Assembly: GCA_001972305.1 (NCBI GenBank)
Contig: BDDD01002363.1
Coordinates: 124,001-188,000, forward strand
Source of the DNA: Cephalotus follicularis
Taxonomy: Eukaryota; Streptophyta; Magnoliopsida; Oxalidales; Cephalotaceae
DNA length: 64,000 nt
Direction of reading: 5' to 3'
Made by a program: the position numbers and the translations under genes. Of the stretch, positions 1 to 64,000 are shown piece after piece. The notes under the pieces were generated by a model. That model had not been told where the DNA came from, did not search any database, and worked only from the letters and a program-made list of their open reading frames with translations. Within the stretch, counting starts at the first letter, position 1. Every line of letters begins with the position of its first letter.

Positions 1-204
1 TGTCGGCTTGTGGCAGAGCACAAGATGTTTATATAGCATGATGTATTATGGTTGGTCTTATCTATATGGTTGATTTCATCTTCCACATGCATATGGTGTT
101 TAAAGTTTCAAATTTTATAGCCTTTCCAAGGATTGTATGGATGTTATGGTTGGACATGCCATGTGTCGAGCCTTGGGCGAAACCTTGGGGTTCGGGGCGT
201 GACA
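1..204 (+). repeat. 3' end of a gypsy-type LTR (truncated by window start)
   Basis: The stretch ends in GGTTCGGGGCGTGACA. This resembles the outer end of the gypsy 2 LTR in its own orientation (GGGGGCGTGACA), including the CA terminus. The bases that follow (CCAATAC...) align with 19417 onward, where the same flanking sequence runs on without an insertion, so 204/205 is a credible insertion boundary with CCAAT as possible target duplication. The other end lies outside the window. No coding content is seen. Whether this is a solo LTR or part of a full element cannot be told. Confidence 0.55.
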
Positions 205-218
205 CCAATACTTTTGGC

Positions 219-377
219 GTCAACGTGTTGGAGATTGAATAACAATAGCACCAACGCCATGCTCAAGGCATTTACCCCAAAATTGCGCAAATCAAACAGT
301 AGCTTAAAAGTTAACGTGCAATGAGGAAGATGTCAACGCTATGTGTAAGCGTCGACGCCTTGCTTATAAGCGTCGAC
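219..377. promoter_or_regulatory. GTCGAC-palindrome array in insert X (first cluster)
   Basis: GTCGAC or one- to two-base variants begin at 219, 250, 270, 310, 332, 351 and 372. The last four steps are 22, 19 and 21 bp. The best copy is GCGTCGACGCC at 349. Variants such as GTCAAC and GTTAAC fit CpG decay of the same box. A further isolated box lies at about 469. Function is unknown. Confidence 0.6.
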
Positions 378-573
378 ACTTAACTCTCCAGTCTGCTCAA
401 TAACGAGAAGATTCAAGTTAACATGTAGAGCACAAGTGTCCTAAGCATGAACGCCTTGAAGCTACACGTCGACGCCTACGATGCCCCTGGTAGCAAATAT
501 GGAAAGTTTCTCAGATTATAATTTTTCTTAAACCATTTTTTGGTTGAGTTTTATTTCTGTTTTTAATTAGTTG

Positions 574-575
<2 letters not shown>

Positions 576-613
<38 letters not shown>
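576..613. repeat. (TA)n microsatellite
   Basis: Uninterrupted TA dinucleotides run up to 613. The second copy of the downstream block starts in the same TA run immediately after the N gap, so this microsatellite is the likely assembly break point. Confidence 0.95.
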
Positions 614-616
<3 letters not shown>

Positions 617-1983
617 TAGAGGCCGGCCAAAAGTAGCAGTAGCCACCTTCTTGCTATACTTTCTTCTTGTTCTTCAATTTTTAGTTTTTATTACAACGTT
701 AAGTAGTCAACTTTTCAAGGTTTTTTGGGATAGAACAAAACCTAGATTGTATTGATTCAACTCCATCAATAAAAATCCTTGCAGTTTTGATTTGTTCTTC
801 AATTTTCTTCTTTCACGCACACTTTCTATGTTTGATTAAAATCCATAAACATCTTGTCAGTAAATAAGAACGTTGCTGAATAAATGGTTTTCTACTCATA
901 CGGTTTGTCATGCCGAACATATTCTGTATCGACCTAGCTTGTCTACTCATACGATTTGCCGCTGTTGTCGTACTCCGTATAGATCTAGCATGACTACTCA
1001 TACAATTCGTCATCACAATCGCAGTCCTTATCGACCCAACTCCCGTTGGTTATCAAGGTCTGAGCAATCAAGTAAGTGGGTTGTTCAATAGAATCTATGG
1101 TGAGTTTCTATACCCTAAAACCAATTTTCTCTTATATATTGAAGTTAGTTTATTTCTTGCTTTGATTATTCAATAGTTCGCTTGCTTAATTTTCTACATA
1201 ATTAGTTCAATAATTGTACACGTCGACGCCTACCCTGTAAGTGTCGACGCCTTCAGTGATTTTTATGATTTTCGTTGACCCCACACATCGACACTTTCCT
1301 GCTTTAGATTTATTCACGTCGACACCTTGACAAAGCCTCGACCCCTATATTTGCTGGTTTAATAAATTAGTTTATTTTGCATGTTCATGAGTAGATTTTG
1401 ATAATAATCTTACGTTTTGCATACTATGCCTAGGTTGAATAGATTAGAATTAATTTAACTTGATTTCCTAGTGTTCGACCCGTTACTGCACAACCGTGCA
1501 CTTGCGGAATGAATTTAAAACATTCAAAATTCGTGAACATGAATACTAGATGGAAATGATCATGTTTTGAAACTCTGATAGGCCAAAGCCTGTGGGTGTC
1601 AAAACGGATCTATTTCTTTCAGGGTTGTGGGTTTGACTTATACCGGGATCTTATGTTTACCATCATGCCAAAGCAGAGACCATAAGGGCCGGGAGGCCAA
1701 ATTTAGTATCGGATCTTACATAAGCGCTAAAGGTCCTAATGTAATTTGGTATTCCTACCTACCTCTTCAGATATTATGGTTTGCACAACCAAAGTCAGGA
1801 CCATAGTATTGTAGATAGATTTCGATCCCCAATAAGAAGCGAGAGGCTTCTCGAATTCCACATGGGGGGGTGGGATTCAATTAGAATAGTGAAAGGAGCA
1901 ATAATTACAAAAGACCAAGTATTATGGTAATAATATAAATGGAATGATTTGCTAATTAATCTCTCTCTTGTTTCCTCTTTATA
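614..1983 (+). repeat. Duplicated 1.37 kb block, copy 1
   Basis: This block is nearly identical to 2425-3794 at a constant offset of 1811 bp. I noticed only a few substitutions (for example near 870 and 1731) and differences in a G-run near 1863. It ends at the N gap. It contains the 3' part of insert X followed by copia leader. The position beside a gap and the start in a TA run suggest overlapping contig ends rather than a biological tandem duplication. Confidence 0.85.
1222..1342. promoter_or_regulatory. GTCGAC-palindrome array in insert X (second cluster; repeated at 3033-3153)
   Basis: Boxes start at 1222, 1243, 1274, 1287, 1318 and 1337, with steps of 21, 31, 13, 31 and 19 bp. ACGTCGACGCC at 1221 is the best copy. 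The duplicate block repeats the array with the 1811-bp offset. Confidence 0.6.
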
Positions 1984-2417
1984 NNNNNNNNNNNNNNNNN
2001 NNNNNNNNNNNNNNNNNNNNNNNNNNNNNNNNNNNNNNNNNNNNNNNNNNNNNNNNNNNNNNNNNNNNNNNNNNNNNNNNNNNNNNNNNNNNNNNNNNNN
2101 NNNNNNNNNNNNNNNNNNNNNNNNNNNNNNNNNNNNNNNNNNNNNNNNNNNNNNNNNNNNNNNNNNNNNNNNNNNNNNNNNNNNNNNNNNNNNNNNNNNN
2201 NNNNNNNNNNNNNNNNNNNNNNNNNNNNNNNNNNNNNNNNNNNNNNNNNNNNNNNNNNNNNNNNNNNNNNNNNNNNNNNNNNNNNNNNNNNNNNNNNNNN
2301 NNNNNNNNNNNNNNNNNNNNNNNNNNNNNNNNNNNNNNNNNNNNNNNNNNNNNNNNNNNNNNNNNNNNNNNNNNNNNNNNNNNNNNNNNNNNNNNNNNNN
2401 NNNNNNNNNNNNNNNNN
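1984..2417. other. Assembly gap (434 N)
   Basis: A run of N bases. The sequence on its left reappears on its right, so the gap size and even its existence are uncertain. Open reading frames spanning it are meaningless. Confidence 0.99.
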
Positions 2418-2424
2418 TATATAT

Positions 2425-3794
2425 GAGTAGAGGCCGGCCAAAAGTAGCAGTAGCCACCTTCTTGCTATACTTTCTTCTTGTTCTTCAATTTTTAGTTTTT
2501 ATTACAACGTTAAGTAGTCAACTTTTCAAGGTTTTTTGGGATAGAACAAAACCTAGATTGTATTGATTCAACTCCATCAATAAAAATCCTTGCAGTTTTG
2601 ATTTGTTCTTCAATTTTCTTCTTTCACGCACACTTTCTATGTTTGATTAAAATCCATAAACATCTTGTCAGTGAATAAGAACGTTGCTGAATAAATGGTT
2701 TTCTACTCATACGGTTTGTCATGCCGAACATATTCTGTATCGACCTAGCTTGTCTACTCATACGATTTGCCGCTGTTGTCGTACTCCGTATAGATCTAGC
2801 ATGACTACTCATACAATTCGTCATCACAATCGCAGTCCTTATCGACCCAACTCCCGTTGGTTATCAAGGTCTGAGCAATCAAGTAAGTGGGTTGTTCAAT
2901 AGAATCTATGGTGAGTTTCTATACCCTAAAACCAATTTTCTCTTATATATTGAAGTTAGTTTATTTCTTGCTTTGATTATTCAATAGTTCGCTTGCTTAA
3001 TTTTCTACATAATTAGTTCAATAATTGTACACGTCGACGCCTACCCTGTAAGTGTCGACGCCTTCAGTGATTTTTATGATTTTCGTTGACCCCACACATC
3101 GACACTTTCCTGCTTTAGATTTATTCACGTCGACACCTTGACAAAGCCTCGACCCCTATATTTGCTGGTTTAATAAATTAGTTTATTTTGCATGTTCATG
3201 AGTAGATTTTGATAATAATCTTACGTTTTGCATACTATGCCTAGGTTGAATAGATTAGAATTAATTTAACTTGATTTCCTAGTGTTCGACCCGTTACTGC
3301 ACAACCGTGCACTTGCGGAATGAATTTAAAACATTCAAAATTCGTGAACATGAATACTAGATGGAAATGATCATGTTTTGAAACTCTGATAGGCCAAAGC
3401 CTGTGGGTGTCAAAACGGATCTATTTCTTTCAGGGTTGTGGGTTTGACTTATACCGGGATCTTATGTTTACCATCATGCCAAAGCAGAGACCATAAGGGC
3501 CGGGAGGCCAAATTTAGTATCGGATCTTACATAAGCGCTAGAGGTCCTAATGTAATTTGGTATTCCTACCTACCTCTTCAGATATTATGGTTTGCACAAC
3601 CAAAGTCAGGACCATAGTATTGTAGATAGATTTCGATCCCCAATAAGAAGCGAGAGGCTTCTCGAATTCCACAGGGGGGGGGGGGGGGGTACGATTAGAG
3701 GGGGGGGGGATACGATTAGAATAGTGGGAGGAGTCAGAATTACAAAAGACTAAGTATTATGGTAATCATATAAATGGAATGATTTTCTAATTAA
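2425..3794 (+). repeat. Duplicated 1.37 kb block, copy 2
   Basis: This is the second copy of 614-1983. It runs on without a break into the start of the copia A gag at 3852, so this copy is correctly linked to the element. It differs by an expanded G-run (3673-3690, then 3700-3708), the kind of homopolymer difference that keeps assemblers from merging contig ends. Confidence 0.85.
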
Positions 3795-3851
3795 AATCTC
3801 TCTCTTGTTTCCTCTTTTATGGGTTGCTAGTTATCACCATATTATGCTACA

Positions 3852-4750
3852 ATGTCATTTGGCACAGCACTTTCACGCATTCTTGAAACAAACAAGCTTA
3901 CGGGTCCTAATTTCTTTGATTGGCAGCGCAATCTGCGCTTAGCACTCAGGAGCATGAAGCTTGCTCATGTCATGACTAAGAGCACCACAAAACTGGGAGC
4001 CAACCCGTCAGATGACGTTAAGGCCAAGAGGGCCAAATGGTCAGACGAGGACGAGCAAGCTCGTTGCCAAGTGATTTCGGGCATGGTCCCAGAATTGCAA
4101 AGACAACACGAGAAGCTTAATACCCTAGGAGCTATACTTCTACGTCTTCAGGCGTTGTATGGATCCCAGTAGAGGACTTAGCGGTTTAAGTTGTCTCGTA
4201 AGCTCTTCTGCATGAAGATAGCCGAGGGATCTTCAATCCAAGCAAATGGATTAAAGATGATTGATCTTATTGAGCATTTGGCTCAGCTAGATCTCACCAC
4301 GGGCAATGATTTCTACATGTACCTGGTGCTTTCATCTATCCCTCTATCATACTCTATGTTCATAACAAATTTCCACATGAACAAGGTGGATACTAATCTG
4401 CTTCAACATCTGGAAATGCTTCGTATGGCCAAAGATGTCATGGACCATGGGAGGTCCAAGTCGAATGTGATGTTTCTTCCTTCTACTTCTTCTCAGATAG
4501 CTCCAAGAGGGAGTGGATCGAGAGGATCCACGTCCAAGGGCAAGGCGCCCATGAAACCTAAAGGGAAGAAGAGGAAAAAAGGGAAGAGAAAAGAAGATGT
4601 GTCGACGGGACCAACTGTTGGGGGATCAGTCCTTGATATGATCTAGCAGCTTCAGGATGATAACTGTTGCTTTTATTATGGAAGGCACAGTCATTGGGGA
4701 TCACAATGTAGTGAGTTCCAAAATTCCAAGTCAAGAGGCGCCTCAAGGAC
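3852..4750 (+). pseudogene. gag: Copia A gag (decayed)
   Basis: Gag forms the virus-like particle that packages element RNA. The ATG at 3852 opens a protein starting MSFGTALSRILETNKLTGPN, the usual copia gag start (a short leader before a motif like L-x-G-x-N-F-x-x-W). The frame is closed by TAG at 4170-4172, resumes in the same frame from about 4191 and stops again at 4644. A lysine/arginine-rich basic stretch (4550-4600) is followed by a CCHC zinc knuckle at about 4664-4709, whose second Cys is replaced by Tyr. It shares its frame with the downstream protease, as expected for a single copia polyprotein. Copia C carries the closest relative (33888-34790). Confidence 0.85.
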
Positions 4751-4760
4751 AGATACTTTC

Positions 4761-6330
4761 ATGATTGAGCTTTTTCTAGCTACTGATGTTAGTTCAACTT
4801 GGGTTCTGGATTCAGGTTGTGGAACTAATATTTTTAACTCTTTGCAGGGGCTAAGAGACGCTAGACAGCTAAGAGAGGCTGAACCTTGGGACTTGCGCTT
4901 AGGTGATGGATCGAGGATTCACACCACGGTAATAGGCATTTTTGAATTGTTTTTGTGTAACGGCCATGTAATTAAACTTGATCCTTGTTATTTTGTCAAG
5001 AACCTTGTAAGAAACGTTGTTTATGTTTCATATTTGTATAAATGGGCATGAAGCTCACTTTTTCTGCATATGGCTGTAGACTCATAACAATGTTCTTTTA
5101 TGTGATGGACACATTGACAATGGGATTTATGTTTTAAATACAAATGCACAAATAGCCTTAACAATTCAAACTGGAACAAGCACTAAAAGACAACGAGACA
5201 TATGCGATGTAAACCCTTCATACATATGGCATTATAGATTAGGTCATCATAGGGAGGGTAGACTAACACGCATGGTTCAGGATGGTCTTTTAGACATCCC
5301 AGATGTGGAGTCCTTTCCTACGTGTGAGCCATGTTTAAGTGGCAATATGACGAAATTTCCCTTCCTCGGGGTAGGAGAAAGGGCATTGGACATACTGGGA
5401 CTTGTCCACACTGACGTCTGGGACCTATGTCGGTCACTGGTAGTGAAGGTTTTCCCTACTTCATTACCTTCACTGATGACTTGTTACGGTATGGGTATGT
5501 GTTTCTGATGAAACAGAAGTCTGAAGCCTTTGAGAGGTTCAAGGAATATAGACTAGAAGTAGAAAAGTAAATGGGAAAACCCATTAAGATCCTCCGATAG
5601 GATCAAGGTGGTGAATACCTATCTGCTGAATTCCAGGGTTATCTGAGGGATAATGGAATTCTCTCTCAATGGATACCTCCAGGAACACCACAGCACCATG
5701 GTGTGTCCGAACAGAGGAATGGGACTTTGATGAACATGGTTCAGTCCATGATGTCTTTCCCTAATCTTCCTATATCAATCTCGCGTTATGCACTGCATGA
5801 AGTGGTGCACATCCTAAACAGAATTCCTTCAAAATCCGTCCCCTCCACTCCTTTCGAGGTATTTAGCCTACACCATTTGAGGGTTGGGGCTATCCAGCTT
5901 ATGTAAGGAGGCAGAGCCTTCTAAGCTGGAGGCAAGAGCGGATCAGTGCCGGTTTGTGGGCATCCTAAAGAGACAAAAGGATACTACTTTTACCACCCCA
6001 ACAATCAAATGGTATTTGTTTCGCATACTGCTAAATTCCTTGAGAAGGAATACCTGCTTGCAGGAAGTAGTAGGAGAAAGGTGGAACTGAGAGAGTTGTC
6101 ACCTGGTGAAAGCCCACAGGATGAGGAGGTATTGGAGGTTCAACCCTCTACATACATAGTTGGGGAAGGTTCCGAACCTGAGAATGGATCACAGTTAGGC
6201 GCACCTCAAATGAGGAGATCACGCAGAGTTCCGATTGCCCCTGAGAGATATCGCTTTCTCATTGAGGGCACTGAGGAAGTCAACGACATTGATGATGCGA
6301 GCCTATCAGCTATGAGGAGGCAGTGAAGAG
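4761..6330 (+). pseudogene. pol: Copia A protease and integrase (decayed)
   Basis: The protease (cuts the polyprotein) begins near 4761 and keeps the catalytic Asp-Ser-Gly (VLDSGCGTNIF, about 4803). The GAG-pre-integrase zinc finger follows at about 5229-5345 (H-x-H, then CEPC). The integrase core has its first Asp in HTDV (about 5410), its second in DQGGEY (about 5602) and its Glu in HGVSEQRN (about 5700), so all three DDE residues are present. The frame is broken repeatedly: TGA at 5049, TGA at 5506, TAA near 5568, and shifts between 5050 and 5700. The C-terminal part (LEARADQC...) and the variable linker run to about 6330. Confidence 0.85.
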
Positions 6331-7845
6331 CACTGAATTCGGGGCATGGCTAGAGGCCATGACATCCTAGATGGACTCCATGGACACCAACCAAGTATGG
6401 AACTTGGTCGATGCACCTGAGGGTATTAAACCTATTGGTTGCAAATGGATCTTCAGGAGGAAGATTTGCACTGATGGTAAGATAGAGACCTATAAGGAGC
6501 GATTGGTTGCGAGAGGGTATAGGCAAAGACAGGGAGTCGACTATACTGAAACTATCTCACCAGTCGCTATGCTTAAGTCCATCTGGATATTGCTTGCTAT
6601 TGCCGCTCATTACGATTATGAGATATGGAAAATTGATGTCAAGACAGCCTTCTTGAACTGTTTTCTTGAAGAGGACATTTACATGTCCCAACCAGAGGGG
6701 TTTGTATCCATGGAACATCCACAGAGAATGTGTAAGCTCCAAAGGTTGATCTACGGCCTTAAGCAAGCATCCCGTAGCTGCAACATCCATTTTGACGAGA
6801 CCGTTAAGACTTTCAGTTTCATCAAAATCGTGGATGAGCCTTGTGTCTACCAGAAAGAGGATGGCCCGAACATCACTTTCTTGGTACTATACGTGGATGA
6901 CATACTAATCATAGGGAATGATGTGGGTATGTTGTAGTCCATTAAAGTATGGTGTTCCAAGAACTTCTCCATGAAGGATTTGGGAGAGGCTTCCTATATA
7001 TTGGGTATAAAGATCTATAGAGATAGATGTAATATGTTGTTGAAACTTTCCCAAAGACAGTACATCAGCAAGGTGGTTAAACGGTATGGCCTTTAGAATT
7101 CCAACTGGGGCCTTCTTCTTATTGGCCAAGGAATTCATGTCTCCAAGAGGATGTGTGCAAGGAGAGGGATCGCATGAGTAGGCATCCATATGCTTCAGCT
7201 ATTGGCTCCATCATGTATGCCATGCTGTGTACTAGACCTGATGTCGCCTATGCCTTGGGTATGGCTAGTCGATTTCTGTCTGATCCCGATGAAAAACATT
7301 GGGAAGCAGTGAAGGGGGCTCACAAATACCTGAGAAGGACTCAAGATACCTTCTTGGTCTATGGAGGAAATAGTGATTTGAGATTAGATGGCTTTACATA
7401 CTCTAGATTCAACACTGATACGGATGATCACAAGTCCATTTTAGGATATGTTTTCATCCTCAATGGAGGTACTGTGTGCTGGAGGAGTTCCCAGTAGGAA
7501 ACCACTGCGGACTCCACCAAAGAAGCGGAATATGTTGCAGCCTCAGATGTCGCCAAGGAAGCTGTTTGGATGCAAAAGTTCATTATTGACTTGATGTGGT
7601 TCCAACCATTGCACGTCCAGTTGTGGTGTACTGTGACAACAATGGGGCTGTTTCACAAGCAAAAGAACCAAGTTCTCATCATCGCTCCAAGCATATACAA
7701 TGACGGTATCACCTGATTAGAGAGATCAATGATAGAAGAGACATTACACTTGAGAGAGTTGTCACGAAGGCAAATTTAGCAGATCCACTGACCAAGGCCT
7801 TGAGCAGCACTGTTCTAGAGAGACATCGAAGTGCCATGGGCTTAG
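6331..7845 (+). pseudogene. pol: Copia A reverse transcriptase and RNase H (decayed)
   Basis: The reverse transcriptase reads from about 6371: GCKWIFRRK, then IDVKTAFLN (first catalytic Asp, about 6634) and YVDDILIIGND (catalytic pair, about 6891). All three Asp are kept. The frame closes at TAG 6935-6937 and shifts before 7153, where DVAYALGMASRF and KHWEAVKGAHKYLRRT continue. RNase H follows from about 7498 after a TAG, with S-T-x-E-A-E-Y. The reading is cut at 7845 by the insertion of copia B and resumes at 15548. The enzyme would copy element RNA into DNA in cytoplasmic particles; this copy cannot. Confidence 0.88.
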
Positions 7846-10008
7846 TGTTAGATATAGTGACCCGACAAGCCATTAGATGGGTTGTCATATTATATCTTAC
7901 CATGTATGGAACAATCTTATTCTTATAAATATATGATGCGTGCTAAATTTGTTATGGCTATATCACTTGTATTTTATCACATAATTGAAGTAGTTTATTT
8001 AATTGCCTACTTATGATAGTGATGCCCTGACATAAGGTTGGATGCCTGGCATGGAGGCTGTGAGACTGGTTACCTTACTCCTTATGTCAAACTTGTTCCA
8101 AGTCATAGGTTCACTTTGTGGGCATTAGTGAACCAGATAGACTTGCGCGTATGTTGCCTGCTCATGGAATCGGGGGATGGATTCTCTCACTACCATCTGT
8201 GTCGGACACTAGGGCAAATACGGGGTGCGCGTTGGGAGCATGTACACTAAATAGGACCCGCGTTGGAGACACTGTTTGGATAGTCTCTATTCACGTGTCA
8301 GTAGTGACTCCTACTTGTTGCGGTTGTGTATAAGTGATCATCACTTAGCGAGTTCTTTAACTCGTCTGATCCTTAGACCTGAGCAACTACTCTATATTGT
8401 ATGGAGATGGTTATGCTTTGATCTCCACCTTACCCAGTCCTTACGCAGGGCCGGCAATCGGGTGGTCTTTGGGTATGATCGAATCTATACGAATATAAGT
8501 GAGTGTGCAGTAAGGGATTGTCACACCTGAGCGAAGGTGATCGGCCCTATTATGGTCTGATTATACTTTGGACTTATGAAATCCTTGGCCAAGGTTGAGG
8601 TAGACTTGAAATTAGATTTCCGGAGAGTTTACCAAAGGTCCTAGTAATGATCAGATATTTTAGCCATTGAGGTACTATCTAGGGTTTACACATATCCTTA
8701 CCCTAGACCTCAATCGGGGCCAAGTATGACAAGGGATTATAGTACACGCGAACCGACGACTTAGAAAATCTAGGATTAATGAGGTGTGTAATAAATTATG
8801 GGAAAATTAATTAGATTACTTTTTCCATCTGGATAATATTAGATATTATTCCTAGAGCATTTAAATTGGTCGAGGACCATTTAGAATGGCTAAACCGAAC
8901 CCTACGGGTATTTCGGTAATTTATGAACACCTCTCGTTTTAACCAAGATTTTAAAGGGTCCCTGCCTTATAATGATTTGATCTTTAATATATTGGACATA
9001 TTAAGTCTTGGTGTCAAATATCGGTTGTGTGGATTTTGCATTTCGTGGAAACACATATGCTTGATCTTACTTAACCAATATTTGAAAGGTACATGAGGTC
9101 ACTAAAAGAGTTAGACTCTTTATGCTTGACTAGCCAGAAGGCGTCGATGTCTTTTAGAAATACGTCGATGCTTTTCTCTAATAAAGACATCGATGTACTT
9201 TAGAAAGCATCGATGTGCTTCAGTGCGACATTGCATAGGCGTCGACGTCCTTTGGAAGGCGTCGACCTCTTTGAGCAGAACGTGCAACCTGTGCACGATC
9301 TCACTTTGTGGGTACTACTTCTCTCACAACCTTAGCCGGTTTCTCTTGATTTTACACGTTTTAGAAACGTGGGAATCATGGCCTCGGACTCCCAGGGAGT
9401 GAAGTCCATGATCCTAAGTGAATGGGAGATTGGGAGAGAAAAATAGAGGCTAACATTAAGCATTTCTGCAGAAAATGAAAAAGTAAGGTTGAGTCATTTT
9501 TTCTGGGCAAGAACTCGTTTTTCTCTGTAGATTGTGTGTTCCTTCATCTGATATACACCAAGCAATGGCTTATCTAGGGTGGATTGATTATTGACTTCAT
9601 TGGTCAAAATCAATACACCTTTTCTAAGCTAAGAGAGAGAAAGAGAGAGTTCACGCACTTGAACATTGCTGGTTGGATTGTTTGTTGTTCTTGAGGCTTG
9701 GAGAACATCAAAGGGAATCTACTCAAGCTTGTAGCGGCAAAGAAAGAAGGAGCCTTCACCCACTGGTATAATCTTTGGTCCCTCTTCTTCTTGCCATGCT
9801 TGTGTGTCACCATTGTTTGCAATGGTGACACCAATTCAATTCAGTAGATGCTGTGGTGATCCATGTGATCTCTGGGCGAGTCAATATGGACTAGTTTTGT
9901 TATATAGGGTGTTATTCCGCTGCCATGATTATATGTTTATGTTTTATTCTACACCCTTTAAACCCTTTGTCCATTTTGGCACTGGACTCGGTATATCCTA
10001 TTCCATCA
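7846..10008 (+). repeat. Copia B 5' LTR
   Basis: Starts TGTTAGATATAG and ends TTCCATCA, directly followed by the primer-binding site. It is 986 bp longer than its 3' partner because the partner lacks 7881-8866. The 5' part carries the conserved hairpin GGTTCACT/AGTGAACC (8108-8134) also seen in the LTRs of A, C and D. The palindrome array is at 9141-9266. Confidence 0.95.
9141..9266. promoter_or_regulatory. GTCGAC-palindrome array, copia B 5' LTR
   Basis: Boxes start at 9143, 9164, 9189, 9209, 9241 and 9261, with steps of 21, 25, 20, 32 and 20 bp. The last two (GGCGTCGACGTCC type) are the best preserved; earlier ones are GTCGAT or ATCGAT. The 3' LTR has the same six boxes with identical steps. 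Confidence 0.7.
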
Positions 10009-10009
10009 G

Positions 10010-10020
10010 TGGTATCAGAG
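10010..10020 (+). promoter_or_regulatory. Copia B primer-binding site
   Basis: TGGTATCAGAG, two bases after the 5' LTR. It is complementary to the 3' end of plant initiator tRNA-Met, which primes minus-strand synthesis. Confidence 0.93.
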
Positions 10021-11268
10021 AGTCCCACAACATCCTTAATTGAATATGTATGCCTTAGATGATGTACTGATTAATAGTTTAATCAATGGATGTGTTTTGT
10101 GATCAAACTAAATTTTCTAAGTGCCTTAATGAAAATTGCATGAAATTGGAATTCATTGTGTTTTTGTGCTGGGAATGTTGTTTAAATGTGTTTAGAATTA
10201 AGTTTGGAACATGCATAGTGTATTTTGGAATGCCAGTATGGTATTCTATAGTCTAAACCATTGAATTCAGCATTTTTTGAAATGCAGAAAATGCCCAGGG
10301 GGATAAAGACGTCGATGTCCTCGGTAGACGTCGATGTCATGTTCAAATTCCCAGGATAGACGTCGATGTTAGTGATAGACGTCGATGTCTTGTTCATAAT
10401 TTTGTGAAACGCGTCGATGTTCTTGATGGACGTCGACGCCTTTTTCAACTGTTCTTGTGAAACGCATTGATGCTCTGTTTTTGCATCGACGCTTTGTTCA
10501 TATTTTTCCAGAAAACACGTCGATGCCCTTTGGAAAGGCGTCGACGTCTTTTATAAAAAAAACTGTTTTTGATAAAATTGGATTTTATACATTTTGGCAC
10601 TTGGAAGATTAAAAATCATTGCTTGATTTAGTGGGAGTTTGATCAATTAACAATCATTGAATTAAATTGTGTAATTGGTTATCATTTATGGCATTTGTTT
10701 TATTTATGGTTTTATTAAATTGGATATAATATAGATCTTATGCACAATGGATGGACCGAAAAGGACATAGACCTAGTTTATGGTTTTCTTTGTGTGGATG
10801 GTTTTAATTTATTTATTATCTTTAAAGGTCTGTAATTCGGTACCTGCGTGCACCATTTAATTGTCCTTACTTTTGTAATTTCTCATTGTAATTTTAAATG
10901 TAAATTTCTTTTCGAAAATGTATTGTTCCTTTTGTAAAAGAAGACCTTGCAAGGAGAGATGGAGGAAAGGAGAAATGAAGTACAAGATTTTTGAAGGCCA
11001 TGGATGCATGGTTATTGTTGTAATAAACAGATTTAAATCTTTACACCTAGGAAGACCCTGTAATGACTTTGGGCTCAAGTCATTGCATAATATTGTCCTT
11101 GCCAAGATCCATTGACATATTTTAGAAATATGTCCAAGGTGCATAAGATACACGTCTTGCATGATAAGCCGTAATTAATTGGAATTGGCTAATATAACCA
11201 ATGAATTAATTAATGGCTTGGTAATTAAAACTTGAGACCGCAAATTCCCTCAATGCAATAATAAGTCT
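10021..11268 (+). other. Copia B untranslated leader
   Basis: Non-coding sequence between the primer-binding site and the pol remnant. It holds the regular palindrome array at 10309-10547. Later parts resemble the copia C leader (for example the stretch near 10840 and the AATAATAAGTC at 11257-11267). At about 11268 the leader jumps directly into protease sequence; in C the same leader point (near 22191) continues for further leader and then gag. Confidence 0.8.
10309..10547. promoter_or_regulatory. Tandem array of paired GTCGAC palindromes, copia B leader
   Basis: Ten boxes start at 10311, 10330, 10362, 10381, 10413, 10432, about 10465, 10485, 10519 and 10540. Steps alternate 19-21 and 31-34 bp, so the array is five tandem units of 51-54 bp, each with two palindromes. 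Good copies include GACGTCGATGTC and GGCGTCGACGTC. It is the most regular array in the window and sits about 300 bp after the primer-binding site, not in the LTR. Confidence 0.8.
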
Positions 11269-12680
11269 TAACGTAGGATGGAACTAACCTTTGCAATTCG
11301 TTGCAGGGACTAAGAAAAGTTAGAAAGCTTGGAGCTGGAGACTTGGACTTACGACTTGGGGATGGATCTAGGATCATTGCTCAAGTTGTTGGTGTTTATG
11401 ATATTAGTTTGTGTAATAATTTTGTTTTGACATTGGATCCTTGTTATTATGTTATGAATATTGTTCGGAACATTGTAAGTGTTTCGCACTTATGTAGTAT
11501 GGGCTTGGAGCTTAAGTTCCAAGACATTGGATGTCTTATATATTCAAACAATGTTTATGTTGGTAATGGTATTATCGACAATGGATTAATGTCTTAAATA
11601 CTTCACAAACAAATATCTTGTCCATTCAGCAAAGTAATAACAAGAAAAGACAAAGAGAAACTGAGTTAAATAAAACCTACACCTGCCATTGTAGACTTGG
11701 TCATCTTAGTGATGCTAGACTATCACAGTTGGTTAAGGATGATCTCCTTGATATCCAGGACTTAGAGTCCTATCCAACTTGTGAATCCTGTTTATTGGGA
11801 AAGATGACCAAATCACCCTTCTCTGGTCAAGGAGAAAGGGCTATGGACTTACCAGGTTTAGTCCATACTGACGTATGTGGACCTATGTCAGTCAGTGCGC
11901 GAGGTGGTTATGTCTACTTCATAACCTTTACCGACGATTTATCTAGGTATGGTTATGTATATCTAATGAAACACAAGTCAGAATCCTTTGAGAAATTTAA
12001 GGAGTTTAGACTTGAAGTAGAAAAAAAAACAGGTAAATCCATTAAAATACTTTGATCGGATCGAGGTGGAGAATACCTGTCGGCTGAATTCCTAGGTTAT
12101 CTTAGAGATAACAGAATTCTATCTCCGTGGACTCCTCCTGGAACACCATAGCATAATGGTGTGTCCGAAAGGAGGAATCGGACTTTGTTAGACATGGTTC
12201 GATCGATGATGTCTTTTGCTGACCTTCCTACCTATCTCTGGGGTTATGCCCTAGACACAACTGCTTATATCTTGAATCAGATTCCTTCAAAATATGTGCC
12301 TTCTACTCCATACCAGGTATGGTCAGGGAGGAAACCCAGCCTAAACCATTTGAAGGTTTGAGGCTGTCCTGCTTATGTCAAGAGGCTTGACACAGATAAG
12401 CTGGAAGCGCGGTCGGACCGTTGCAGGTTTGTGGGGTATCCTAAAGAGACAAAAGGATACTACTTCTATCACTCTAGCGAACAAAAGATATTTGTTTCGT
12501 GAAATGCTATGTTTCTAGAGAAGGAATACCTTCTTGAAGGAAACAGTGGGAGTAAGGTGGAACTCAACGAGTTACCACAGGTAGAAACCACACAGGAGAT
12601 GGAGGAGTTAGAGGTAGACCTTCAACAGACATAGCTGAGATTAGATCTCAGGCTGAGAATGGTTCTCAGTTTGGCAAAGC
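11269..12680 (+). pseudogene. pol: Copia B protease C-terminus and integrase (decayed)
   Basis: Reading starts inside the protease (GTNLCNSLQGLRK near 11279); the catalytic Asp-Ser-Gly is lost at the deletion junction. After a frameshift near 11600 comes the pre-integrase zinc finger (CHCRLGH ... CESC, 11680-11795). The integrase core follows: HTDV at about 11868, DRGGEY at about 12058 after a TGA, and GVSERRN at about 12160. The DDE residues are kept. Stops occur at about 12053, 12149, 12359 and 12500, and another frameshift lies near 12615 before the reverse transcriptase frame. Confidence 0.85.
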
Positions 12681-12684
12681 TCCT

Positions 12685-13983
12685 TTGAGGAGATCAGGCA
12701 GAATCCCATTAGCACCTGAGAGGTATGGTTTCCTCATTGATGGTACTGATGAGATAAACGTCATTGAAGATGATAAGCCTGCCAGCTACTTAGAGGCAGT
12801 GCAAGGCACTGAATCCGAAGCATGGCTAGGAGCCATGAAATCCGAAATGGATTCCATGCACTCCAACCAAGTGTGGAATTTGGTTGAAGCACTTGAAGGC
12901 ATAGTGCCTATTGGCTGCAAATGGATCTTCAAGAAGAAGATGAATGCAGATGGAAAGACCGAGACTTATAAAGCTCGATTAGTGGCAAAAGGGTATAGGC
13001 AACGACATGGAGTCGACTATACTAAGACTTTCTCACCTGTCACCATGCTTAAATCCATTAGGATTTTGCTTGCTATTGCCGCTCATTATTATTATGAGAT
13101 ATGGCAAATGGATGTCAAGACGACATTCTTGAATGGGCGTCTTGAAGAGGACATTTATATGTCCCAACCCGAGGGGTTTACATGTTCCGAGCACCCACAC
13201 ATGGTGTGCAAGCTCGAACGGTCCATCTATGGACTAAAGCAAGCGTCTCGTAGCTGGAATCTACGTTTTGATGAAGCAGTCAAAGCTTTTGACTTCGTTA
13301 AAAATGTAGATGAGCCATGTGTTTATCGAAAGCAAGAGGGTCCTAGTATCACTTTCTTAGTGCTATATGTAGATGACATCCTACTCATGGGGAATGATGT
13401 AAGGATGTTGCAGTCTACAAAGATATGGCTAACTAAGAATTTTTCCATGAAAGATTTGGGAGAAGCCAACTATATACTGGGTATTAGGATCTTCAGGGAT
13501 AGATCCAATAGGTTGCTTGGGCTTTCCCAAAGCGAGTACATCAGCAAGGTACTGAAAAGGTTTAGCATGGAGAATTCCAAGAGAGGCCTATTACCAATAG
13601 GCGAAGGAATTTATCTTTCTCGAAAGATGTCTCCTCAGACATCTGAAGAGAGAGCACGTATGAGTCGGATACCTTATGCTTCGGCAGTAGGGTCGATCAT
13701 GCATGCCATGTTGTGTACTAGGCCTGATGTCGCACTTGCTCTGGGGATGGCAAGTCGTTTTCAGTCGGATCCCGGTGAGAAGCACTGGGAAGTGGTCAAG
13801 GGAATCCTGAAGTACCTTAGGAGGACCCAGGATATGTTCTTGATATATGGAAAAGATAGTGAGTTGAAATTGGAGGGCTTTACAGACTCCAGTTTTGACA
13901 GTGATCCGAATGATCACAAATCAGTCTCTGGGTACATGTTTGTACTTAACGGTGGAGCTGTGAGCTGGCGCAGTTCTAAGTAA
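12685..13983 (+). CDS. pol: Copia B reverse transcriptase to RNase H start, open for 432 codons
   Basis: This is the longest undamaged copia reading frame in the window. It starts in the linker before the reverse transcriptase. Motifs in order: GCKWIFKKK (about residue 76), MDVKTTFLNG with the first catalytic Asp (about 147), LKQASRSWN (about 192), YVDDILLMGND with the catalytic Asp pair (about 225), the connection region with DVALALGMASRF, and the first RNase H Asp in FTDSSFDSD (about 405). The frame ends at TAA 13981-13983; RNase H runs on in the same frame behind it. The Met at 12685 is only the first ATG after a frameshift, not a true start. It is part of a polyprotein and unlikely to be made alone. 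Confidence 0.85.
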   Translation: MRRSGRIPLAPERYGFLIDGTDEINVIEDDKPASYLEAVQGTESEAWLGAMKSEMDSMHSNQVWNLVEALEGIVPIGCKWIFKKKMNADGKTETYKARLVAKGYRQRHGVDYTKTFSPVTMLKSIRILLAIAAHYYYEIWQMDVKTTFLNGRLEEDIYMSQPEGFTCSEHPHMVCKLERSIYGLKQASRSWNLRFDEAVKAFDFVKNVDEPCVYRKQEGPSITFLVLYVDDILLMGNDVRMLQSTKIWLTKNFSMKDLGEANYILGIRIFRDRSNRLLGLSQSEYISKVLKRFSMENSKRGLLPIGEGIYLSRKMSPQTSEERARMSRIPYASAVGSIMHAMLCTRPDVALALGMASRFQSDPGEKHWEVVKGILKYLRRTQDMFLIYGKDSELKLEGFTDSSFDSDPNDHKSVSGYMFVLNGGAVSWRSSK

Positions 13984-14376
13984 GGGACTATTGCAGATTC
14001 TACCACAGAAGCCGAGTACATAGCAGCCTCAGATGCCGCCAAGGAGGGTGTTTGGATGCGCAAGTTCATTACTGAACTAGGAGTTGTTCCATCCGTTATC
14101 AGTCCAGTTGTGGTATACAATGATAATAATCGGGCTGTAGCACAAACCAAGGAACAGCAGTCTCACCAGCGATCCAAACACATCGAGTTGCGCTACCATT
14201 TGACCCGAGAGATTATTGGTAGGGGAGATATACAGCTTGAGAGGGTCTCCTCAGAGGAGAACACAGTAGATCCACTAACCAAAGAAATGGGCACCAAGGC
14301 TTTGGAGCATCATCGTGGGACGATGGGTCTAGGTTATAGGAGTTCATGGCTTGAGGGTCAAGTGGGAGATTGTTAG
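13984..14376 (+). pseudogene. pol: Copia B RNase H C-terminal part
   Basis: This continues the frame of 12685-13983 beyond the premature TAA. It shows STTEAEYIAASDAAKE with the catalytic Glu, VVYNDNN with an Asp, and the closing SKHIELRYHLTRE and VDPLTKE segments of copia polyproteins. RNase H removes the RNA strand during reverse transcription. It ends at the TAG that overlaps the first bases of the 3' LTR. Confidence 0.88.
14361..14370 (+). promoter_or_regulatory. Copia B polypurine tract
   Basis: AGTGGGAGAT directly before the 3' LTR TGTTAG; it primes plus-strand synthesis. Confidence 0.9.
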
Positions 14377-15547
14377 ATATAGTGACCCGATAAGCCATTA
14401 GATGGTGGTCGAGGACCATTTAGAATGGCTAAACCGAACCCTAGGGATATTTCGGTAATTTATGAACACCTCTCGTTTTAACCAAGATTTTAAAGGGTCC
14501 CTGCCTTATAATGATTAGATCTTTAATATATTGGACATATTAAGTCTTGGTGTCAAATATCAGTTGTGTGGATTTTGCATTTCGTGGAAACACATATGGT
14601 TGATATTACTTAACCAATATTTGAAAGGTACATGAGATCACTAAAAGAGTTAGACTGTTTATGCTTGACTGGCCAGAAGGTGCTGATGTCTTTTAGAAAG
14701 ACGTCGATGCTTTTCTTTGATAAAGAAGTCGATGTCTTTTAGAAAGCATCGGTGTGCTTTAGTGCCACATTGCATAGGCGTCGACGTCCTTTGGAAGGCG
14801 TCGACGTCTTTGAGCAGAACGTGCAACCTGTGCACGATTTCACTTCGTGGGCACTACTTCTCTCACAACCTTAGCTGGTTTCTCTTGATTTTACACGTTT
14901 TAGAAACGTGGGAATCATGGCTTCGGACTCCCAAGGAGTGAAGGCCATGATCCTAAGTGAATGGGAGATTGGGAGAGAGAAATAGAGGCTAGTATTAAGC
15001 ATTTCTGCAGAAAATGAAAAAGTAAGGTTGAGTCATTTTTGCTGGGCAAGAACTCGTTTTTCTCTGTAGATTGTGTGTTCCTTCATCTGATATACACCAA
15101 GCAAAGGCTTATCTAGGGTGGATTGATTATTGACTTCATTGGTCAAAATCAATACACCTTTTCTAAGCTAAGTGAGAGAAAAAGAGAGTTCAAGCACTTG
15201 AACATTGCTGGTTGGATTGTTTGTTGTTCCTGAGGCTTGGAGAACATCAAAGGGAATCTACTCAAGCTTGTAGCGGCAAAGAAAGAAGGAGCCTTCACCC
15301 ACTGGTATAATCTTTGGTCCCTCTTCTTCTTGCCATGCTTATATGTCACCATTGTTTGCAATGGTGACACCAATTCAATTAAGTAGGTGCTGTGGTGATC
15401 AATGTGATCTGTGGATGAGTCAATATGGACTAGTTTTGTTATATAGGGTGTTATTTCGCTGCCATGATTATATGTTTAAGTTTTATTCTACACCCTTTAC
15501 ACCCTCTGTCCATTTTGGCACCGGACTCGGTATATCCGATTCCATCA
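14371..15547 (+). repeat. Copia B 3' LTR with 986-bp internal deletion
   Basis: Same ends as the 5' LTR. The sequence jumps from the equivalent of 7880 to 8867. The length difference of the LTRs (2163 minus 1177) equals this one deletion. The lost segment includes the conserved hairpin region. The palindrome boxes are kept at 14682, 14703, 14728, 14748, 14780 and 14800. Confidence 0.95.
14680..14806. promoter_or_regulatory. GTCGAC-palindrome array, copia B 3' LTR
   Basis: Six boxes with steps of 21, 25, 20, 32 and 20 bp, the same as the 5' LTR copy. Individual boxes differ between the two LTRs (for example GTCGAT against GCTGAT) while spacing is conserved. Confidence 0.7.
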
Positions 15548-15580
15548 CTTAGGCTATCGGTCGTCGTGGCTATAGGGCCA

Positions 15581-15590
15581 TGTGGGAGAT
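15581..15590 (+). promoter_or_regulatory. Copia A polypurine tract
   Basis: TGTGGGAGAT just before the A 3' LTR. It follows the resumed A tail (GGCTATAGGGCC), which matches copia C at 37888-37900. Confidence 0.85.
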
Positions 15591-16898
15591 TGTTAGGTTA
15601 GGGGTGTCCCTGTTTGCCACGATATGGCTCGTTGTTTGTATATATACAGTCTTGATTTATACGATTCTGATATCCATTCATATTTCATGTGCATATTAAT
15701 TTATTGGCAAGGCTATGTGGCTCATCCCAACAAACCAAAATGAATAAAATAATTATTTGTAATTAACTATATGTCATATAGCGCCCCGTCACACAAAAGG
15801 GTCAGATCTCATGCCAAGGAGGCTAGGAGAATGAGATCCTTACTCCCTGTGACAAATGTTCCAAGTCATAGGTTCACTTTCTTTGGGCCATTGTTGAACC
15901 GTGAAGACTTGTCATGTTAAGCTTGCTCCCGGGTTAGCAGTGGACGATGGTTATCTCATAGCCATTTGGGTTTATCCCTAAAGCTCAATGTGAGGTGTAT
16001 TTTAGAGAGTGTGACATTGAACATACCCACCAATAGGAAACCTATTTGGATAGTCAATACCCAATGTCAATAGGATTCCTATTGTCTCAATGGTGTATAG
16101 TCTATGGTGACTAGTAGGTCTATAGCCTGTGTTGTCTCCTTTTACCTGAGTGGCTGGTATGCATTATGTGGTGACTGCTTGACTTTGATTCCCACCTTTC
16201 CCAGCATAAGCCACATGCTAGAAAAATAGTTGTCGTTGGGTCTTCTGGGAGCTGCATTGAGATGTATGGTCGAGTGCACAATAGGGGATCGTCACACCCG
16301 GGGTGAGGGTGACCAGCTCTATTTATCTATGTACGTTGTAGACTTAGAGTCCTGATCAGGCATAGGTGGACCGGGAACGAAAGGTTCCCGTTGGAGGCAT
16401 GCCGATAGTCTTAGTACGATCATAGATTCATAGTTATCGTAGCATTACTAGGGGTGACAATCATCCAAACCCTAGGCTGTGATTGGAGCCAAGTATGACG
16501 AGGGAAACATGACACATATGTCCATGACTGGATAAAGCGACTGGCTATTCAGACCATGATTGATACACTTGGTAATACAAGGATCTGGGGGATGACTGGG
16601 GCTCACACCGGGGCTATTTTGATAGTTGCTGACTATCAGAATGGTCATACCAAATATCGCGGTGTACTCGGAATTTATCATCGTACCATAGAACGAGAGG
16701 CTTTCGGGTCCTACCTGACTTTGAACAGGTAGATATGTGGTTGGACACATATCATTTAGTTAAAGGACAACATCAGACAAGATATTGCTTTGCTAGTGAG
16801 TATTTCATTTGATGGATTTAGGTCCATGCAATGCCACGATGAAATATTGCGTGCGAATGGTTTTGAAAATAGAAGAGATTGTCTCATCTTTGTCTCAG

Positions 16899-17087
16899 GT
16901 GTCGACGCCATGGAGAGCATGCATCGACGCCATGTCTAGTTGAGTCACTGGGCATTAACGTCATGAAGAGCATGCGTTGACACAGTGCAAACCCGTAGCT
17001 CAAATGTCGACGCCATGAAGAGCATGCGTCGACACCATAACAAGATAGAGTCCCTGGGTGTTAACGCTATGGACAACATGCGTTGAT
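16899..17087. promoter_or_regulatory. Tandem array of paired GTCGAC palindromes, copia A LTR
   Basis: Boxes start at 16901, 16923, 16954, 16976, 17006, 17028, 17060 and 17082. Steps are 22, 31, 22, 30, 22, 32 and 22 bp, that is four units of 52-54 bp with two boxes 22 bp apart. Each unit also shares the text GAAGAGCATGCG or close variants. Further degenerate boxes follow to about 17230. The array lies about 220 bp upstream of a TATA box. Confidence 0.75.
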
Positions 17088-17310
17088 GATTTAAAAACAA
17101 GTGACTTATGCGTTGATGCTATGAGATTTATACGTCAACGCTAAGGCAGGAAGAGACTACACGCCTGTTTCATCTTATCATTGGCATTGACATCAAGATA
17201 GGATGAGACGCATGGCATTGACGCCATGAGGGCTGACACATGACATCTCACCTGACTTGAGAGAAGTTGGTGTGACTTTTTGGGATAAAGTGGAGAGAGA
17301 AGTCAAACAC

Positions 17311-17318
17311 TATAAATA
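17311..17318 (+). promoter_or_regulatory. Probable TATA box of copia A LTR
   Basis: TATAAATA in the context CACTATAAATAAC, followed 35-60 bp later by an uninterrupted CT run (17350-17373), the pyrimidine patch common at plant transcription starts. This places the palindrome array in U3, in enhancer position. Confidence 0.65.
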
Positions 17319-18122
17319 ACTTATGACAAGAGGTCAAAGCTTGTTGAACACACTTATTCATTTTTCTCTCTCTCTCTCTCTCTTCTTCCCTGCCATCCCT
17401 CTTCTTTTTGTTGCTATCATACTAGTCGATGCCATCACCTACGCGTTGACGCCCAAAACTCCTGGTTCGTATTGCAGCCATTTTCAACACAGCTTTCACC
17501 ACTCAAAGTTCATAATAGGTGGAGATAACTTGTACATTGCATCTTATCTTTACCTAGAGTGATTTAGTGTAGGACAAACACTTGGCTTGCGTCCTTGTTC
17601 TTCCTTATTCGTGGTTTGAGGAAGCGCTTGGAGTTCTTGGATCTAAAGGGTAAAGGGAGCTTGACTTGAAGGAAGGAGTCTTCACCTTGGTATGAATCTT
17701 TTCTCTTTTTGTTCTTGTGGTTGTGGCAGTGGATTGTAGCTTGGGTTAGAGAACCCTAGCCGAACCCCTTTGCCCCTTGGTGGTTTGCTTGTCATCCCTT
17801 AGGTTTAGGGATGTTTTGGTTTGGGTTGATTGGACTTTTGGCTAGTGTTTTTGGGTGTTTCCTTGTGAGCCATTTTTGGAGTCCATTTCTAGGGTTTACG
17901 CCAAACCTAACATTTCAACTTGTTTTAGCCTATGCTTGTTTTTGGTCTCTGTTTGATTGGTTTTTCAATTAGGGTTCCTGGACACTCAGTGGGACAATTT
18001 GGATTTAGATTAGGGAATCCCATTGCTTGGGGATTAATCAATTAGATGAAATTTAAAATTAATCAGCCCTAAAGCTTCGAATTGATATCATTTTTCCGCT
18101 GCGCTTGAGCCTTTTCCCAACA

Positions 18123-18791
18123 AGCCCGCGAAAGAATTGGGCAGGGAAGAAATCAAAGTCAGACAGTCTCTATACAATATACAGTAGCCGCTCAGGTCTA
18201 AGGATCAGACAAGTCCACAAAGATCTTGCTAGACTCGTAGAGCCTATACACTACTGTCTCAGATGGGAAACTCTACTGACAGGAGATATTAGACCATCCA
18301 AATAGAATTCCCATGGTGGGTCAAGTTCAGCGTACATGCTCCCAGCACGCACCTCGCATTAGCTTTAGGGTTCAACCAAAGTGGCAATTAGATACTCCAC
18401 CCTCCCATTTCCGAGAGCAAGCATAACACGGCAAGTCTATCTGCTTCATTAATGCCCAAAATAAGTGAACATATGACTTGGAACAGTCTAGTCACAGGGA
18501 ATAAGGAAGTAGCTCTTATTGTCCTTAGCTCGACAACCAAAAGTTTGATGTGACAGGGCACCATATATGTAAGCAGTGACATGTTTCAACTATGTGATAA
18601 AACATATACAGTTAGGCAATTAATAAAATATAAATTGCACAATGTAACATGGATAGAACAAGATTGTATATAAAAAGAGCAGAGTAAAAGTACATGCAGC
18701 CACCTAGTGGCTTGACGGGTCACACTCTCTAAAACAAAGAGGACTACCATCCTTCTATGAACTCTAGGTGTTGTGGGCAGAGGACTCAACA
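18123..18791 (-). repeat. Minus-strand copia LTR fragment (E)
   Basis: Read on the minus strand it matches the LTR architecture of copia A, B and D. The box around GTTCCAAGTCATATGTTCAC (18466-18488) and the GCCGCTCAGGTCTAA segment (18187) are shared. It begins exactly where the A 3' LTR ends, so A most likely inserted into this older LTR. The end at 18791 (CTCAACA) would be the LTR start on the minus strand. The other part lies beyond the window. Confidence 0.65.
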
Positions 18792-18990
18792 AGACAAAGT
18801 GCTCCTCGACCTACTCAGCTCGTGGTAGCAAGGAAGCATAACTTGGCCTCCTCGGCTCGAGGTAGCGTCACCACCGTATATGCATTGATAATGTCGTAGT
18901 GGGTGGAGATGAGATAACGCTGGTCTTATCGTACTGGGAAGACAAGGGTTACACGAAGTCTGCCTGTTTAAGCCTTGTCTAAATGCTAGT
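18792..18990. other. Unassigned spacer
   Basis: No gene seen. Two similar stretches, CAGCTCGTGGTAGC (18818) and CGGCTCGAGGTAGC (18852), form a short direct repeat. It could be the internal start of element E, but no polypurine tract is recognisable. Confidence 0.4.
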
Positions 18991-19128
18991 ATAAGTCCAT
19001 AAGCGGTGGGGCATATGGCTGCCCTGTCATTGTCCTTCCAAAATCATCGTTGAATAGTGTGCATATTTTGGGGATGACACCAGCCAAAGCTGAGGTCCCC
19101 CGTATAACCATTTCTATTCAATTTCAGT
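18991..19128 (+). repeat. Copia leader fragment
   Basis: Homologous to the copia C leader at about 22180-22318 (same AAGTCCATAAGC start and CAATTTCAG end). Copia D has the same segment on the minus strand near 59880. It stops where insert X begins. Confidence 0.75.
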
Positions 19129-19634
19129 ATGAGGAACTATTTAGCATGAAAATGTGTTGTTTTTAATGATTTATTTGTGATATTTTTATGCTTGGAATAG
19201 ACTACTTTGGTTGTTCTTATTTGATTTTCAAGATAAGGAGCAAAAAGATCAAAATGCATAAATTCTGATCCAATTGGCACAAAATTACTCGTATATGGAC
19301 TATTGGCGTCAACGCCAATGATATTGGCGTTCACGTGCTGCGTTTGTGCATGATTTTCATCAACACCATGATCACATGCGTTAATGTTCTGAGTTTTTCA
19401 ATGATTTTCATCAACACCAATACCTTTTGCATCAACATGCTGGAGATTGAATAACAATAACGTCAACGCCATGCTCAACGCGTTAACGCCAAAATTGCAC
19501 AAATCAGACAGTAGCTTAAACGTTAATGTGTAATGAGTAAGATGTCAACACTGTGCGTAAGCGTCGACGCCGTGCTTATAAGCGTCGATGCTTAAGCTCA
19601 AGTTTGCTCAATAACGCGACGATTCAAGTTAACG
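19129..19634 (+). repeat. Fragment of insert X
   Basis: Homologous to about 205-440. Here the stretch around 19417 is not interrupted by the gypsy LTR that ends at 204, so it shows the empty site. It holds several degenerate GTCAAC, GTTAAC and GTCGAC boxes (for example 19564 and 19585). It is cut at 19634 by LTR G. Confidence 0.6.
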
Positions 19635-20025
19635 TGTGAATCGATAAATCAGGGCTAGATTACGGTGTTGGGATGATTGTTAAGGATTGAATCAGACATA
19701 AATAGAAATGTAAGAGAGAATAGAGAGTTTGGGGTTAGATAAAATTTCTCCTCTCCGCAGAATACGAAACCATGAGTTGGGATGTAAGCTTTAAAATGTT
19801 TCTCGATAGATAATCGACCATTGGAGCTACAGCTTCCTCTGGATCGGACATTAAATAGTGGTGGATTGAAACTACAAATTGTTATCAGTCGTTTCTAATG
19901 ATAGGCAAAGGCCACTATGTTGGTGTTTTGCTTACAAGATAATAGTCGACGTCTAAAGCGATTGTCGACTGTACACCTCAAACGTAGAGGTCAGACCTAG
20001 AGCAAAGAAAATAAGGTAGACCTCG

Positions 20026-20200
20026 GCGCTTAACGCCATGTTCTCTTCCAAACACCAAGTTTTCAACCCCAGCTTTTCCTGCAATTTTTATCGACAAGAA
20101 CCTTTAGGGACTAGCGCTTAGCGCCTTGTTCTCTGCCAAACACCAAGTTTTCAACCCCGGCTTTTCCTGCAATCATTATCAGCTAGAACCTTCAGGGATT
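20026..20200. repeat. Two-copy tandem repeat in LTR G (about 88 bp)
   Basis: A segment beginning GCGCTTAACGCC at 20026 is repeated from 20114 (GCGCTTAGCGCC) with the same following text (CAAACACCAAGTTTTC). The repeat start is itself a near-palindrome. Confidence 0.85.
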
Positions 20201-20318
20201 AGTAATCGTATCCTTATTGGCTAGAAACTTCGGGGACTAGTAATCATATCATTATCGGCTAGAACCTTCAGGGACTAGTAATCGTATCGTTATCGGCTAG
20301 AACCTTTAGGGACTAGCA
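20176..20318. repeat. Four-copy tandem repeat in LTR G (about 37 bp)
   Basis: Units of the form TTATCGGCTAGAACCTTC plus GGGACTAGTAATCG follow one another at about 20176, 20213, 20251 and 20289. Differences are mainly transitions. Confidence 0.85.
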
Positions 20319-20328
20319 GTCATCCTAG

Positions 20329-20478
20329 AAGGTAGACCATGTATTGAAGGTAGACCTTGTACAGAAGGCAAACCTCGTACTAGAAGGCAAGACTTCATAT
20401 TGAAGGCATACCTCGTAGTAGAAGGAAAGATCTCGTACTAGAGGCAGACCTCATCCTAGAAGGCAAACCTCAGAGCTT
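20329..20478. repeat. Eight-copy short tandem repeat in LTR G (18-20 bp)
   Basis: Degenerate units around GAAGGCAGACCTCGTACTA are repeated about eight times with a period of 18-20 bp. No coding role is seen. Confidence 0.8.
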
Positions 20479-20759
20479 GAAGCCAGACCTCAGTGGTGGA
20501 GATCAGAGCTCCAACAGCTTGTAGTCAGACATCCATGCTGGGAAGCAGACCTAAGCGGTAGAGGTCTGAGCTCCAAGGCTCTACGTCTGTCGTCAGGACT
20601 TAGGAAAGCCCTAAGGCCATGTAGACTATGTAACCCTTCTAAGAAGCAATTGGTTTACAATACAAGTTCTTCCAAAGTGTTTTTATAGTTAAAGACCTAT
20701 AGCGTCTCTGCCTTGACAGCATTGTTGAGCTTTGACGAGTACTAACAATCTCCACTAAG

Positions 20760-21422
20760 TCATGGAGAGTTAATCAGAATGACCCCGAGGACCCAATACG
20801 CTTATGTCGTAAAGAGTCAACGCCTATCGCCTACACGTCGATGTCTAAATCGTCAGGTTCGATTTTGCAGCCATTTTCAAGTCTCCTTTCACAACTCAAA
20901 GCTCATTATAGGTGGAGATAACTTGCATACTGCATCTTACCTTTACCCTAAGTGATTTAGTGTAGGATAAACACTTGGCTTGCATCATTGGATCCTCCCT
21001 TTCATGTCTTATGGAGGAGCTTGGAGCTTTGGGAAGAAAGAGTAGAGGGAGCTTGTCTTCAAGGAAGGAGTCTTCACCTTTGGTAAGAATATCTTCTTCT
21101 TCTCCCTTGTGGCCGTGGCAGCCGGTTGGAGCTCGGGTTGGAGAACCCTTGCCGAACCCCTTACCCTCTTGGTCGTTTACTTGTCATCCCTTAGGGTTAT
21201 AGATGTTTTGGTTTGGGTTGATTGGACTTTTTGTTAGGTTTTGTGTGTTTTGCTTGTGAGCCAATCTAGGAGTCCATTTCAAGGGTTTACGGCAACGCTA
21301 GCGTATCGACCTGTTTCACCCTATGCTTGGTTTTGGCTTCGGTTTGATTGGTTGTTCAATTAGAGTTCCTTGGCACTCATTGGCACGTTTTCTTCCGCTG
21401 CGTGTTTGAGCCGTTCCCAACA
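20760..21422 (+). repeat. Copia C 5' LTR (truncated, start near 20800)
   Basis: From about 20800 the sequence matches the 3' third of the copia A LTR (17430-18122): the box pair at 20816 and 20837 (21 bp apart), GGTGGAGATAACTTG near 20911, and the end GTTCCCAACA at 21422. The upstream two thirds are missing. About 40 bp at 20760-20800 are unassigned. Confidence 0.8.
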
Positions 21423-21424
21423 AG

Positions 21425-21435
21425 TGGTATCAGAG
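21425..21435 (+). promoter_or_regulatory. Copia C primer-binding site
   Basis: TGGTATCAGAG, two bases after the 5' LTR; complementary to initiator tRNA-Met. Confidence 0.93.
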
Positions 21436-22512
21436 ACACCTAATTGAGTTCAATTAGACCTCAATTTGATGTTTAGTGGATTAGAGATTGCATATGTGCT
21501 TTGGCAGATTTGTTGTAGCCCTAAATTTAGTGGGAGTTGCTTATTGGTCACAGTAATGAAATCGACGAACCATTGAAAGCCAGATTGTTACGTGTTTATT
21601 CAATTATATATCGGTTATATTTTTGAATTTCTTATGCATGCTGGTAGGCTTGGGACTCGGCCCAACTTTGTGTTTTCCTTGTGTGGATGATTTAATTGCT
21701 TTGTTACAATTATGGAATTCAATCGGTCTGTAATAAGGCTGCCTGCATGTGCCGTATTATTTTCTTGTTCTTTTTCTTAGAGTAGAATTCTCTTCTCCCT
21801 CAATTGTATTTCTTTTCATTTAATTATACTATGGTTGTAATTTGCAGAAAGGAGACCAATGGAGATTGAAGAGAAGATCAATAAGATTGCAAGACCAGTT
21901 GAAGACCATGTATGCGTGGTAGCAATTATAATACAGTTAAATTAAATCAATACACCTAGCACACCTAATGGTCACGTTGGCTCACGTGATCACTTATAGC
22001 TTATGTCCCAAGTCATGCCACTTTTAGGATGCATGAGATGGATGTGTTCCTTTAACAATCCAAACACGTCAAAGCATGTTAAGCCGTCCAAATGGATTGG
22101 AAGATTAAAATTAATCTAAAACTACTTTTGGTAATATGCTAAAATTTATGAGACCAAATCCATCCAACTTGCAAATAATAAGTCCATAAGTTGTGGGGAA
22201 TATGGCTGCCCTGTCGTTGGCCTTCCACAATCATCGTTGAATGGTGTGGATATACTGGGGATGGCACCAGCCAAAGATGAGGTTCCCCGTTTAACCATTT
22301 CAATTCAATTTCAGTGGGAGGTACACTGGAAGGAAATGATCATGTTTTGATACTCTGACAGGGCAAAGTGTGTGGGTGTGAAAACGGGTCTATTTCTTTG
22401 AGGGTTGCAGGTTTGACTTATATGGGGATCTTATGGTTACCATCATGCCAAAGCAGAGAGCATAAGGGCCGGGAGGCCGAATCTAGTATCGGATCTTACA
22501 TATGGGCGATAG
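21436..22512 (+). other. Copia C leader, first part
   Basis: Non-coding leader homologous to the leaders of A, B and D. It continues after the solo LTR (24727-24907) and after gypsy 1 (33785-33887) into gag. Confidence 0.8.
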
Positions 22513-24726
22513 TGTAAAATCCCGTCCTTATGCGTATGTGTTTACCGTCTCATGTTACGTTTATGTAATATGTTATGTTTATTGTTTGGTATGTTTCCTT
22601 TTGCATCTGACGCGTTTTGGCTTGTTTAGTATGTTTTTAACGCACTGATTTTACCATTAAACACATGGATTTGTGCATTAATCAGACCATTTTATAAAAA
22701 GCTCAAACCATTTTCTGCATTCTCTTACAACTAAAAAAACCACTTTCTTACATTGTTCTTGTGTTGTTTTTGACGTCATTTTAAGGTACTTCCTGAACAA
22801 AAGTTGTTGTTTTCATGTTATAGCCTATGGATCAACTGTTAGATTGTGTATAAACGTGCTAGAATTGTTTTAAATCATGTTTTTTAGAACTTGTCTTGAA
22901 GGAAAAAAATTTCTGCTCTTTGAATCCAATCTTTTATCCATGTTCTTACATGTTTAAATTGTTGTGTCAGTAAATGAAACAAAGAATTCATGTTATAGAT
23001 ATTTGTATGTCACCGTTTTTATGATTTATGTAAAGAAAATCGGATTGTAATTATGTTTTTACAAACTGCTATTGTACTAGAAAAATATACTTTCTAAAGT
23101 TGCTATACATATATGTGTCTTGCATTTTTGTATATGATCATGCATTAATATATGTACCTACTGATGTTTTTAAACTTATAAACCATGTTTCAGAACCTGT
23201 ATATTGCCGGTTATGATTTGTATTTAAGAAAAATCAGATTTATTCATGGTTTTCAACCGATTTTCTGCAACTGGTATTATGTTTTCAACGTAGACCATCG
23301 ACGCTTATTTCTAGAGCGTCGCTGCTTTACACTGTGTTCTGCTATGTGTTAGTCGACACTTTATTCTAACAGTTTGATATTTTTGTTTCGTACGTTATGG
23401 TAATGCTCGGATTAATCTGATTAGGTTTTGGTATCATCAGTGGTTGAGATTAGGATACTCCTTGTTTGCTTCTGTTCTGTATTCAGGTTTGTTTAGTTTC
23501 GATCGGTTAAGGTACGGATATTTCTCGTTTCTTTCTGCTATTCTTATATTCTATTGAAATGGATTTCTCAGACATTCAATTTTATTTGAATAAAATGTGT
23601 TTTATTAATAAGTTTAATATCACTGATTTTATATTATGTGCATGATTTTCACTATCGAAAATATGTTATTTTTGACATGGCTTTCACTATCGGAAGTATG
23701 TTAAACTTTCGGATGCAGATATGATTACGATTTTAGATATGTCTTTTCTGAAAGTATGTTGGTGACCCTTATTAAATAATTTCAGATATGTCTGGAGACA
23801 GTATACATATGTATGTCTTGCAATGTTTTTAATGAATAAAACAATGTTTTAGCATAATAACATAAAGAGAAAAACCTACCTATGAGGTATCATAGGCATG
23901 TTCCTTTGGCACGGAGGACATGACACTTACCGTGGCGGTGTTATCGGTCTACGTCGTCTCTTTTTATATGTATCATGAGGGTAGGGTATGGATCCTTTTG
24001 AGGCGCATGAGTCGACTCTAGTTATTGTCAGATTCAGAATTAAAATTTAGAGGATTGATTGTGTAGTGTCATACACGTCTTTCTGTAAGAGCTTGTGGGC
24101 CTCGCGAACCACTTGCAAACGTTATATATATGTATACATCAGATTCTCTGCTATAGAGTTATGAAATCAGATAAATATTTGAATTATGATTTATGATACT
24201 ACGCTTTTTAAAAGGTTACGAAGATTTTTATAACTGTTTATGTAAATATTCTATTTTATGTTATGAAGAATATTCAATCATTTTATTTGCTGATTTTGAA
24301 GTTCAGATAACTGATTATCCTTTAAATGTCCGTGTACTATTTTATATCCCTTATCCGTACTAAGGTTTTCTCAGTCGCATTTTTGTTTCCATGTCGCAGG
24401 TTATCAAGAGCATCAGGGGAATGTGTGAGAGAGATATCCACCTTGTGTCTGAGGATCATCTAGGAATCGATCCTGTTTTGTTTCATTATTCCATGATCAT
24501 GTTTAGACCAGTCTTTTGAATAATGTTATGACTGTAGTTTATGTCTTCAGATTATGGTTTTGTTTTGGCTAAGTTAAAATTTTCAGACTATGTTTAGAAT
24601 AAGTTATGTTGTAAAGTTATGTTCAGACCACCACTTTTGTTTTGAATAAAGCTCAATATCTATGATCTGTTATGTTCAAGTTCTGTTATTGTACCTGTAA
24701 GGGCTCCCACCTTCGGGGCTGTTACA
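22513..24726 (+). repeat. Solo gypsy LTR related to gypsy 1
   Basis: Starts TGTAAAATCCCGTCC and ends TTCGGGGCTGTTACA, matching the gypsy 1 LTR ends (TGTAATATCCCG and GGGGGTGTTACA on the minus strand). The GGTATCATAGGCATGTTC segment near 23885 also matches. No internal region exists, and leader sequence resumes on both sides (GCGATAG / GAGAGGTCC), with an imperfect target duplication. Solo LTRs arise by recombination between the two LTRs of one element. Boxes at 23297, 23318 and 23352 have steps of 21 and 34 bp. Confidence 0.85.
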
Positions 24727-24907
24727 GAGAGGTCCTAATGTAAATTGGTATTCATACCGACCTATTCAGATATTATGGTTTGCACGACCAAAGTCGGGAC
24801 TATCGTATTTTGGATCGATTCCGATCCCCACCAGGAAGCGAGAGGCTTCCCAAATTCCACATGGGGGTGTGTGATATGATTGGATTAGTGGGAGGAGCCA
24901 TAATTAC

Positions 24908-26517
24908 TGTAACACCCCCGATGGTGGGAGCCCTTACAGGTCATAATACCAAACTAAAACATAACAGGATAACTAAGCATGAACTTTACGCAAAACGGAT
25001 GTGGTGGTCTGAAACATAACTTATAACAAAACCGATGTTTAACAAAGTCTAAAAACCTTAACAATACATAAGTGAAAACAAACCATAATCCGATATTCAA
25101 AAATTACGTAAGCAGAAAAATAGTCTGATACTACTCCAAAACATGATTCAACACTACTGTAAACACAATAGACCAACTCCAAGATGGTCCTCTGACAAGT
25201 GGGAAACTCTCATCACATGTTTCCCACATCCTTCTGAAAACCTGCCGCATAGAAACAAAAACGCGGTTGAGCAAACCTCAGTACGGATAAGGAATTAAAA
25301 CAGTAAACGGTAAATAGAATATCTTGAACTTTGGAATTCAGCAAAGTAACATAGTAAATATTCTTGAAATGTAAAACAGAATATTTAAAAACGAGCAGTT
25401 ATAAAATCATCATAACTTTATGAAAACATAACATCATAATCCAAAACTTTATCTGATTTCATAATTCCATAACAGAGAATTCTGACATACATACATATAT
25501 AGGTGCAAGGGGTTCGCGAGGCCCACATGCTCTGACGGAAAAGTCGTGTATGGCACTACACAAACAATCCCAAATACTGAATTTCTGGATTCTGACAATA
25601 ACTAGAGTATACTCATACGCCTCAAAAGGATCCATATCCTATTCTTAGGATACATATTTAAAAGAGACGTCGTAGACCGATCACACCGCCACGATAGGTG
25701 TCATGTCATCCGTGCCAAAGAACATGCCTATGATACCTCATTGGTAGGGTTTTTCTCTGTATGTTATTATGCTAAAACATTGTTTAATTCGAAAACAATT
25801 CTAAAACATACTTATGTAAACTGTCTCCAGACATATCTGAAATTATTTAAAGAGGATCATACTTTCATATCAAAAATCAAAATCCGATATGTATCTGAAG
25901 TATAACATACTCCCTAAAGTGGAAGCCATGTCCAAACAATAACACATTTTCGATAACAGAAAATTAATATCCGATATAACGATAATAAATTCGTTTCAGT
26001 AATATTATTATCAAAATGAGAATATCCAATCAAAATATGAATTTTATTTTGAATAAAACCAGGAGCATAATCATAAAAGCATAAATCCGTTCAAGAACGA
26101 CGTGTCAGTAAAAATTGACTTTATTTAATTTAACCAAAGGAATATCCAAGAATCGAAGAATCCGTACCTTAGCAGATCGAAAATCTAAACAATCTAGAAT
26201 ACCGGACAAAAGCACCCTAGAAGTGTCATACACTCCACCACGAACGATATTAAGACCTAAACATATGAGTCCAAACATCACATAACATAAAAAGTAGCAA
26301 TTATCGAAACTCCCAGACAAAGCGTCAACAGTTTGTTCCTAGGCGTCGACGGTTTCATTTCACAAAAGGACAAAGCATCGAGCAAAGAGTCGACTGACCA
26401 CAGCACAAAACAGTACAAAGCGGCGACGCTTAAAATACAAGCATCAACGGTTTGTGTCGAACACACAGTATCGGTTGCAGAAAACAGTTTCAATTTCATG
26501 AACAACTCCTATTTTTC
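24908..26517 (-). repeat. Gypsy 1 3' LTR (incomplete at N)
   Basis: Matches 31218-32833 of the 5' LTR closely. The part equivalent to 32834-33779 is absent because the assembly joins LTR to pol with one N. The box array keeps 26324 and 26345 (21 bp apart) and following copies. Confidence 0.9.
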
Positions 26518-26518
26518 N
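26518..26518. other. Single-N assembly join inside gypsy 1
   Basis: One N joins the middle of the 3' LTR to the end of pol. About 946 bp of LTR plus the polypurine tract expected here are missing, so the join is not a real adjacency. Confidence 0.9.
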
Positions 26519-27300
26519 GAATATGCTCCTCCAACTCCCAAGTAGCTTTGCTTTCGGGATGAATCTTCCACAAGACTTTTACAGAAGCGATGGTCTTACT
26601 ACGAGTAACCCTTTCTTGTCTATCCAAAATAGTCTCAGCCTCCTCATCACAAGACAAGTCCTCGAGAATACTATCAAAAGGGTAGTGACCACGTGCAAGG
26701 GAAGGTACCCTTAACATAGGCACATGGAACACGTTATGAACATGAGATAACTGTGGAGGCAGAGCTAACCGGTAAGCAACCGCTCCAATCTTTTCCAGAA
26801 TTTCAAACGGTCCAATAAACCGTGGACTCAACTTTCCCTTCAGCCCAAACCTTCAAACTCCTTTCCATGGTGAAACTTTTAGAAACACGTGTTCACCAAC
26901 TCTAAATTCCAATTCCCTCCCATGTTTTTCTGCATAACTCTTCTGTCAGGATTGAGCTGCTTTCAGTCTCTCCCTAGCTACAGTCACTTTTTCAGTAGTG
27001 ATCTGAACTAACTCAGGTCCTTCGATGACTCTCTCTCCAACCTCATCCCAACATGTCGGAGATCGGCATTTCCTCCCATACAGTGCCCCAAACGGAGCCA
27101 TCCGAATGCTAGCATGCCAACTATTATTATATGCAAACTCCACCAAGCTCAAATACTCATCCTAGTTTCCAGCCCACTCTAATGTACAAGACCACAACAT
27201 GTCCTCTAAAGTATGGATGGTCCTCTCCAACTGTCACTCTATTTGTGGGTGAAAAGCTGTACTGTAATTGAGCCGTGTTCCCCAAGCTCTCTGGAATCCC
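26519..27300 (-). pseudogene. pol: Gypsy 1 integrase C-terminus and chromodomain-like tail (decayed)
   Basis: On the minus strand 26831-26519 reads [37 protein letters not shown] and, near the end, [20 protein letters not shown]. This is the typical end of plant chromovirus integrases, where a degenerate chromodomain may guide insertion to heterochromatin. The stretch 26946-27152 carries GRKCRSPTCWDEVGE. Several stops and shifts separate these parts from each other and from the core. Confidence 0.8.
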
Positions 27301-27301
27301 T

Positions 27302-27934
27302 TCAAAATCTAGACGTGAAACGAGGATCCCTATCCGAAACAATGGATACAGGTGTCCCATGTAGTCTCACAATCTCTCGCTGGAAAACTTCCGCCAACCG
27401 GTCTACAGAAAAGTTCTCCCGGATAGCCAAGAAATGTGCCGATTTAGTCAAACGATCCACCACTACACAGATGGTACCATTTCTCTTCAACGTCCTTGGC
27501 AATCCTGTAACAAAGTCCATTGCTATGCTCTCCCATTTCCAAACTGTAACCTCCAAGGGCTGTAAAAAACCACTGGCTCATTGGTGCTCAATCTTAACCT
27601 GCTTACAGATCAAACACCTCCCAACATACTCTGCTACATCCCTCTTCATTCCATTCCACCAGAAATTCTGCTTCAAGTCCCTATACATTTTTGTAGAACC
27701 TGGATGTATAGAGAATGGAGAATTGTGCGCCTCTGACAAAACAGCATCTCTGATAGTAGTATCTGCCGGCACACACAACCGACTACCCAACCAGATCACT
27801 CCATGTTCATCTACATGAAACTCTGACTGTTTATCCTTATCAACATTCTGGACTAAGGCCCATAGTTCACCATCATCACTCTGACCCGCGTTAATCCGGG
27901 ATATAAAAGTAGGCTCCATACTCATACTAGCCAT
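27302..27934 (-). pseudogene. pol: Gypsy 1 integrase zinc finger and core (decayed)
   Basis: The HHCC zinc finger is visible (AHNSPFSIHPG, then CLICKQVKIEHQ) in 27934-27578. After a TGA the core follows with the first Asp in AMDFVTGLP and the second in VSDRDPRFTSRF (27556-27302). The sequence then runs out of frame, and the part carrying the catalytic Glu survives only as damaged text. Integrase joins the DNA copy to the chromosome. Confidence 0.85.
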
Positions 27935-27940
27935 ATAACC

Positions 27941-28327
27941 TCAAGAACCCCGAACAAACAAATTCAAATCCAAACGCTCCATATCTGCTATCAACTGCGG
28001 CTGAGTAAGCCAAGCCGCTACACTTCCAGAACTCTTTCTACTCAAAGCATCAGCTACCACATTTGCTTTACCGGGGTGGTACTGAATATTCAGGTCATAG
28101 TCCTTCAAAAGCTCCAACCATCTCCTCTGTCGCATATTCAACTCCTTTTGCATGAAGATGTACTTGAGACTCTTATGATCAGTGAAAACATCACAAGTTT
28201 CTCCGTACAAATAGTGCCTCCAGATTTTCAACGCAAAAACTACAGCTGCTAACTCTAGATCATGTGTAGGATAGTTCACTTTATAAGGCTTCAACTGTCT
28301 TGAAGCATAACCTATCACATGACCGTG
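27941..28327 (-). pseudogene. pol: Gypsy 1 RNase H
   Basis: After a stop at the end of the reverse transcriptase frame (VLM-stop-HGHV), the minus strand reads [20 protein letters not shown] with the catalytic Glu, [11 protein letters not shown] with an Asp, and [10 protein letters not shown]. The first RNase H Asp ([10 protein letters not shown]) is in the preceding frame. All recognised catalytic residues are present. Confidence 0.87.
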
Positions 28328-29464
28328 CTACATAAGAACACATCCCAAACCTTTCTTGGAAGCATCGCTGTAAATCTGGTATCCCCCTGTCCCAGATGGT
28401 AACCGAAGAATTGGTGCAGACACCAGACCGTTCGTCAATTTCTCAAAACTTGCTTCCCTTTCTTCGTTCCACACAAACTTGGCTCCTTTTCTTAAAAGTT
28501 GGGTCAGTGGCAAGGCTATGGAGGAGAAGCCTTCCACAAACCGTCTATAGTAGCCAACCAGACCCAAAAAGCTCCTAACTTCCGTTATCGTAATAGTCCT
28601 ATGCCATTTTGTAATAGCCTCAACCTTAGTAGGATCCACACTGATACCATCTGCTGTAACCACATGGCCTAAAAATGTTACCTGTTCCAACCAAAATTCA
28701 CATTTCGAAAACTTCGCATAAAGCTGATTCTTCCTCAAAATACCCAGCACTATCCGAAGTTGAGCTTCATGTTCTTCTCTCGACTTGGAATACACAAGAA
28801 TGTCATCAATGAACACGATCACAAACTTGTCCAAGTATTCATGAAACACCTGATTCATCAGATCCATAAAGACTGCCGGTGCATTTGTAAGTCCAAATGG
28901 CATCACTAGAAATTCATAATGTCCGTACCGTGTACGAAAAGTAGTCTTAGCTATGTCCTCATCTTTCACCCGTAACTGATGATAGCCCGATCTCAAATCG
29001 ATCTTAGAAAAATACCGTGCACCTTGGAGTTGATCAAAAAGGTCATCAATCCTAGGCAAAGGGTATTTATTTCTAATAGTGATCCAATTAAGCTCTCTGT
29101 AGTCTATGCATAACCTCATAGACCCGTCCTTCTGCCTGACAAAAAGAACCGGAGCTCCCTACAGTGAAACACTAGGCCGGATAAAACCTCGATCCAACAA
29201 TTCTTGCAATTGCTCTTTCAGTTCTTGCAATTCTAACGGTGCCATTCTGTAAGGTGTTTTAGATATTGGTGCTGCTCCGGGAATGAGCTCGATGGTAAAC
29301 TCCACTTCCCGTTGCAGTGGCAAACCCGGTAACTCCTCCGGAAACACATCTGAAAATTCTCTAACAACTGGATAGTCCTCAAGGCGAGGCTCATCCTTAG
29401 AGATGTCTTTTACAACATGTAGGTAACCTTTAGCACCTTTAGCTACCAATTTTTGAGCCTTCAA
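28328..29464 (-). pseudogene. pol: Gypsy 1 reverse transcriptase
   Basis: The linker (29464-29159) ends FIRPSVSL and a TAG where gypsy elements have a conserved Pro-Trp, both explained by transitions. The main frame 29119-28328 (263 codons) has [24 protein letters not shown] with the first catalytic Asp, [23 protein letters not shown] with the catalytic pair, [13 protein letters not shown] and the start of RNase H. The catalytic core is undamaged, although the frame is broken on both sides. Confidence 0.9.
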
Positions 29465-29494
29465 AGCAGAAATAACCTTAACTTCTTTTCTCGG

Positions 29495-29899
29495 CTATGA
29501 ACCCTGATAAACAAAATCAGGCCTATCCACATCCCCAAACAAAACCCTCCGAGTGTGACAGTCAATCGTGGCACGATGGTGATCTAACCAATCCATGCCA
29601 AGAATCATGTCGAAGTCATGCATATCTATTGGGAAAATATCCGAATCTCGAACGCGATCATCAAAAACAATAGGACAAGCACGAAAACATTCAGATATTA
29701 CAACAGATGTCCCCATAGGGGTCGAAAGAACCAAAGCTGGATCCAGAGATAGAGATGGCACCCCAAGATGCCGAACAAAAGATCTTGCTACTACAGAGTG
29801 AGTCGATCCAGTATCATACAAAACATAAGCCATACGACAACAAATAGAGACATAACCCGAAACAGTACCTGGAGCACCTGCTGCCTGATGAGTAGTCAA
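29495..29899 (-). pseudogene. pol: Gypsy 1 protease
   Basis: Open for 134 codons on the minus strand. YVLYDTGSTHSVVA (about residue 26) holds the catalytic Asp-Thr-Gly, and DFDMILGMDWLDHHRATIDC is the conserved second half of this retropepsin. It ends at a TAG probably derived from CAG. Stops near 29900-29926 separate it from gag. Confidence 0.88.
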
Positions 29900-29926
29900 A
29901 GCAAAGACTCAGCCACCTACATTGCG

Positions 29927-31045
29927 CTATCCTGCGTCTCCGCTATTACCTTTCCTCTCCTTTGCTCGAGGGTCTGTGCAATCTATAAAACGATGGCCCT
30001 GCTGTCCGCACACAAAGCATGCCCCCAAAGCCTTGTAACAAGTCCTATCCGGATGCCTTTTCCCACAAGTCTCGCACTGTGCAATCTGAACATTGGGGTT
30101 ACCCCCACCAGTAGCTCCTTGATTCTGCCTTTGATCAGTTCCAGATTGTCCCCCTCCTCGGTTATTATTTATCTTTTGCTGCTTACCATTTCGGCCCTTA
30201 CCCTGCTGCCCCGAGTTTTGGCCCTGAGAATCTCCCCTATTTCTCTTATTTTCTCCTTCTAAACGAGCAGCCTGAAAATCCAACCTTTCCATTTCTATGT
30301 TCTTTGCAGCGTTTGCAACCTCTAACACATCCGCAAACCTCGAGTTAATCAGATTACCCCTAAGCAGATAATGCAACTTCCATTTAAACTTTTCTGCCTG
30401 TTCTGCTGCTTACCCCGCTGCAGGTCCTGCAAAGCCTGCCAACCTGGTAAACCGGGCTAAAAACTCCGTAACAGACTCACGTTCCTTCTGTCTTGTCATT
30501 AGAAACTCCCTAGCATAAGCCTCTTTATCAGCAGTGGGGAAATACTGCTGATAAAAGATCTCGCAGAAATCATACCAAGACAAAGTCTCAACAAAACCTC
30601 CACCCTTAGCTTTCTTCAAGGTCTTCCACCATGTCTGGGCATCACCCTCCAGCTTAAACGCAGCCAACTTAACCTTCTGATTATCACCGCATTCCAGCAC
30701 ATCGAAAATCTTCTCCAAATGAGCAATCCAATGCTCAGCCTCCACTGGTGTTGGCGCCGAAGTAAAGGATCGCGGTCTCTATTTTTGGAACCTTTCCAGC
30801 CATAGATGAACTGGAGTATCAGGATGGTCTCCAACTCTCCTAGCTGCATGAGCATCAATGGGTACATTCTCCCCAGTTACTTGCTCACAATGACCGTGCT
30901 CATGATTTTGCTGTTGCTGCATCACTCGGTTCACTTCCTGAGCCACAGCTTGTCTAACCATCTCGTCAATTGCAAGCTCATTTCTTGCTCCATCCTGAGC
31001 CACAACTGGTTCGGTCCTCTGAGGGGTGTTCCTTGTTCGTGCCAT
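29927..31045 (-). pseudogene. gag: Gypsy 1 gag
   Basis: It starts MARTRNTPQRTEPV at 31045. Three pieces (31045-30779, 30745-30410, 30376-29927) are separated by a shift and a TAA. The middle piece is the retrotransposon gag domain (WIAHLEKIFDVLECG, DAQTWWKTLKK, EFLARFTRLAGFA). The last has a Gly/Gln/Asn-rich basic region and a complete CCHC zinc knuckle, CFVCGQQGHRFIDC, near 30020-29978. Gag builds the particle and binds element RNA. Confidence 0.88.
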
Positions 31046-31201
31046 CTACGCAACAAAACCAGGACAAGATAAAGACAAAAGATCAGGGTATCAAAACGAA
31101 AAGACACATCAAAAGATCATAACGAAGAAGTCCTAACCCGGTGTCTATACAATCTCATAGGTCAAACCTAGTTAGGTCTTCTAAGGAAACAAAACCTATA
31201 T

Positions 31202-31212
31202 CTCTAATACCA
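31202..31212 (-). promoter_or_regulatory. Gypsy 1 primer-binding site
   Basis: On the minus strand TGGTATTAGAG, six bases inside the 5' LTR. It is one mismatch from the tRNA-Met site TGGTATCAGAG; the mismatch is a C-to-T change. Confidence 0.85.
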
Positions 31213-32637
31213 CAATCTGTAACACCCCCAATGGTGGGAGCCCTTATAGGTCATAATACCAAACTAAAACATAACAGGATAACTAAGCATGAACTTTACG
31301 CAAAACGGATGTGCTGGTCTGAAACATAACTTATAACAAAACCGATGTTTAACAAAGTCTAAAAACCTTAACAATACATAAGTGAAAACAAACCATAATC
31401 CGATATTCAAAAATTACGTAAGCAAAAAAATAGTCTAATACTACTCCAAAACATGATTCAACACTACTGTAAACACAATAGACCAACTCCTAGATGGTCC
31501 TCTGACAAGTGGGTAACTCTCATCATATGTTTCCCCCATCCTTCTGAAAACCTGCCGCATAGAAACAAAAACGCGGTTGAGCAAACCTCAGTAAGGAATC
31601 GGAATTAAAATAGTAAACGGTAAACAAAATATCTTGAACTTTGGAATTCAGCAAAGTAACATAATAAATATTCTTGAAATGTAAAACAGACTATTTAAAA
31701 ACGAGCAGTTATAAAATCATCATAACTTTATGAAAACATAACATCATAATCCAAAACTTTATCTAATTTCATAATTCCATAATGGAGAATTCTGACATAC
31801 ATACATATATAGGTGCAAGGGGTTCGCGAGGGCCACATGCTCTGACGGAAAAGTCGTGTATGGCACTACACAAAGAATCCCAAATACTGAATTTCTGAAT
31901 TCTGACAATAACAAGAGTATACTCATACGCCTCAAAAGGATCCATATCTTATTCTCAGGATACATATTTAAAAGAGACGCCGTAGACCGATCACACCGCC
32001 ACGGTATGTGTCATGTCCTCCATGCCAAAGAACATGCCTATGATACCTCATAGGTAGGGTTTTTCTCTGTATGTTATTATGCTAAAACATTGTTTAATTC
32101 GAAAATAATTCTAAAACATACTTATGTAAACTGTCTCTAGACATATCTGAAATTATTTAAAGAGGATCATACTTTCATATCAAAAATCAAAATCAAAATC
32201 CAATCTGTATCTGAAGTATAACATACTCCCTAAAGTGGAAGCCATGTCCAAACAATAACACATTTTTGATAACAGAAAATTAATATCCGACATAAGGATA
32301 ATAAATTCGTTTCAATAATATTATTATCAAAATGAGGATATCCAATCAAAATATTAATTTTATTCCGAATAAAACCAGGAGCATAATCATAAAAGCATAA
32401 ATCCGTTCAAGAACGATGTATCAGTAAAAATTGACTTTATTTAATTTAACCAAAGGAATATCCAAGAATCGAAGAATTCGTACCTTAGCAGGTCGAAAAT
32501 CTAAACAATCTAGAATACCGGACAAAAGCACCCTAGAAGTGTCCTAAACTCCACCACGAATGATATTAAGACCTAAACATATGAGTCCAAACATCACATA
32601 ACATAAAAAGTAGCAATTATCGAAACTGCCAGACAAA

Positions 32638-32764
32638 GCGTCGACAGTTTGTTCCTAGGCGTCGACGGTTTCATTGCACAAAAGGACAAAGCGTCGAGCA
32701 ATGAGTCGACTGACCACAGCACAAAACAGTACAAAGCGGCGACGCTTAAAATACAAGCATCAAC
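32638..32764. promoter_or_regulatory. GTCGAC-palindrome array, gypsy 1 LTR (inner)
   Basis: Boxes start at 32640, 32661, 32693, 32705, 32738 and 32759, with steps of 21, 32, 12, 33 and 21 bp. Arms are mixed (AAAGCGTCGACAGTTT, AGGCGTCGACGGTTT). Confidence 0.7.
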
Positions 32765-33525
32765 GGTTTGTGTCGAACACACAGTATCAGTTGCAGAAAA
32801 CAGTTTCAATTTCATGAACAACTCCTATTTTTCATATACAAAGTTATAGTAGAAATTAACCAACTTAAAAACATGTCATATGAGTCTGTAACTATCAGTA
32901 TGGTGATTATAAATACACAATCATGAAAATAATAAGTTTAACATAACATGTTTATGTCAAAACATGGTTTTTAAAATAATTTACAAAATCATAAACAATA
33001 ATCTGATTTTCTTTGTCCAGAGTATAAAACAATAACATATACGCATCAATAACAGAATTTATTTGATCAGAATATCAGCAAAACAAAATATACACAAAAA
33101 TCTCATTAAGAACAACAGAAAATTAGTTTCAACAAGCCTCTTAAATCATGCTCGAAATTAAATTCTAGTCGATTTCAATACAAATTAATGGGTGGTATAG
33201 AAACTACATAGTACAAACTACAAATTTCGTTTAGAAATTACCTTCAAAAGACGTCAAAAACGATGCAGAAAAAGGCTTGCAAAGTAGCTATTCGTGTTTG
33301 TTAAAGAGAAAAAATGTGCAGATGATTTTCAAAGAATTTTAGTGATCAATTTTAAAACAACAAAAACGTGTAAAATTAATGGTAAAGATCACGCAACTAA
33401 TAAGTTTCCTTTCATGCAGATTCGGTTTCCACAAAGAAGGAAAATCAAATCAACAAAAATGGCAAAAACCCCAATTTTCATTAAACATGTCACCGTCCAA
33501 ACTGGTATGAAAAACCGACTAAAGC

Positions 33526-33652
33526 GTAAACTGTTTACTTTAAAGCGTCGACAGTTAAGCACTTAAATACAAAACGCATCAATGTCACACGTTTAAGAGT
33601 CAACGTGTCACACAGCACCCAAAGCGTCGGCGGTTCTAATAAGAGCGTCAAC
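33526..33652. promoter_or_regulatory. GTCGAC-palindrome array, gypsy 1 LTR (outer)
   Basis: Boxes start at 33526, 33547, 33578, 33599, 33626 and 33647, with steps of 21, 31, 21, 27 and 21 bp. Most are decayed (GTCAAC, GTCGGC, ATCAAT), yet spacing is kept. Confidence 0.7.
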
Positions 33653-33887
33653 GCTTTGTGCCCAGAAAACAAAAATAAAAGAATTTCAAGCTAAAAATCA
33701 AAGCGTTCACAAACCATAGCATATATCAAAAGGTATAAACCCAACATAAAACATGTAAGCATAGAAACGGGATATTACAATTACAACAGACCAAGTATTA
33801 TGGTGATAATATAAATGGAATAATTTTCTAATTAATCTCGCTTGTTTTTTCTTTTATAGGTTGCTAGTTATCACCATATTCTGCATC

Positions 33888-34790
33888 ATGTCAGTTGGCA
33901 CAGCTCTATCGAGAGTTTAGGAAACAAACAAGCTCACGGGTCCTAACTTCTTGGATTGGCAGCTCAAGTTGCGCTTAGCATTGACGAGCATGAAGCTTGC
34001 TCATGTCATCACTGACAGCCCCCCTAAACTGGGAGCCAGCTCGTCAGATGAGCATAAGGCCAAGAGGGCCAAATGGTTAGATGAGGATGAGCAAGCTCAT
34101 TGCTTAGAGATTTCGGGTATGGTCCCGAAATTACAAAGACATCATGAGAAGCTTGATACAGTAGGAACTATACTTCTCCGTCTTCAGGAGTTGTATGGAT
34201 CCCGTTCTGGGACCAAGCGGTTTAACTTGTCCCATCAGCTGTTTTGCACGAAGATGGCCGAGGGATCTTCAGTCCACGCACATGGATTGAAGATGATTGA
34301 TCTTGTTGAGCCGCCGGCTCAGTTAGATCTCACCATGGACAATGATTTCTATATTGACCTGGTGCTTTCATCTCTCCCTCGATCATACTCCTAGTTCATC
34401 ACAAATTTGCACATGAACAAGGTGGATACTAATCGACCTGAACTTGTGGAAATGCTTCGTACAGCCTAAGCCGACATGGACCATGAGAGGTCCAAGACAA
34501 ATGTGATGTTTCTTCTTTCTACTTCTTCCTGTACAGCTCCAAGAGGGAGCGGATTGAGAGGATCTACGTCCTAGGGCAAGGAGCCCATGAAACCTAAAGG
34601 GAAGAAGAAGAAAGGGAGAAAAGCAGCTGCGCTGGCGGGGCCAGCTTTTATGGGATCAGTCCTTGATACGATCCGGAAGCTACAGGATGATGACTGTTGC
34701 TTTAATTATTGAAAGCACAGACATTGGAGATCATAGTGTAGTAGGTTCCGAAAGTCCAAGTCAGGAGGTTCCTTAGGGTCAGGTATTTTC
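33888..34790 (+). pseudogene. gag: Copia C gag (decayed)
   Basis: ATG at 33888 (MSVGTALSR) with a TAG ten codons later. The same frame stays readable to the protease. Conserved text includes NKLTGPNFLDWQLKLRLAL, the central UBN2-like gag segment with SHQLFCTKMAEGSSVHAHGLK, and a basic Lys/Arg region near 34590-34625. The zinc knuckle near 34695-34740 is broken by a TGA and by TAG. In-frame stops at about 34392, 34467 and 34572 look like C-to-T changes of Gln or Arg codons or G-to-A changes of Trp. Confidence 0.85.
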
Positions 34791-36173
34791 ATGATTGAGC
34801 TTTTTTCAGCTACTAAATTTAGTTCAAGTTGGGCTTTTGATTCAGGTTGTGGAACTAATATATGTAACTATTTACAGGGGCTAAGAGGCGCTAGACAGTT
34901 AAGAGAGGCTGAAGCTTTGGACTTGCGCTTAAGTGATGGATCGGGGATTCACACCACGGTAATAGGCATTTTTGAATTGTCTTTATGTAATGGCCATGTA
35001 ATTAAACTTGATACTTGTTATTTTGTCAAGAACCTTGTAAGAAACGTTGTTTCAGTTTCATATTTGTAGAAGTTGGGCATGGAGCTCACTTTTTCTGCAT
35101 AGAGTTGTAGACTTATACATAACAATGTTCTTTTATGTGATTAACACATTGCCAATGGGATCGATGTTTTAAATACAAATTCACAAATGGCTTTAATAAT
35201 TCAAACTGGAACAAGGATTAAAAGACAACGAGAGAAATGTGATGTAAACCCTTCGTACATATGGCATCGTAGATTAGGTCATCATAGCGAGGCTAGATTA
35301 ACAGGTATGGTTGAGGATGGTCTTTTAGACATCTAGGATGCAGAGTCCTTCCCTATGTGTGAGCCATGTCTTATTGGCAAGATGACTAGATATCCCTTCT
35401 CCGGGGTAGGAGAAAGGGCAGTGGACATGCTGGGACTTGTCCACACCGATGTCTGCGGACCTATGTTGGTCAATGCTAGTGGAGGTTTTCCCTACTTCAT
35501 TACCTTCATCGATGACTTGTCACAGTATGGGTATGTGTTTCTGATGAAAAACGAGTCTGAAGCCTTTGAGAGGTTCAAGGAATTCAGAGTAGAAGTAGAA
35601 AAGCAAATGGGTAAACCCATTAAGATCCTCTAGTCAGAGCGAAGAGGTGAATACCTATCTGCTGAATTCTAGGGTTATCTGAGGGATAACGGAATTCTTT
35701 TTTAATGGGCACCTCCAGGAACACCACAGCATAATGGTGTGATCGAGTGGAGGAATCGGACATTGATGAACATGTTCCGGTCCATGATATCTTTTGAGGA
35801 TCTTCCTATATCATTATGGGGTTTTGCACTGCACGCTGTGGTGCACTTCCTAAACCGGATTCCTTCAAAATTAATCCCCTCCACTCCTTACGAGGTTTAT
35901 ATCGGGAGGAAACCCAGCCTCAACCATTTGAGTGTTTGGGGCTATCCAACTTATGTTAGGAGGCAGGAGGCTTCTAAGCTGGAGGCACGAGCGGATCGTT
36001 GCTGGTTTGTAGGGTATCCTAAAGAGACAAAAGGATACTACTTTTACCACCCCAGCAATCAAAAGGTTTTTGTTTCGCATACTGCAAAATTCCTAGAGAA
36101 GGAATACCTACTTGCAAGGAGCATTAAGAGCAATGTGGAATTGAGAGAGTTATTACCTCATGAAATCCCATAG
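34791..36173 (+). pseudogene. pol: Copia C protease and integrase (decayed)
   Basis: Same frame as gag. The protease keeps DSGCGTNIC with Asp-Ser-Gly (about 34841). The pre-integrase finger (HRRLGHH ... CEPC) is at 35265-35370. The integrase core has its first Asp in HTDVCGPM (about 35445) and its Glu in NGVIEWRN (about 35737). The second catalytic position reads SERRGEY (about 35635), so Asp is replaced by Glu. Stops at about 35335, 35631, 35669, 35703 and 36171 interrupt the frame. The C-terminal part (LEARADRCWFVGYPKETKGY) is clear. Confidence 0.87.
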
Positions 36174-37911
36174 GATGAGGTGGAATTGGAGGTTCAACCC
36201 TCTACAGACATAGTTAGGGAAGGTTCCCAACCTGAGAGTGGATCTCTGTTAGGCACTGCTCTTGCGAGGAGATCAGGCAGTGTTCCGATACCCCCTGAGA
36301 GATATTGCTTTCTTATTGAGGACACTGAGGAACTCAACGTCATCGATGATGACGAGCCTGTCAGCTACGAGGAGGCAGAGAAGAGCACTGAATCCAGGGC
36401 AATACTAGAGACCATGAAATCTGACATGGACTCCATGGATACCAATGAAGTATGGAACTTGGTTGATGCACCTGAGGGTAGTAAACCTATTGGTTGCAAA
36501 TGGATCTTTAAGAGGAATATTGGCGCTGATGGTAAGATAGAGACTTACAAAGCACGATTAGTCGCGAAGGGGTATAGACAAAGACATGGAGCCGACTATA
36601 CGGAAACTTTGTCTCCAGTGGCTATGGTTAAGTCCATTCGGATATTGCTTGCTATTGTCGCTCATTACGATTATGAGATATGGCAAATGGATTTCAAGAC
36701 AGCCTTCTTGAACGACTTTCTTGAAGAGGACATATGCATGTCCCAACCCGAGGGGTTTGCATCCATGGAGCATCAACAGAGAGTGTGTAAGCTCCAAAGG
36801 TCGATCTACAGTCTTAAGCAAGCATCCCATAGTTGGAACATCCATCCTGACGAGACCGTTAAGATTCTTGGTTTCATCAAAAACATGGATGAGCCTTGTG
36901 TCTACCGGAAATAGGATGCCCCGAACATCACTTTCTTGGTAATATACGTGAATGGCATGCTAATCATAGGGAATGATGTGGGCATGTTACAGTCCATTAA
37001 AGTATGGTTGTCAAAGAACTTCTCCATGAAGGTTTTGGGAGAGGCTTCCTATATACTGGGCATAAAGATCTATAGAGATAGATCTAATAGGTTGTTGGGA
37101 CTCTCCCAGAACCAGTACATCAATAAGGTGCTGAAAGGGTATGGCCTTGAGAATTCCAAGAGGGGCCTTCTTCCGATTGGCCAGGGAATTCACCTTTCCA
37201 AGAGGATGTCTCCACAGATAAATGAGGAGAGGGCTCCTATGAGTAGGCAGCAATATGCTTCCGCTATTGTCTCCATCATGTATGCCATGTTGTTTACTAT
37301 ACCTGATGTCGCCTATGCCTTGGGAATGGCTGGTCGATTTCAGTCTGATCCCGGTGAGAAACATTGGGAAGTCAACAAGGGGCTTCTCAAATACATGAGA
37401 AAGACTCAGGATACCTTCTTGGTCTATGGATGAGATAGTGAGTTAAGATTAGAGGGTTTTATAGACTCTAGTTTCAATAGTGATCTGGATGATCACAAAT
37501 CCATTTCAGGATATGTTTTCTTCCTGAATGGAGGTGCTATGAGCTGGAGGAGTTCCCAGCAGGAGACTACTGCTGACTACACCACGTAAGCAGAATATGA
37601 TTCAGCCTCAGATGCCGCCAACAAAGCTGTTTGGATACAAAAGTTCATTGCTGAATTTGATGTGGTTCCAACCATTGCACGTCAAGTTGTGGTGTACTAT
37701 GACAACAATGGGGCTGTTGCACAAGACAAAGAAGTTTCCAACAAAAGGAGAGATCATTGACAGAGGATACATTACCCTTGAGAGAGTTGCCACATAGGCA
37801 AATTTAGCAGACCCAATGACCAAGGCTGTGAGCAGCACTATTCTAGACAGACATCGAAGTGCCATGGGCTTAGGCTATCAAACGTTGTGGCTATAGGGCC
37901 AAGTGGAAGAT
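36174..37911 (+). pseudogene. pol: Copia C reverse transcriptase and RNase H (decayed, YVDD lost)
   Basis: The frame 36180-36914 reads the linker and reverse transcriptase: GCKWIFKRN, QMDFKTAFLN (first Asp kept, about 36687), LKQASHSWN. After a TAG the frame goes on (36936) with YVNGMLIIGND where copia elements have Tyr-Val-Asp-Asp, so both catalytic Asp are gone. PDVAYALGMAGRFQSDPGEKHW and KYMRKTQDTFLVYG follow, then a TGA at 37431. RNase H (ETTADYTT, about 37562) has its own stop and lacks about 40 bp around the Ser-Lys-His-Ile segment compared with A and B. Confidence 0.88.
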
Positions 37912-39497
37912 TATTAGGTTAGGGGTGTCCCTGTATGCCATGATATGTCTTGTTGGTTGTACATATACACTCTTGATTAATACAATTCTGAATTGCATTC
38001 ATATTTTATGTGCATATTTGTTTACTGGAAAGGCTATATGGCTCATCCCAACCAACCAAAAGGAACAGAATAATTATTCATAATTAACTGTATGTCATAT
38101 AGCACCTTGTCACGTCAAAGGGTTAGATCTCATGCCAAGAGAGCTATGATAATGAGATCCTTATTCACTGTGACAAATGTTCCAAGTCATAGGTTCACTC
38201 TCTTCGGGTCATTGACGAACCGTGAAGATTTGTCAAGCTAAGATTGCTCCCGGGTTAGCAATGGAGGATGGTTATCTCATAGCCATTTGGGTTTATTCCT
38301 AACGCTAAATGTGAGGTATATACTAGAGCGCGTGACACTGAAAAGACCCACCAATAGGAAACCTATTTGGATAGTCAATACCCAATGTCAATAGGCTTCC
38401 GATGGTCTCAATAGTGTATAGTCTATAGAGACTAGTAGGTCTACAGCCTGCGTTGTCTCCTTTGACCTGAGCGGCTGGCATGAATTGTGTGGTGACTGAT
38501 TGACTTTGATATTTGCATTCCCCAGAACTAGCCACGTGCAGGCAAAAGGGTTGTCTTTGCGTCTTGTGGGAGCTGCATTGAGATGTATGGGCGAGTGCGC
38601 AATAGGGGATCGTCACACCCGGGTTGAGGGTGATCGCCTCTATTTATCTATGTACATTGCAGTCTTAAAAGTCCTAATCAGGCATAGGTGGACCGGGAAT
38701 GAGAGTTTCCCCTGGGAGGTCTACCGATAGTCTCAGTGCGATCATAGATTCATAGTTATCGCAGCATTACTAGGGGTGACATTCATCCAAACCTTTGGTT
38801 GTGATCGGAGCCAAGTACGACGAGGGAAACATGACCCATATGCCGATGACTGGATAGAGTGACTGGCTATTCGGAACATGATTGATAGATGTGGTAATAC
38901 ACGGATCCGGGGGTGACTGGCGCTCAAACTGCGGCTGTTTTGATAGTCAGTGACTATCAGAATGGTCGTACCAGATATCGGGGTGTACTAGGATTCCAAC
39001 CCTAGCCAAACCCATGATGAATGGGTATGTGGTTTTGTTGTGGTTGTCATGCTAGGGTGTTTGGCTTTTTTTTCAGGTTGTGGTTGGGTTTTCTCTTCCC
39101 CAGCTGAACCCCCTGTTTTGTGGAGACCGTTGCGATTCCTTAGGGTTAGGGATTGCTCTTGGTTCGGGTTTGTGGGTCAATTGTGTAGGGATTTTGTGTG
39201 TTCCGTTAGTGCAATTGTGTGCGACCATTGTGAAAGTTTACGGCAACTTTTACTCCAAACCCGTTTCTCCCTTATGCTTGGACCAGTTAATTTGTTTTGC
39301 TACATGCTCTATTAGGGTTCCTGGGCTTATCGGGACAATTGTGGACATTGGGTAGGGTAACCGATTGCTTGGGGATCAATCATTTGATTGAAAATTAAAT
39401 TGATCACCCTATACACCTAATGCCCATAATTGAGTTTTATGCTTCGCGTCCGCCGCGCTTAAAGCCTCTGCTGCCTCATGGTTTGGGGTTCCCAACA
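37912..39497 (+). repeat. Copia C 3' LTR with about 1.1-kb internal deletion
   Basis: Preceded by the polypurine tract AAGTGGAAGAT (37901-37911). It starts TATTAGG instead of TGTTAGG and ends TTCCCAACA. Around 38985-39000 it jumps from the equivalent of about 16670 to about 17750 in the A LTR. The lost segment carries the palindrome array, the TATA box and the CT patch. The hairpin region (38187-38222) is kept. Confidence 0.88.
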
Positions 39498-40332
39498 ACA
39501 TCCACATGACCGAAAACAATTAGGTACACAATAAATATATAAGATTAGGAATCATACCAATATTGGCGGCTCCCCCACTTTGCCGCTACACTCTTTCCAA
39601 GGCAACTGCCGGATTCCGGCAAGCTGGCAAAGGTCCAACAAAGACATATCCGGACTCCTGAAGTGCCGATCTACCCATTGGTGGTGGACACTCTGCGGGA
39701 AGTGCCTTAGAACGCGCCAGAGCATCTTGCAGCGGCGGTGACTCACTGAGTTAAGAGTCAGTGAGTCTCACTCAATGCGCCATGGATAGACCGTGCCATC
39801 ACCAGCAACCAAAACTTCCGATATTCACATTGTGACCGAAGGCCCGCCGTTACTTAGCGCGGAACGCCAAGCCACAGCGTTCAGTGCACTGAGTCAACAG
39901 GGTCGACTTAGCGCACCTAATCGGCCGAAAACACCTAGTCTAATAATCAAAGTAGGTAGAGCCATTGATTGGCTTCCCTTACTGTGATAACCGAGGGAGA
40001 AAGAGAAGTTGGAAGTGGGAGAAGCTAAAAACGTGTCACTGCAAATAGAGAGAGAAGAAGAGAAAATGGGGAGAGAAGCAGAAGAGGCTTACCGTGGATG
40101 GAAGGCCACCTCTTTCTCTGGCCGTGGATGCCACTGGTGTCGTCTTCACCCGAAGAAGTGCACACCAGGTGCCATCGCATGCGTAGGTGCGTCTCCCCTG
40201 TTTCGCGCTTATGCCCGATGCCAAAAAACAAAAAACAAATGTTAATCTACATGTATTTTTGTTTTTCTCTTTTATTTATGTTTCTCTCAATGTTTAATTA
40301 TGAGCCTCGCACAATGTATGTTAAACATACTC
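39498..40332 (-). repeat. Copia D LTR, part 3 (minus strand)
   Basis: On the minus strand this continues the D LTR from 50095 across gypsy 2. Near 39550-39600 it shows AGCGGCAAAG followed by GGTATGATTCC, the order found near the end of the copia B LTR (9733-9775). The LTR end is missing where copia C begins at 39497. It is non-coding, and short ORFs here are incidental. Confidence 0.6.
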
Positions 40333-41478
40333 TGTCACGCCCCGTTTTCCCAGAAGGCAACATAAATGGTAAGGCAATCAACACAACATAATTCAGCTTA
40401 TGCGATATTACGTATAAACAAAAACCTTCAGTACCGGAAGCAATAACATGAAGTAAACTAAATTAAAATATGTATCACGCATCCCATACTACATGATACC
40501 CACAGAGTTTATATAAACCCAACACCAGTCGATCGCCCATAAACGGAGCGTGATGATACAGTACGAAATAAAATAAACCCACGTTACAATAATCCAGTTT
40601 ACATAGTCATTGTTCAGTAATCCAGTACCTAAAATAAGAGGAATAACTTAGTCTTCTCCTTAAGTCTCCTTGCGTGCTCCATATCAAAACCCACTTCATC
40701 AATCTGTTACAGTAGGGGGTTAGCCTTTGTCCTCACTCGGCTAAACAGTTCAAGGTCAAAGGTAATGTGTATCATGAATGAATGCATGGTGATGCAATAT
40801 GACATGTAATTTTCACAGTAATTATATCTCAGTATGTACATATAAAACATGTGCATGTTCACAGTACGAGTATAACCTCATAAGGTTATATCAAACACAG
40901 GTAGTAAGTATGTCCCCAAAAGGAACCAAACAAGCAGGTCGTCATAACCGTCGCCACCTCCTGGCCCCAACATCATGCACTCTTAGCCCATCCCCGTTTG
41001 CGAACGGCTTGGAGCAAGTCCTCCTTATGTTGCTTAGCACGGCGGCTAAACCAACAATAGGTTACTTGCACAGCGGCTAAGTAATCAATAGTTTACAAAC
41101 ACAATACAATACAAGTCAAGCAACAAAACATGATTACTTGATCAAAATAAATTTGTTTAAAATATATTACTCCATTATCAGGTTGTTATAAGTTGTAATA
41201 CTTAAAACAATACATTTCTCCGTCTTTGGGAATACTCCCCCAGTCATTTGAAAATATAAGTTTATCTTTGTCAAATATACATTTTCTTACCAAAAATGAT
41301 TGTAATAATCATGCAGGTTTTCCAAGATGGTTAATACATTCAGTAATCAACCAAAATCAATTTACAGTATAGTAGCAGTTCAAATGCAGGGCAAACATAT
41401 GCTCAGAATGCACCTAGGGTTGTTGGTAATTAACCTAGGCCTCTCACCTTCTCTAAAGGTCCAATTTCTGCTGTAACA

Positions 41479-41690
41479 ATCGACTGTTTTATCATAACAG
41501 TCGGCTGGATCCTTGAGTCAGTCGACTTTTCTTCCCCAATAGTCGACTTGTTCATCACGAGAATCAGTAGTCGGCTGTCTTCCTTCGACAGTCGACTGTT
41601 CTGGGCAAAAAAGGCATGCACAGTCGACTGTTCTTACTTGACAGTCGGTTGGATGATTGCGTAGTCAAATGTTTTCCTTAAACAGTCGGC
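41479..41690. promoter_or_regulatory. GTCGAC-palindrome array with 21-bp period, gypsy 2 3' LTR
   Basis: Boxes start at 41479, 41500, 41521, 41542, 41570, 41591, 41623, 41644, 41664 and 41685. Steps are 21, 21, 21, 21, 28, 21, 32, 21, 20 and 21 bp (nine intervals from ten boxes, the first four and the last three at 20-21). The best box is ACAGTCGACTGTT at 41589; many are the variant CAGTCGGCTG. The 5' LTR has the same array from 48727 (48727, 48748, 48769, 48790, 48818, 48839 onward). Confidence 0.8.
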
Positions 41691-42526
41691 TATTCTAGGT
41701 TGGGCAGTACCTGTAATTCACCTCTAAATCCATTCAACAAGCAATTGAAACCTATCCACATATTCAGACCCAAGTATATCACCAGTAGTCATATTCTGGT
41801 CTAAAACACAACTGAATTCATGCATTATTCTCCGTTTTCATTGTAATTCAAATGAAATCCAAACATGGTATTGCATGAAAACCAATCCAAAACTCCATCC
41901 AAAATTCAGTGTGCATGTCAGGTTATTCATTAACAGTAACCACACCATTAATACAGGAATCCACATCCAAACAACTGCACCATTCATTTATAATATCATT
42001 ACTCTTAAACTCAAAATGCATGCATAGAATTCTCTACCATTTCCCCTACCTTTGATTTCAATTTAGAAATCAGAGGTCCATCTCTTTGTGTCTCCTTTCG
42101 AGTATCTTTGAGCCTCCTAGTAGCTCCAAGAACAGTCCAATAGCTCCAATTCGAGATCCAAGCTTAACAATGGAGAATCCTCTCAATTCCCACTATCTTC
42201 ACTCTCAATTTCTCACTATCTTCTCTCTCAATTTCTCTGGTTCATTCTTATCAGATTGCAGGGTGAGAGAGACGAAGGGGAGAGAGCATTTATGCAGTCC
42301 TCTCTTCCTCAACTCGTTTTGCAAGGCACTACGAGCCCTTCTCTCCCATTATCACTTGCATGCACACACACTTGTCACTCTTTCTCTTCCCCTATGTCCT
42401 TGTAGGTCCTGGCGTGGTGGTGCATGCTCAACACGTCTTATTGCATGTGATGGCTTTTGAAGATGCTCTTCCCATGTCAGTTTGCATATGATTTTGCCAT
42501 TTGTCATGAAAACAGAGCATGAATCA

Positions 42527-42673
42527 GTCGGCTGCCCTTCCCTGCCAGTCGGCTGTTCACCTGGCAGTCTGTTGCCAAGTGTCACGACAGTTTGCCAGTC
42601 GGCTGGTTCCTCACGCCAGTTGACTGCCCCACACCTCAGTCCAACAGTCGGCTGGTATATCGCACCAGTCGGC
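42527..42673. promoter_or_regulatory. Second GTCGAC/GTCGGC array, gypsy 2 3' LTR
   Basis: Boxes start at 42527, 42548, 42567, 42598, 42619, 42647 and 42668, with steps of 21, 19, 31, 21, 28 and 21 bp. The box is mainly CAGTCGGCTG. It lies about 170 bp inside the start of the LTR (minus strand). The 5' LTR repeats it at about 49777-49925. Confidence 0.75.
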
Positions 42674-42839
42674 TGTCCAAGCCAAAATTCCCATAATTAT
42701 GCTTAGAATCACACTTCTAAATGCTCTAAGTTAATTTAAATTCAAGATATCAACCAGGATATTCACCTTTTATTAATTCAAGGCAAAAACTACATTGAGG
42801 ATTACAATAATACATGAAATCGAATTTCCGGGCGTTACA

Positions 42840-42851
42840 ATCCCCCCTCCT
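42840..42851 (-). promoter_or_regulatory. Gypsy 2 polypurine tract
   Basis: GGAGGGGGGAT on the minus strand, immediately before the 3' LTR start TGTAACGCC. Confidence 0.9.
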
Positions 42852-42882
42852 TCAAAGAAATTCGTCCTCGAATTTACATATA

Positions 42883-44200
42883 CTAAAACAAGTGAGGATA
42901 ACTCTCCTGAATATCCCTTTCTCGTTCGCAAGTTGCCTCATCCGGACGATGACACTGCCATTGAACCTTTACCATCGGAATGGTTCGGTTCCTCAATACT
43001 TGTGTCTTCATATCCAGGATTCTCACAGGTGACTCCTCGCAAGAAAGATCATCCCTCACCGTAACCGAGTCATAATCCAAGACATGTGATGGGTCTCGGA
43101 TATAACCTCGTAGCATTGATACGTGGAAGACATCATGTACACCCGACAATGTAGGAGGCAAGGCTAACTGATAAGCTATTTCCCCAACCCTCTCCAGAAT
43201 CGCAAAAGGACCAATATAGCGTGGCGCTAACTTGCTTTTCTTCCCGAATCTTTCTACCCCTTTCCACGGAGATACCCTCAAAAACACGTGATCTCCAACA
43301 CTGAAGGTCAAAGGTCTCCTCTTCACACTGTCGACATAGCTCTTTTGCCGACTCTGCGCTGCTAGCAACTTCTCCTTAATGAACTTGACTTTCTCCGAAC
43401 TCTCCTCCACCAAATCCAACCTAAGCAATGGTCATTCACCAGCCTCGTCCCAACAGATGGGTGACCTACACTTCCTCCCATACAGTGCCTCGTATGGAGC
43501 CATACCAATACTCGTGTGATAGCTGTTATTGTACGAAAACTCTAACAAAGGAATATGGTCTTCCCATGTCCCAGAAAAATCGATCACACAAGCTCGGAGC
43601 ATATCCTCCAAGGTTTGGATGGTGCGCTTTGACTGTCCATCTGTTTGAGGGTGAAAAGCAGTACTGAGATTCAATCTCGTTCCGAATTCTGTCTGAAATC
43701 TCTTCCAAAAGTTGGAAGTGAAGATCGAATCCCTATCACAAACGATGCTCACCGGAACACCGTGTAGTCTCACAATCTCCTTCACATATAATCGAGCCAA
43801 CTTGCTCGCTGAATCAGTGACGTGTGGAGGCAAAAAGTGTGCTGATTTGGTGAGTCTATCAACAATAACCCACACGGCATTATGACGATGCCTAGTCAGT
43901 GGAAATCCAGAAACAAAGTCCATCGTGATGTGTTCCCATTTCCACTTTGCCACTGGTAATGGCTACAACAGTCCTCCCGGTCTCTGGTGTTCGGCCTTGA
44001 CCCTCTGGCAAGTCAAACACTTCGCGACATATTCTGCAATTTCGCGCTTCATGCCAGGCTACCAGCAAGTCTTCTTCATATCTTGGTACATTTTAGTGCT
44101 ACCAGGATGAATACTGTACAAAGATTTATGAGCCCCGAGAAGTAACTCATTCTTCAACCCTGGTTCATCTGGGAGACACACAAGTCCCCGATATCTCAGA
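42883..44200 (-). pseudogene. pol: Gypsy 2 integrase with chromodomain-like tail (catalytic Glu replaced)
   Basis: The HHCC finger (AHKSLYSIHPG ... [12 protein letters not shown]) lies at about 44130-43990, with a TAG at 44060 in place of a Trp codon. The core (43953-43432) has the first Asp in TMDFVSGFP and the second in VCDRDSIF; 35 residues later, where gypsy elements have QSER, it reads QSKR, so the catalytic Glu is Lys (a G-to-A change). The last part (43428-42883) has RRPLTFSVGDHVFLRVSPWKG and ends MVKVQWQCHRPDEATCERE... YPHLF, the usual chromovirus terminus. Confidence 0.9.
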
Positions 44201-45012
44201 AGACCATCAGTATGTACTCGAAAATCGGATTCCGAGTCCAGGTTCTCCCGAATTCGTTGCAACTCTAGATCGTGTGGTTGTGCGTCCCTGATGTGATCCA
44301 GTAACACTGGCTGGACCCGCATGTCGGCCACAAAAATCCCCGGTGACTGATTGAACGGAGACCACTCTTGGAAGTCTTCTAACATCTTCCATTGCGACAC
44401 CATCGTACTGGCAACCATAGCCTTACGGCTCAAGGCATCAGCGACCATATTCGCTTTCCCAGGGTGGTATTGGATACTGCAGTCATAATCATTAAAGAAC
44501 TCTACCCACCTACGCTGTCTCATGTTCAGTGTGTCCTGACAAAACAGGTACCTCAAACTCTTATGATCGGTAAAGATCTCAAATTGCGCCCCATAAAGAT
44601 AGTGTCTCCACTTCCCAAGAGCAAAGATAATAGCGGCCAATTCAAGATCATGCGTCAGGTAGTTCTCCTCGTACGGCTTTAGCTTCGGCAAAGCGTAAGT
44701 GATCACTCTGCCTCATTGCATCAACACACAACCCAATCCCTTACCCGAAGCATCACTATAGACTGAGAAGCCCTCATTACCCTCAGGTAATGCCAAGATA
44801 GGAGCAGAAACCAACCGATCCTTCAGTTCACGGAAACTAGCTTCACAATCTTCGTGCCAGACAAACAAGGTCTTCTTCTGGGTCAGTCTAGTCAAGGGCT
44901 CGACTATCCTTGAAAAGTTCTGGATAAACCTCCTGTAATACCCCGCCAAGCCAAGAAAACTGCGTACCTCTGTTACGTTCTTCGGCTGTGGCCAATCTCG
45001 TACCACCTCTGT
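44201..45012 (-). pseudogene. pol: Gypsy 2 RNase H
   Basis: Minus frame 45006-44713 has [19 protein letters not shown] and [16 protein letters not shown]; a TGA (probably from CGA) at about 44707 is followed in frame by RVITYALPKLKPYEENYLTH, FTDHKSLRYLF and ADALSRKAMV. It stands between the reverse transcriptase and integrase. Catalytic acidic residues are recognisable. Confidence 0.88.
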
Positions 45013-47061
45013 CTACGACGGATCCACTGCCAAACCCTCTCCAGATACAATGTGACCAAGGAAGATCACACGGTCAAGCCAAAATTCACACCTACTGAAT
45101 TTGGCGTACAACTGCTGCTCTCGGAGAATCTGCAAAACCAACTTCAGATGGCAAGCATGCTCCTCCTCACTCCTTGAGTATACTAGTACGTCGTCAATAA
45201 ACATGACGACAAAATGGTCCAGGTACGGTCGAAACACATCGTTCATCAATGACATGAACGCAGCCGGTGCGTTGGTAACACCAAAAGGCATCACAAGGAA
45301 CTCGTAGTGACCATACCTTGTCTGGAAAGCAGTCTTCTCAATATCTCCTTCCCTCACCCTTAACTGGAGATAGCCTGACCTCAAATAAAGTTTCGAGAAT
45401 ACCCTCGCTCCTTGTAACTGATCAAACAAATCCTCGATGTGGGGTAAAGGATACTTGTTCTTGATAGTTGCCTTGTTCAGCATTCTGTAGTCGATGCAGA
45501 GCCTCATTGACCCATCATTTTTCTTGACAAACAGTACAGGCGCACCACACGGAGAAACACTGGGTCGAATAAAACCCTTATCGATCAGATCTTGTAACTG
45601 CAATTTTAGTTCCCTCAATTCTGCAGGAGCCATTGTATACGGTGCTTTAGAAATAGGAGATGTACCAGGTATAAGATTGATAACAAACTCCATATTCCTC
45701 TTCGGTGGAAAAGATCCCAAGTCATCAGGAAACACATCTGGAAATGCACATACCACTGGGATCTCCTCCAGGCTAAAACCCTTCTCTTTCCTCCGGTCAA
45801 TTACGTAAGCGAGATATCCTTCGCATCCCTTCTCGAGATACTTCGACGCACGAATGAAGGATGTAATCGGTGTAGAGAACCCCTTGTCCCCCTTAAGCTG
45901 GAAAACAGTACCATCGGGCAGACGAAAATCAACCGTCTTGCTGTAGCAGTCCACGTAAGGATGATGTGCTGAAAGCCAATCCATCCCCAAAATAACATCG
46001 AAGTCACGGATGGGCAATACCATCAAATTTGCGTACAAGGAAATGCCTGACATAGATATCTCACAACTCCTATATACGGTATCTGTATACATGGAAACTC
46101 CAGCATGTGTGCTCACATCCAAGGTGTATGGCATACAGTCGGGTGTTACATCTAAGTATGATGCAAAATATGAAGAAATAAAAGAATGTGATGCTCTAGG
46201 GTCCATCAATACTCTAGCAGAAAAACCATAAATATACAGTGTACCTCCAATGACCGAGGTAGGCTCCGGAACCTCTGTCTGTGAAAGGGTAAAAACTCTA
46301 CCTTTCGCAATGCCCTTGCCGGTGTCCCTTCGCTGTGAAGGCCCCACTGCGGCCCCGCTGCAACTAGCTGGTCCAGTAGCTGCTGTGGCCTGACTCTTCG
46401 GGCAATCTCTCACGGAATGGCCAGATGCCTCACACCTCAAACACAATCCGTTCATCCTCCAGCAATCTTGCTGTAAGTGGCCTTTACGACCACAATGATA
46501 ACAAGATCCAGTTTCGGCATTACTCCCTTGGCTAGGAGTACCCTGTGTGGCAGTCTGTCCAGATCTATTCTTCGATGATTTCGTCGGGGAACCACTGCTT
46601 TGCCATTTCGAAGAAGCTAGTCTCGTCGGACTCTGTTTATTTTGTTGTGCTCGGGCCCTCTCTGCTCGGTCTTCACTGGATATGCTTTCCAGCAGCCTCA
46701 CTTTTTGAGCGACCTCTGAAAAAGTACCCAGCCCCATAGCCCTAATCCTCGACCGAAGATTCGGTCGCAAACCCCTCAGAAATCTCCGTATCTTTTTCAC
46801 TTCATCAGCTACCAGATAAGGTGAATGTCTGGCTGGCTCCATAAACCTGGCCTGGTACTCGGCCACGGTCATCTCCCCTTGACGTACCTCAAGAAGCTCT
46901 GTCTCCCTCCGTTCTTGCTCAACCCGGGGTACATAGCAATCGAGGAACTCTGTCTGGAATCTCTCCCATGTAGCATAGAGTCCAACTGACTCCCACCTTG
47001 CTTTGACCATCTCCCACCAGTGAGTGGCCTCTCCCCATAGACGGTACACGGCAAACTTCAA
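45013..47061 (-). CDS. gag-pol: Gypsy 2 gag-protease-reverse transcriptase frame, 682 codons open
   Basis: This is the longest open frame in the window, part of a polyprotein. Order: retrotransposon gag domain (residues about 1-110, with [12 protein letters not shown] and [13 protein letters not shown]), a Ser/Gln-rich linker, two CCHC knuckles ([14 protein letters not shown] and [14 protein letters not shown], about 187-220), protease (about 275-375), and reverse transcriptase (about 480-682, with [11 protein letters not shown] and [11 protein letters not shown]). Two active sites are damaged: the protease triad reads Asp-Pro-Arg (MDPRASHSF), and the first reverse transcriptase Asp is Tyr (SKLYLRSGY). 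The frame ends at a TAG at the VDPS segment. The Met used as start is internal; gag begins near 47430. Confidence 0.9.
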
Positions 47062-47430
47062 TTTCTATTCGTCTGTACAGTCCATTACTTCAAAGATTTT
47101 CTCCAAGTCTTGTAGCCACCTCTCGGCGATGGTAGCATCTAGCTCTCCCCGAAAGCTGGGCGAATTCTGAGGCATGAATCTCTCAATGTTCCTCCCAAAC
47201 TGATTACCATCCTCCCCTAGGCACGGGTCAGGAGCCCTATGTCGTGGTTATGCTTGTGCATAATTCTGGCACAATTCCTCCGTATTAGCCATATTAAAGG
47301 CCATCTGCTGTTGAAAGTAATCTACGATACGAACCATTGGATCTCTCTCATCCAGGGGAACATTCATCCCTTGCAGCATATTCGCTTTGGCTCCAACAGC
47401 TCTAGCCCTAGCGCGCGTTCTCCTTCAGTC
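47062..47430 (-). pseudogene. gag: Gypsy 2 gag N-terminus
   Basis: On the minus strand the ATG near 47430 is followed by a TGA as third codon, then RRTRARARAVGAKANMLQ, FQQQMAFNMANTEELCQNYAQA, a TAA near 47250, and WLQDLEKIFEVMDCTDE before a TAG at 47064-47066. All three stops fit C-to-T changes of CGA, CAA and CAG. It joins 45013-47061 in the same frame. Confidence 0.85.
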
Positions 47431-47529
47431 CATTTGTTCCTATAAGAAGGATGATGGTTAGTCACGACTTTAGGAAAACAATTTACTGATTGCCAAGAAA
47501 AGTATCCTAGCTAAGCATATATGGAAAAT

Positions 47530-47540
47530 GCTCTGATACA
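47530..47540 (-). promoter_or_regulatory. Gypsy 2 primer-binding site
   Basis: On the minus strand TGTATCAGAGC, a few bases inside the 5' LTR; close to the tRNA-Met complement TGGTATCAGAGC. Confidence 0.85.
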
Positions 47541-47544
47541 ACGT

Positions 47545-50089
47545 TGTCACGCCCCCGTTTTCCCAGAAGGCAACATAAAAGGTAAGGCAACATAAAAGGT
47601 AAGGCAATCAACACAACATAATTCAGCTTATGCGATATTACGTATAAACAAAAACCTTCAGAAGCGAAAGCAATAACATGAAGTAAGTTGAATTAAAATA
47701 TGTATCACGCATCCCATACTACGTGATACCCACAGAGTTTATATAAAGCCAACACCAGTCGATCGCCCATAAACGGAGCGTGATGATACAGTACGAAATA
47801 AAATAAACCCACGTTACAATAATCCAGTTTACATAGTCATTGTTCAGTAATCCAGTACATAAAATAAGAGAAATAACTTAGTCTTCTCCTTAAGTCTCCT
47901 TGCGTGCTCCATATCAAAACCCACTCCATCAATCTGTTACAGTAGGGGGTTAGCCTTTGCCCTCACTCGGCTAAGTAGAAAAGTTTATGTATACAGTTCA
48001 AGGTTAAAGGTAATGCGTATCATGAATGAATGCATAATGATGCAGTATGACATGTAATTTTTACAGTAATTATATCTCCGTATGTACATATAAAACATAT
48101 GCACGTTCACAGTAAGAGTATAACCTCATAAGGTTATATCAAACACAGGTAGTAAGTATGTCCCCAAAAGGAACCAGACAAGCAGGTTGCCATAACCGTC
48201 GCCACCTCCTGGCCCCAACGTCATGCACTCTTACCCCATCCACGTTTGCGAATGGCTTGGAGCAAGTCCTCCGTATGTTGCTTAGCACGGCGGATAAACC
48301 AACAGCAGGTTAGTAGCACAGTGGCTAATTAATCAACAGTTTACAAACACAATACAATACAAGTCAAGAAACAAAATATGATTACTTGATCAAAATATAT
48401 TTGTTTAAAATATATTACTCCATTATCAGGTTGTTATAAGTTGTAATACTTAAAACCATACATTTCTCCGTCTTTGGGAATACTCCCCCAGTCATTTGAA
48501 AATATAAGTTTATATATGTCAAATATAAATTTTCTTACCAAAAATGATTATAATAATCATGCAAGTTTTCCAGGATGGTTAATACATTCAGTAATCAACC
48601 AAACTCAATTTACAGTACAGTAGCAATTCAAATGCAGGGCAAACATATGCTCAGAATGCACCTAGGGTTGTTGATAATTGACCTAGGCCTATCACCTTCT
48701 CTAAAGGTCCAATTTCTGCTGTAACAGCCGGCTGTTTTCCCATAACAGTCGGCTGGATCCTTGAGTCAGTTGACTGTTCTTCCCCAATAGTCGACTTGTT
48801 CATCACGAGAATCAGTAGTCGGCTGTCTTCCTTCGATAGTAGACTGTTCTGGGCAAAAAACGCATGCACAGTCGACTGTTCTTACATGACAGTCAGCTGG
48901 ATGATTGCGTAGTCGACTATTTTACTTAAACAGTCGGATGTTCTGGTCTGGACAGTACCAGTAATTCACCTCTAAATCCATTCAATGAGCAATTGAAACC
49001 TATCCACGCGTATTCAGACCCCAGTAGATAACCAGTAGTCATATTCTGGTCTAAAACACAACTCAATTCATGCATTATTCTCCGTTTTCATTGTAATTCA
49101 AATGAAATTCAAACATGGTATTGCATGAAAACCAATCCAAAACTCCATCCAAAATTCAGTGTGCATGTCAGGTTATTCATTAGCAGTAACCACAACATTG
49201 ATACAAGAATCCACAGCCAAACAACTTCACCATTCATTTATAATATCATTACTCTTAAACTCAAAATGCATGCATAGAATTCTCCACCATTTCCCCTACA
49301 TTTGATTTCAAGTTAGAAATCGGAAGTCCACCTCTTTGTGTCTCCTTTCCAGTATCTTTGAGCCTCCCAGTAGCTCCAAGAATAGTCCAATAGCTCCAAT
49401 CCGAGCTCCAAGCTTAATAATGGAGAATCCTCTCAATTCTCATTATCTTCACTCTCAATTTCTCACTATCTTCTTTCTCAATTTCTCGGGTTCGTTCTTA
49501 TCATATTGCAGGGTGAGAGAGATGAAGGGGAGAGAGCATTTGTGAAGTCCTCTCTTCCTCAAGTAGTTTTGCATGGCACTAAGGGCCCTTCTCTCCCATT
49601 ATCACCTGCATGCACGCACACTTGTCACTCTTTCTCTTCCCCTCTGTCCTTGCAGGTCCTGGCGTGGTGGTGCATGCTCAACACGTCTTATTGCATGTGA
49701 TGGCTTTTGAAGATGCTCTTCCCATGTCAGTTTGTATGTGATTTCGCCATTTGTCACAAAAACAGAGCATGAACCGGTCGGTTGCCCTTCTCTGGCGGTC
49801 GGCTGTTCACCTGGCAGTCTGTTGCCAAGTGTCACGACAGTTGGCCAGTCGGCTGGTTCCTCACGCCAGTCGACTGCCCCACACCTCAGCCCAACAGTCG
49901 GCTGGTATATCGCACCAGTCGGCTGTCCAAGCCAAAATTCCCATAATTATGCTTAGAATCACACTTCTAAATGCTCTAAGTTAATTTAAATTCAAGATAT
50001 CAACCAGGATATTCACCTTTTATTAATTCAAGGTAAAAACTACATCGAGGATTACAATAATACATGAAATCAAATTTCTGGGCGTTACA
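47545..50089 (-). repeat. Gypsy 2 5' LTR
   Basis: 2545 bp, close partner of 40333-42839. Differences are mostly single bases and small indels, including a 13-bp repeated TAAGGCAACATAAAAGG near 47581. Arrays at 48727-48950 and 49777-49925 repeat those of the other LTR. Confidence 0.94.
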
Positions 50090-50094
50090 TACTC

Positions 50095-50865
50095 CCACTG
50101 CGGTGTCTCTTAATATATTAATAAGACAATGCGGTGGTAAACAAAAAGTACTAATGTCAAATTAATATATACAAGTTAAAAACTAGACTTTCCGCCAAGT
50201 TAGCATGTGTGTGGTATGCGTCACTTTTCCAATAATCATGTGGGACCCGAAAGGCTTCCGGTACGACGATCAATTTCCCAGAACATCCTGGAGTTCTGGT
50301 ACGACCACCCTGATAGTCCCCGACTATCAAAATTAGCCATGTATGATTTCCAATCATCCCCCGCATCCGTCTAAACCACGTCTAGCATTCGTAACCGGTT
50401 AACCATTGCTTTATCCAGTCATCATCAAATGTGTCATGTGTCCTACGTCATTCTTAGCTCCGACCGTGACTTAGGGTTTAGAATAATGTCACCCCTAGGT
50501 AAACTCGCGATAACTACAAATTCATGTACGCATTGAGACTGTTAGCAAACTTCCCCAGAAACCTCATTTCCAGCCTGCCTATACCTGATCAGGGTATTTA
50601 TGTCTCAACGGACATAAGTAATATAGAGCCGATCACCCTGCATACAACTGTGACGATCCCTTATAGCGTACTCGCCCATACATCTCAATGAAGTTCCCAC
50701 AAGGCCCAAAGACAACCCTTTTGTCAGCACACGGCTAATGCTGGGGAATGCGGAAATCAAAGCCAAGCAGTTACAACAAAACGTATGCCAGCCGCTCAGG
50801 TCTAATGATACAATGCAGGCTAAGTCCTACTAGTCACCATAGACTATACACTACCGAGACTATAG
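50095..50865 (-). repeat. Copia D LTR, part 2 (minus strand)
   Basis: On the minus strand it resembles the copia A LTR from about 16150 to 16760 (for example the DNA near 50470-50500 matches GGGGTGACAATC... at 16450). It lies between gypsy 2 and element F, both of which entered this LTR. Confidence 0.75.
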
Positions 50866-51437
50866 TGAAAAACCTCTATATGGCAACTTTTTATATTGAT
50901 AAATTGTTTGCAGAATTAACAAAATCTGAACTATGAAACTAAACAAACAATTAGAAGAACAATTATACAAACAATAGAAAATAAAGAGAGAAGGGATAGA
51001 GAGTGTGCAAACGATTTTATAGTGGTTCAGAAAAATCCGTGCCTACGTCCACTTTCTCAAGATCCTCTTGAGATTCCACTAGAGATCACTAGCAACCTTT
51101 GATTTCGGCTTGCGGGTGCAAATCAAAGAAAACCACCTTACACTTGATTTTGGGTTCCGGGTGCAAATCAACTAAACACATTATAAGGGTTCACTCCCCT
51201 CAATATTCTCACTAAGGGTTTTAACACCCTTTTTACAAAAGACGGATTTGTAAAGATGGTTTGTGCTTACAAAGTAATCTCTCAAAGGTTGGATATGAAA
51301 GTGTAGGATTACAAGTCTTGAGCTTTGATGGATTTGACAATTGAAACTTTTCTCTTGCTAAGTTCTTCTCCTTTGATATGAAAGTTGTGCTCTTGAAATG
51401 GTTTATGCAAAAGTCACTTTGATCTTGATTCTTGACT

Positions 51438-51447
51438 TGTATTTATA
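51438..51447 (-). promoter_or_regulatory. Probable TATA box of element F LTR
   Basis: GCTATAAATAC on the minus strand, about 120 bp downstream of the palindrome array. The other LTR has the same site near 54759-54769. Confidence 0.65.
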
Positions 51448-51565
51448 GCATCCTTTTGATTCTGGCCATTGGTGAAAGTGTTATAGCCATTGGTTGTTGT
51501 CCTGGAAGTTGTTACTTCAAAGTCGGCTCTTTAAAACGCGATCAGTAATTTTCCAGCTGCGCAAA

Positions 51566-51820
51566 GCGTCGACTATGTCGAATAAAGCATCGACGCTTAT
51601 GTTACCGTTATGCGTTGAATTTGAAATTTCTCGTTTAGTCCACTGGCGCTTTAATCTGGGAGTCGACTGTTTGCATAAAGCGCTGGCACTTTCCATTGAG
51701 CGACACCACTTTAAGTTCCTCAATTGATTTTGCAAGTCACTGTTTTTAACCGCAGATACAAGCTCCTTAAGCGTTGACGCCTTGGTCCAAACCGCTGACG
51801 CTTTCTTTGAGACCGTCGGC
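51566..51820. promoter_or_regulatory. GTCGAC-palindrome array, element F 3' LTR
   Basis: Boxes at 51568, 51589, 51614, 51662, 51682, 51773, 51794 and 51815. Close steps are 21, 25, 20, 21 and 21 bp. Arms are of the AAGC..GCTT type (for example AAAGCATCGACGCTTA). The 5' LTR has a matching array at about 54886-55130, missing one short segment. Confidence 0.7.
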
Positions 51821-51937
51821 GCTTTGATCAATTTCTGCATTCTCCTATTTATTTTATCTTTTACTTGGACAGAAAGTAACATTGTTAAATGCAAATATGT
51901 AATCATTAAAACATAGGATTGAGACTAAAAGTCAACA

Positions 51938-51952
51938 ATCTCCCCCTTTTTG
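51938..51952 (-). promoter_or_regulatory. Element F polypurine tract
   Basis: AAAAAGGGGGAGAT on the minus strand, immediately before the 3' LTR start TGTTGAC. Confidence 0.9.
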
Positions 51953-52448
51953 ATGATTACAAAAATTTGTTGCATTAAGGAAAAGAATGTATAAGAGTTC
52001 ATAATAGTAAGTACATTTGAATGATAGAATTCCTTTAGATAACAACTTAAAAGCATTAGATAAACTCCCCTTTACTATTCCAAACTCTTTTTACCCTTCC
52101 TTTGAGCTTAAAGTTTAATTCTTCCCATAAGACTAAATTTCAAATTCACAACAAAGAAAATTAGCTTCCTCTTAACATAAACTCCTCCTTAATATAAGCT
52201 ATCAATTTTTTCCTTCAGCCTAAAGCACTCTCCCCCTTTTTGTTAGCGTCAAAAAGATTATGCCAACAAATTTGATACCAATTGAAATTTTTTTAAAGGG
52301 ATACCAATAAAAGAAAAAATTTGATTCAAAGACAACATTTTATCTTTGCATAAAAATATTGTACGAGAAATATTACCTCCCCCTTAACAAATGCTTTCTC
52401 CCCCTAACTTATGTACTTGAACATTTTGAAAATTAACTCCAAGTACAC

Positions 52449-54154
52449 CTACAAAAACAAAGTATAATTTTTTGGTACCCATTTGAACTTGGGTCCTTGA
52501 AAGTTAGTCACAAAAATTCCTTTCGGAACCCAAATCTTTCTAGATTTACCAAAAGACAAATTATTTCTATAAATGCAAGAGGTAGAAATATGTCCTAGTC
52601 TACCACAATAGTTGCAAGAAATTTTGGGCTCTACTTTCTTAACAAAGAAATTATTAAAGTGTTTGACATTTTTCATTTGTTCATAGGCGACACCGGCTTT
52701 GTCAAAAACACACCTTTTAAGTCCTAAGAGATTATCCAATTTAGCACTACTATTTGAAAAAGTAGAAAAAGATTTCTTCAATGCATCAATTTCAATTTTT
52801 AGCTTATCATTTTCTTCCTTAAAGTCAATTGACAATTTTGAAGAAACATTTAAAACGTCAATCACAATCATATAGTAACTCTTCTCATTTTTTAGAGATT
52901 CAACTTCACTTATATATTTGCTATTTTTATTCTTTAGATTTTAAATTTATTTAGTCATGGACATAGCATTTTTCTTTAGGGATTTGTTCTTTAAACAAAC
53001 ATTTCCATATTCAACATACAATTTCTCATAAGCATTTTGCAATTCATCAAAAGAAAATTCTACCTCATTATCACTTTCATATTCACTTGCATCTTCTTCC
53101 ATAAAGTCACTTTCGGTTTCTTCATGTGCCATGAGAGCAAATTTACTACTTCTTCATCACTTTCACTTTCTTCAGAGCTTTAGGGATCACTATCATCCCA
53201 TGTGCCTACCATTGCTTTCTTATTCTTGGAATTCTCTTTGTTGAATTTTTCTTTCTTCTTAAGATTCGTGCAATCACTTTTGAAGTGACCCGGCTTTTTG
53301 CACTCATAGCATGTTGGTTCTTCCTTCTTTCTTGATTATACATTATGAGGGAACTTCTTCAAAGCCTTCTTTCCCTTTTAACTTTTGAGAAACTTCTTGA
53401 ATTTAGAGGTGATAAGTGCCAAGTCTCCATCACCATCACTCTCACTATCTTCCTTTGAGGCTTTTAAAGCAATAGATTTCTTCTTTTTGGTCTCCGCATG
53501 CTCATGAATTTTCATTGTCGTTTCATGCGTCATCAAGGAACCAAGGAGTTGTTCAAGTGGAAGTGTTGAGAGATCCTTAGCTTCCTCAATAGCCGGCACC
53601 TTAGGAGTCCAACTTTTCTGCAAGCACCTTAAGATTTTCCTTACAAGTTCTTGGTTAGGATAAGATTTTCCAAGATTTTTAAGAGAGTTACTAATAATAG
53701 TAAAGCGAGTAAACATATCACTAATACTTTCACTGTCATGCAATAAAAATAATTCTTATTCATGAACAAGCATACTAATTTTTGATTCCTTTACTTGATT
53801 AGTTCCTTCATATGTAACTTCTAGCAAGTCCCACATTTCTTTAGCCGAATCAGAAGAGGATATACGATTAACTTCATTTGGACAAATGGCACAAAATAAA
53901 ACATGTTTAGCTTTAGAATTTAATTGGAGAATGCGAAAGTCATTATCATTAAATTCATTTTCGGGCTTAAGAGAGACTACTCCTTTTATCGTTCTTGTGG
54001 GCATCCTAGGACCATTTACAATAATGTGCCATAATTGATAGTCTAAGGATTGTAGAAAAATTGTCCTTCTAGTGTTCCAAAAACTATAGTTATTTCTGTC
54101 AAAGAAAGGAGGTCTAGTTATGGAGGAACCTTCTAATCCTACGTTTAGATTCAT
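52449..54154 (-). pseudogene. gag: Element F gag (decayed)
   Basis: Minus strand. The start 54154 reads MNLNVGLEGSSITRPPFFDR, then a copia gag domain (YSFWNTRRTIFLQSLDYQLW, SAKEMWDLLEVTYEG). After one stop, 53743-53378 continues the UBN2-type domain (ISDMFTRFTIISNSLKNLGK). A first CCHC knuckle (CYECKKPGHFKSDC) lies near 53310-53270. After several shifts a coiled, Lys/Glu-rich part follows (53132-52947), then 52871-52449 with a second knuckle (CNYCGRLGHISTSC) and the WVPKG and KWVPKNY segments that in SIRE-type elements precede the protease. Reading stops there; nothing of pol follows. Confidence 0.88.
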
Positions 54155-54208
54155 TTGGGTTCACATGGATCTTTATATTTCTAACAATTAAGAATAATGA
54201 AATAACCT

Positions 54209-54219
54209 CTCTGATACCA
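54209..54219 (-). promoter_or_regulatory. Element F primer-binding site
   Basis: TGGTATCAGAG on the minus strand, next to the 5' LTR inner end; complementary to initiator tRNA-Met. Confidence 0.92.
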
Positions 54220-54221
54220 AT

Positions 54222-55236
54222 TAAAAAACCTCTATACGGCAACTTTTTATATTGATAATTTTTTTGCAGAATTAACAAAATATGAACTATGAAACTAAAC
54301 AAACAATAGAAAATAAAGAGAGAAGGGATAGAGAGTGTGTAAACGGTTTTATAGTGGTTCGGCAAAATCCGTGCCTACGTCCACTTTCTCAAGATCCCCT
54401 TGAGATTCCACTAGAGATCACTAGCAACCTTTGATTTCAGGTGGCGGGTGTAAATCAAAGGAAACCACCATACACTTGATTTTGAGTTCCGGGTGCAAAT
54501 CAACTAAACACCTTACAAGGGTTCACTCCCCTCAATATTCTCACTAAGGGTTTTAACAACCTTTTTACAAAGACATATTTGTAAAGATGGTTTGTGTTTA
54601 CAAAGTAACCTCTCAAAGGTTGGATATGAATGTGTAGGATTGCAAGTCTTGAGCTTTGATGGATTTGAATTCTCTTGCTAAGTTCTTCTTCTTTGATATG
54701 AAAGTTGACCTCTTGAAATGGTTTATGCAAAAGTCACTTTGATCTTGATTCTTTACTTGTATTTATAGCATTCTTTTGATTCTAGCCATTGCTGAAAGTG
54801 TTATAGCCGTTGCTTGTTGTCTTGGAAGTTGTTTCTTCAAAATCGGCTCTTTAAAACGCGATCAGTAATTTTCCAGGTGCACAAAGCGTCGACACTTATG
54901 TCACCATTATGCGTTGAATTTGAAATTTGTCGTTTAGTCCAATGGCGCTTTAATCTGGGAGTTGACTGTTTGCATAAAGCGCTGGCGCTTTCCATTGAGC
55001 ATTGTCGCTTTGAGTTCCTCAATTGATTTTGCAAGTCACTGTTTTTAACCGCAGATACAAGCTCCTTAAGCGTTGATGCCTTGGTCCAAACCGCTGACGC
55101 TTTCTTTGAGACCGTCGGCGCTTTGATCAATTTCTACACTTTCATATTTTGTTTATCTTTTACCTGCACAGAAAGTAACAATGTTAAATGCAAATATGTA
55201 ATCATTAAAACTTAGGATTGAGACTAAAAGTCAACA
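54222..55236 (-). repeat. Element F 5' LTR
   Basis: 1015 bp; partner of 50866-51937. Its inner terminal CA has changed to TA. The palindrome array and TATA box are kept. Confidence 0.92.
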
Positions 55237-55241
55237 TATAG

Positions 55242-55787
55242 GAATCCTATTGACATAGGTATGACTTTCCAAATAGGTTTCCTATGGTGGGTCTGTTCAG
55301 TCTCATGCTCTCTAACACGAACCCCGCATCAGCTTTAGGATAAATACAAATGGTAATGATATGGTCCATCCCCCACACGCAAGAGGGCAAGCATAATACG
55401 ACAAGTCTTTATGGTTCATCAATTGCCCTAAGAAAGTGAACCTATGACTTGGAATGTTTTGTTAGAAGGGAGTACGGATCTCATTCTCATAACCTCCCAG
55501 GCATGAGATCCAACCCCTCGAACGACATGGCAATATATGTATATTCAGTTGACATGGTGATCAAATGATCCATTGTAATGGTTTGGTATATACATATAGC
55601 GGGTTGCCATTGTTGATTGAATATGCACTATAAAACACGAAAAGGAATTCATATTGTATAAATAGATAGTGTAATATACATACATGCAGCCGCCTCACAG
55701 TTTAAAGAGATATCTCCAGTTAAGGAGTGCATCTAATACATATATATATATATATATATAGCATGCAAGGACACTCCTACTCTAACA
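55242..55787 (-). repeat. Copia D LTR, part 1 (minus strand; LTR start at 55787)
   Basis: On the minus strand it begins TGTTAGAGTAGGAGTGTCC, like the copia A LTR, and carries the conserved hairpin GGTTCA/TGAACC (55443-55415). A TA microsatellite lies at 55738-55760. Summed with 50095-50865 and 39498-40332 the D LTR is about 2.15 kb, close to the copia B LTR length. Confidence 0.82.
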
Positions 55788-55800
55788 ATATCCCACTTGG

Positions 55801-57340
55801 CCCCCAAACCACAGAGACCTTTAGCCAAAGCCAATCACACTTCCACTGTCGCTCAAGTACTACAAATTCTCATGGCATTGGTCAGTGGGTCTGCAAAAAT
55901 TTTCTACCGTCACAATTCTAACTAGGATAATGTTTCCTCTATATATGATCTCATAAATGATATAAGATAATGACACGGTTGCTTTATGTTTAGAGCGGTA
56001 ATGAGACATGGGTTCCGTAGCCTATGTAAAGGCCCCCCATCGTTGTCACTCTACACAACTAAACAAAGGATAGATGGAACTACATGAAGTTCAACAGTGA
56101 ACCTACGCTCCAAACATCTACTTTTTAGTATCATAGGTTATAACATACTCTTATTCTATGGTTGAGTCAACAGTAACCTACTATTGTAGACTCCTCCAAC
56201 TCACAGAGCACCTTCGTTCAGGACAATCACATATCCAGATACGATATTGTGATCATTCATATCAAAGTTGTAGTCAGAGTCAACATAACTTTTAAATTTC
56301 AATTGACTATCCTCTCCAGCTGTCATGAAGAAATCACGAGTCTCTTTCAAATCTCTTTGATAATTTCCCAGTGCCTCTCACAGGGATTACACTTATGATC
56401 TACTAGCCAGACCCTTAGGTTTAGGCGATGTCAGGCCTAGTGCAAAGTATGAAATTTCATGATGTAGCCTATAGCCAAAGCATAAGGTAGCTCACTCATG
56501 CAACACTTTCCTCATAAGTCTGTGAAGACATCCTCTTGGAAAGAGGAATTCCAAGGCTAATTGGCAGCCAAACATGGAATTCAAAAGTTTATACTGTATC
56601 AGCACCCTACTGATGTACTGGCTTTGGGAAAGTCCGACCAACCAACTTGATCTACTCTTAAGATCTTTATTCCCAAAACGTAGGTAGTTTCTCCCAAATC
56701 CTTTTGGAGAAGTTCTTGGTTAATTGTACTATAATATGCCTACAACATTTCTGATGTGTAGTATGTTGTCTAAGTACAGTACCAAGAAATTAATACCTAG
56801 GATATCCTCTTTCCGGTAGAAATAAGGCATAGCATCATTTTGATGAAATCAAAAATAGATGTTTCAGCTACGGAATGCTTGCTTAAGGTCATACACAGAC
56901 CTTAGTATCCTGCACACTCTGTGCAAATGCCTTTGGATATAAACCTATCGGGTTTGGAACATTTGAATGTCCTCTTCAAGATAGTTCTTAAATGAAGGTC
57001 ATCTTGACATCCATTTGCCATTTCCCATTATCACAATGAGCGGCAATAGCAAGCATTATCCGAATGGACTTAATCATTATGATTTAAAGGTTTCAACCTT
57101 TTCCATTAACGCTTATCTTCCTCTTTAAAGATGTTATATGCAACCATAAAGGGCCACTTGCCCATGGGAGCATTAACCAAGTTCCATACTTGGTTAGCGC
57201 ATATGGATTCCATTTCGGATTCCATGACTCCCAGCCATGCCGTGAAATCAATGCTCTTCATTGCTTCCACTGTAGCTGATAGGCTCGTCAAAATCGATGA
57301 CTTTAGGTTTATCAGTGCCTTTCATAAGAAAACCATATTT
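55801..57340 (-). pseudogene. pol: Copia D reverse transcriptase and RNase H (heavily decayed)
   Basis: The minus strand between 57300 and 56490 keeps reverse transcriptase text: FTAWLGVMESEMESICANQVWNLV (57291 on), the connection LGETTYVLGIKIL (about 56680) and a remnant of the YVDD box in which the Asp pair has become Asp-Asn with other changes (about 56780). RNase H remnants end with ADPLTNAMR near 55890. Many shifts and stops; none of the frames exceeds about 60 codons. Confidence 0.78.
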
Positions 57341-58230
57341 CTCAGGCGTTATTGAAACCTTGCCTGATCTCCTTTCACAGGGAGTGCCTTACTAAGATCC
57401 CTTCTCAGGTTGGGATCCTTTCCCAAATCTTGTCTTTAGATGATTCAACCTCTAATTCCTTATCGCCCTGTGGGGTTTCACTTGGTGGTAACTCTCTTAG
57501 TTACACCTTACTCCCACTACATCATGTAAATAGGTATTCCTCTCTAGGAATTTTGGAGTACGCAAAACAAATATCATTTGTTTGCAATGATGGTTGAAAT
57601 GAAATCCTAAGCACTTCTTAGGATATCCCACAAACCGGCAATGATCCGCTCGTGCCTCCAGATTAGAAGGTTTCCACCTTCTCACATAAGCTAGACAACC
57701 ATTCACCCTCTTGGTTTAGGTTGAGTTTCCTCTATTTCATTACCTTGTAAGAAATGGAGGGGACATATTTCATCGGAATCAGGATTAGGATGTACGATGC
57801 CACTGCAATGTATAATCCCAGAAGGAGATAGGAAGATGAATAAAAGACATGTTCACTAATGTCCTGTTTGCATCTCTACTTCATTTCCAAATCCCTTAAC
57901 AGTTTCAAAAGTTTAAGATTTTTGTTTCACCCGAAACACTTACCGCAACCGTGACAAGTCACCAGTGAAGGTAAAGAAGTAGTGAAAACCTTCACGTGCA
58001 TGTCTGACATTTTTCCATATATGTGAATGGGGACAAAACACAATATGTCCATTACGTTATGTCCGTCCTCGGAGAAAAGTGATTTGGTCATTACACCAAT
58101 CAAACATGGTGTACACGTTGGAAGGGACTCCACGTCCTGGATATCCATCCTTAACCAAACGTGTTTATCTAGCCCCGCTAGAATGATCCAATCTTCAATG
58201 CAGAATAAAAAAACTTGAAGGGTTTATATC
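57341..58230 (-). pseudogene. pol: Copia D integrase (decayed)
   Basis: 58148-57927 (minus) shows the pre-integrase finger end, DIQDVESLPTCTPCLIGVMTKS, and the start of the core, where the usual His-Thr-Asp is altered to a Pro-Ile-His text. 57706-57497 shows the C-terminal LEARADHCRFVGYPK segment. The middle of the core, with the second Asp and the Glu, is largely deleted. Confidence 0.8.
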
Positions 58231-58716
58231 ATATGACTTTCGTAGTCATTTATTTGTAATTTCTTGATTAATAGCTGGTGCTATTGTTTGATTAGTATTT
58301 ATGACTTAAAATCCATTATCTAGTTAATCAGTGCCGACTGATAGACAACCAGAAAATAATAGCCACTATCCATATGTAATAAACAAAGGGGCTCCAAGCT
58401 CCAAAAAAATATACATTATATTTGATAATTAAAGCCTTGAACAAAAGTTCTCAACAATATTTGCAAAGGTTTAGTGTATATACAAAAGCCATATTGCGTT
58501 ATATATTTATATGTATAGATAAATCAAAATATTCCTACAACATTAAAGTAGATCCCCGATCTTCATGTAGTAGGTCCATTGCATCCTCAGCTCCCAGCTG
58601 CCTAGCCCCTCTTAGCTCTTGCAAAGAGTTACAAATGTTAGTCTCACAACCTGAGTCCTATACCCAAGTTGAACTTACATTGTAATCTAGATGTAATATG
58701 AAAATACGACGGTACC

Positions 58717-59230
58717 TTACCCCGAGGCACCATCTACAATGGAAGCAACAAATTGTTTGCAATTTATCTTCCAATACCCTGACTTCCCACAAAAGAAGCA
58801 GGTTTTCTCCTTAGTAAGTTGTTTAATCCTATTATGAATGGCATCCCTGAAGACGTGTAGTGGTTCCCTTTCTTTCTTCCTTATGGGCTCCTTGCCCTTG
58901 GAACTGGATTCTCTCGATCCACCTCTCTCAGAGGTTGTTCCAGAAAAAGGAATAGGTGTCACAAATTGTTTTGATCTAGACTGGTACAAAACTACCTTAT
59001 CAGTCCCCGACTGTGTGCCAAAAAACTCTGCGAGTTGTATCAACACGACACATAAGGTCTGTAAAGACATACATAGCATTTGCCAATTTTGCATCAAGGC
59101 AACACTCGCCATGTATCAAGCTCCATGATCATCGTCCCACCACTTAGCCACCATGGCCTTGTGATGGTCAGATGCATTGATCTCTAACGTGGGATGCGCA
59201 ACCATTCAATAAAACATGGATTTTATAGCT
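58717..59230 (-). pseudogene. gag: Copia D gag (partial)
   Basis: The minus strand reads AMVAKWWDDDHGA, then after a stop MASVALMQNWQMLCMSLQTL, a shortened middle, a Ser/Lys-rich basic region, and the zinc knuckle CFFCGKSGYWKINC in which the His is Tyr (58810-58760). Compared with A and C, the N-terminal start and the central domain are shortened or deleted. Confidence 0.8.
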
Positions 59231-60051
59231 TAAGAAAATATAAAGCATGCCAAATAATGGTGTTGTCTGCCATTTGAATATATAAAATATGTTATCTAAC
59301 AACCTATTAGAAGAAACAAGACAGTATATTAGCAGATCATTCGATTTTATGTTATTACCATAATCCTTGGTCTTTAGTAATTATGTGTCCTCCCACTATT
59401 CTAATCGCATCCCAAACCTCCAATATGGAATGCAGGAAGCACCCACCTCCTAGTTAGGATCGGAATCTATACCGCATATTATGGTCCCGACTGTCACCGT
59501 GCAAACCATAATACCAAAATGATAAATATTTAGCATCAATTTGCATTTTGGCATTGCCTTTGAAATGAAAGAGCCGATACAAGTTTAGTCTCCCGGCCCA
59601 TACAATCCACAGTTGTGGCTGTGCCAAAAGTATGACCCTGGTATAAGTCAGACCCACAATCCTCAAAGAAATTAACATGTTAAGCACTCACACGTGTCTG
59701 TGTCCAAATGCCGAAACAATGCCATTTCCTTCCAGTGCACCTCACACTGAAGCTAAACAGTAATGGTCATACGAAGGACCTCTGCTATCATAGTACCATC
59801 CCAAATATCTCCACACCATTCAACGAAGGTTGTGGAAGGCGAACGACGAGGCAATCGTGTGCCCTACCGCTTATGGACTTATTATATAATTTTGGAGGAA
59901 TTATGTCTAATATTATTTATTTAACCAAAACCATTATTAAAAAGATTTTATCTTCCAATCCATTTGAAAACGGCTTATTATGCTTGACGTGTTTGGAATG
60001 TTTGCAAAAACAAAACATCTATCTCATGCAACCTATTTCCCACATAGAAAT
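59231..60051 (-). other. Copia D leader
   Basis: No gene. Minus-strand sequence matches the A leader (59400-59460 with 3640-3730) and the C leader (59860-59990 with 22050-22190). A plus-strand ORF of 164 codons across 59708-60202 is low-complexity and non-homologous; I treat it as chance. Confidence 0.75.
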
Positions 60052-61242
60052 TGTAATAACCGCAATTTCAATTAATGTATATTGCCAAAATTATTTTAAT
60101 AAAATATACATTTTAATTGAGATTATTTGTCCAATTATCATAACAATTGTGATTAGAGAATGCTTGGGTTGGTTTGAAATACAAATTGGCAAACAAATTT
60201 AAGGAACCCTAAAATCAGCTCAAACAACCGACTGTCACAGGGTAACAGTCGACTGTCTGATGCGTGGTGTGACAGTGTACTGCCTGTTAAAGACAGTCGA
60301 CTGGAACGGTACAGAACAGGCGTCTGTGCATGCATGAGAGACAAGCTGTGGCATTGCATGATGGACAGGTGTTAGGCGAAGTCACCAGCTACCAGAGCAA
60401 GCAAAAAAGAGTGCTTTGCAAGTGCTCAGCAGACCTGCAACCTGCAAAATAGAAATGGGAAGAAAGAAAAGTGAGAAAGAAGTGAACATGTGAGAGAGAG
60501 AAGGAGGAAATGTTGAAGGGAAGTAATGACACGAATTGATCCTTATATCAGCTGTACATGAGCTGACTATGTGTTAGAAAACACTGAGGATAGAGGAGAG
60601 CTTGCTGGAGAATTGTTGGAGCTTGCATGTTGAAGGATTAGAGCTCAAAGAAGGAGTTAAAGCTTTGATTCCTGGTAAGCTTCCAATTTGGGATTATGGT
60701 TGAAGTTGTAGGCTAACAGTAGTACATATGGTTACATGTATACTGTCCATAATGTCAAATTTATAAATGGTAATAAAAGTGGTCAAGAATATGAATGTGA
60801 AGCTTAGAGAATTGTTGATAACTCTAATTCGGAGTATAGTTGTTGTTATAGTTGTCAAAAAAAGGTATATATATACATCTTCTGTCCACACGATGAAGGT
60901 TAATGAACCTGGAATTGAAATAGAATTGCCAAAGGGTTCTAAGAGAAGTTGTAAAAGGGTAAGTTTGAGGCTTAATGAATTATTGATGACCTACTATTGG
61001 AGTAGTAATTGTAACCATATAATTAGTTAAACTTACTGATTACGTGACTGAACCTTCGAGCATGCATTGTTATAGATAAATTCAGCTGAGGCTGGAAGGT
61101 TAAGTTGGTGAAAGACCTTTGGCCATTAAAGACAGAAATCAATACAAATTGATTTCGGGATAGCGTTTAAGGTAGGGCTAATGACATGTTTTGGAAGATA
61201 TATTATGCATATCATGTATGGATAATTTTCTGTTTGATTGCA
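60052..61242 (+). repeat. Gypsy-type LTR fragment
   Basis: Starts TGTAATAACCGC like the gypsy LTRs here. Then comes a box group at 60227, 60248, 60275 and 60296 (steps 21, 27, 21) with arms ACAGTCGACTGT, in the same relative place as the first array of gypsy 2. It appears cut at 61243, where another LTR start follows. No coding frame is seen. Confidence 0.5.
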
Positions 61243-62286
61243 TGTAATACCCGTTTTTTCGTATAAAATTTATTTTATTTTATTTTATTTGGACCCCTTT
61301 TTAATTAATATTTGTGGCTGCCTATTTGTTTTAGATATGAATAACCCAAATTTTTTATTTGTTTGGGCTAATTTAATTTCAAATATTGACCAATAAACAT
61401 CTTTGGTAAATGGTTAAAGAAAATATTTTTTTTAAAGCCATTTATCACTTTTATTTGGAAAAGCCAAATTATGTATTTTAAGAAGAAAATCTTTTAAAAA
61501 GGGAATTGTCCATTTTGTTGTAAAAACCAAATTATGCAAAATCAATAAAAAAGGAAATGGTTTATTATTCGTTAATTTTGCCTTTTTGCCGCCACCCGCT
61601 CTCCCAAAATCTCTCCCTTCCCAAATGGTTTCTCTCCCAATCTCTCACTCTCTCTCCCGTATCAACACTATCTCTCACTTACTCTCTCCCACATTAACAC
61701 TCTCACTTATGCATTCTGCCGAAATCTCTCCCATGCAATTATCTATTTTCCTTTTTTTGATTCTTCACGCCTTTTGCCTTATTCTTGGCCACCTTCTTTC
61801 CTTTATTTCCATCTCTTTCATTCGCCTCTCTCTTTCATTCGTCTGGACAGCCTCTCTCTCTCACTCTTCACGCCTCCATTGTTGCACAGCTTGGAGGAAG
61901 CTTCTTGCTCAGTCGCCACAGTACATCACTTCAGGTTCGGTTTCTTGCTTCCTTGTGGTGATCCGATTCGTTTGGTATAAACTGTATATAGATATGCACG
62001 CATTAATCTCCTTCTCTTTATGTAATCCTGCACCACTGTTACTAGTTCTTTAGCAGTCATGGTGTTGCGCTAGGGTCATGTTCGGGTTGGATATCAACCC
62101 GGTCACATGTGTAGGGATTGATCCCATCCCTCTCCTTAACACAACCACCGTTGCATATGCCTGTTTTGCTATTTTTCTTGATGTTTCCATCGGTGTCATG
62201 AAAGGGATTGGTTTAACTGTTGTGTTGACACCGTTGTTGCCATAAATTATCACCTGGGTTCATGCTCGGCACTAGGATCGTCCTGC

Positions 62287-62760
62287 ATGTGTGTGTGTGT
62301 TGGTTGTGTGTATGTGCTGTGAAAACAGAGTGTATGTCATGCATGTGTTGTGTGCGTATTGCATGCGGTGTGTGTGTGCTGTGCATGTGGTGTGTGTGTG
62401 TTGCATGAAAAATGTGCATGTGTGCAGAGTGTGTGTTGCATGTAATATGTGCATGTGTGCAGAGTGGGTTTTACATGTATTATGTTGTGTGTGTGCTGTG
62501 TATGTACATGTGGTGTGTGTGTGTTGCATGAAAAATGTGCAGGTGTGCAGTGTGTGCTTGTGTTGTGTGCAGCCGAAGTGATATGCATGCAGTAAATGTT
62601 TTGTGTGTGCAGTGCGGTTGTGTACAACCTTGGTGTGAAAGTTTGCATGCGGTGTGTGTGCAGTGAGTCGTGTGTGTTGTGAAGGCAGTGTACATATTAA
62701 GAAAGTGTGATGTGTGCGTGAGTTAAGTGTAGACAGTGTGTGTGTGTTGTGCATGCCATG
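62287..62760. repeat. TG-rich imperfect tandem repeat
   Basis: TGTGTGTG runs alternate with TGCATG segments. A unit like GTTGCATGAAAAATGTGCA recurs near 62400 and 62522. Long ORFs on both strands are by-products (Thr/His- and Val/Cys-rich). Confidence 0.9.
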
Positions 62761-62858
62761 GGTGCTGTGTTAGAATGGTGTGCTCACAAATGCATTGTCT
62801 TATTTCTCACTTCTGCAATCTGCGTGTAGCACTGTAAACACACCTAAACTCATTTAAA

Positions 62859-63098
62859 GCGCCGACGCTCTTCCCCTTTGTTTCATCAAAGCGTCAACGC
62901 CTTCCCACAATTGTGCATAATCCTATTTTGTTTATGTAAAGCGTCGACGCCATCCTATTTTGTTCTGTAATGCGCCGACGCTCTGTTCTCAAACTTTGAG
63001 TTTTTAAAATGTTTAAGCGTCGCCTGTGTCCTGATAAATGTCGAAGCTTATGCTAGAAGAGTCGACAGTTTCGGCTTTGTTTTAGCTAAAGCGCTGAC
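62859..63098. promoter_or_regulatory. GTCGAC-palindrome array in terminal gypsy LTR
   Basis: Boxes at 62861, 62893, 62943, 62974, 63019, 63040, 63061 and 63093; steps 32, 50, 31, 45, 21, 21 and 32 bp. Best copy AAAGCGTCGACGCC at 62938. Confidence 0.68.
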
Positions 63099-64000
63099 AC
63101 TTTCGCAAGGATTTTTAATTTCTTATTTGAATTGTTATTTTTATATCTTTTAGATAACTGGGCCAACGGAGGTGCTGCATAGGATTGTTTGATTTTCTCT
63201 TGAGGATAATTTTGGTGTTTACGTAAGGTACGGATGTCCTTCTTTCTTGGCTATCCTTCTGATTTTATTTGAAATAATGTCAGATTCTGTATTTGGCATA
63301 GATCTCCTTTCTGGGTTATTATCAATCGGTTTTTGATTAAATAAAACCTGTTTTATTGCCTAATGAATATGTACGGATTCTATCGTTTTTTGGCTATCTG
63401 ATTTTATTGAAACAGTCCAGTTTCACTTTTACGATTAATGTAGGGATTATTCTTTCGTTCTTCGATATTCCTCGATTAAATTGAATAAAGTCGATTTTTA
63501 CTGTTTGATGATTATGTATGGATACACCCTTCTTTGGTATACTCCTTCTGTTTATTAAGTAAATGTTTCTATGATTTTTCTCCCGATTTTATTCGGAATA
63601 AAATTTAGATCTTTAATCTAAGTAGGGATTTTTGATGTTCATTTACTTTAACGAATTTTCAAAATAAAGCCAGCTCTAATAATTTTGAAATTATATATTC
63701 CTGACTTTATAAAATTGAGTTATGATTCGTTTACGAAAATCTTGCACGAATATCTCTTTTATTGTGAAAATTAAATGAGTTGGTTCCTGAATGTGAAAAT
63801 GTACGGGTTTCTTGTTTTTAGTTTATTCTTTTGTTATTTATGAAAATGATTCCAATTTCGTTACGGATTTTCTTTCCTTGATTTTTAATTGTGAAAATGT
63901 CCGGATTTCTTTGTTTCCGGGTCTTATTCTATGCTTTTATTCAAATGAATTTAGACTTGTTTTTCGCACATATTTTTCGTTTTGGTGAATATGTTTTGAC

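Follow-up and report, generated by a model that had tools for sequence, protein, structure and literature searches.

Why should the long terminal repeats (LTRs) of unrelated retrotransposon families share one short palindrome, GTCGAC, at regular intervals? The question is raised by a 64-kb window of Cephalotus follicularis DNA (the whole stretch analysed), in which GTCGAC occurs 49 times against 5.44 expected (sd 2.27; maximum of 100 shuffles, 12) and ranks first among the 64 palindromic 6-mers by enrichment (9.0-fold, the runner-up reaching 2.75-fold). Twenty stretches of 10 kb from other contigs held 105 copies where 15.2 were expected, their spacing peaking at 21 bp; in the 1.58 Gb genome GTCGAC-N15-GTCGAC was found in at least 105,145 places as against at least 1,224 for the reversed pattern, the genome-wide pair counts being lower bounds. 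The 21-bp peak in other contigs and this pair excess bear out the 20–22 bp spacing claimed in an earlier note on the window. The combined sample of 318,214 bases comprised the window, 20 stretches taken by set contig number (L011 being all N and L020 containing 4,281 N) and the C1 stretches, the last picked for holding or adjoining arrays, so that the sample is not all random; L002, L004 and L007 were excluded as overlapping, and L003 and L005 were trimmed. The box-bearing features of the window are as follows, a dot standing where no strand is assigned.

1222..1323, strand., element X LTR copy 1; boxes at 1222, 1243 and 1318
3033..3134, strand., element X LTR copy 2; boxes at 3033, 3054 and 3129
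8867..10008, strand +, copia B 5' LTR with TG..CA ends, followed by the primer-binding site (PBS) TGGTATCAGAG; exact boxes at 9241 and 9261, polar GTCGAT at LTR positions 277 and 298
14406..15547, strand +, copia B 3' LTR, 95.4% identity with the 5' LTR; boxes at 14780 and 14800
16901..17033, strand., region A; GTCGAC at 16901, 17006 and 17028, ATCGAC at 16923
19945..19969, strand., region G; boxes at 19945 and 19964, 19 bp apart
24907..26517, strand -, gypsy 1 3' LTR, 96.0% identity with the 5' LTR; boxes at 26345 and 26389
31217..32833, strand -, gypsy 1 5' LTR, PBS on the minus strand; boxes at 32640, 32661 and 32705 (LTR positions 189, 168 and 124)
40354..42839, strand -, gypsy 2 3' LTR, 93.6% identity; arrays at LTR positions 167-313 and 1150-1361
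47584..50089, strand -, gypsy 2 5' LTR, strand taken from a gag-pol ORF on the minus strand, as the PBS score is uninformative; two arrays, at LTR positions 167-313 and 1173-1342
50868..51937, strand -, element F 3' LTR, 88.8% identity; boxes at 51568 and 51662, ATCGAC at 51589
54224..55236, strand -, element F 5' LTR, PBS on the minus strand; box at 54888, polar GCCGAC at LTR position 118
60227..60301, strand., 60-kb region of the CA..TG class; ACCGAC at 60227, GTCGAC at 60248 and 60296
62943..63066, strand., 63-kb region; boxes at 62943 and 63061, with GTCGAA (no fit) at 63040

The LTRs bearing boxes belong to copia (RVT_2) and gypsy (RVT_1) elements and to F, whose sole ORF of at least 150 aa has no Pfam match. 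The earlier note had placed boxes at 20 coordinates, 12 of which are exact GTCGAC and five another form of RYCGAC (16923, 20837, 23297, 51589 and 60227), the remaining three fitting neither (20816 GTCAAC, 23318 GTCGCT and 63040 GTCGAA). Equal frequency outside LTRs, which that note had named as refuting its own idea, is not what was observed: in compartments drawn by us, box density is 1.71 per kb in identified LTRs (26 of the 49 in 15,209 bp), 0.20 per kb in element interiors (six in 29,319 bp) and 0.87 per kb in the unassigned remainder (17 in 19,472 bp), part of which consists of LTR fragments. The boxes at 6536 and 13012 code for V-D of the copia reverse transcriptase motif GVDY and are taken as coincidental. 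Within LTRs, GTCGAC lies about 650 bp to 2.3 kb from the LTR end in B, gypsy 1, gypsy 2, F and L009a, all with strand set by PBS or ORFs (low PBS scores leave strand uncertain for others, among them L024h, L013b and L017f). One TATA-like string is present 119–162 bp from the LTR end in gypsy 1, gypsy 2, F and L009a; by simple match such strings also occur elsewhere in these LTRs, and B has none. A position so far ahead of the LTR end fits U3, with start sites guessed from TATA-like strings only.

Among 169 dereplicated pairs 6–130 bp apart, 25 lie at 19–23 bp and 23 at 40–44 bp, each against 6.8 expected under uniformity. A further spacing of 31–33 bp, also proposed earlier, is not a general second period (2/169 pairs against 4.1 expected), but holds within the GC-armed class, where a gap of 31–32 bp accounts for 6 of 43 neighbour gaps. 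In place of the family-specific arm sets described in the earlier note arms fall into two main classes, one CA..TG and the other GC..GC, along with changed forms, the commoner box being CAG[T/C]CGACTG. Nor are self-complementary arms kept family by family. Arms are complementary at the first flanking position in 85 of 132 boxes against 51.8 when permuted, yet this pairing stems from the existence of two classes and none is seen inside the GC class (25/47 paired against 26.5 expected, by our own arithmetic).

Most of what looks like a palindrome is a polar site, which in the main class recurs head-to-tail. Uniform orientation was observed in 18 of 19 arrays with at least two polar sites (7.2 expected by chance), and arrays contain up to ten sites. 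Polar RYCGAC sites run along transcription in eight of eight cases in the gypsy 2 5' LTR and in 10 of 11 in its 3' LTR, while polar pairs no more than 60 bp apart in the sample comprise 35 in the same orientation, none convergent and three divergent. Genome-wide, GCCGAC pairs 21 bp apart number at least 35,594 head-to-tail versus at least 682 convergent; a reversed control (14,865 and 14,942) is not clean because it overlaps the same box. A symmetric dimer with independent halves was considered and rejected on this orientation bias, the count of GCCGGC with exact CA..TG arms (3 against 7.0 expected) not being decisive.

Contrary to what had been supposed, the motif itself is not undescribed: in the motif-table entries consulted, CRTDREHVCBF2 gives GTCGAC as the "preferred sequence for AP2 transcriptional activator HvCBF2", CBFHV assigns RYCGAC to barley CBF1 and CBF2, and GCCGAC, the C form of the commoner box, matches the listed DRE/CRT core. 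The core and the variants tolerated in the CA..TG class fit RYCGAC, the CRT/DRE core, whereas the GC class fits it weakly. The flank differs from the Arabidopsis DREB1A consensus A/GCCGACNT, since the bases after the core are mostly TG or GC rather than NT; two bases beyond CGAC, the 24 dereplicated polar sites have G in 13 cases, C in six, T in four and A in one.

The way in which boxes vary was set against neutral decay. In ten of 15 repeat pairs (the excluded five being L016 c and d, L017 e, L020 g and L032 k; among all 15, some may be repeats of another kind than LTRs) CpG transitions had a per-site frequency 5.6 times that of other transitions, so that a neutrally decaying GTCGAC should show about 2.8 CpG decays for each non-CpG transition. 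One-mismatch variants at array offsets (2,145 positions) comprised 42 GCCGAC, 21 ATCGAC, 14 CpG decays, seven GGCGAC and eight others, or after dereplication 22 RYCGAC, six CpG decays and two others. GCCGAC is the variant of the CA..TG class and ATCGAC that of the GC class, where it can come from decay of the flanking CpG in GCGTCGACGC and is thus weak evidence for RYCGAC. Boxes with exact CA..TG arms comprise 71 GTCGAC, 54 GCCGAC and three ACCGAC, with five CpG decays of GTCGAC and nine of GCCGAC; with loose GC-type arms CpG decays (35) are about as numerous as intact cores (34). An unmasked comparison of alignments at 60–78% identity had box CpGs differing in 72 of 849 cases and other CpGs in 540 of 2,026, but boxes may seed such alignments and masked ones were therefore relied on instead. 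In box-masked alignments of copies less than 92% identical, identity being measured outside the boxes, 61 boxes comprised 22 identical, 19 with another RYCGAC form, no CpG decay and 20 others; at 92% or above, 69 boxes comprised 57 identical, two other RYCGAC, five CpG decays and five others. Boxes in copies 80–92% identical were unchanged in 12 of 36 cases, no more often than control CpG hexamers (168/448). As copies and alignments are not independent, chance figures are indicative only. Box variation falls within RYCGAC more than it follows CpG decay, unlike the neutral changes between LTR pairs, and this is weak in the GC-armed class.

That the families are unrelated, as the earlier note had it, is upheld by blastn with boxes masked (E<=1e-3), in which the LTRs of X, B, gypsy 1, gypsy 2 and F and regions A, G and 62.7–63.2 kb showed no mutual similarity. 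These data argue against an origin of the arrays in a region common to the families by descent or in one array passed between them by recombination, as does the finding that 20 of 33 clusters contain a group of at least two boxes, and we regard such an origin as unlikely. In its favour, 38 of 87 box groups, including groups of gypsy 2, F and 60.2 kb, fall in one single-linkage cluster before masking; the LTRs of F are related to those of L009a, and the 60.0–60.5 kb region to L024h, and B matches L009a and X matches L013b only when boxes are unmasked. This question concerns origin only, and shared descent or recombination would be compatible with any reading of array function. The lack of similarity among box-masked LTRs makes repeated capture of a host factor, which the earlier note had put forward, the leading reading, although module exchange between families, its other suggestion, may also apply. 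Spacers are slightly more alike within arrays (0.354) than between them (0.279). DRE sites are not known to require a uniform orientation, which tandem duplication may account for in the arrays.

The arrays could be enhancers for a factor outside the DREB/CBF group, or for two factors, one per arm class, answering another cue. The two classes do differ in their variants (GCCGAC against ATCGAC) and the flank departs from the Arabidopsis DREB consensus, but in the main class the variants conform to RYCGAC, and the table entries consulted for GTCGAC and RYCGAC name CBF proteins; we consider this rather doubtful. It is improbable that the arrays are instead sites for a host repressor or chromatin factor, or insertion marks, kept because silencing or targeting allows families to build up: a motif common to several families is also expected from a host silencing factor, yet elements would then be expected to lose sites, whereas 19 of 39 changes in diverged copies stay within RYCGAC with no CpG decay, and arrays reach ten sites. 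Retroviruses possess a palindromic dimer-initiation site for genomic RNA, likewise a short palindrome in an LTR element, and boxes pairing in RNA, for example in dimerising or packaging genomic RNA, would accord with the perfect palindromes of the T form and the overall arm complementarity. Unlike that palindrome the Cephalotus boxes are polar and repeated, and they probably lie in U3, distant from the 5' leader; arm covariation is absent inside the GC class, and the 54 GCCGAC beside 71 GTCGAC with exact arms break self-complementarity. Moreover, the sense form in gypsy 2 is GCCGAC, giving an A-C mismatch with GTCGAC where GTCGGC would give G-U. RNA base pairing was rejected as the main reading on the common polar variants and the GC class, and is very improbable. 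An auxin-response reading (TGTCGG) was also set aside, since the CA..TG class has AGTCGG on that strand, and the WT-boxes described for WRKY50 were no help.

We cautiously favour the reading that the rows are U3 enhancer arrays for an AP2/ERF host factor of DREB/CBF-like type, gained in several LTR families. It draws on the enrichment, spacing, polarity and restricted variation of the boxes and on the lack of detectable homology outside them. The boxes would be putative sites at which the factor reads the CRT/DRE core RYCGAC; their rows, in the probable U3 and well upstream of the likely core promoter, mostly spaced by 20–22 bp (two helical turns) with a common orientation, would most likely act as an upstream enhancer turning on retrotransposon transcription when the factor is present, with cold, drought or perhaps a developmental signal as candidate cue. 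Several unrelated families would have gained them through local duplication and point mutation, or through exchange, because families bearing rows were transcribed and copied more. The identity of the factor, its activity and this selective reason are what we infer from sequence. Against this reading stand the TG or GC after the core, unlike the A/GCCGACNT of Arabidopsis, and the 20 of 61 boxes in diverged copies that fit neither RYCGAC nor CpG decay. More tentatively, one host factor or two sister factors may have been captured across copia, gypsy and non-autonomous families, each with its own phased one-way arrays, giving a regulon of more than 100,000 sites under a single cue.

LTRs with DRE sites are already known. 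MCIRE of alfalfa is a cold-inducible retrotransposon whose LTR, like those of Cephalotus, holds a putative cold-responsive CRT/DRE core, CCGAC (PMC5059998), but it is mentioned there as a single element, whereas in Cephalotus head-to-tail arrays with two-turn spacing occur in several unrelated families of both superfamilies. The LTR promoter of tomato Rider likewise has dehydration-responsive elements and responds to drought and ABA (PMC6762207); Rider is one family with several different elements and a tested response, while the Cephalotus arrays are known from sequence alone. In maize, DREB/CBF consensus sites are enriched in transposable elements linked to cold, heat and salt response (PMC4287451); for these families, found near stress-responsive genes, the consensus is A/GCCGACNT, and the accessible text does not mention spaced polar arrays. 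ONSEN, a COPIA element of Brassicaceae, is described as a case of recurrent evolution of a response through an LTR cluster of host-factor sites (PMC5059998), though with heat-responsive elements and in COPIA only. Among the literature matches listed, none described GTCGAC arrays in LTRs or any LTR motif of Cephalotus. What is new is the phased polar arrays, their number and their spread. The same site and spacing recur in enormous number across families without detectable homology, which makes them a testable case of competing elements having repeatedly captured one host factor. If bound, the boxes would form a vast reservoir of extra sites for one plant factor, which could rewire nearby genes or titrate the factor.

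GTCGAC occurs 49 times in the window against 5.44 expected, and among the palindromic 6-mers of the window its enrichment is the highest by a wide margin. Twenty 10-kb stretches from other contigs contained 105 GTCGAC boxes where 15.2 were expected, with a clear peak at 21 bp. GTCGAC pairs at exactly 21 bp were found at at least 105,145 places in the 1.577 Gb assembly, of which the window is C2363:124001–188000, against at least 1,224 for the reversed control. After dereplication, 25 of 169 pair distances fell at 19–23 bp and 23 of 169 at 40–44 bp (6.8 expected each). The boxes fall into two arm classes, CA..TG (the main class) and GC..GC. For neighbour gaps of up to 80 bp in the CA..TG class, 78 of 129 measured 20–22 bp, with lesser groups at 26–29 bp (13), 41–43 bp (13) and 48–53 bp (11), whilst in the GC class 18–22 bp accounted for 23 of 43 gaps and 31–32 bp for six. 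Support for the second spacing of 31–33 bp proposed in the earlier note is confined to the GC class. The recurrent CA..TG gaps of 26–29 and 48–53 bp, beside that of 21 bp, are not whole helical turns. GCATGC is enriched 2.6-fold in the window, and GCATGC/CATGC motifs sit in the spacers between region A boxes (window 16901–17090).

A copia reverse transcriptase (RVT_2) was found, as were gypsy gag, protease and reverse transcriptase (RVT_1), and four elements of the window have paired LTRs.

LTR pairs of box-bearing elements in the window
B (copia): 1,142 bp, 95.4% identity
gypsy 1: 1.6 kb, 96.0% identity
gypsy 2: 2.5 kb, 93.6% identity
F: 1.0–1.1 kb, 88.8% identity

As to whether boxes are equally frequent outside LTRs, element interiors are sparser (0.20 per kb, versus 1.71 in identified LTRs) and unassigned DNA is intermediate (0.87). 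Exact GTCGAC is absent from both copies in six of the 15 repeat pairs of the sample (L016 c, L017 e, L020 g, L030 i, L030 j and L032 k), some of which are maybe not LTRs. The GTCGAC copies at 6536 and 13012 are coding rather than regulatory: they specify V-D of the copia reverse transcriptase motif GVDY. A 97% direct repeat (607–1980/2418–3817) flanks an N run (1984–2417) that takes in the start of a copia interior; instead of two LTRs, this repeat may reflect overlapping contigs that were joined in scaffolding. Outside the window, L013:1–2925 is a tandem array (period approximately 162 bp, copies approximately 80–90% identical) with no GTCGAC in its copies.

With boxes masked, no mutual similarity (E<=1e-3) was detected among elements X, B, gypsy 1, gypsy 2 and F and regions A, G and 62.7–63.2 kb. 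The 87 box groups of the combined sample fell into 33 neighbourhood clusters, and 20 clusters include at least one group with two or more boxes. As long as boxes are left unmasked, the biggest cluster (38 groups) unites gypsy 2, F and the 60.2 kb region. The B LTR (267–356) shares short similarity with the LTR of L009a, a repeat outside the window (580–627, 822–902), which is lost on box masking, these LTRs being otherwise unrelated; exchange of a short module is possible. Mean spacer identity is 0.354 within arrays versus 0.279 between them, and individual values exceed 0.72 in 6 of 154. Because within-array spacers are thus nearly unrelated, the arrays arose either by old duplications keeping mainly boxes or by separate gains.

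At the first flanking position arms paired in 85 of 132 non-redundant boxes (51.8 when permuted), a result of mixing the two arm classes. Sites with exact CA..TG arms comprise 71 of GTCGAC and 54 of the polar GCCGAC, counted in both directions. Polar sites are uniformly oriented in 18 of 19 arrays (7.2 expected, the copies not being independent), and those of gypsy 2 read with transcription (8/8 in one LTR, 10/11 in the other). Polar pairs within 60 bp in the sample comprised 35 in the same orientation, none convergent and three divergent. Across the genome, GCCGAC pairs spaced by 21 bp number at least 17,577 plus at least 18,017 head-to-tail and at least 682 convergent, where random orientation would give 2:1. 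Self-complementary arms kept family by family, as ascribed in the earlier note, are not supported: the overall arm pairing comes from two classes, and polar one-way GCCGAC sites are common.

The chief variants at array offsets, GCCGAC and ATCGAC, together with GTCGAC match RYCGAC. Across ten LTR pairs CpG transitions were 5.6 times as frequent per site as other transitions, so drift would yield mostly GTTGAC/GTCAAC. In alignments made with boxes masked, 61 boxes in diverged copies gave no CpG decay, 19 other RYCGAC forms and 20 other outcomes, and 69 in recent copies gave five CpG decays and two other RYCGAC forms. Below 80% identity 10 of 25 boxes were identical versus 57 of 392 control hexamers. 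Against restricted variation, boxes in the 80–92% bin were not more often identical than controls (12/36 versus 168/448), and GC-class ATCGAC is explicable as flanking CpG decay.

GTCGAC is listed as CRTDREHVCBF2 and RYCGAC as CBFHV in the motif tables of two papers; one of these tables also gives RCCGAC, a pattern that covers GCCGAC, as the core dehydration-responsive motif. The flank A/GCCGACNT of the Arabidopsis DREB consensus is not matched by box flanks. The putative reader is therefore most likely an AP2/ERF, DREB/CBF-like factor; another factor is possible. LTRs with CRT/DRE sites are already known from MCIRE (PMC5059998), Rider (PMC6762207) and maize families (PMC4287451), and a machine-learning study tied plant LTRs to DREB1 sites. 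Phased one-way arrays of the box, in unrelated families and in such number, were not found in the literature searched.

Where the strand of an LTR is known, its GTCGAC boxes precede the LTR end by approximately 650 bp to 2.3 kb. By simple string match a single TATA-like string lies 119–162 bp from the LTR end in gypsy 1, gypsy 2, F and L009a, with further such strings elsewhere in the same LTRs and none in B. On sequence grounds, the natural reading of the arrays is as an upstream element of U3, where they would work as an enhancer.
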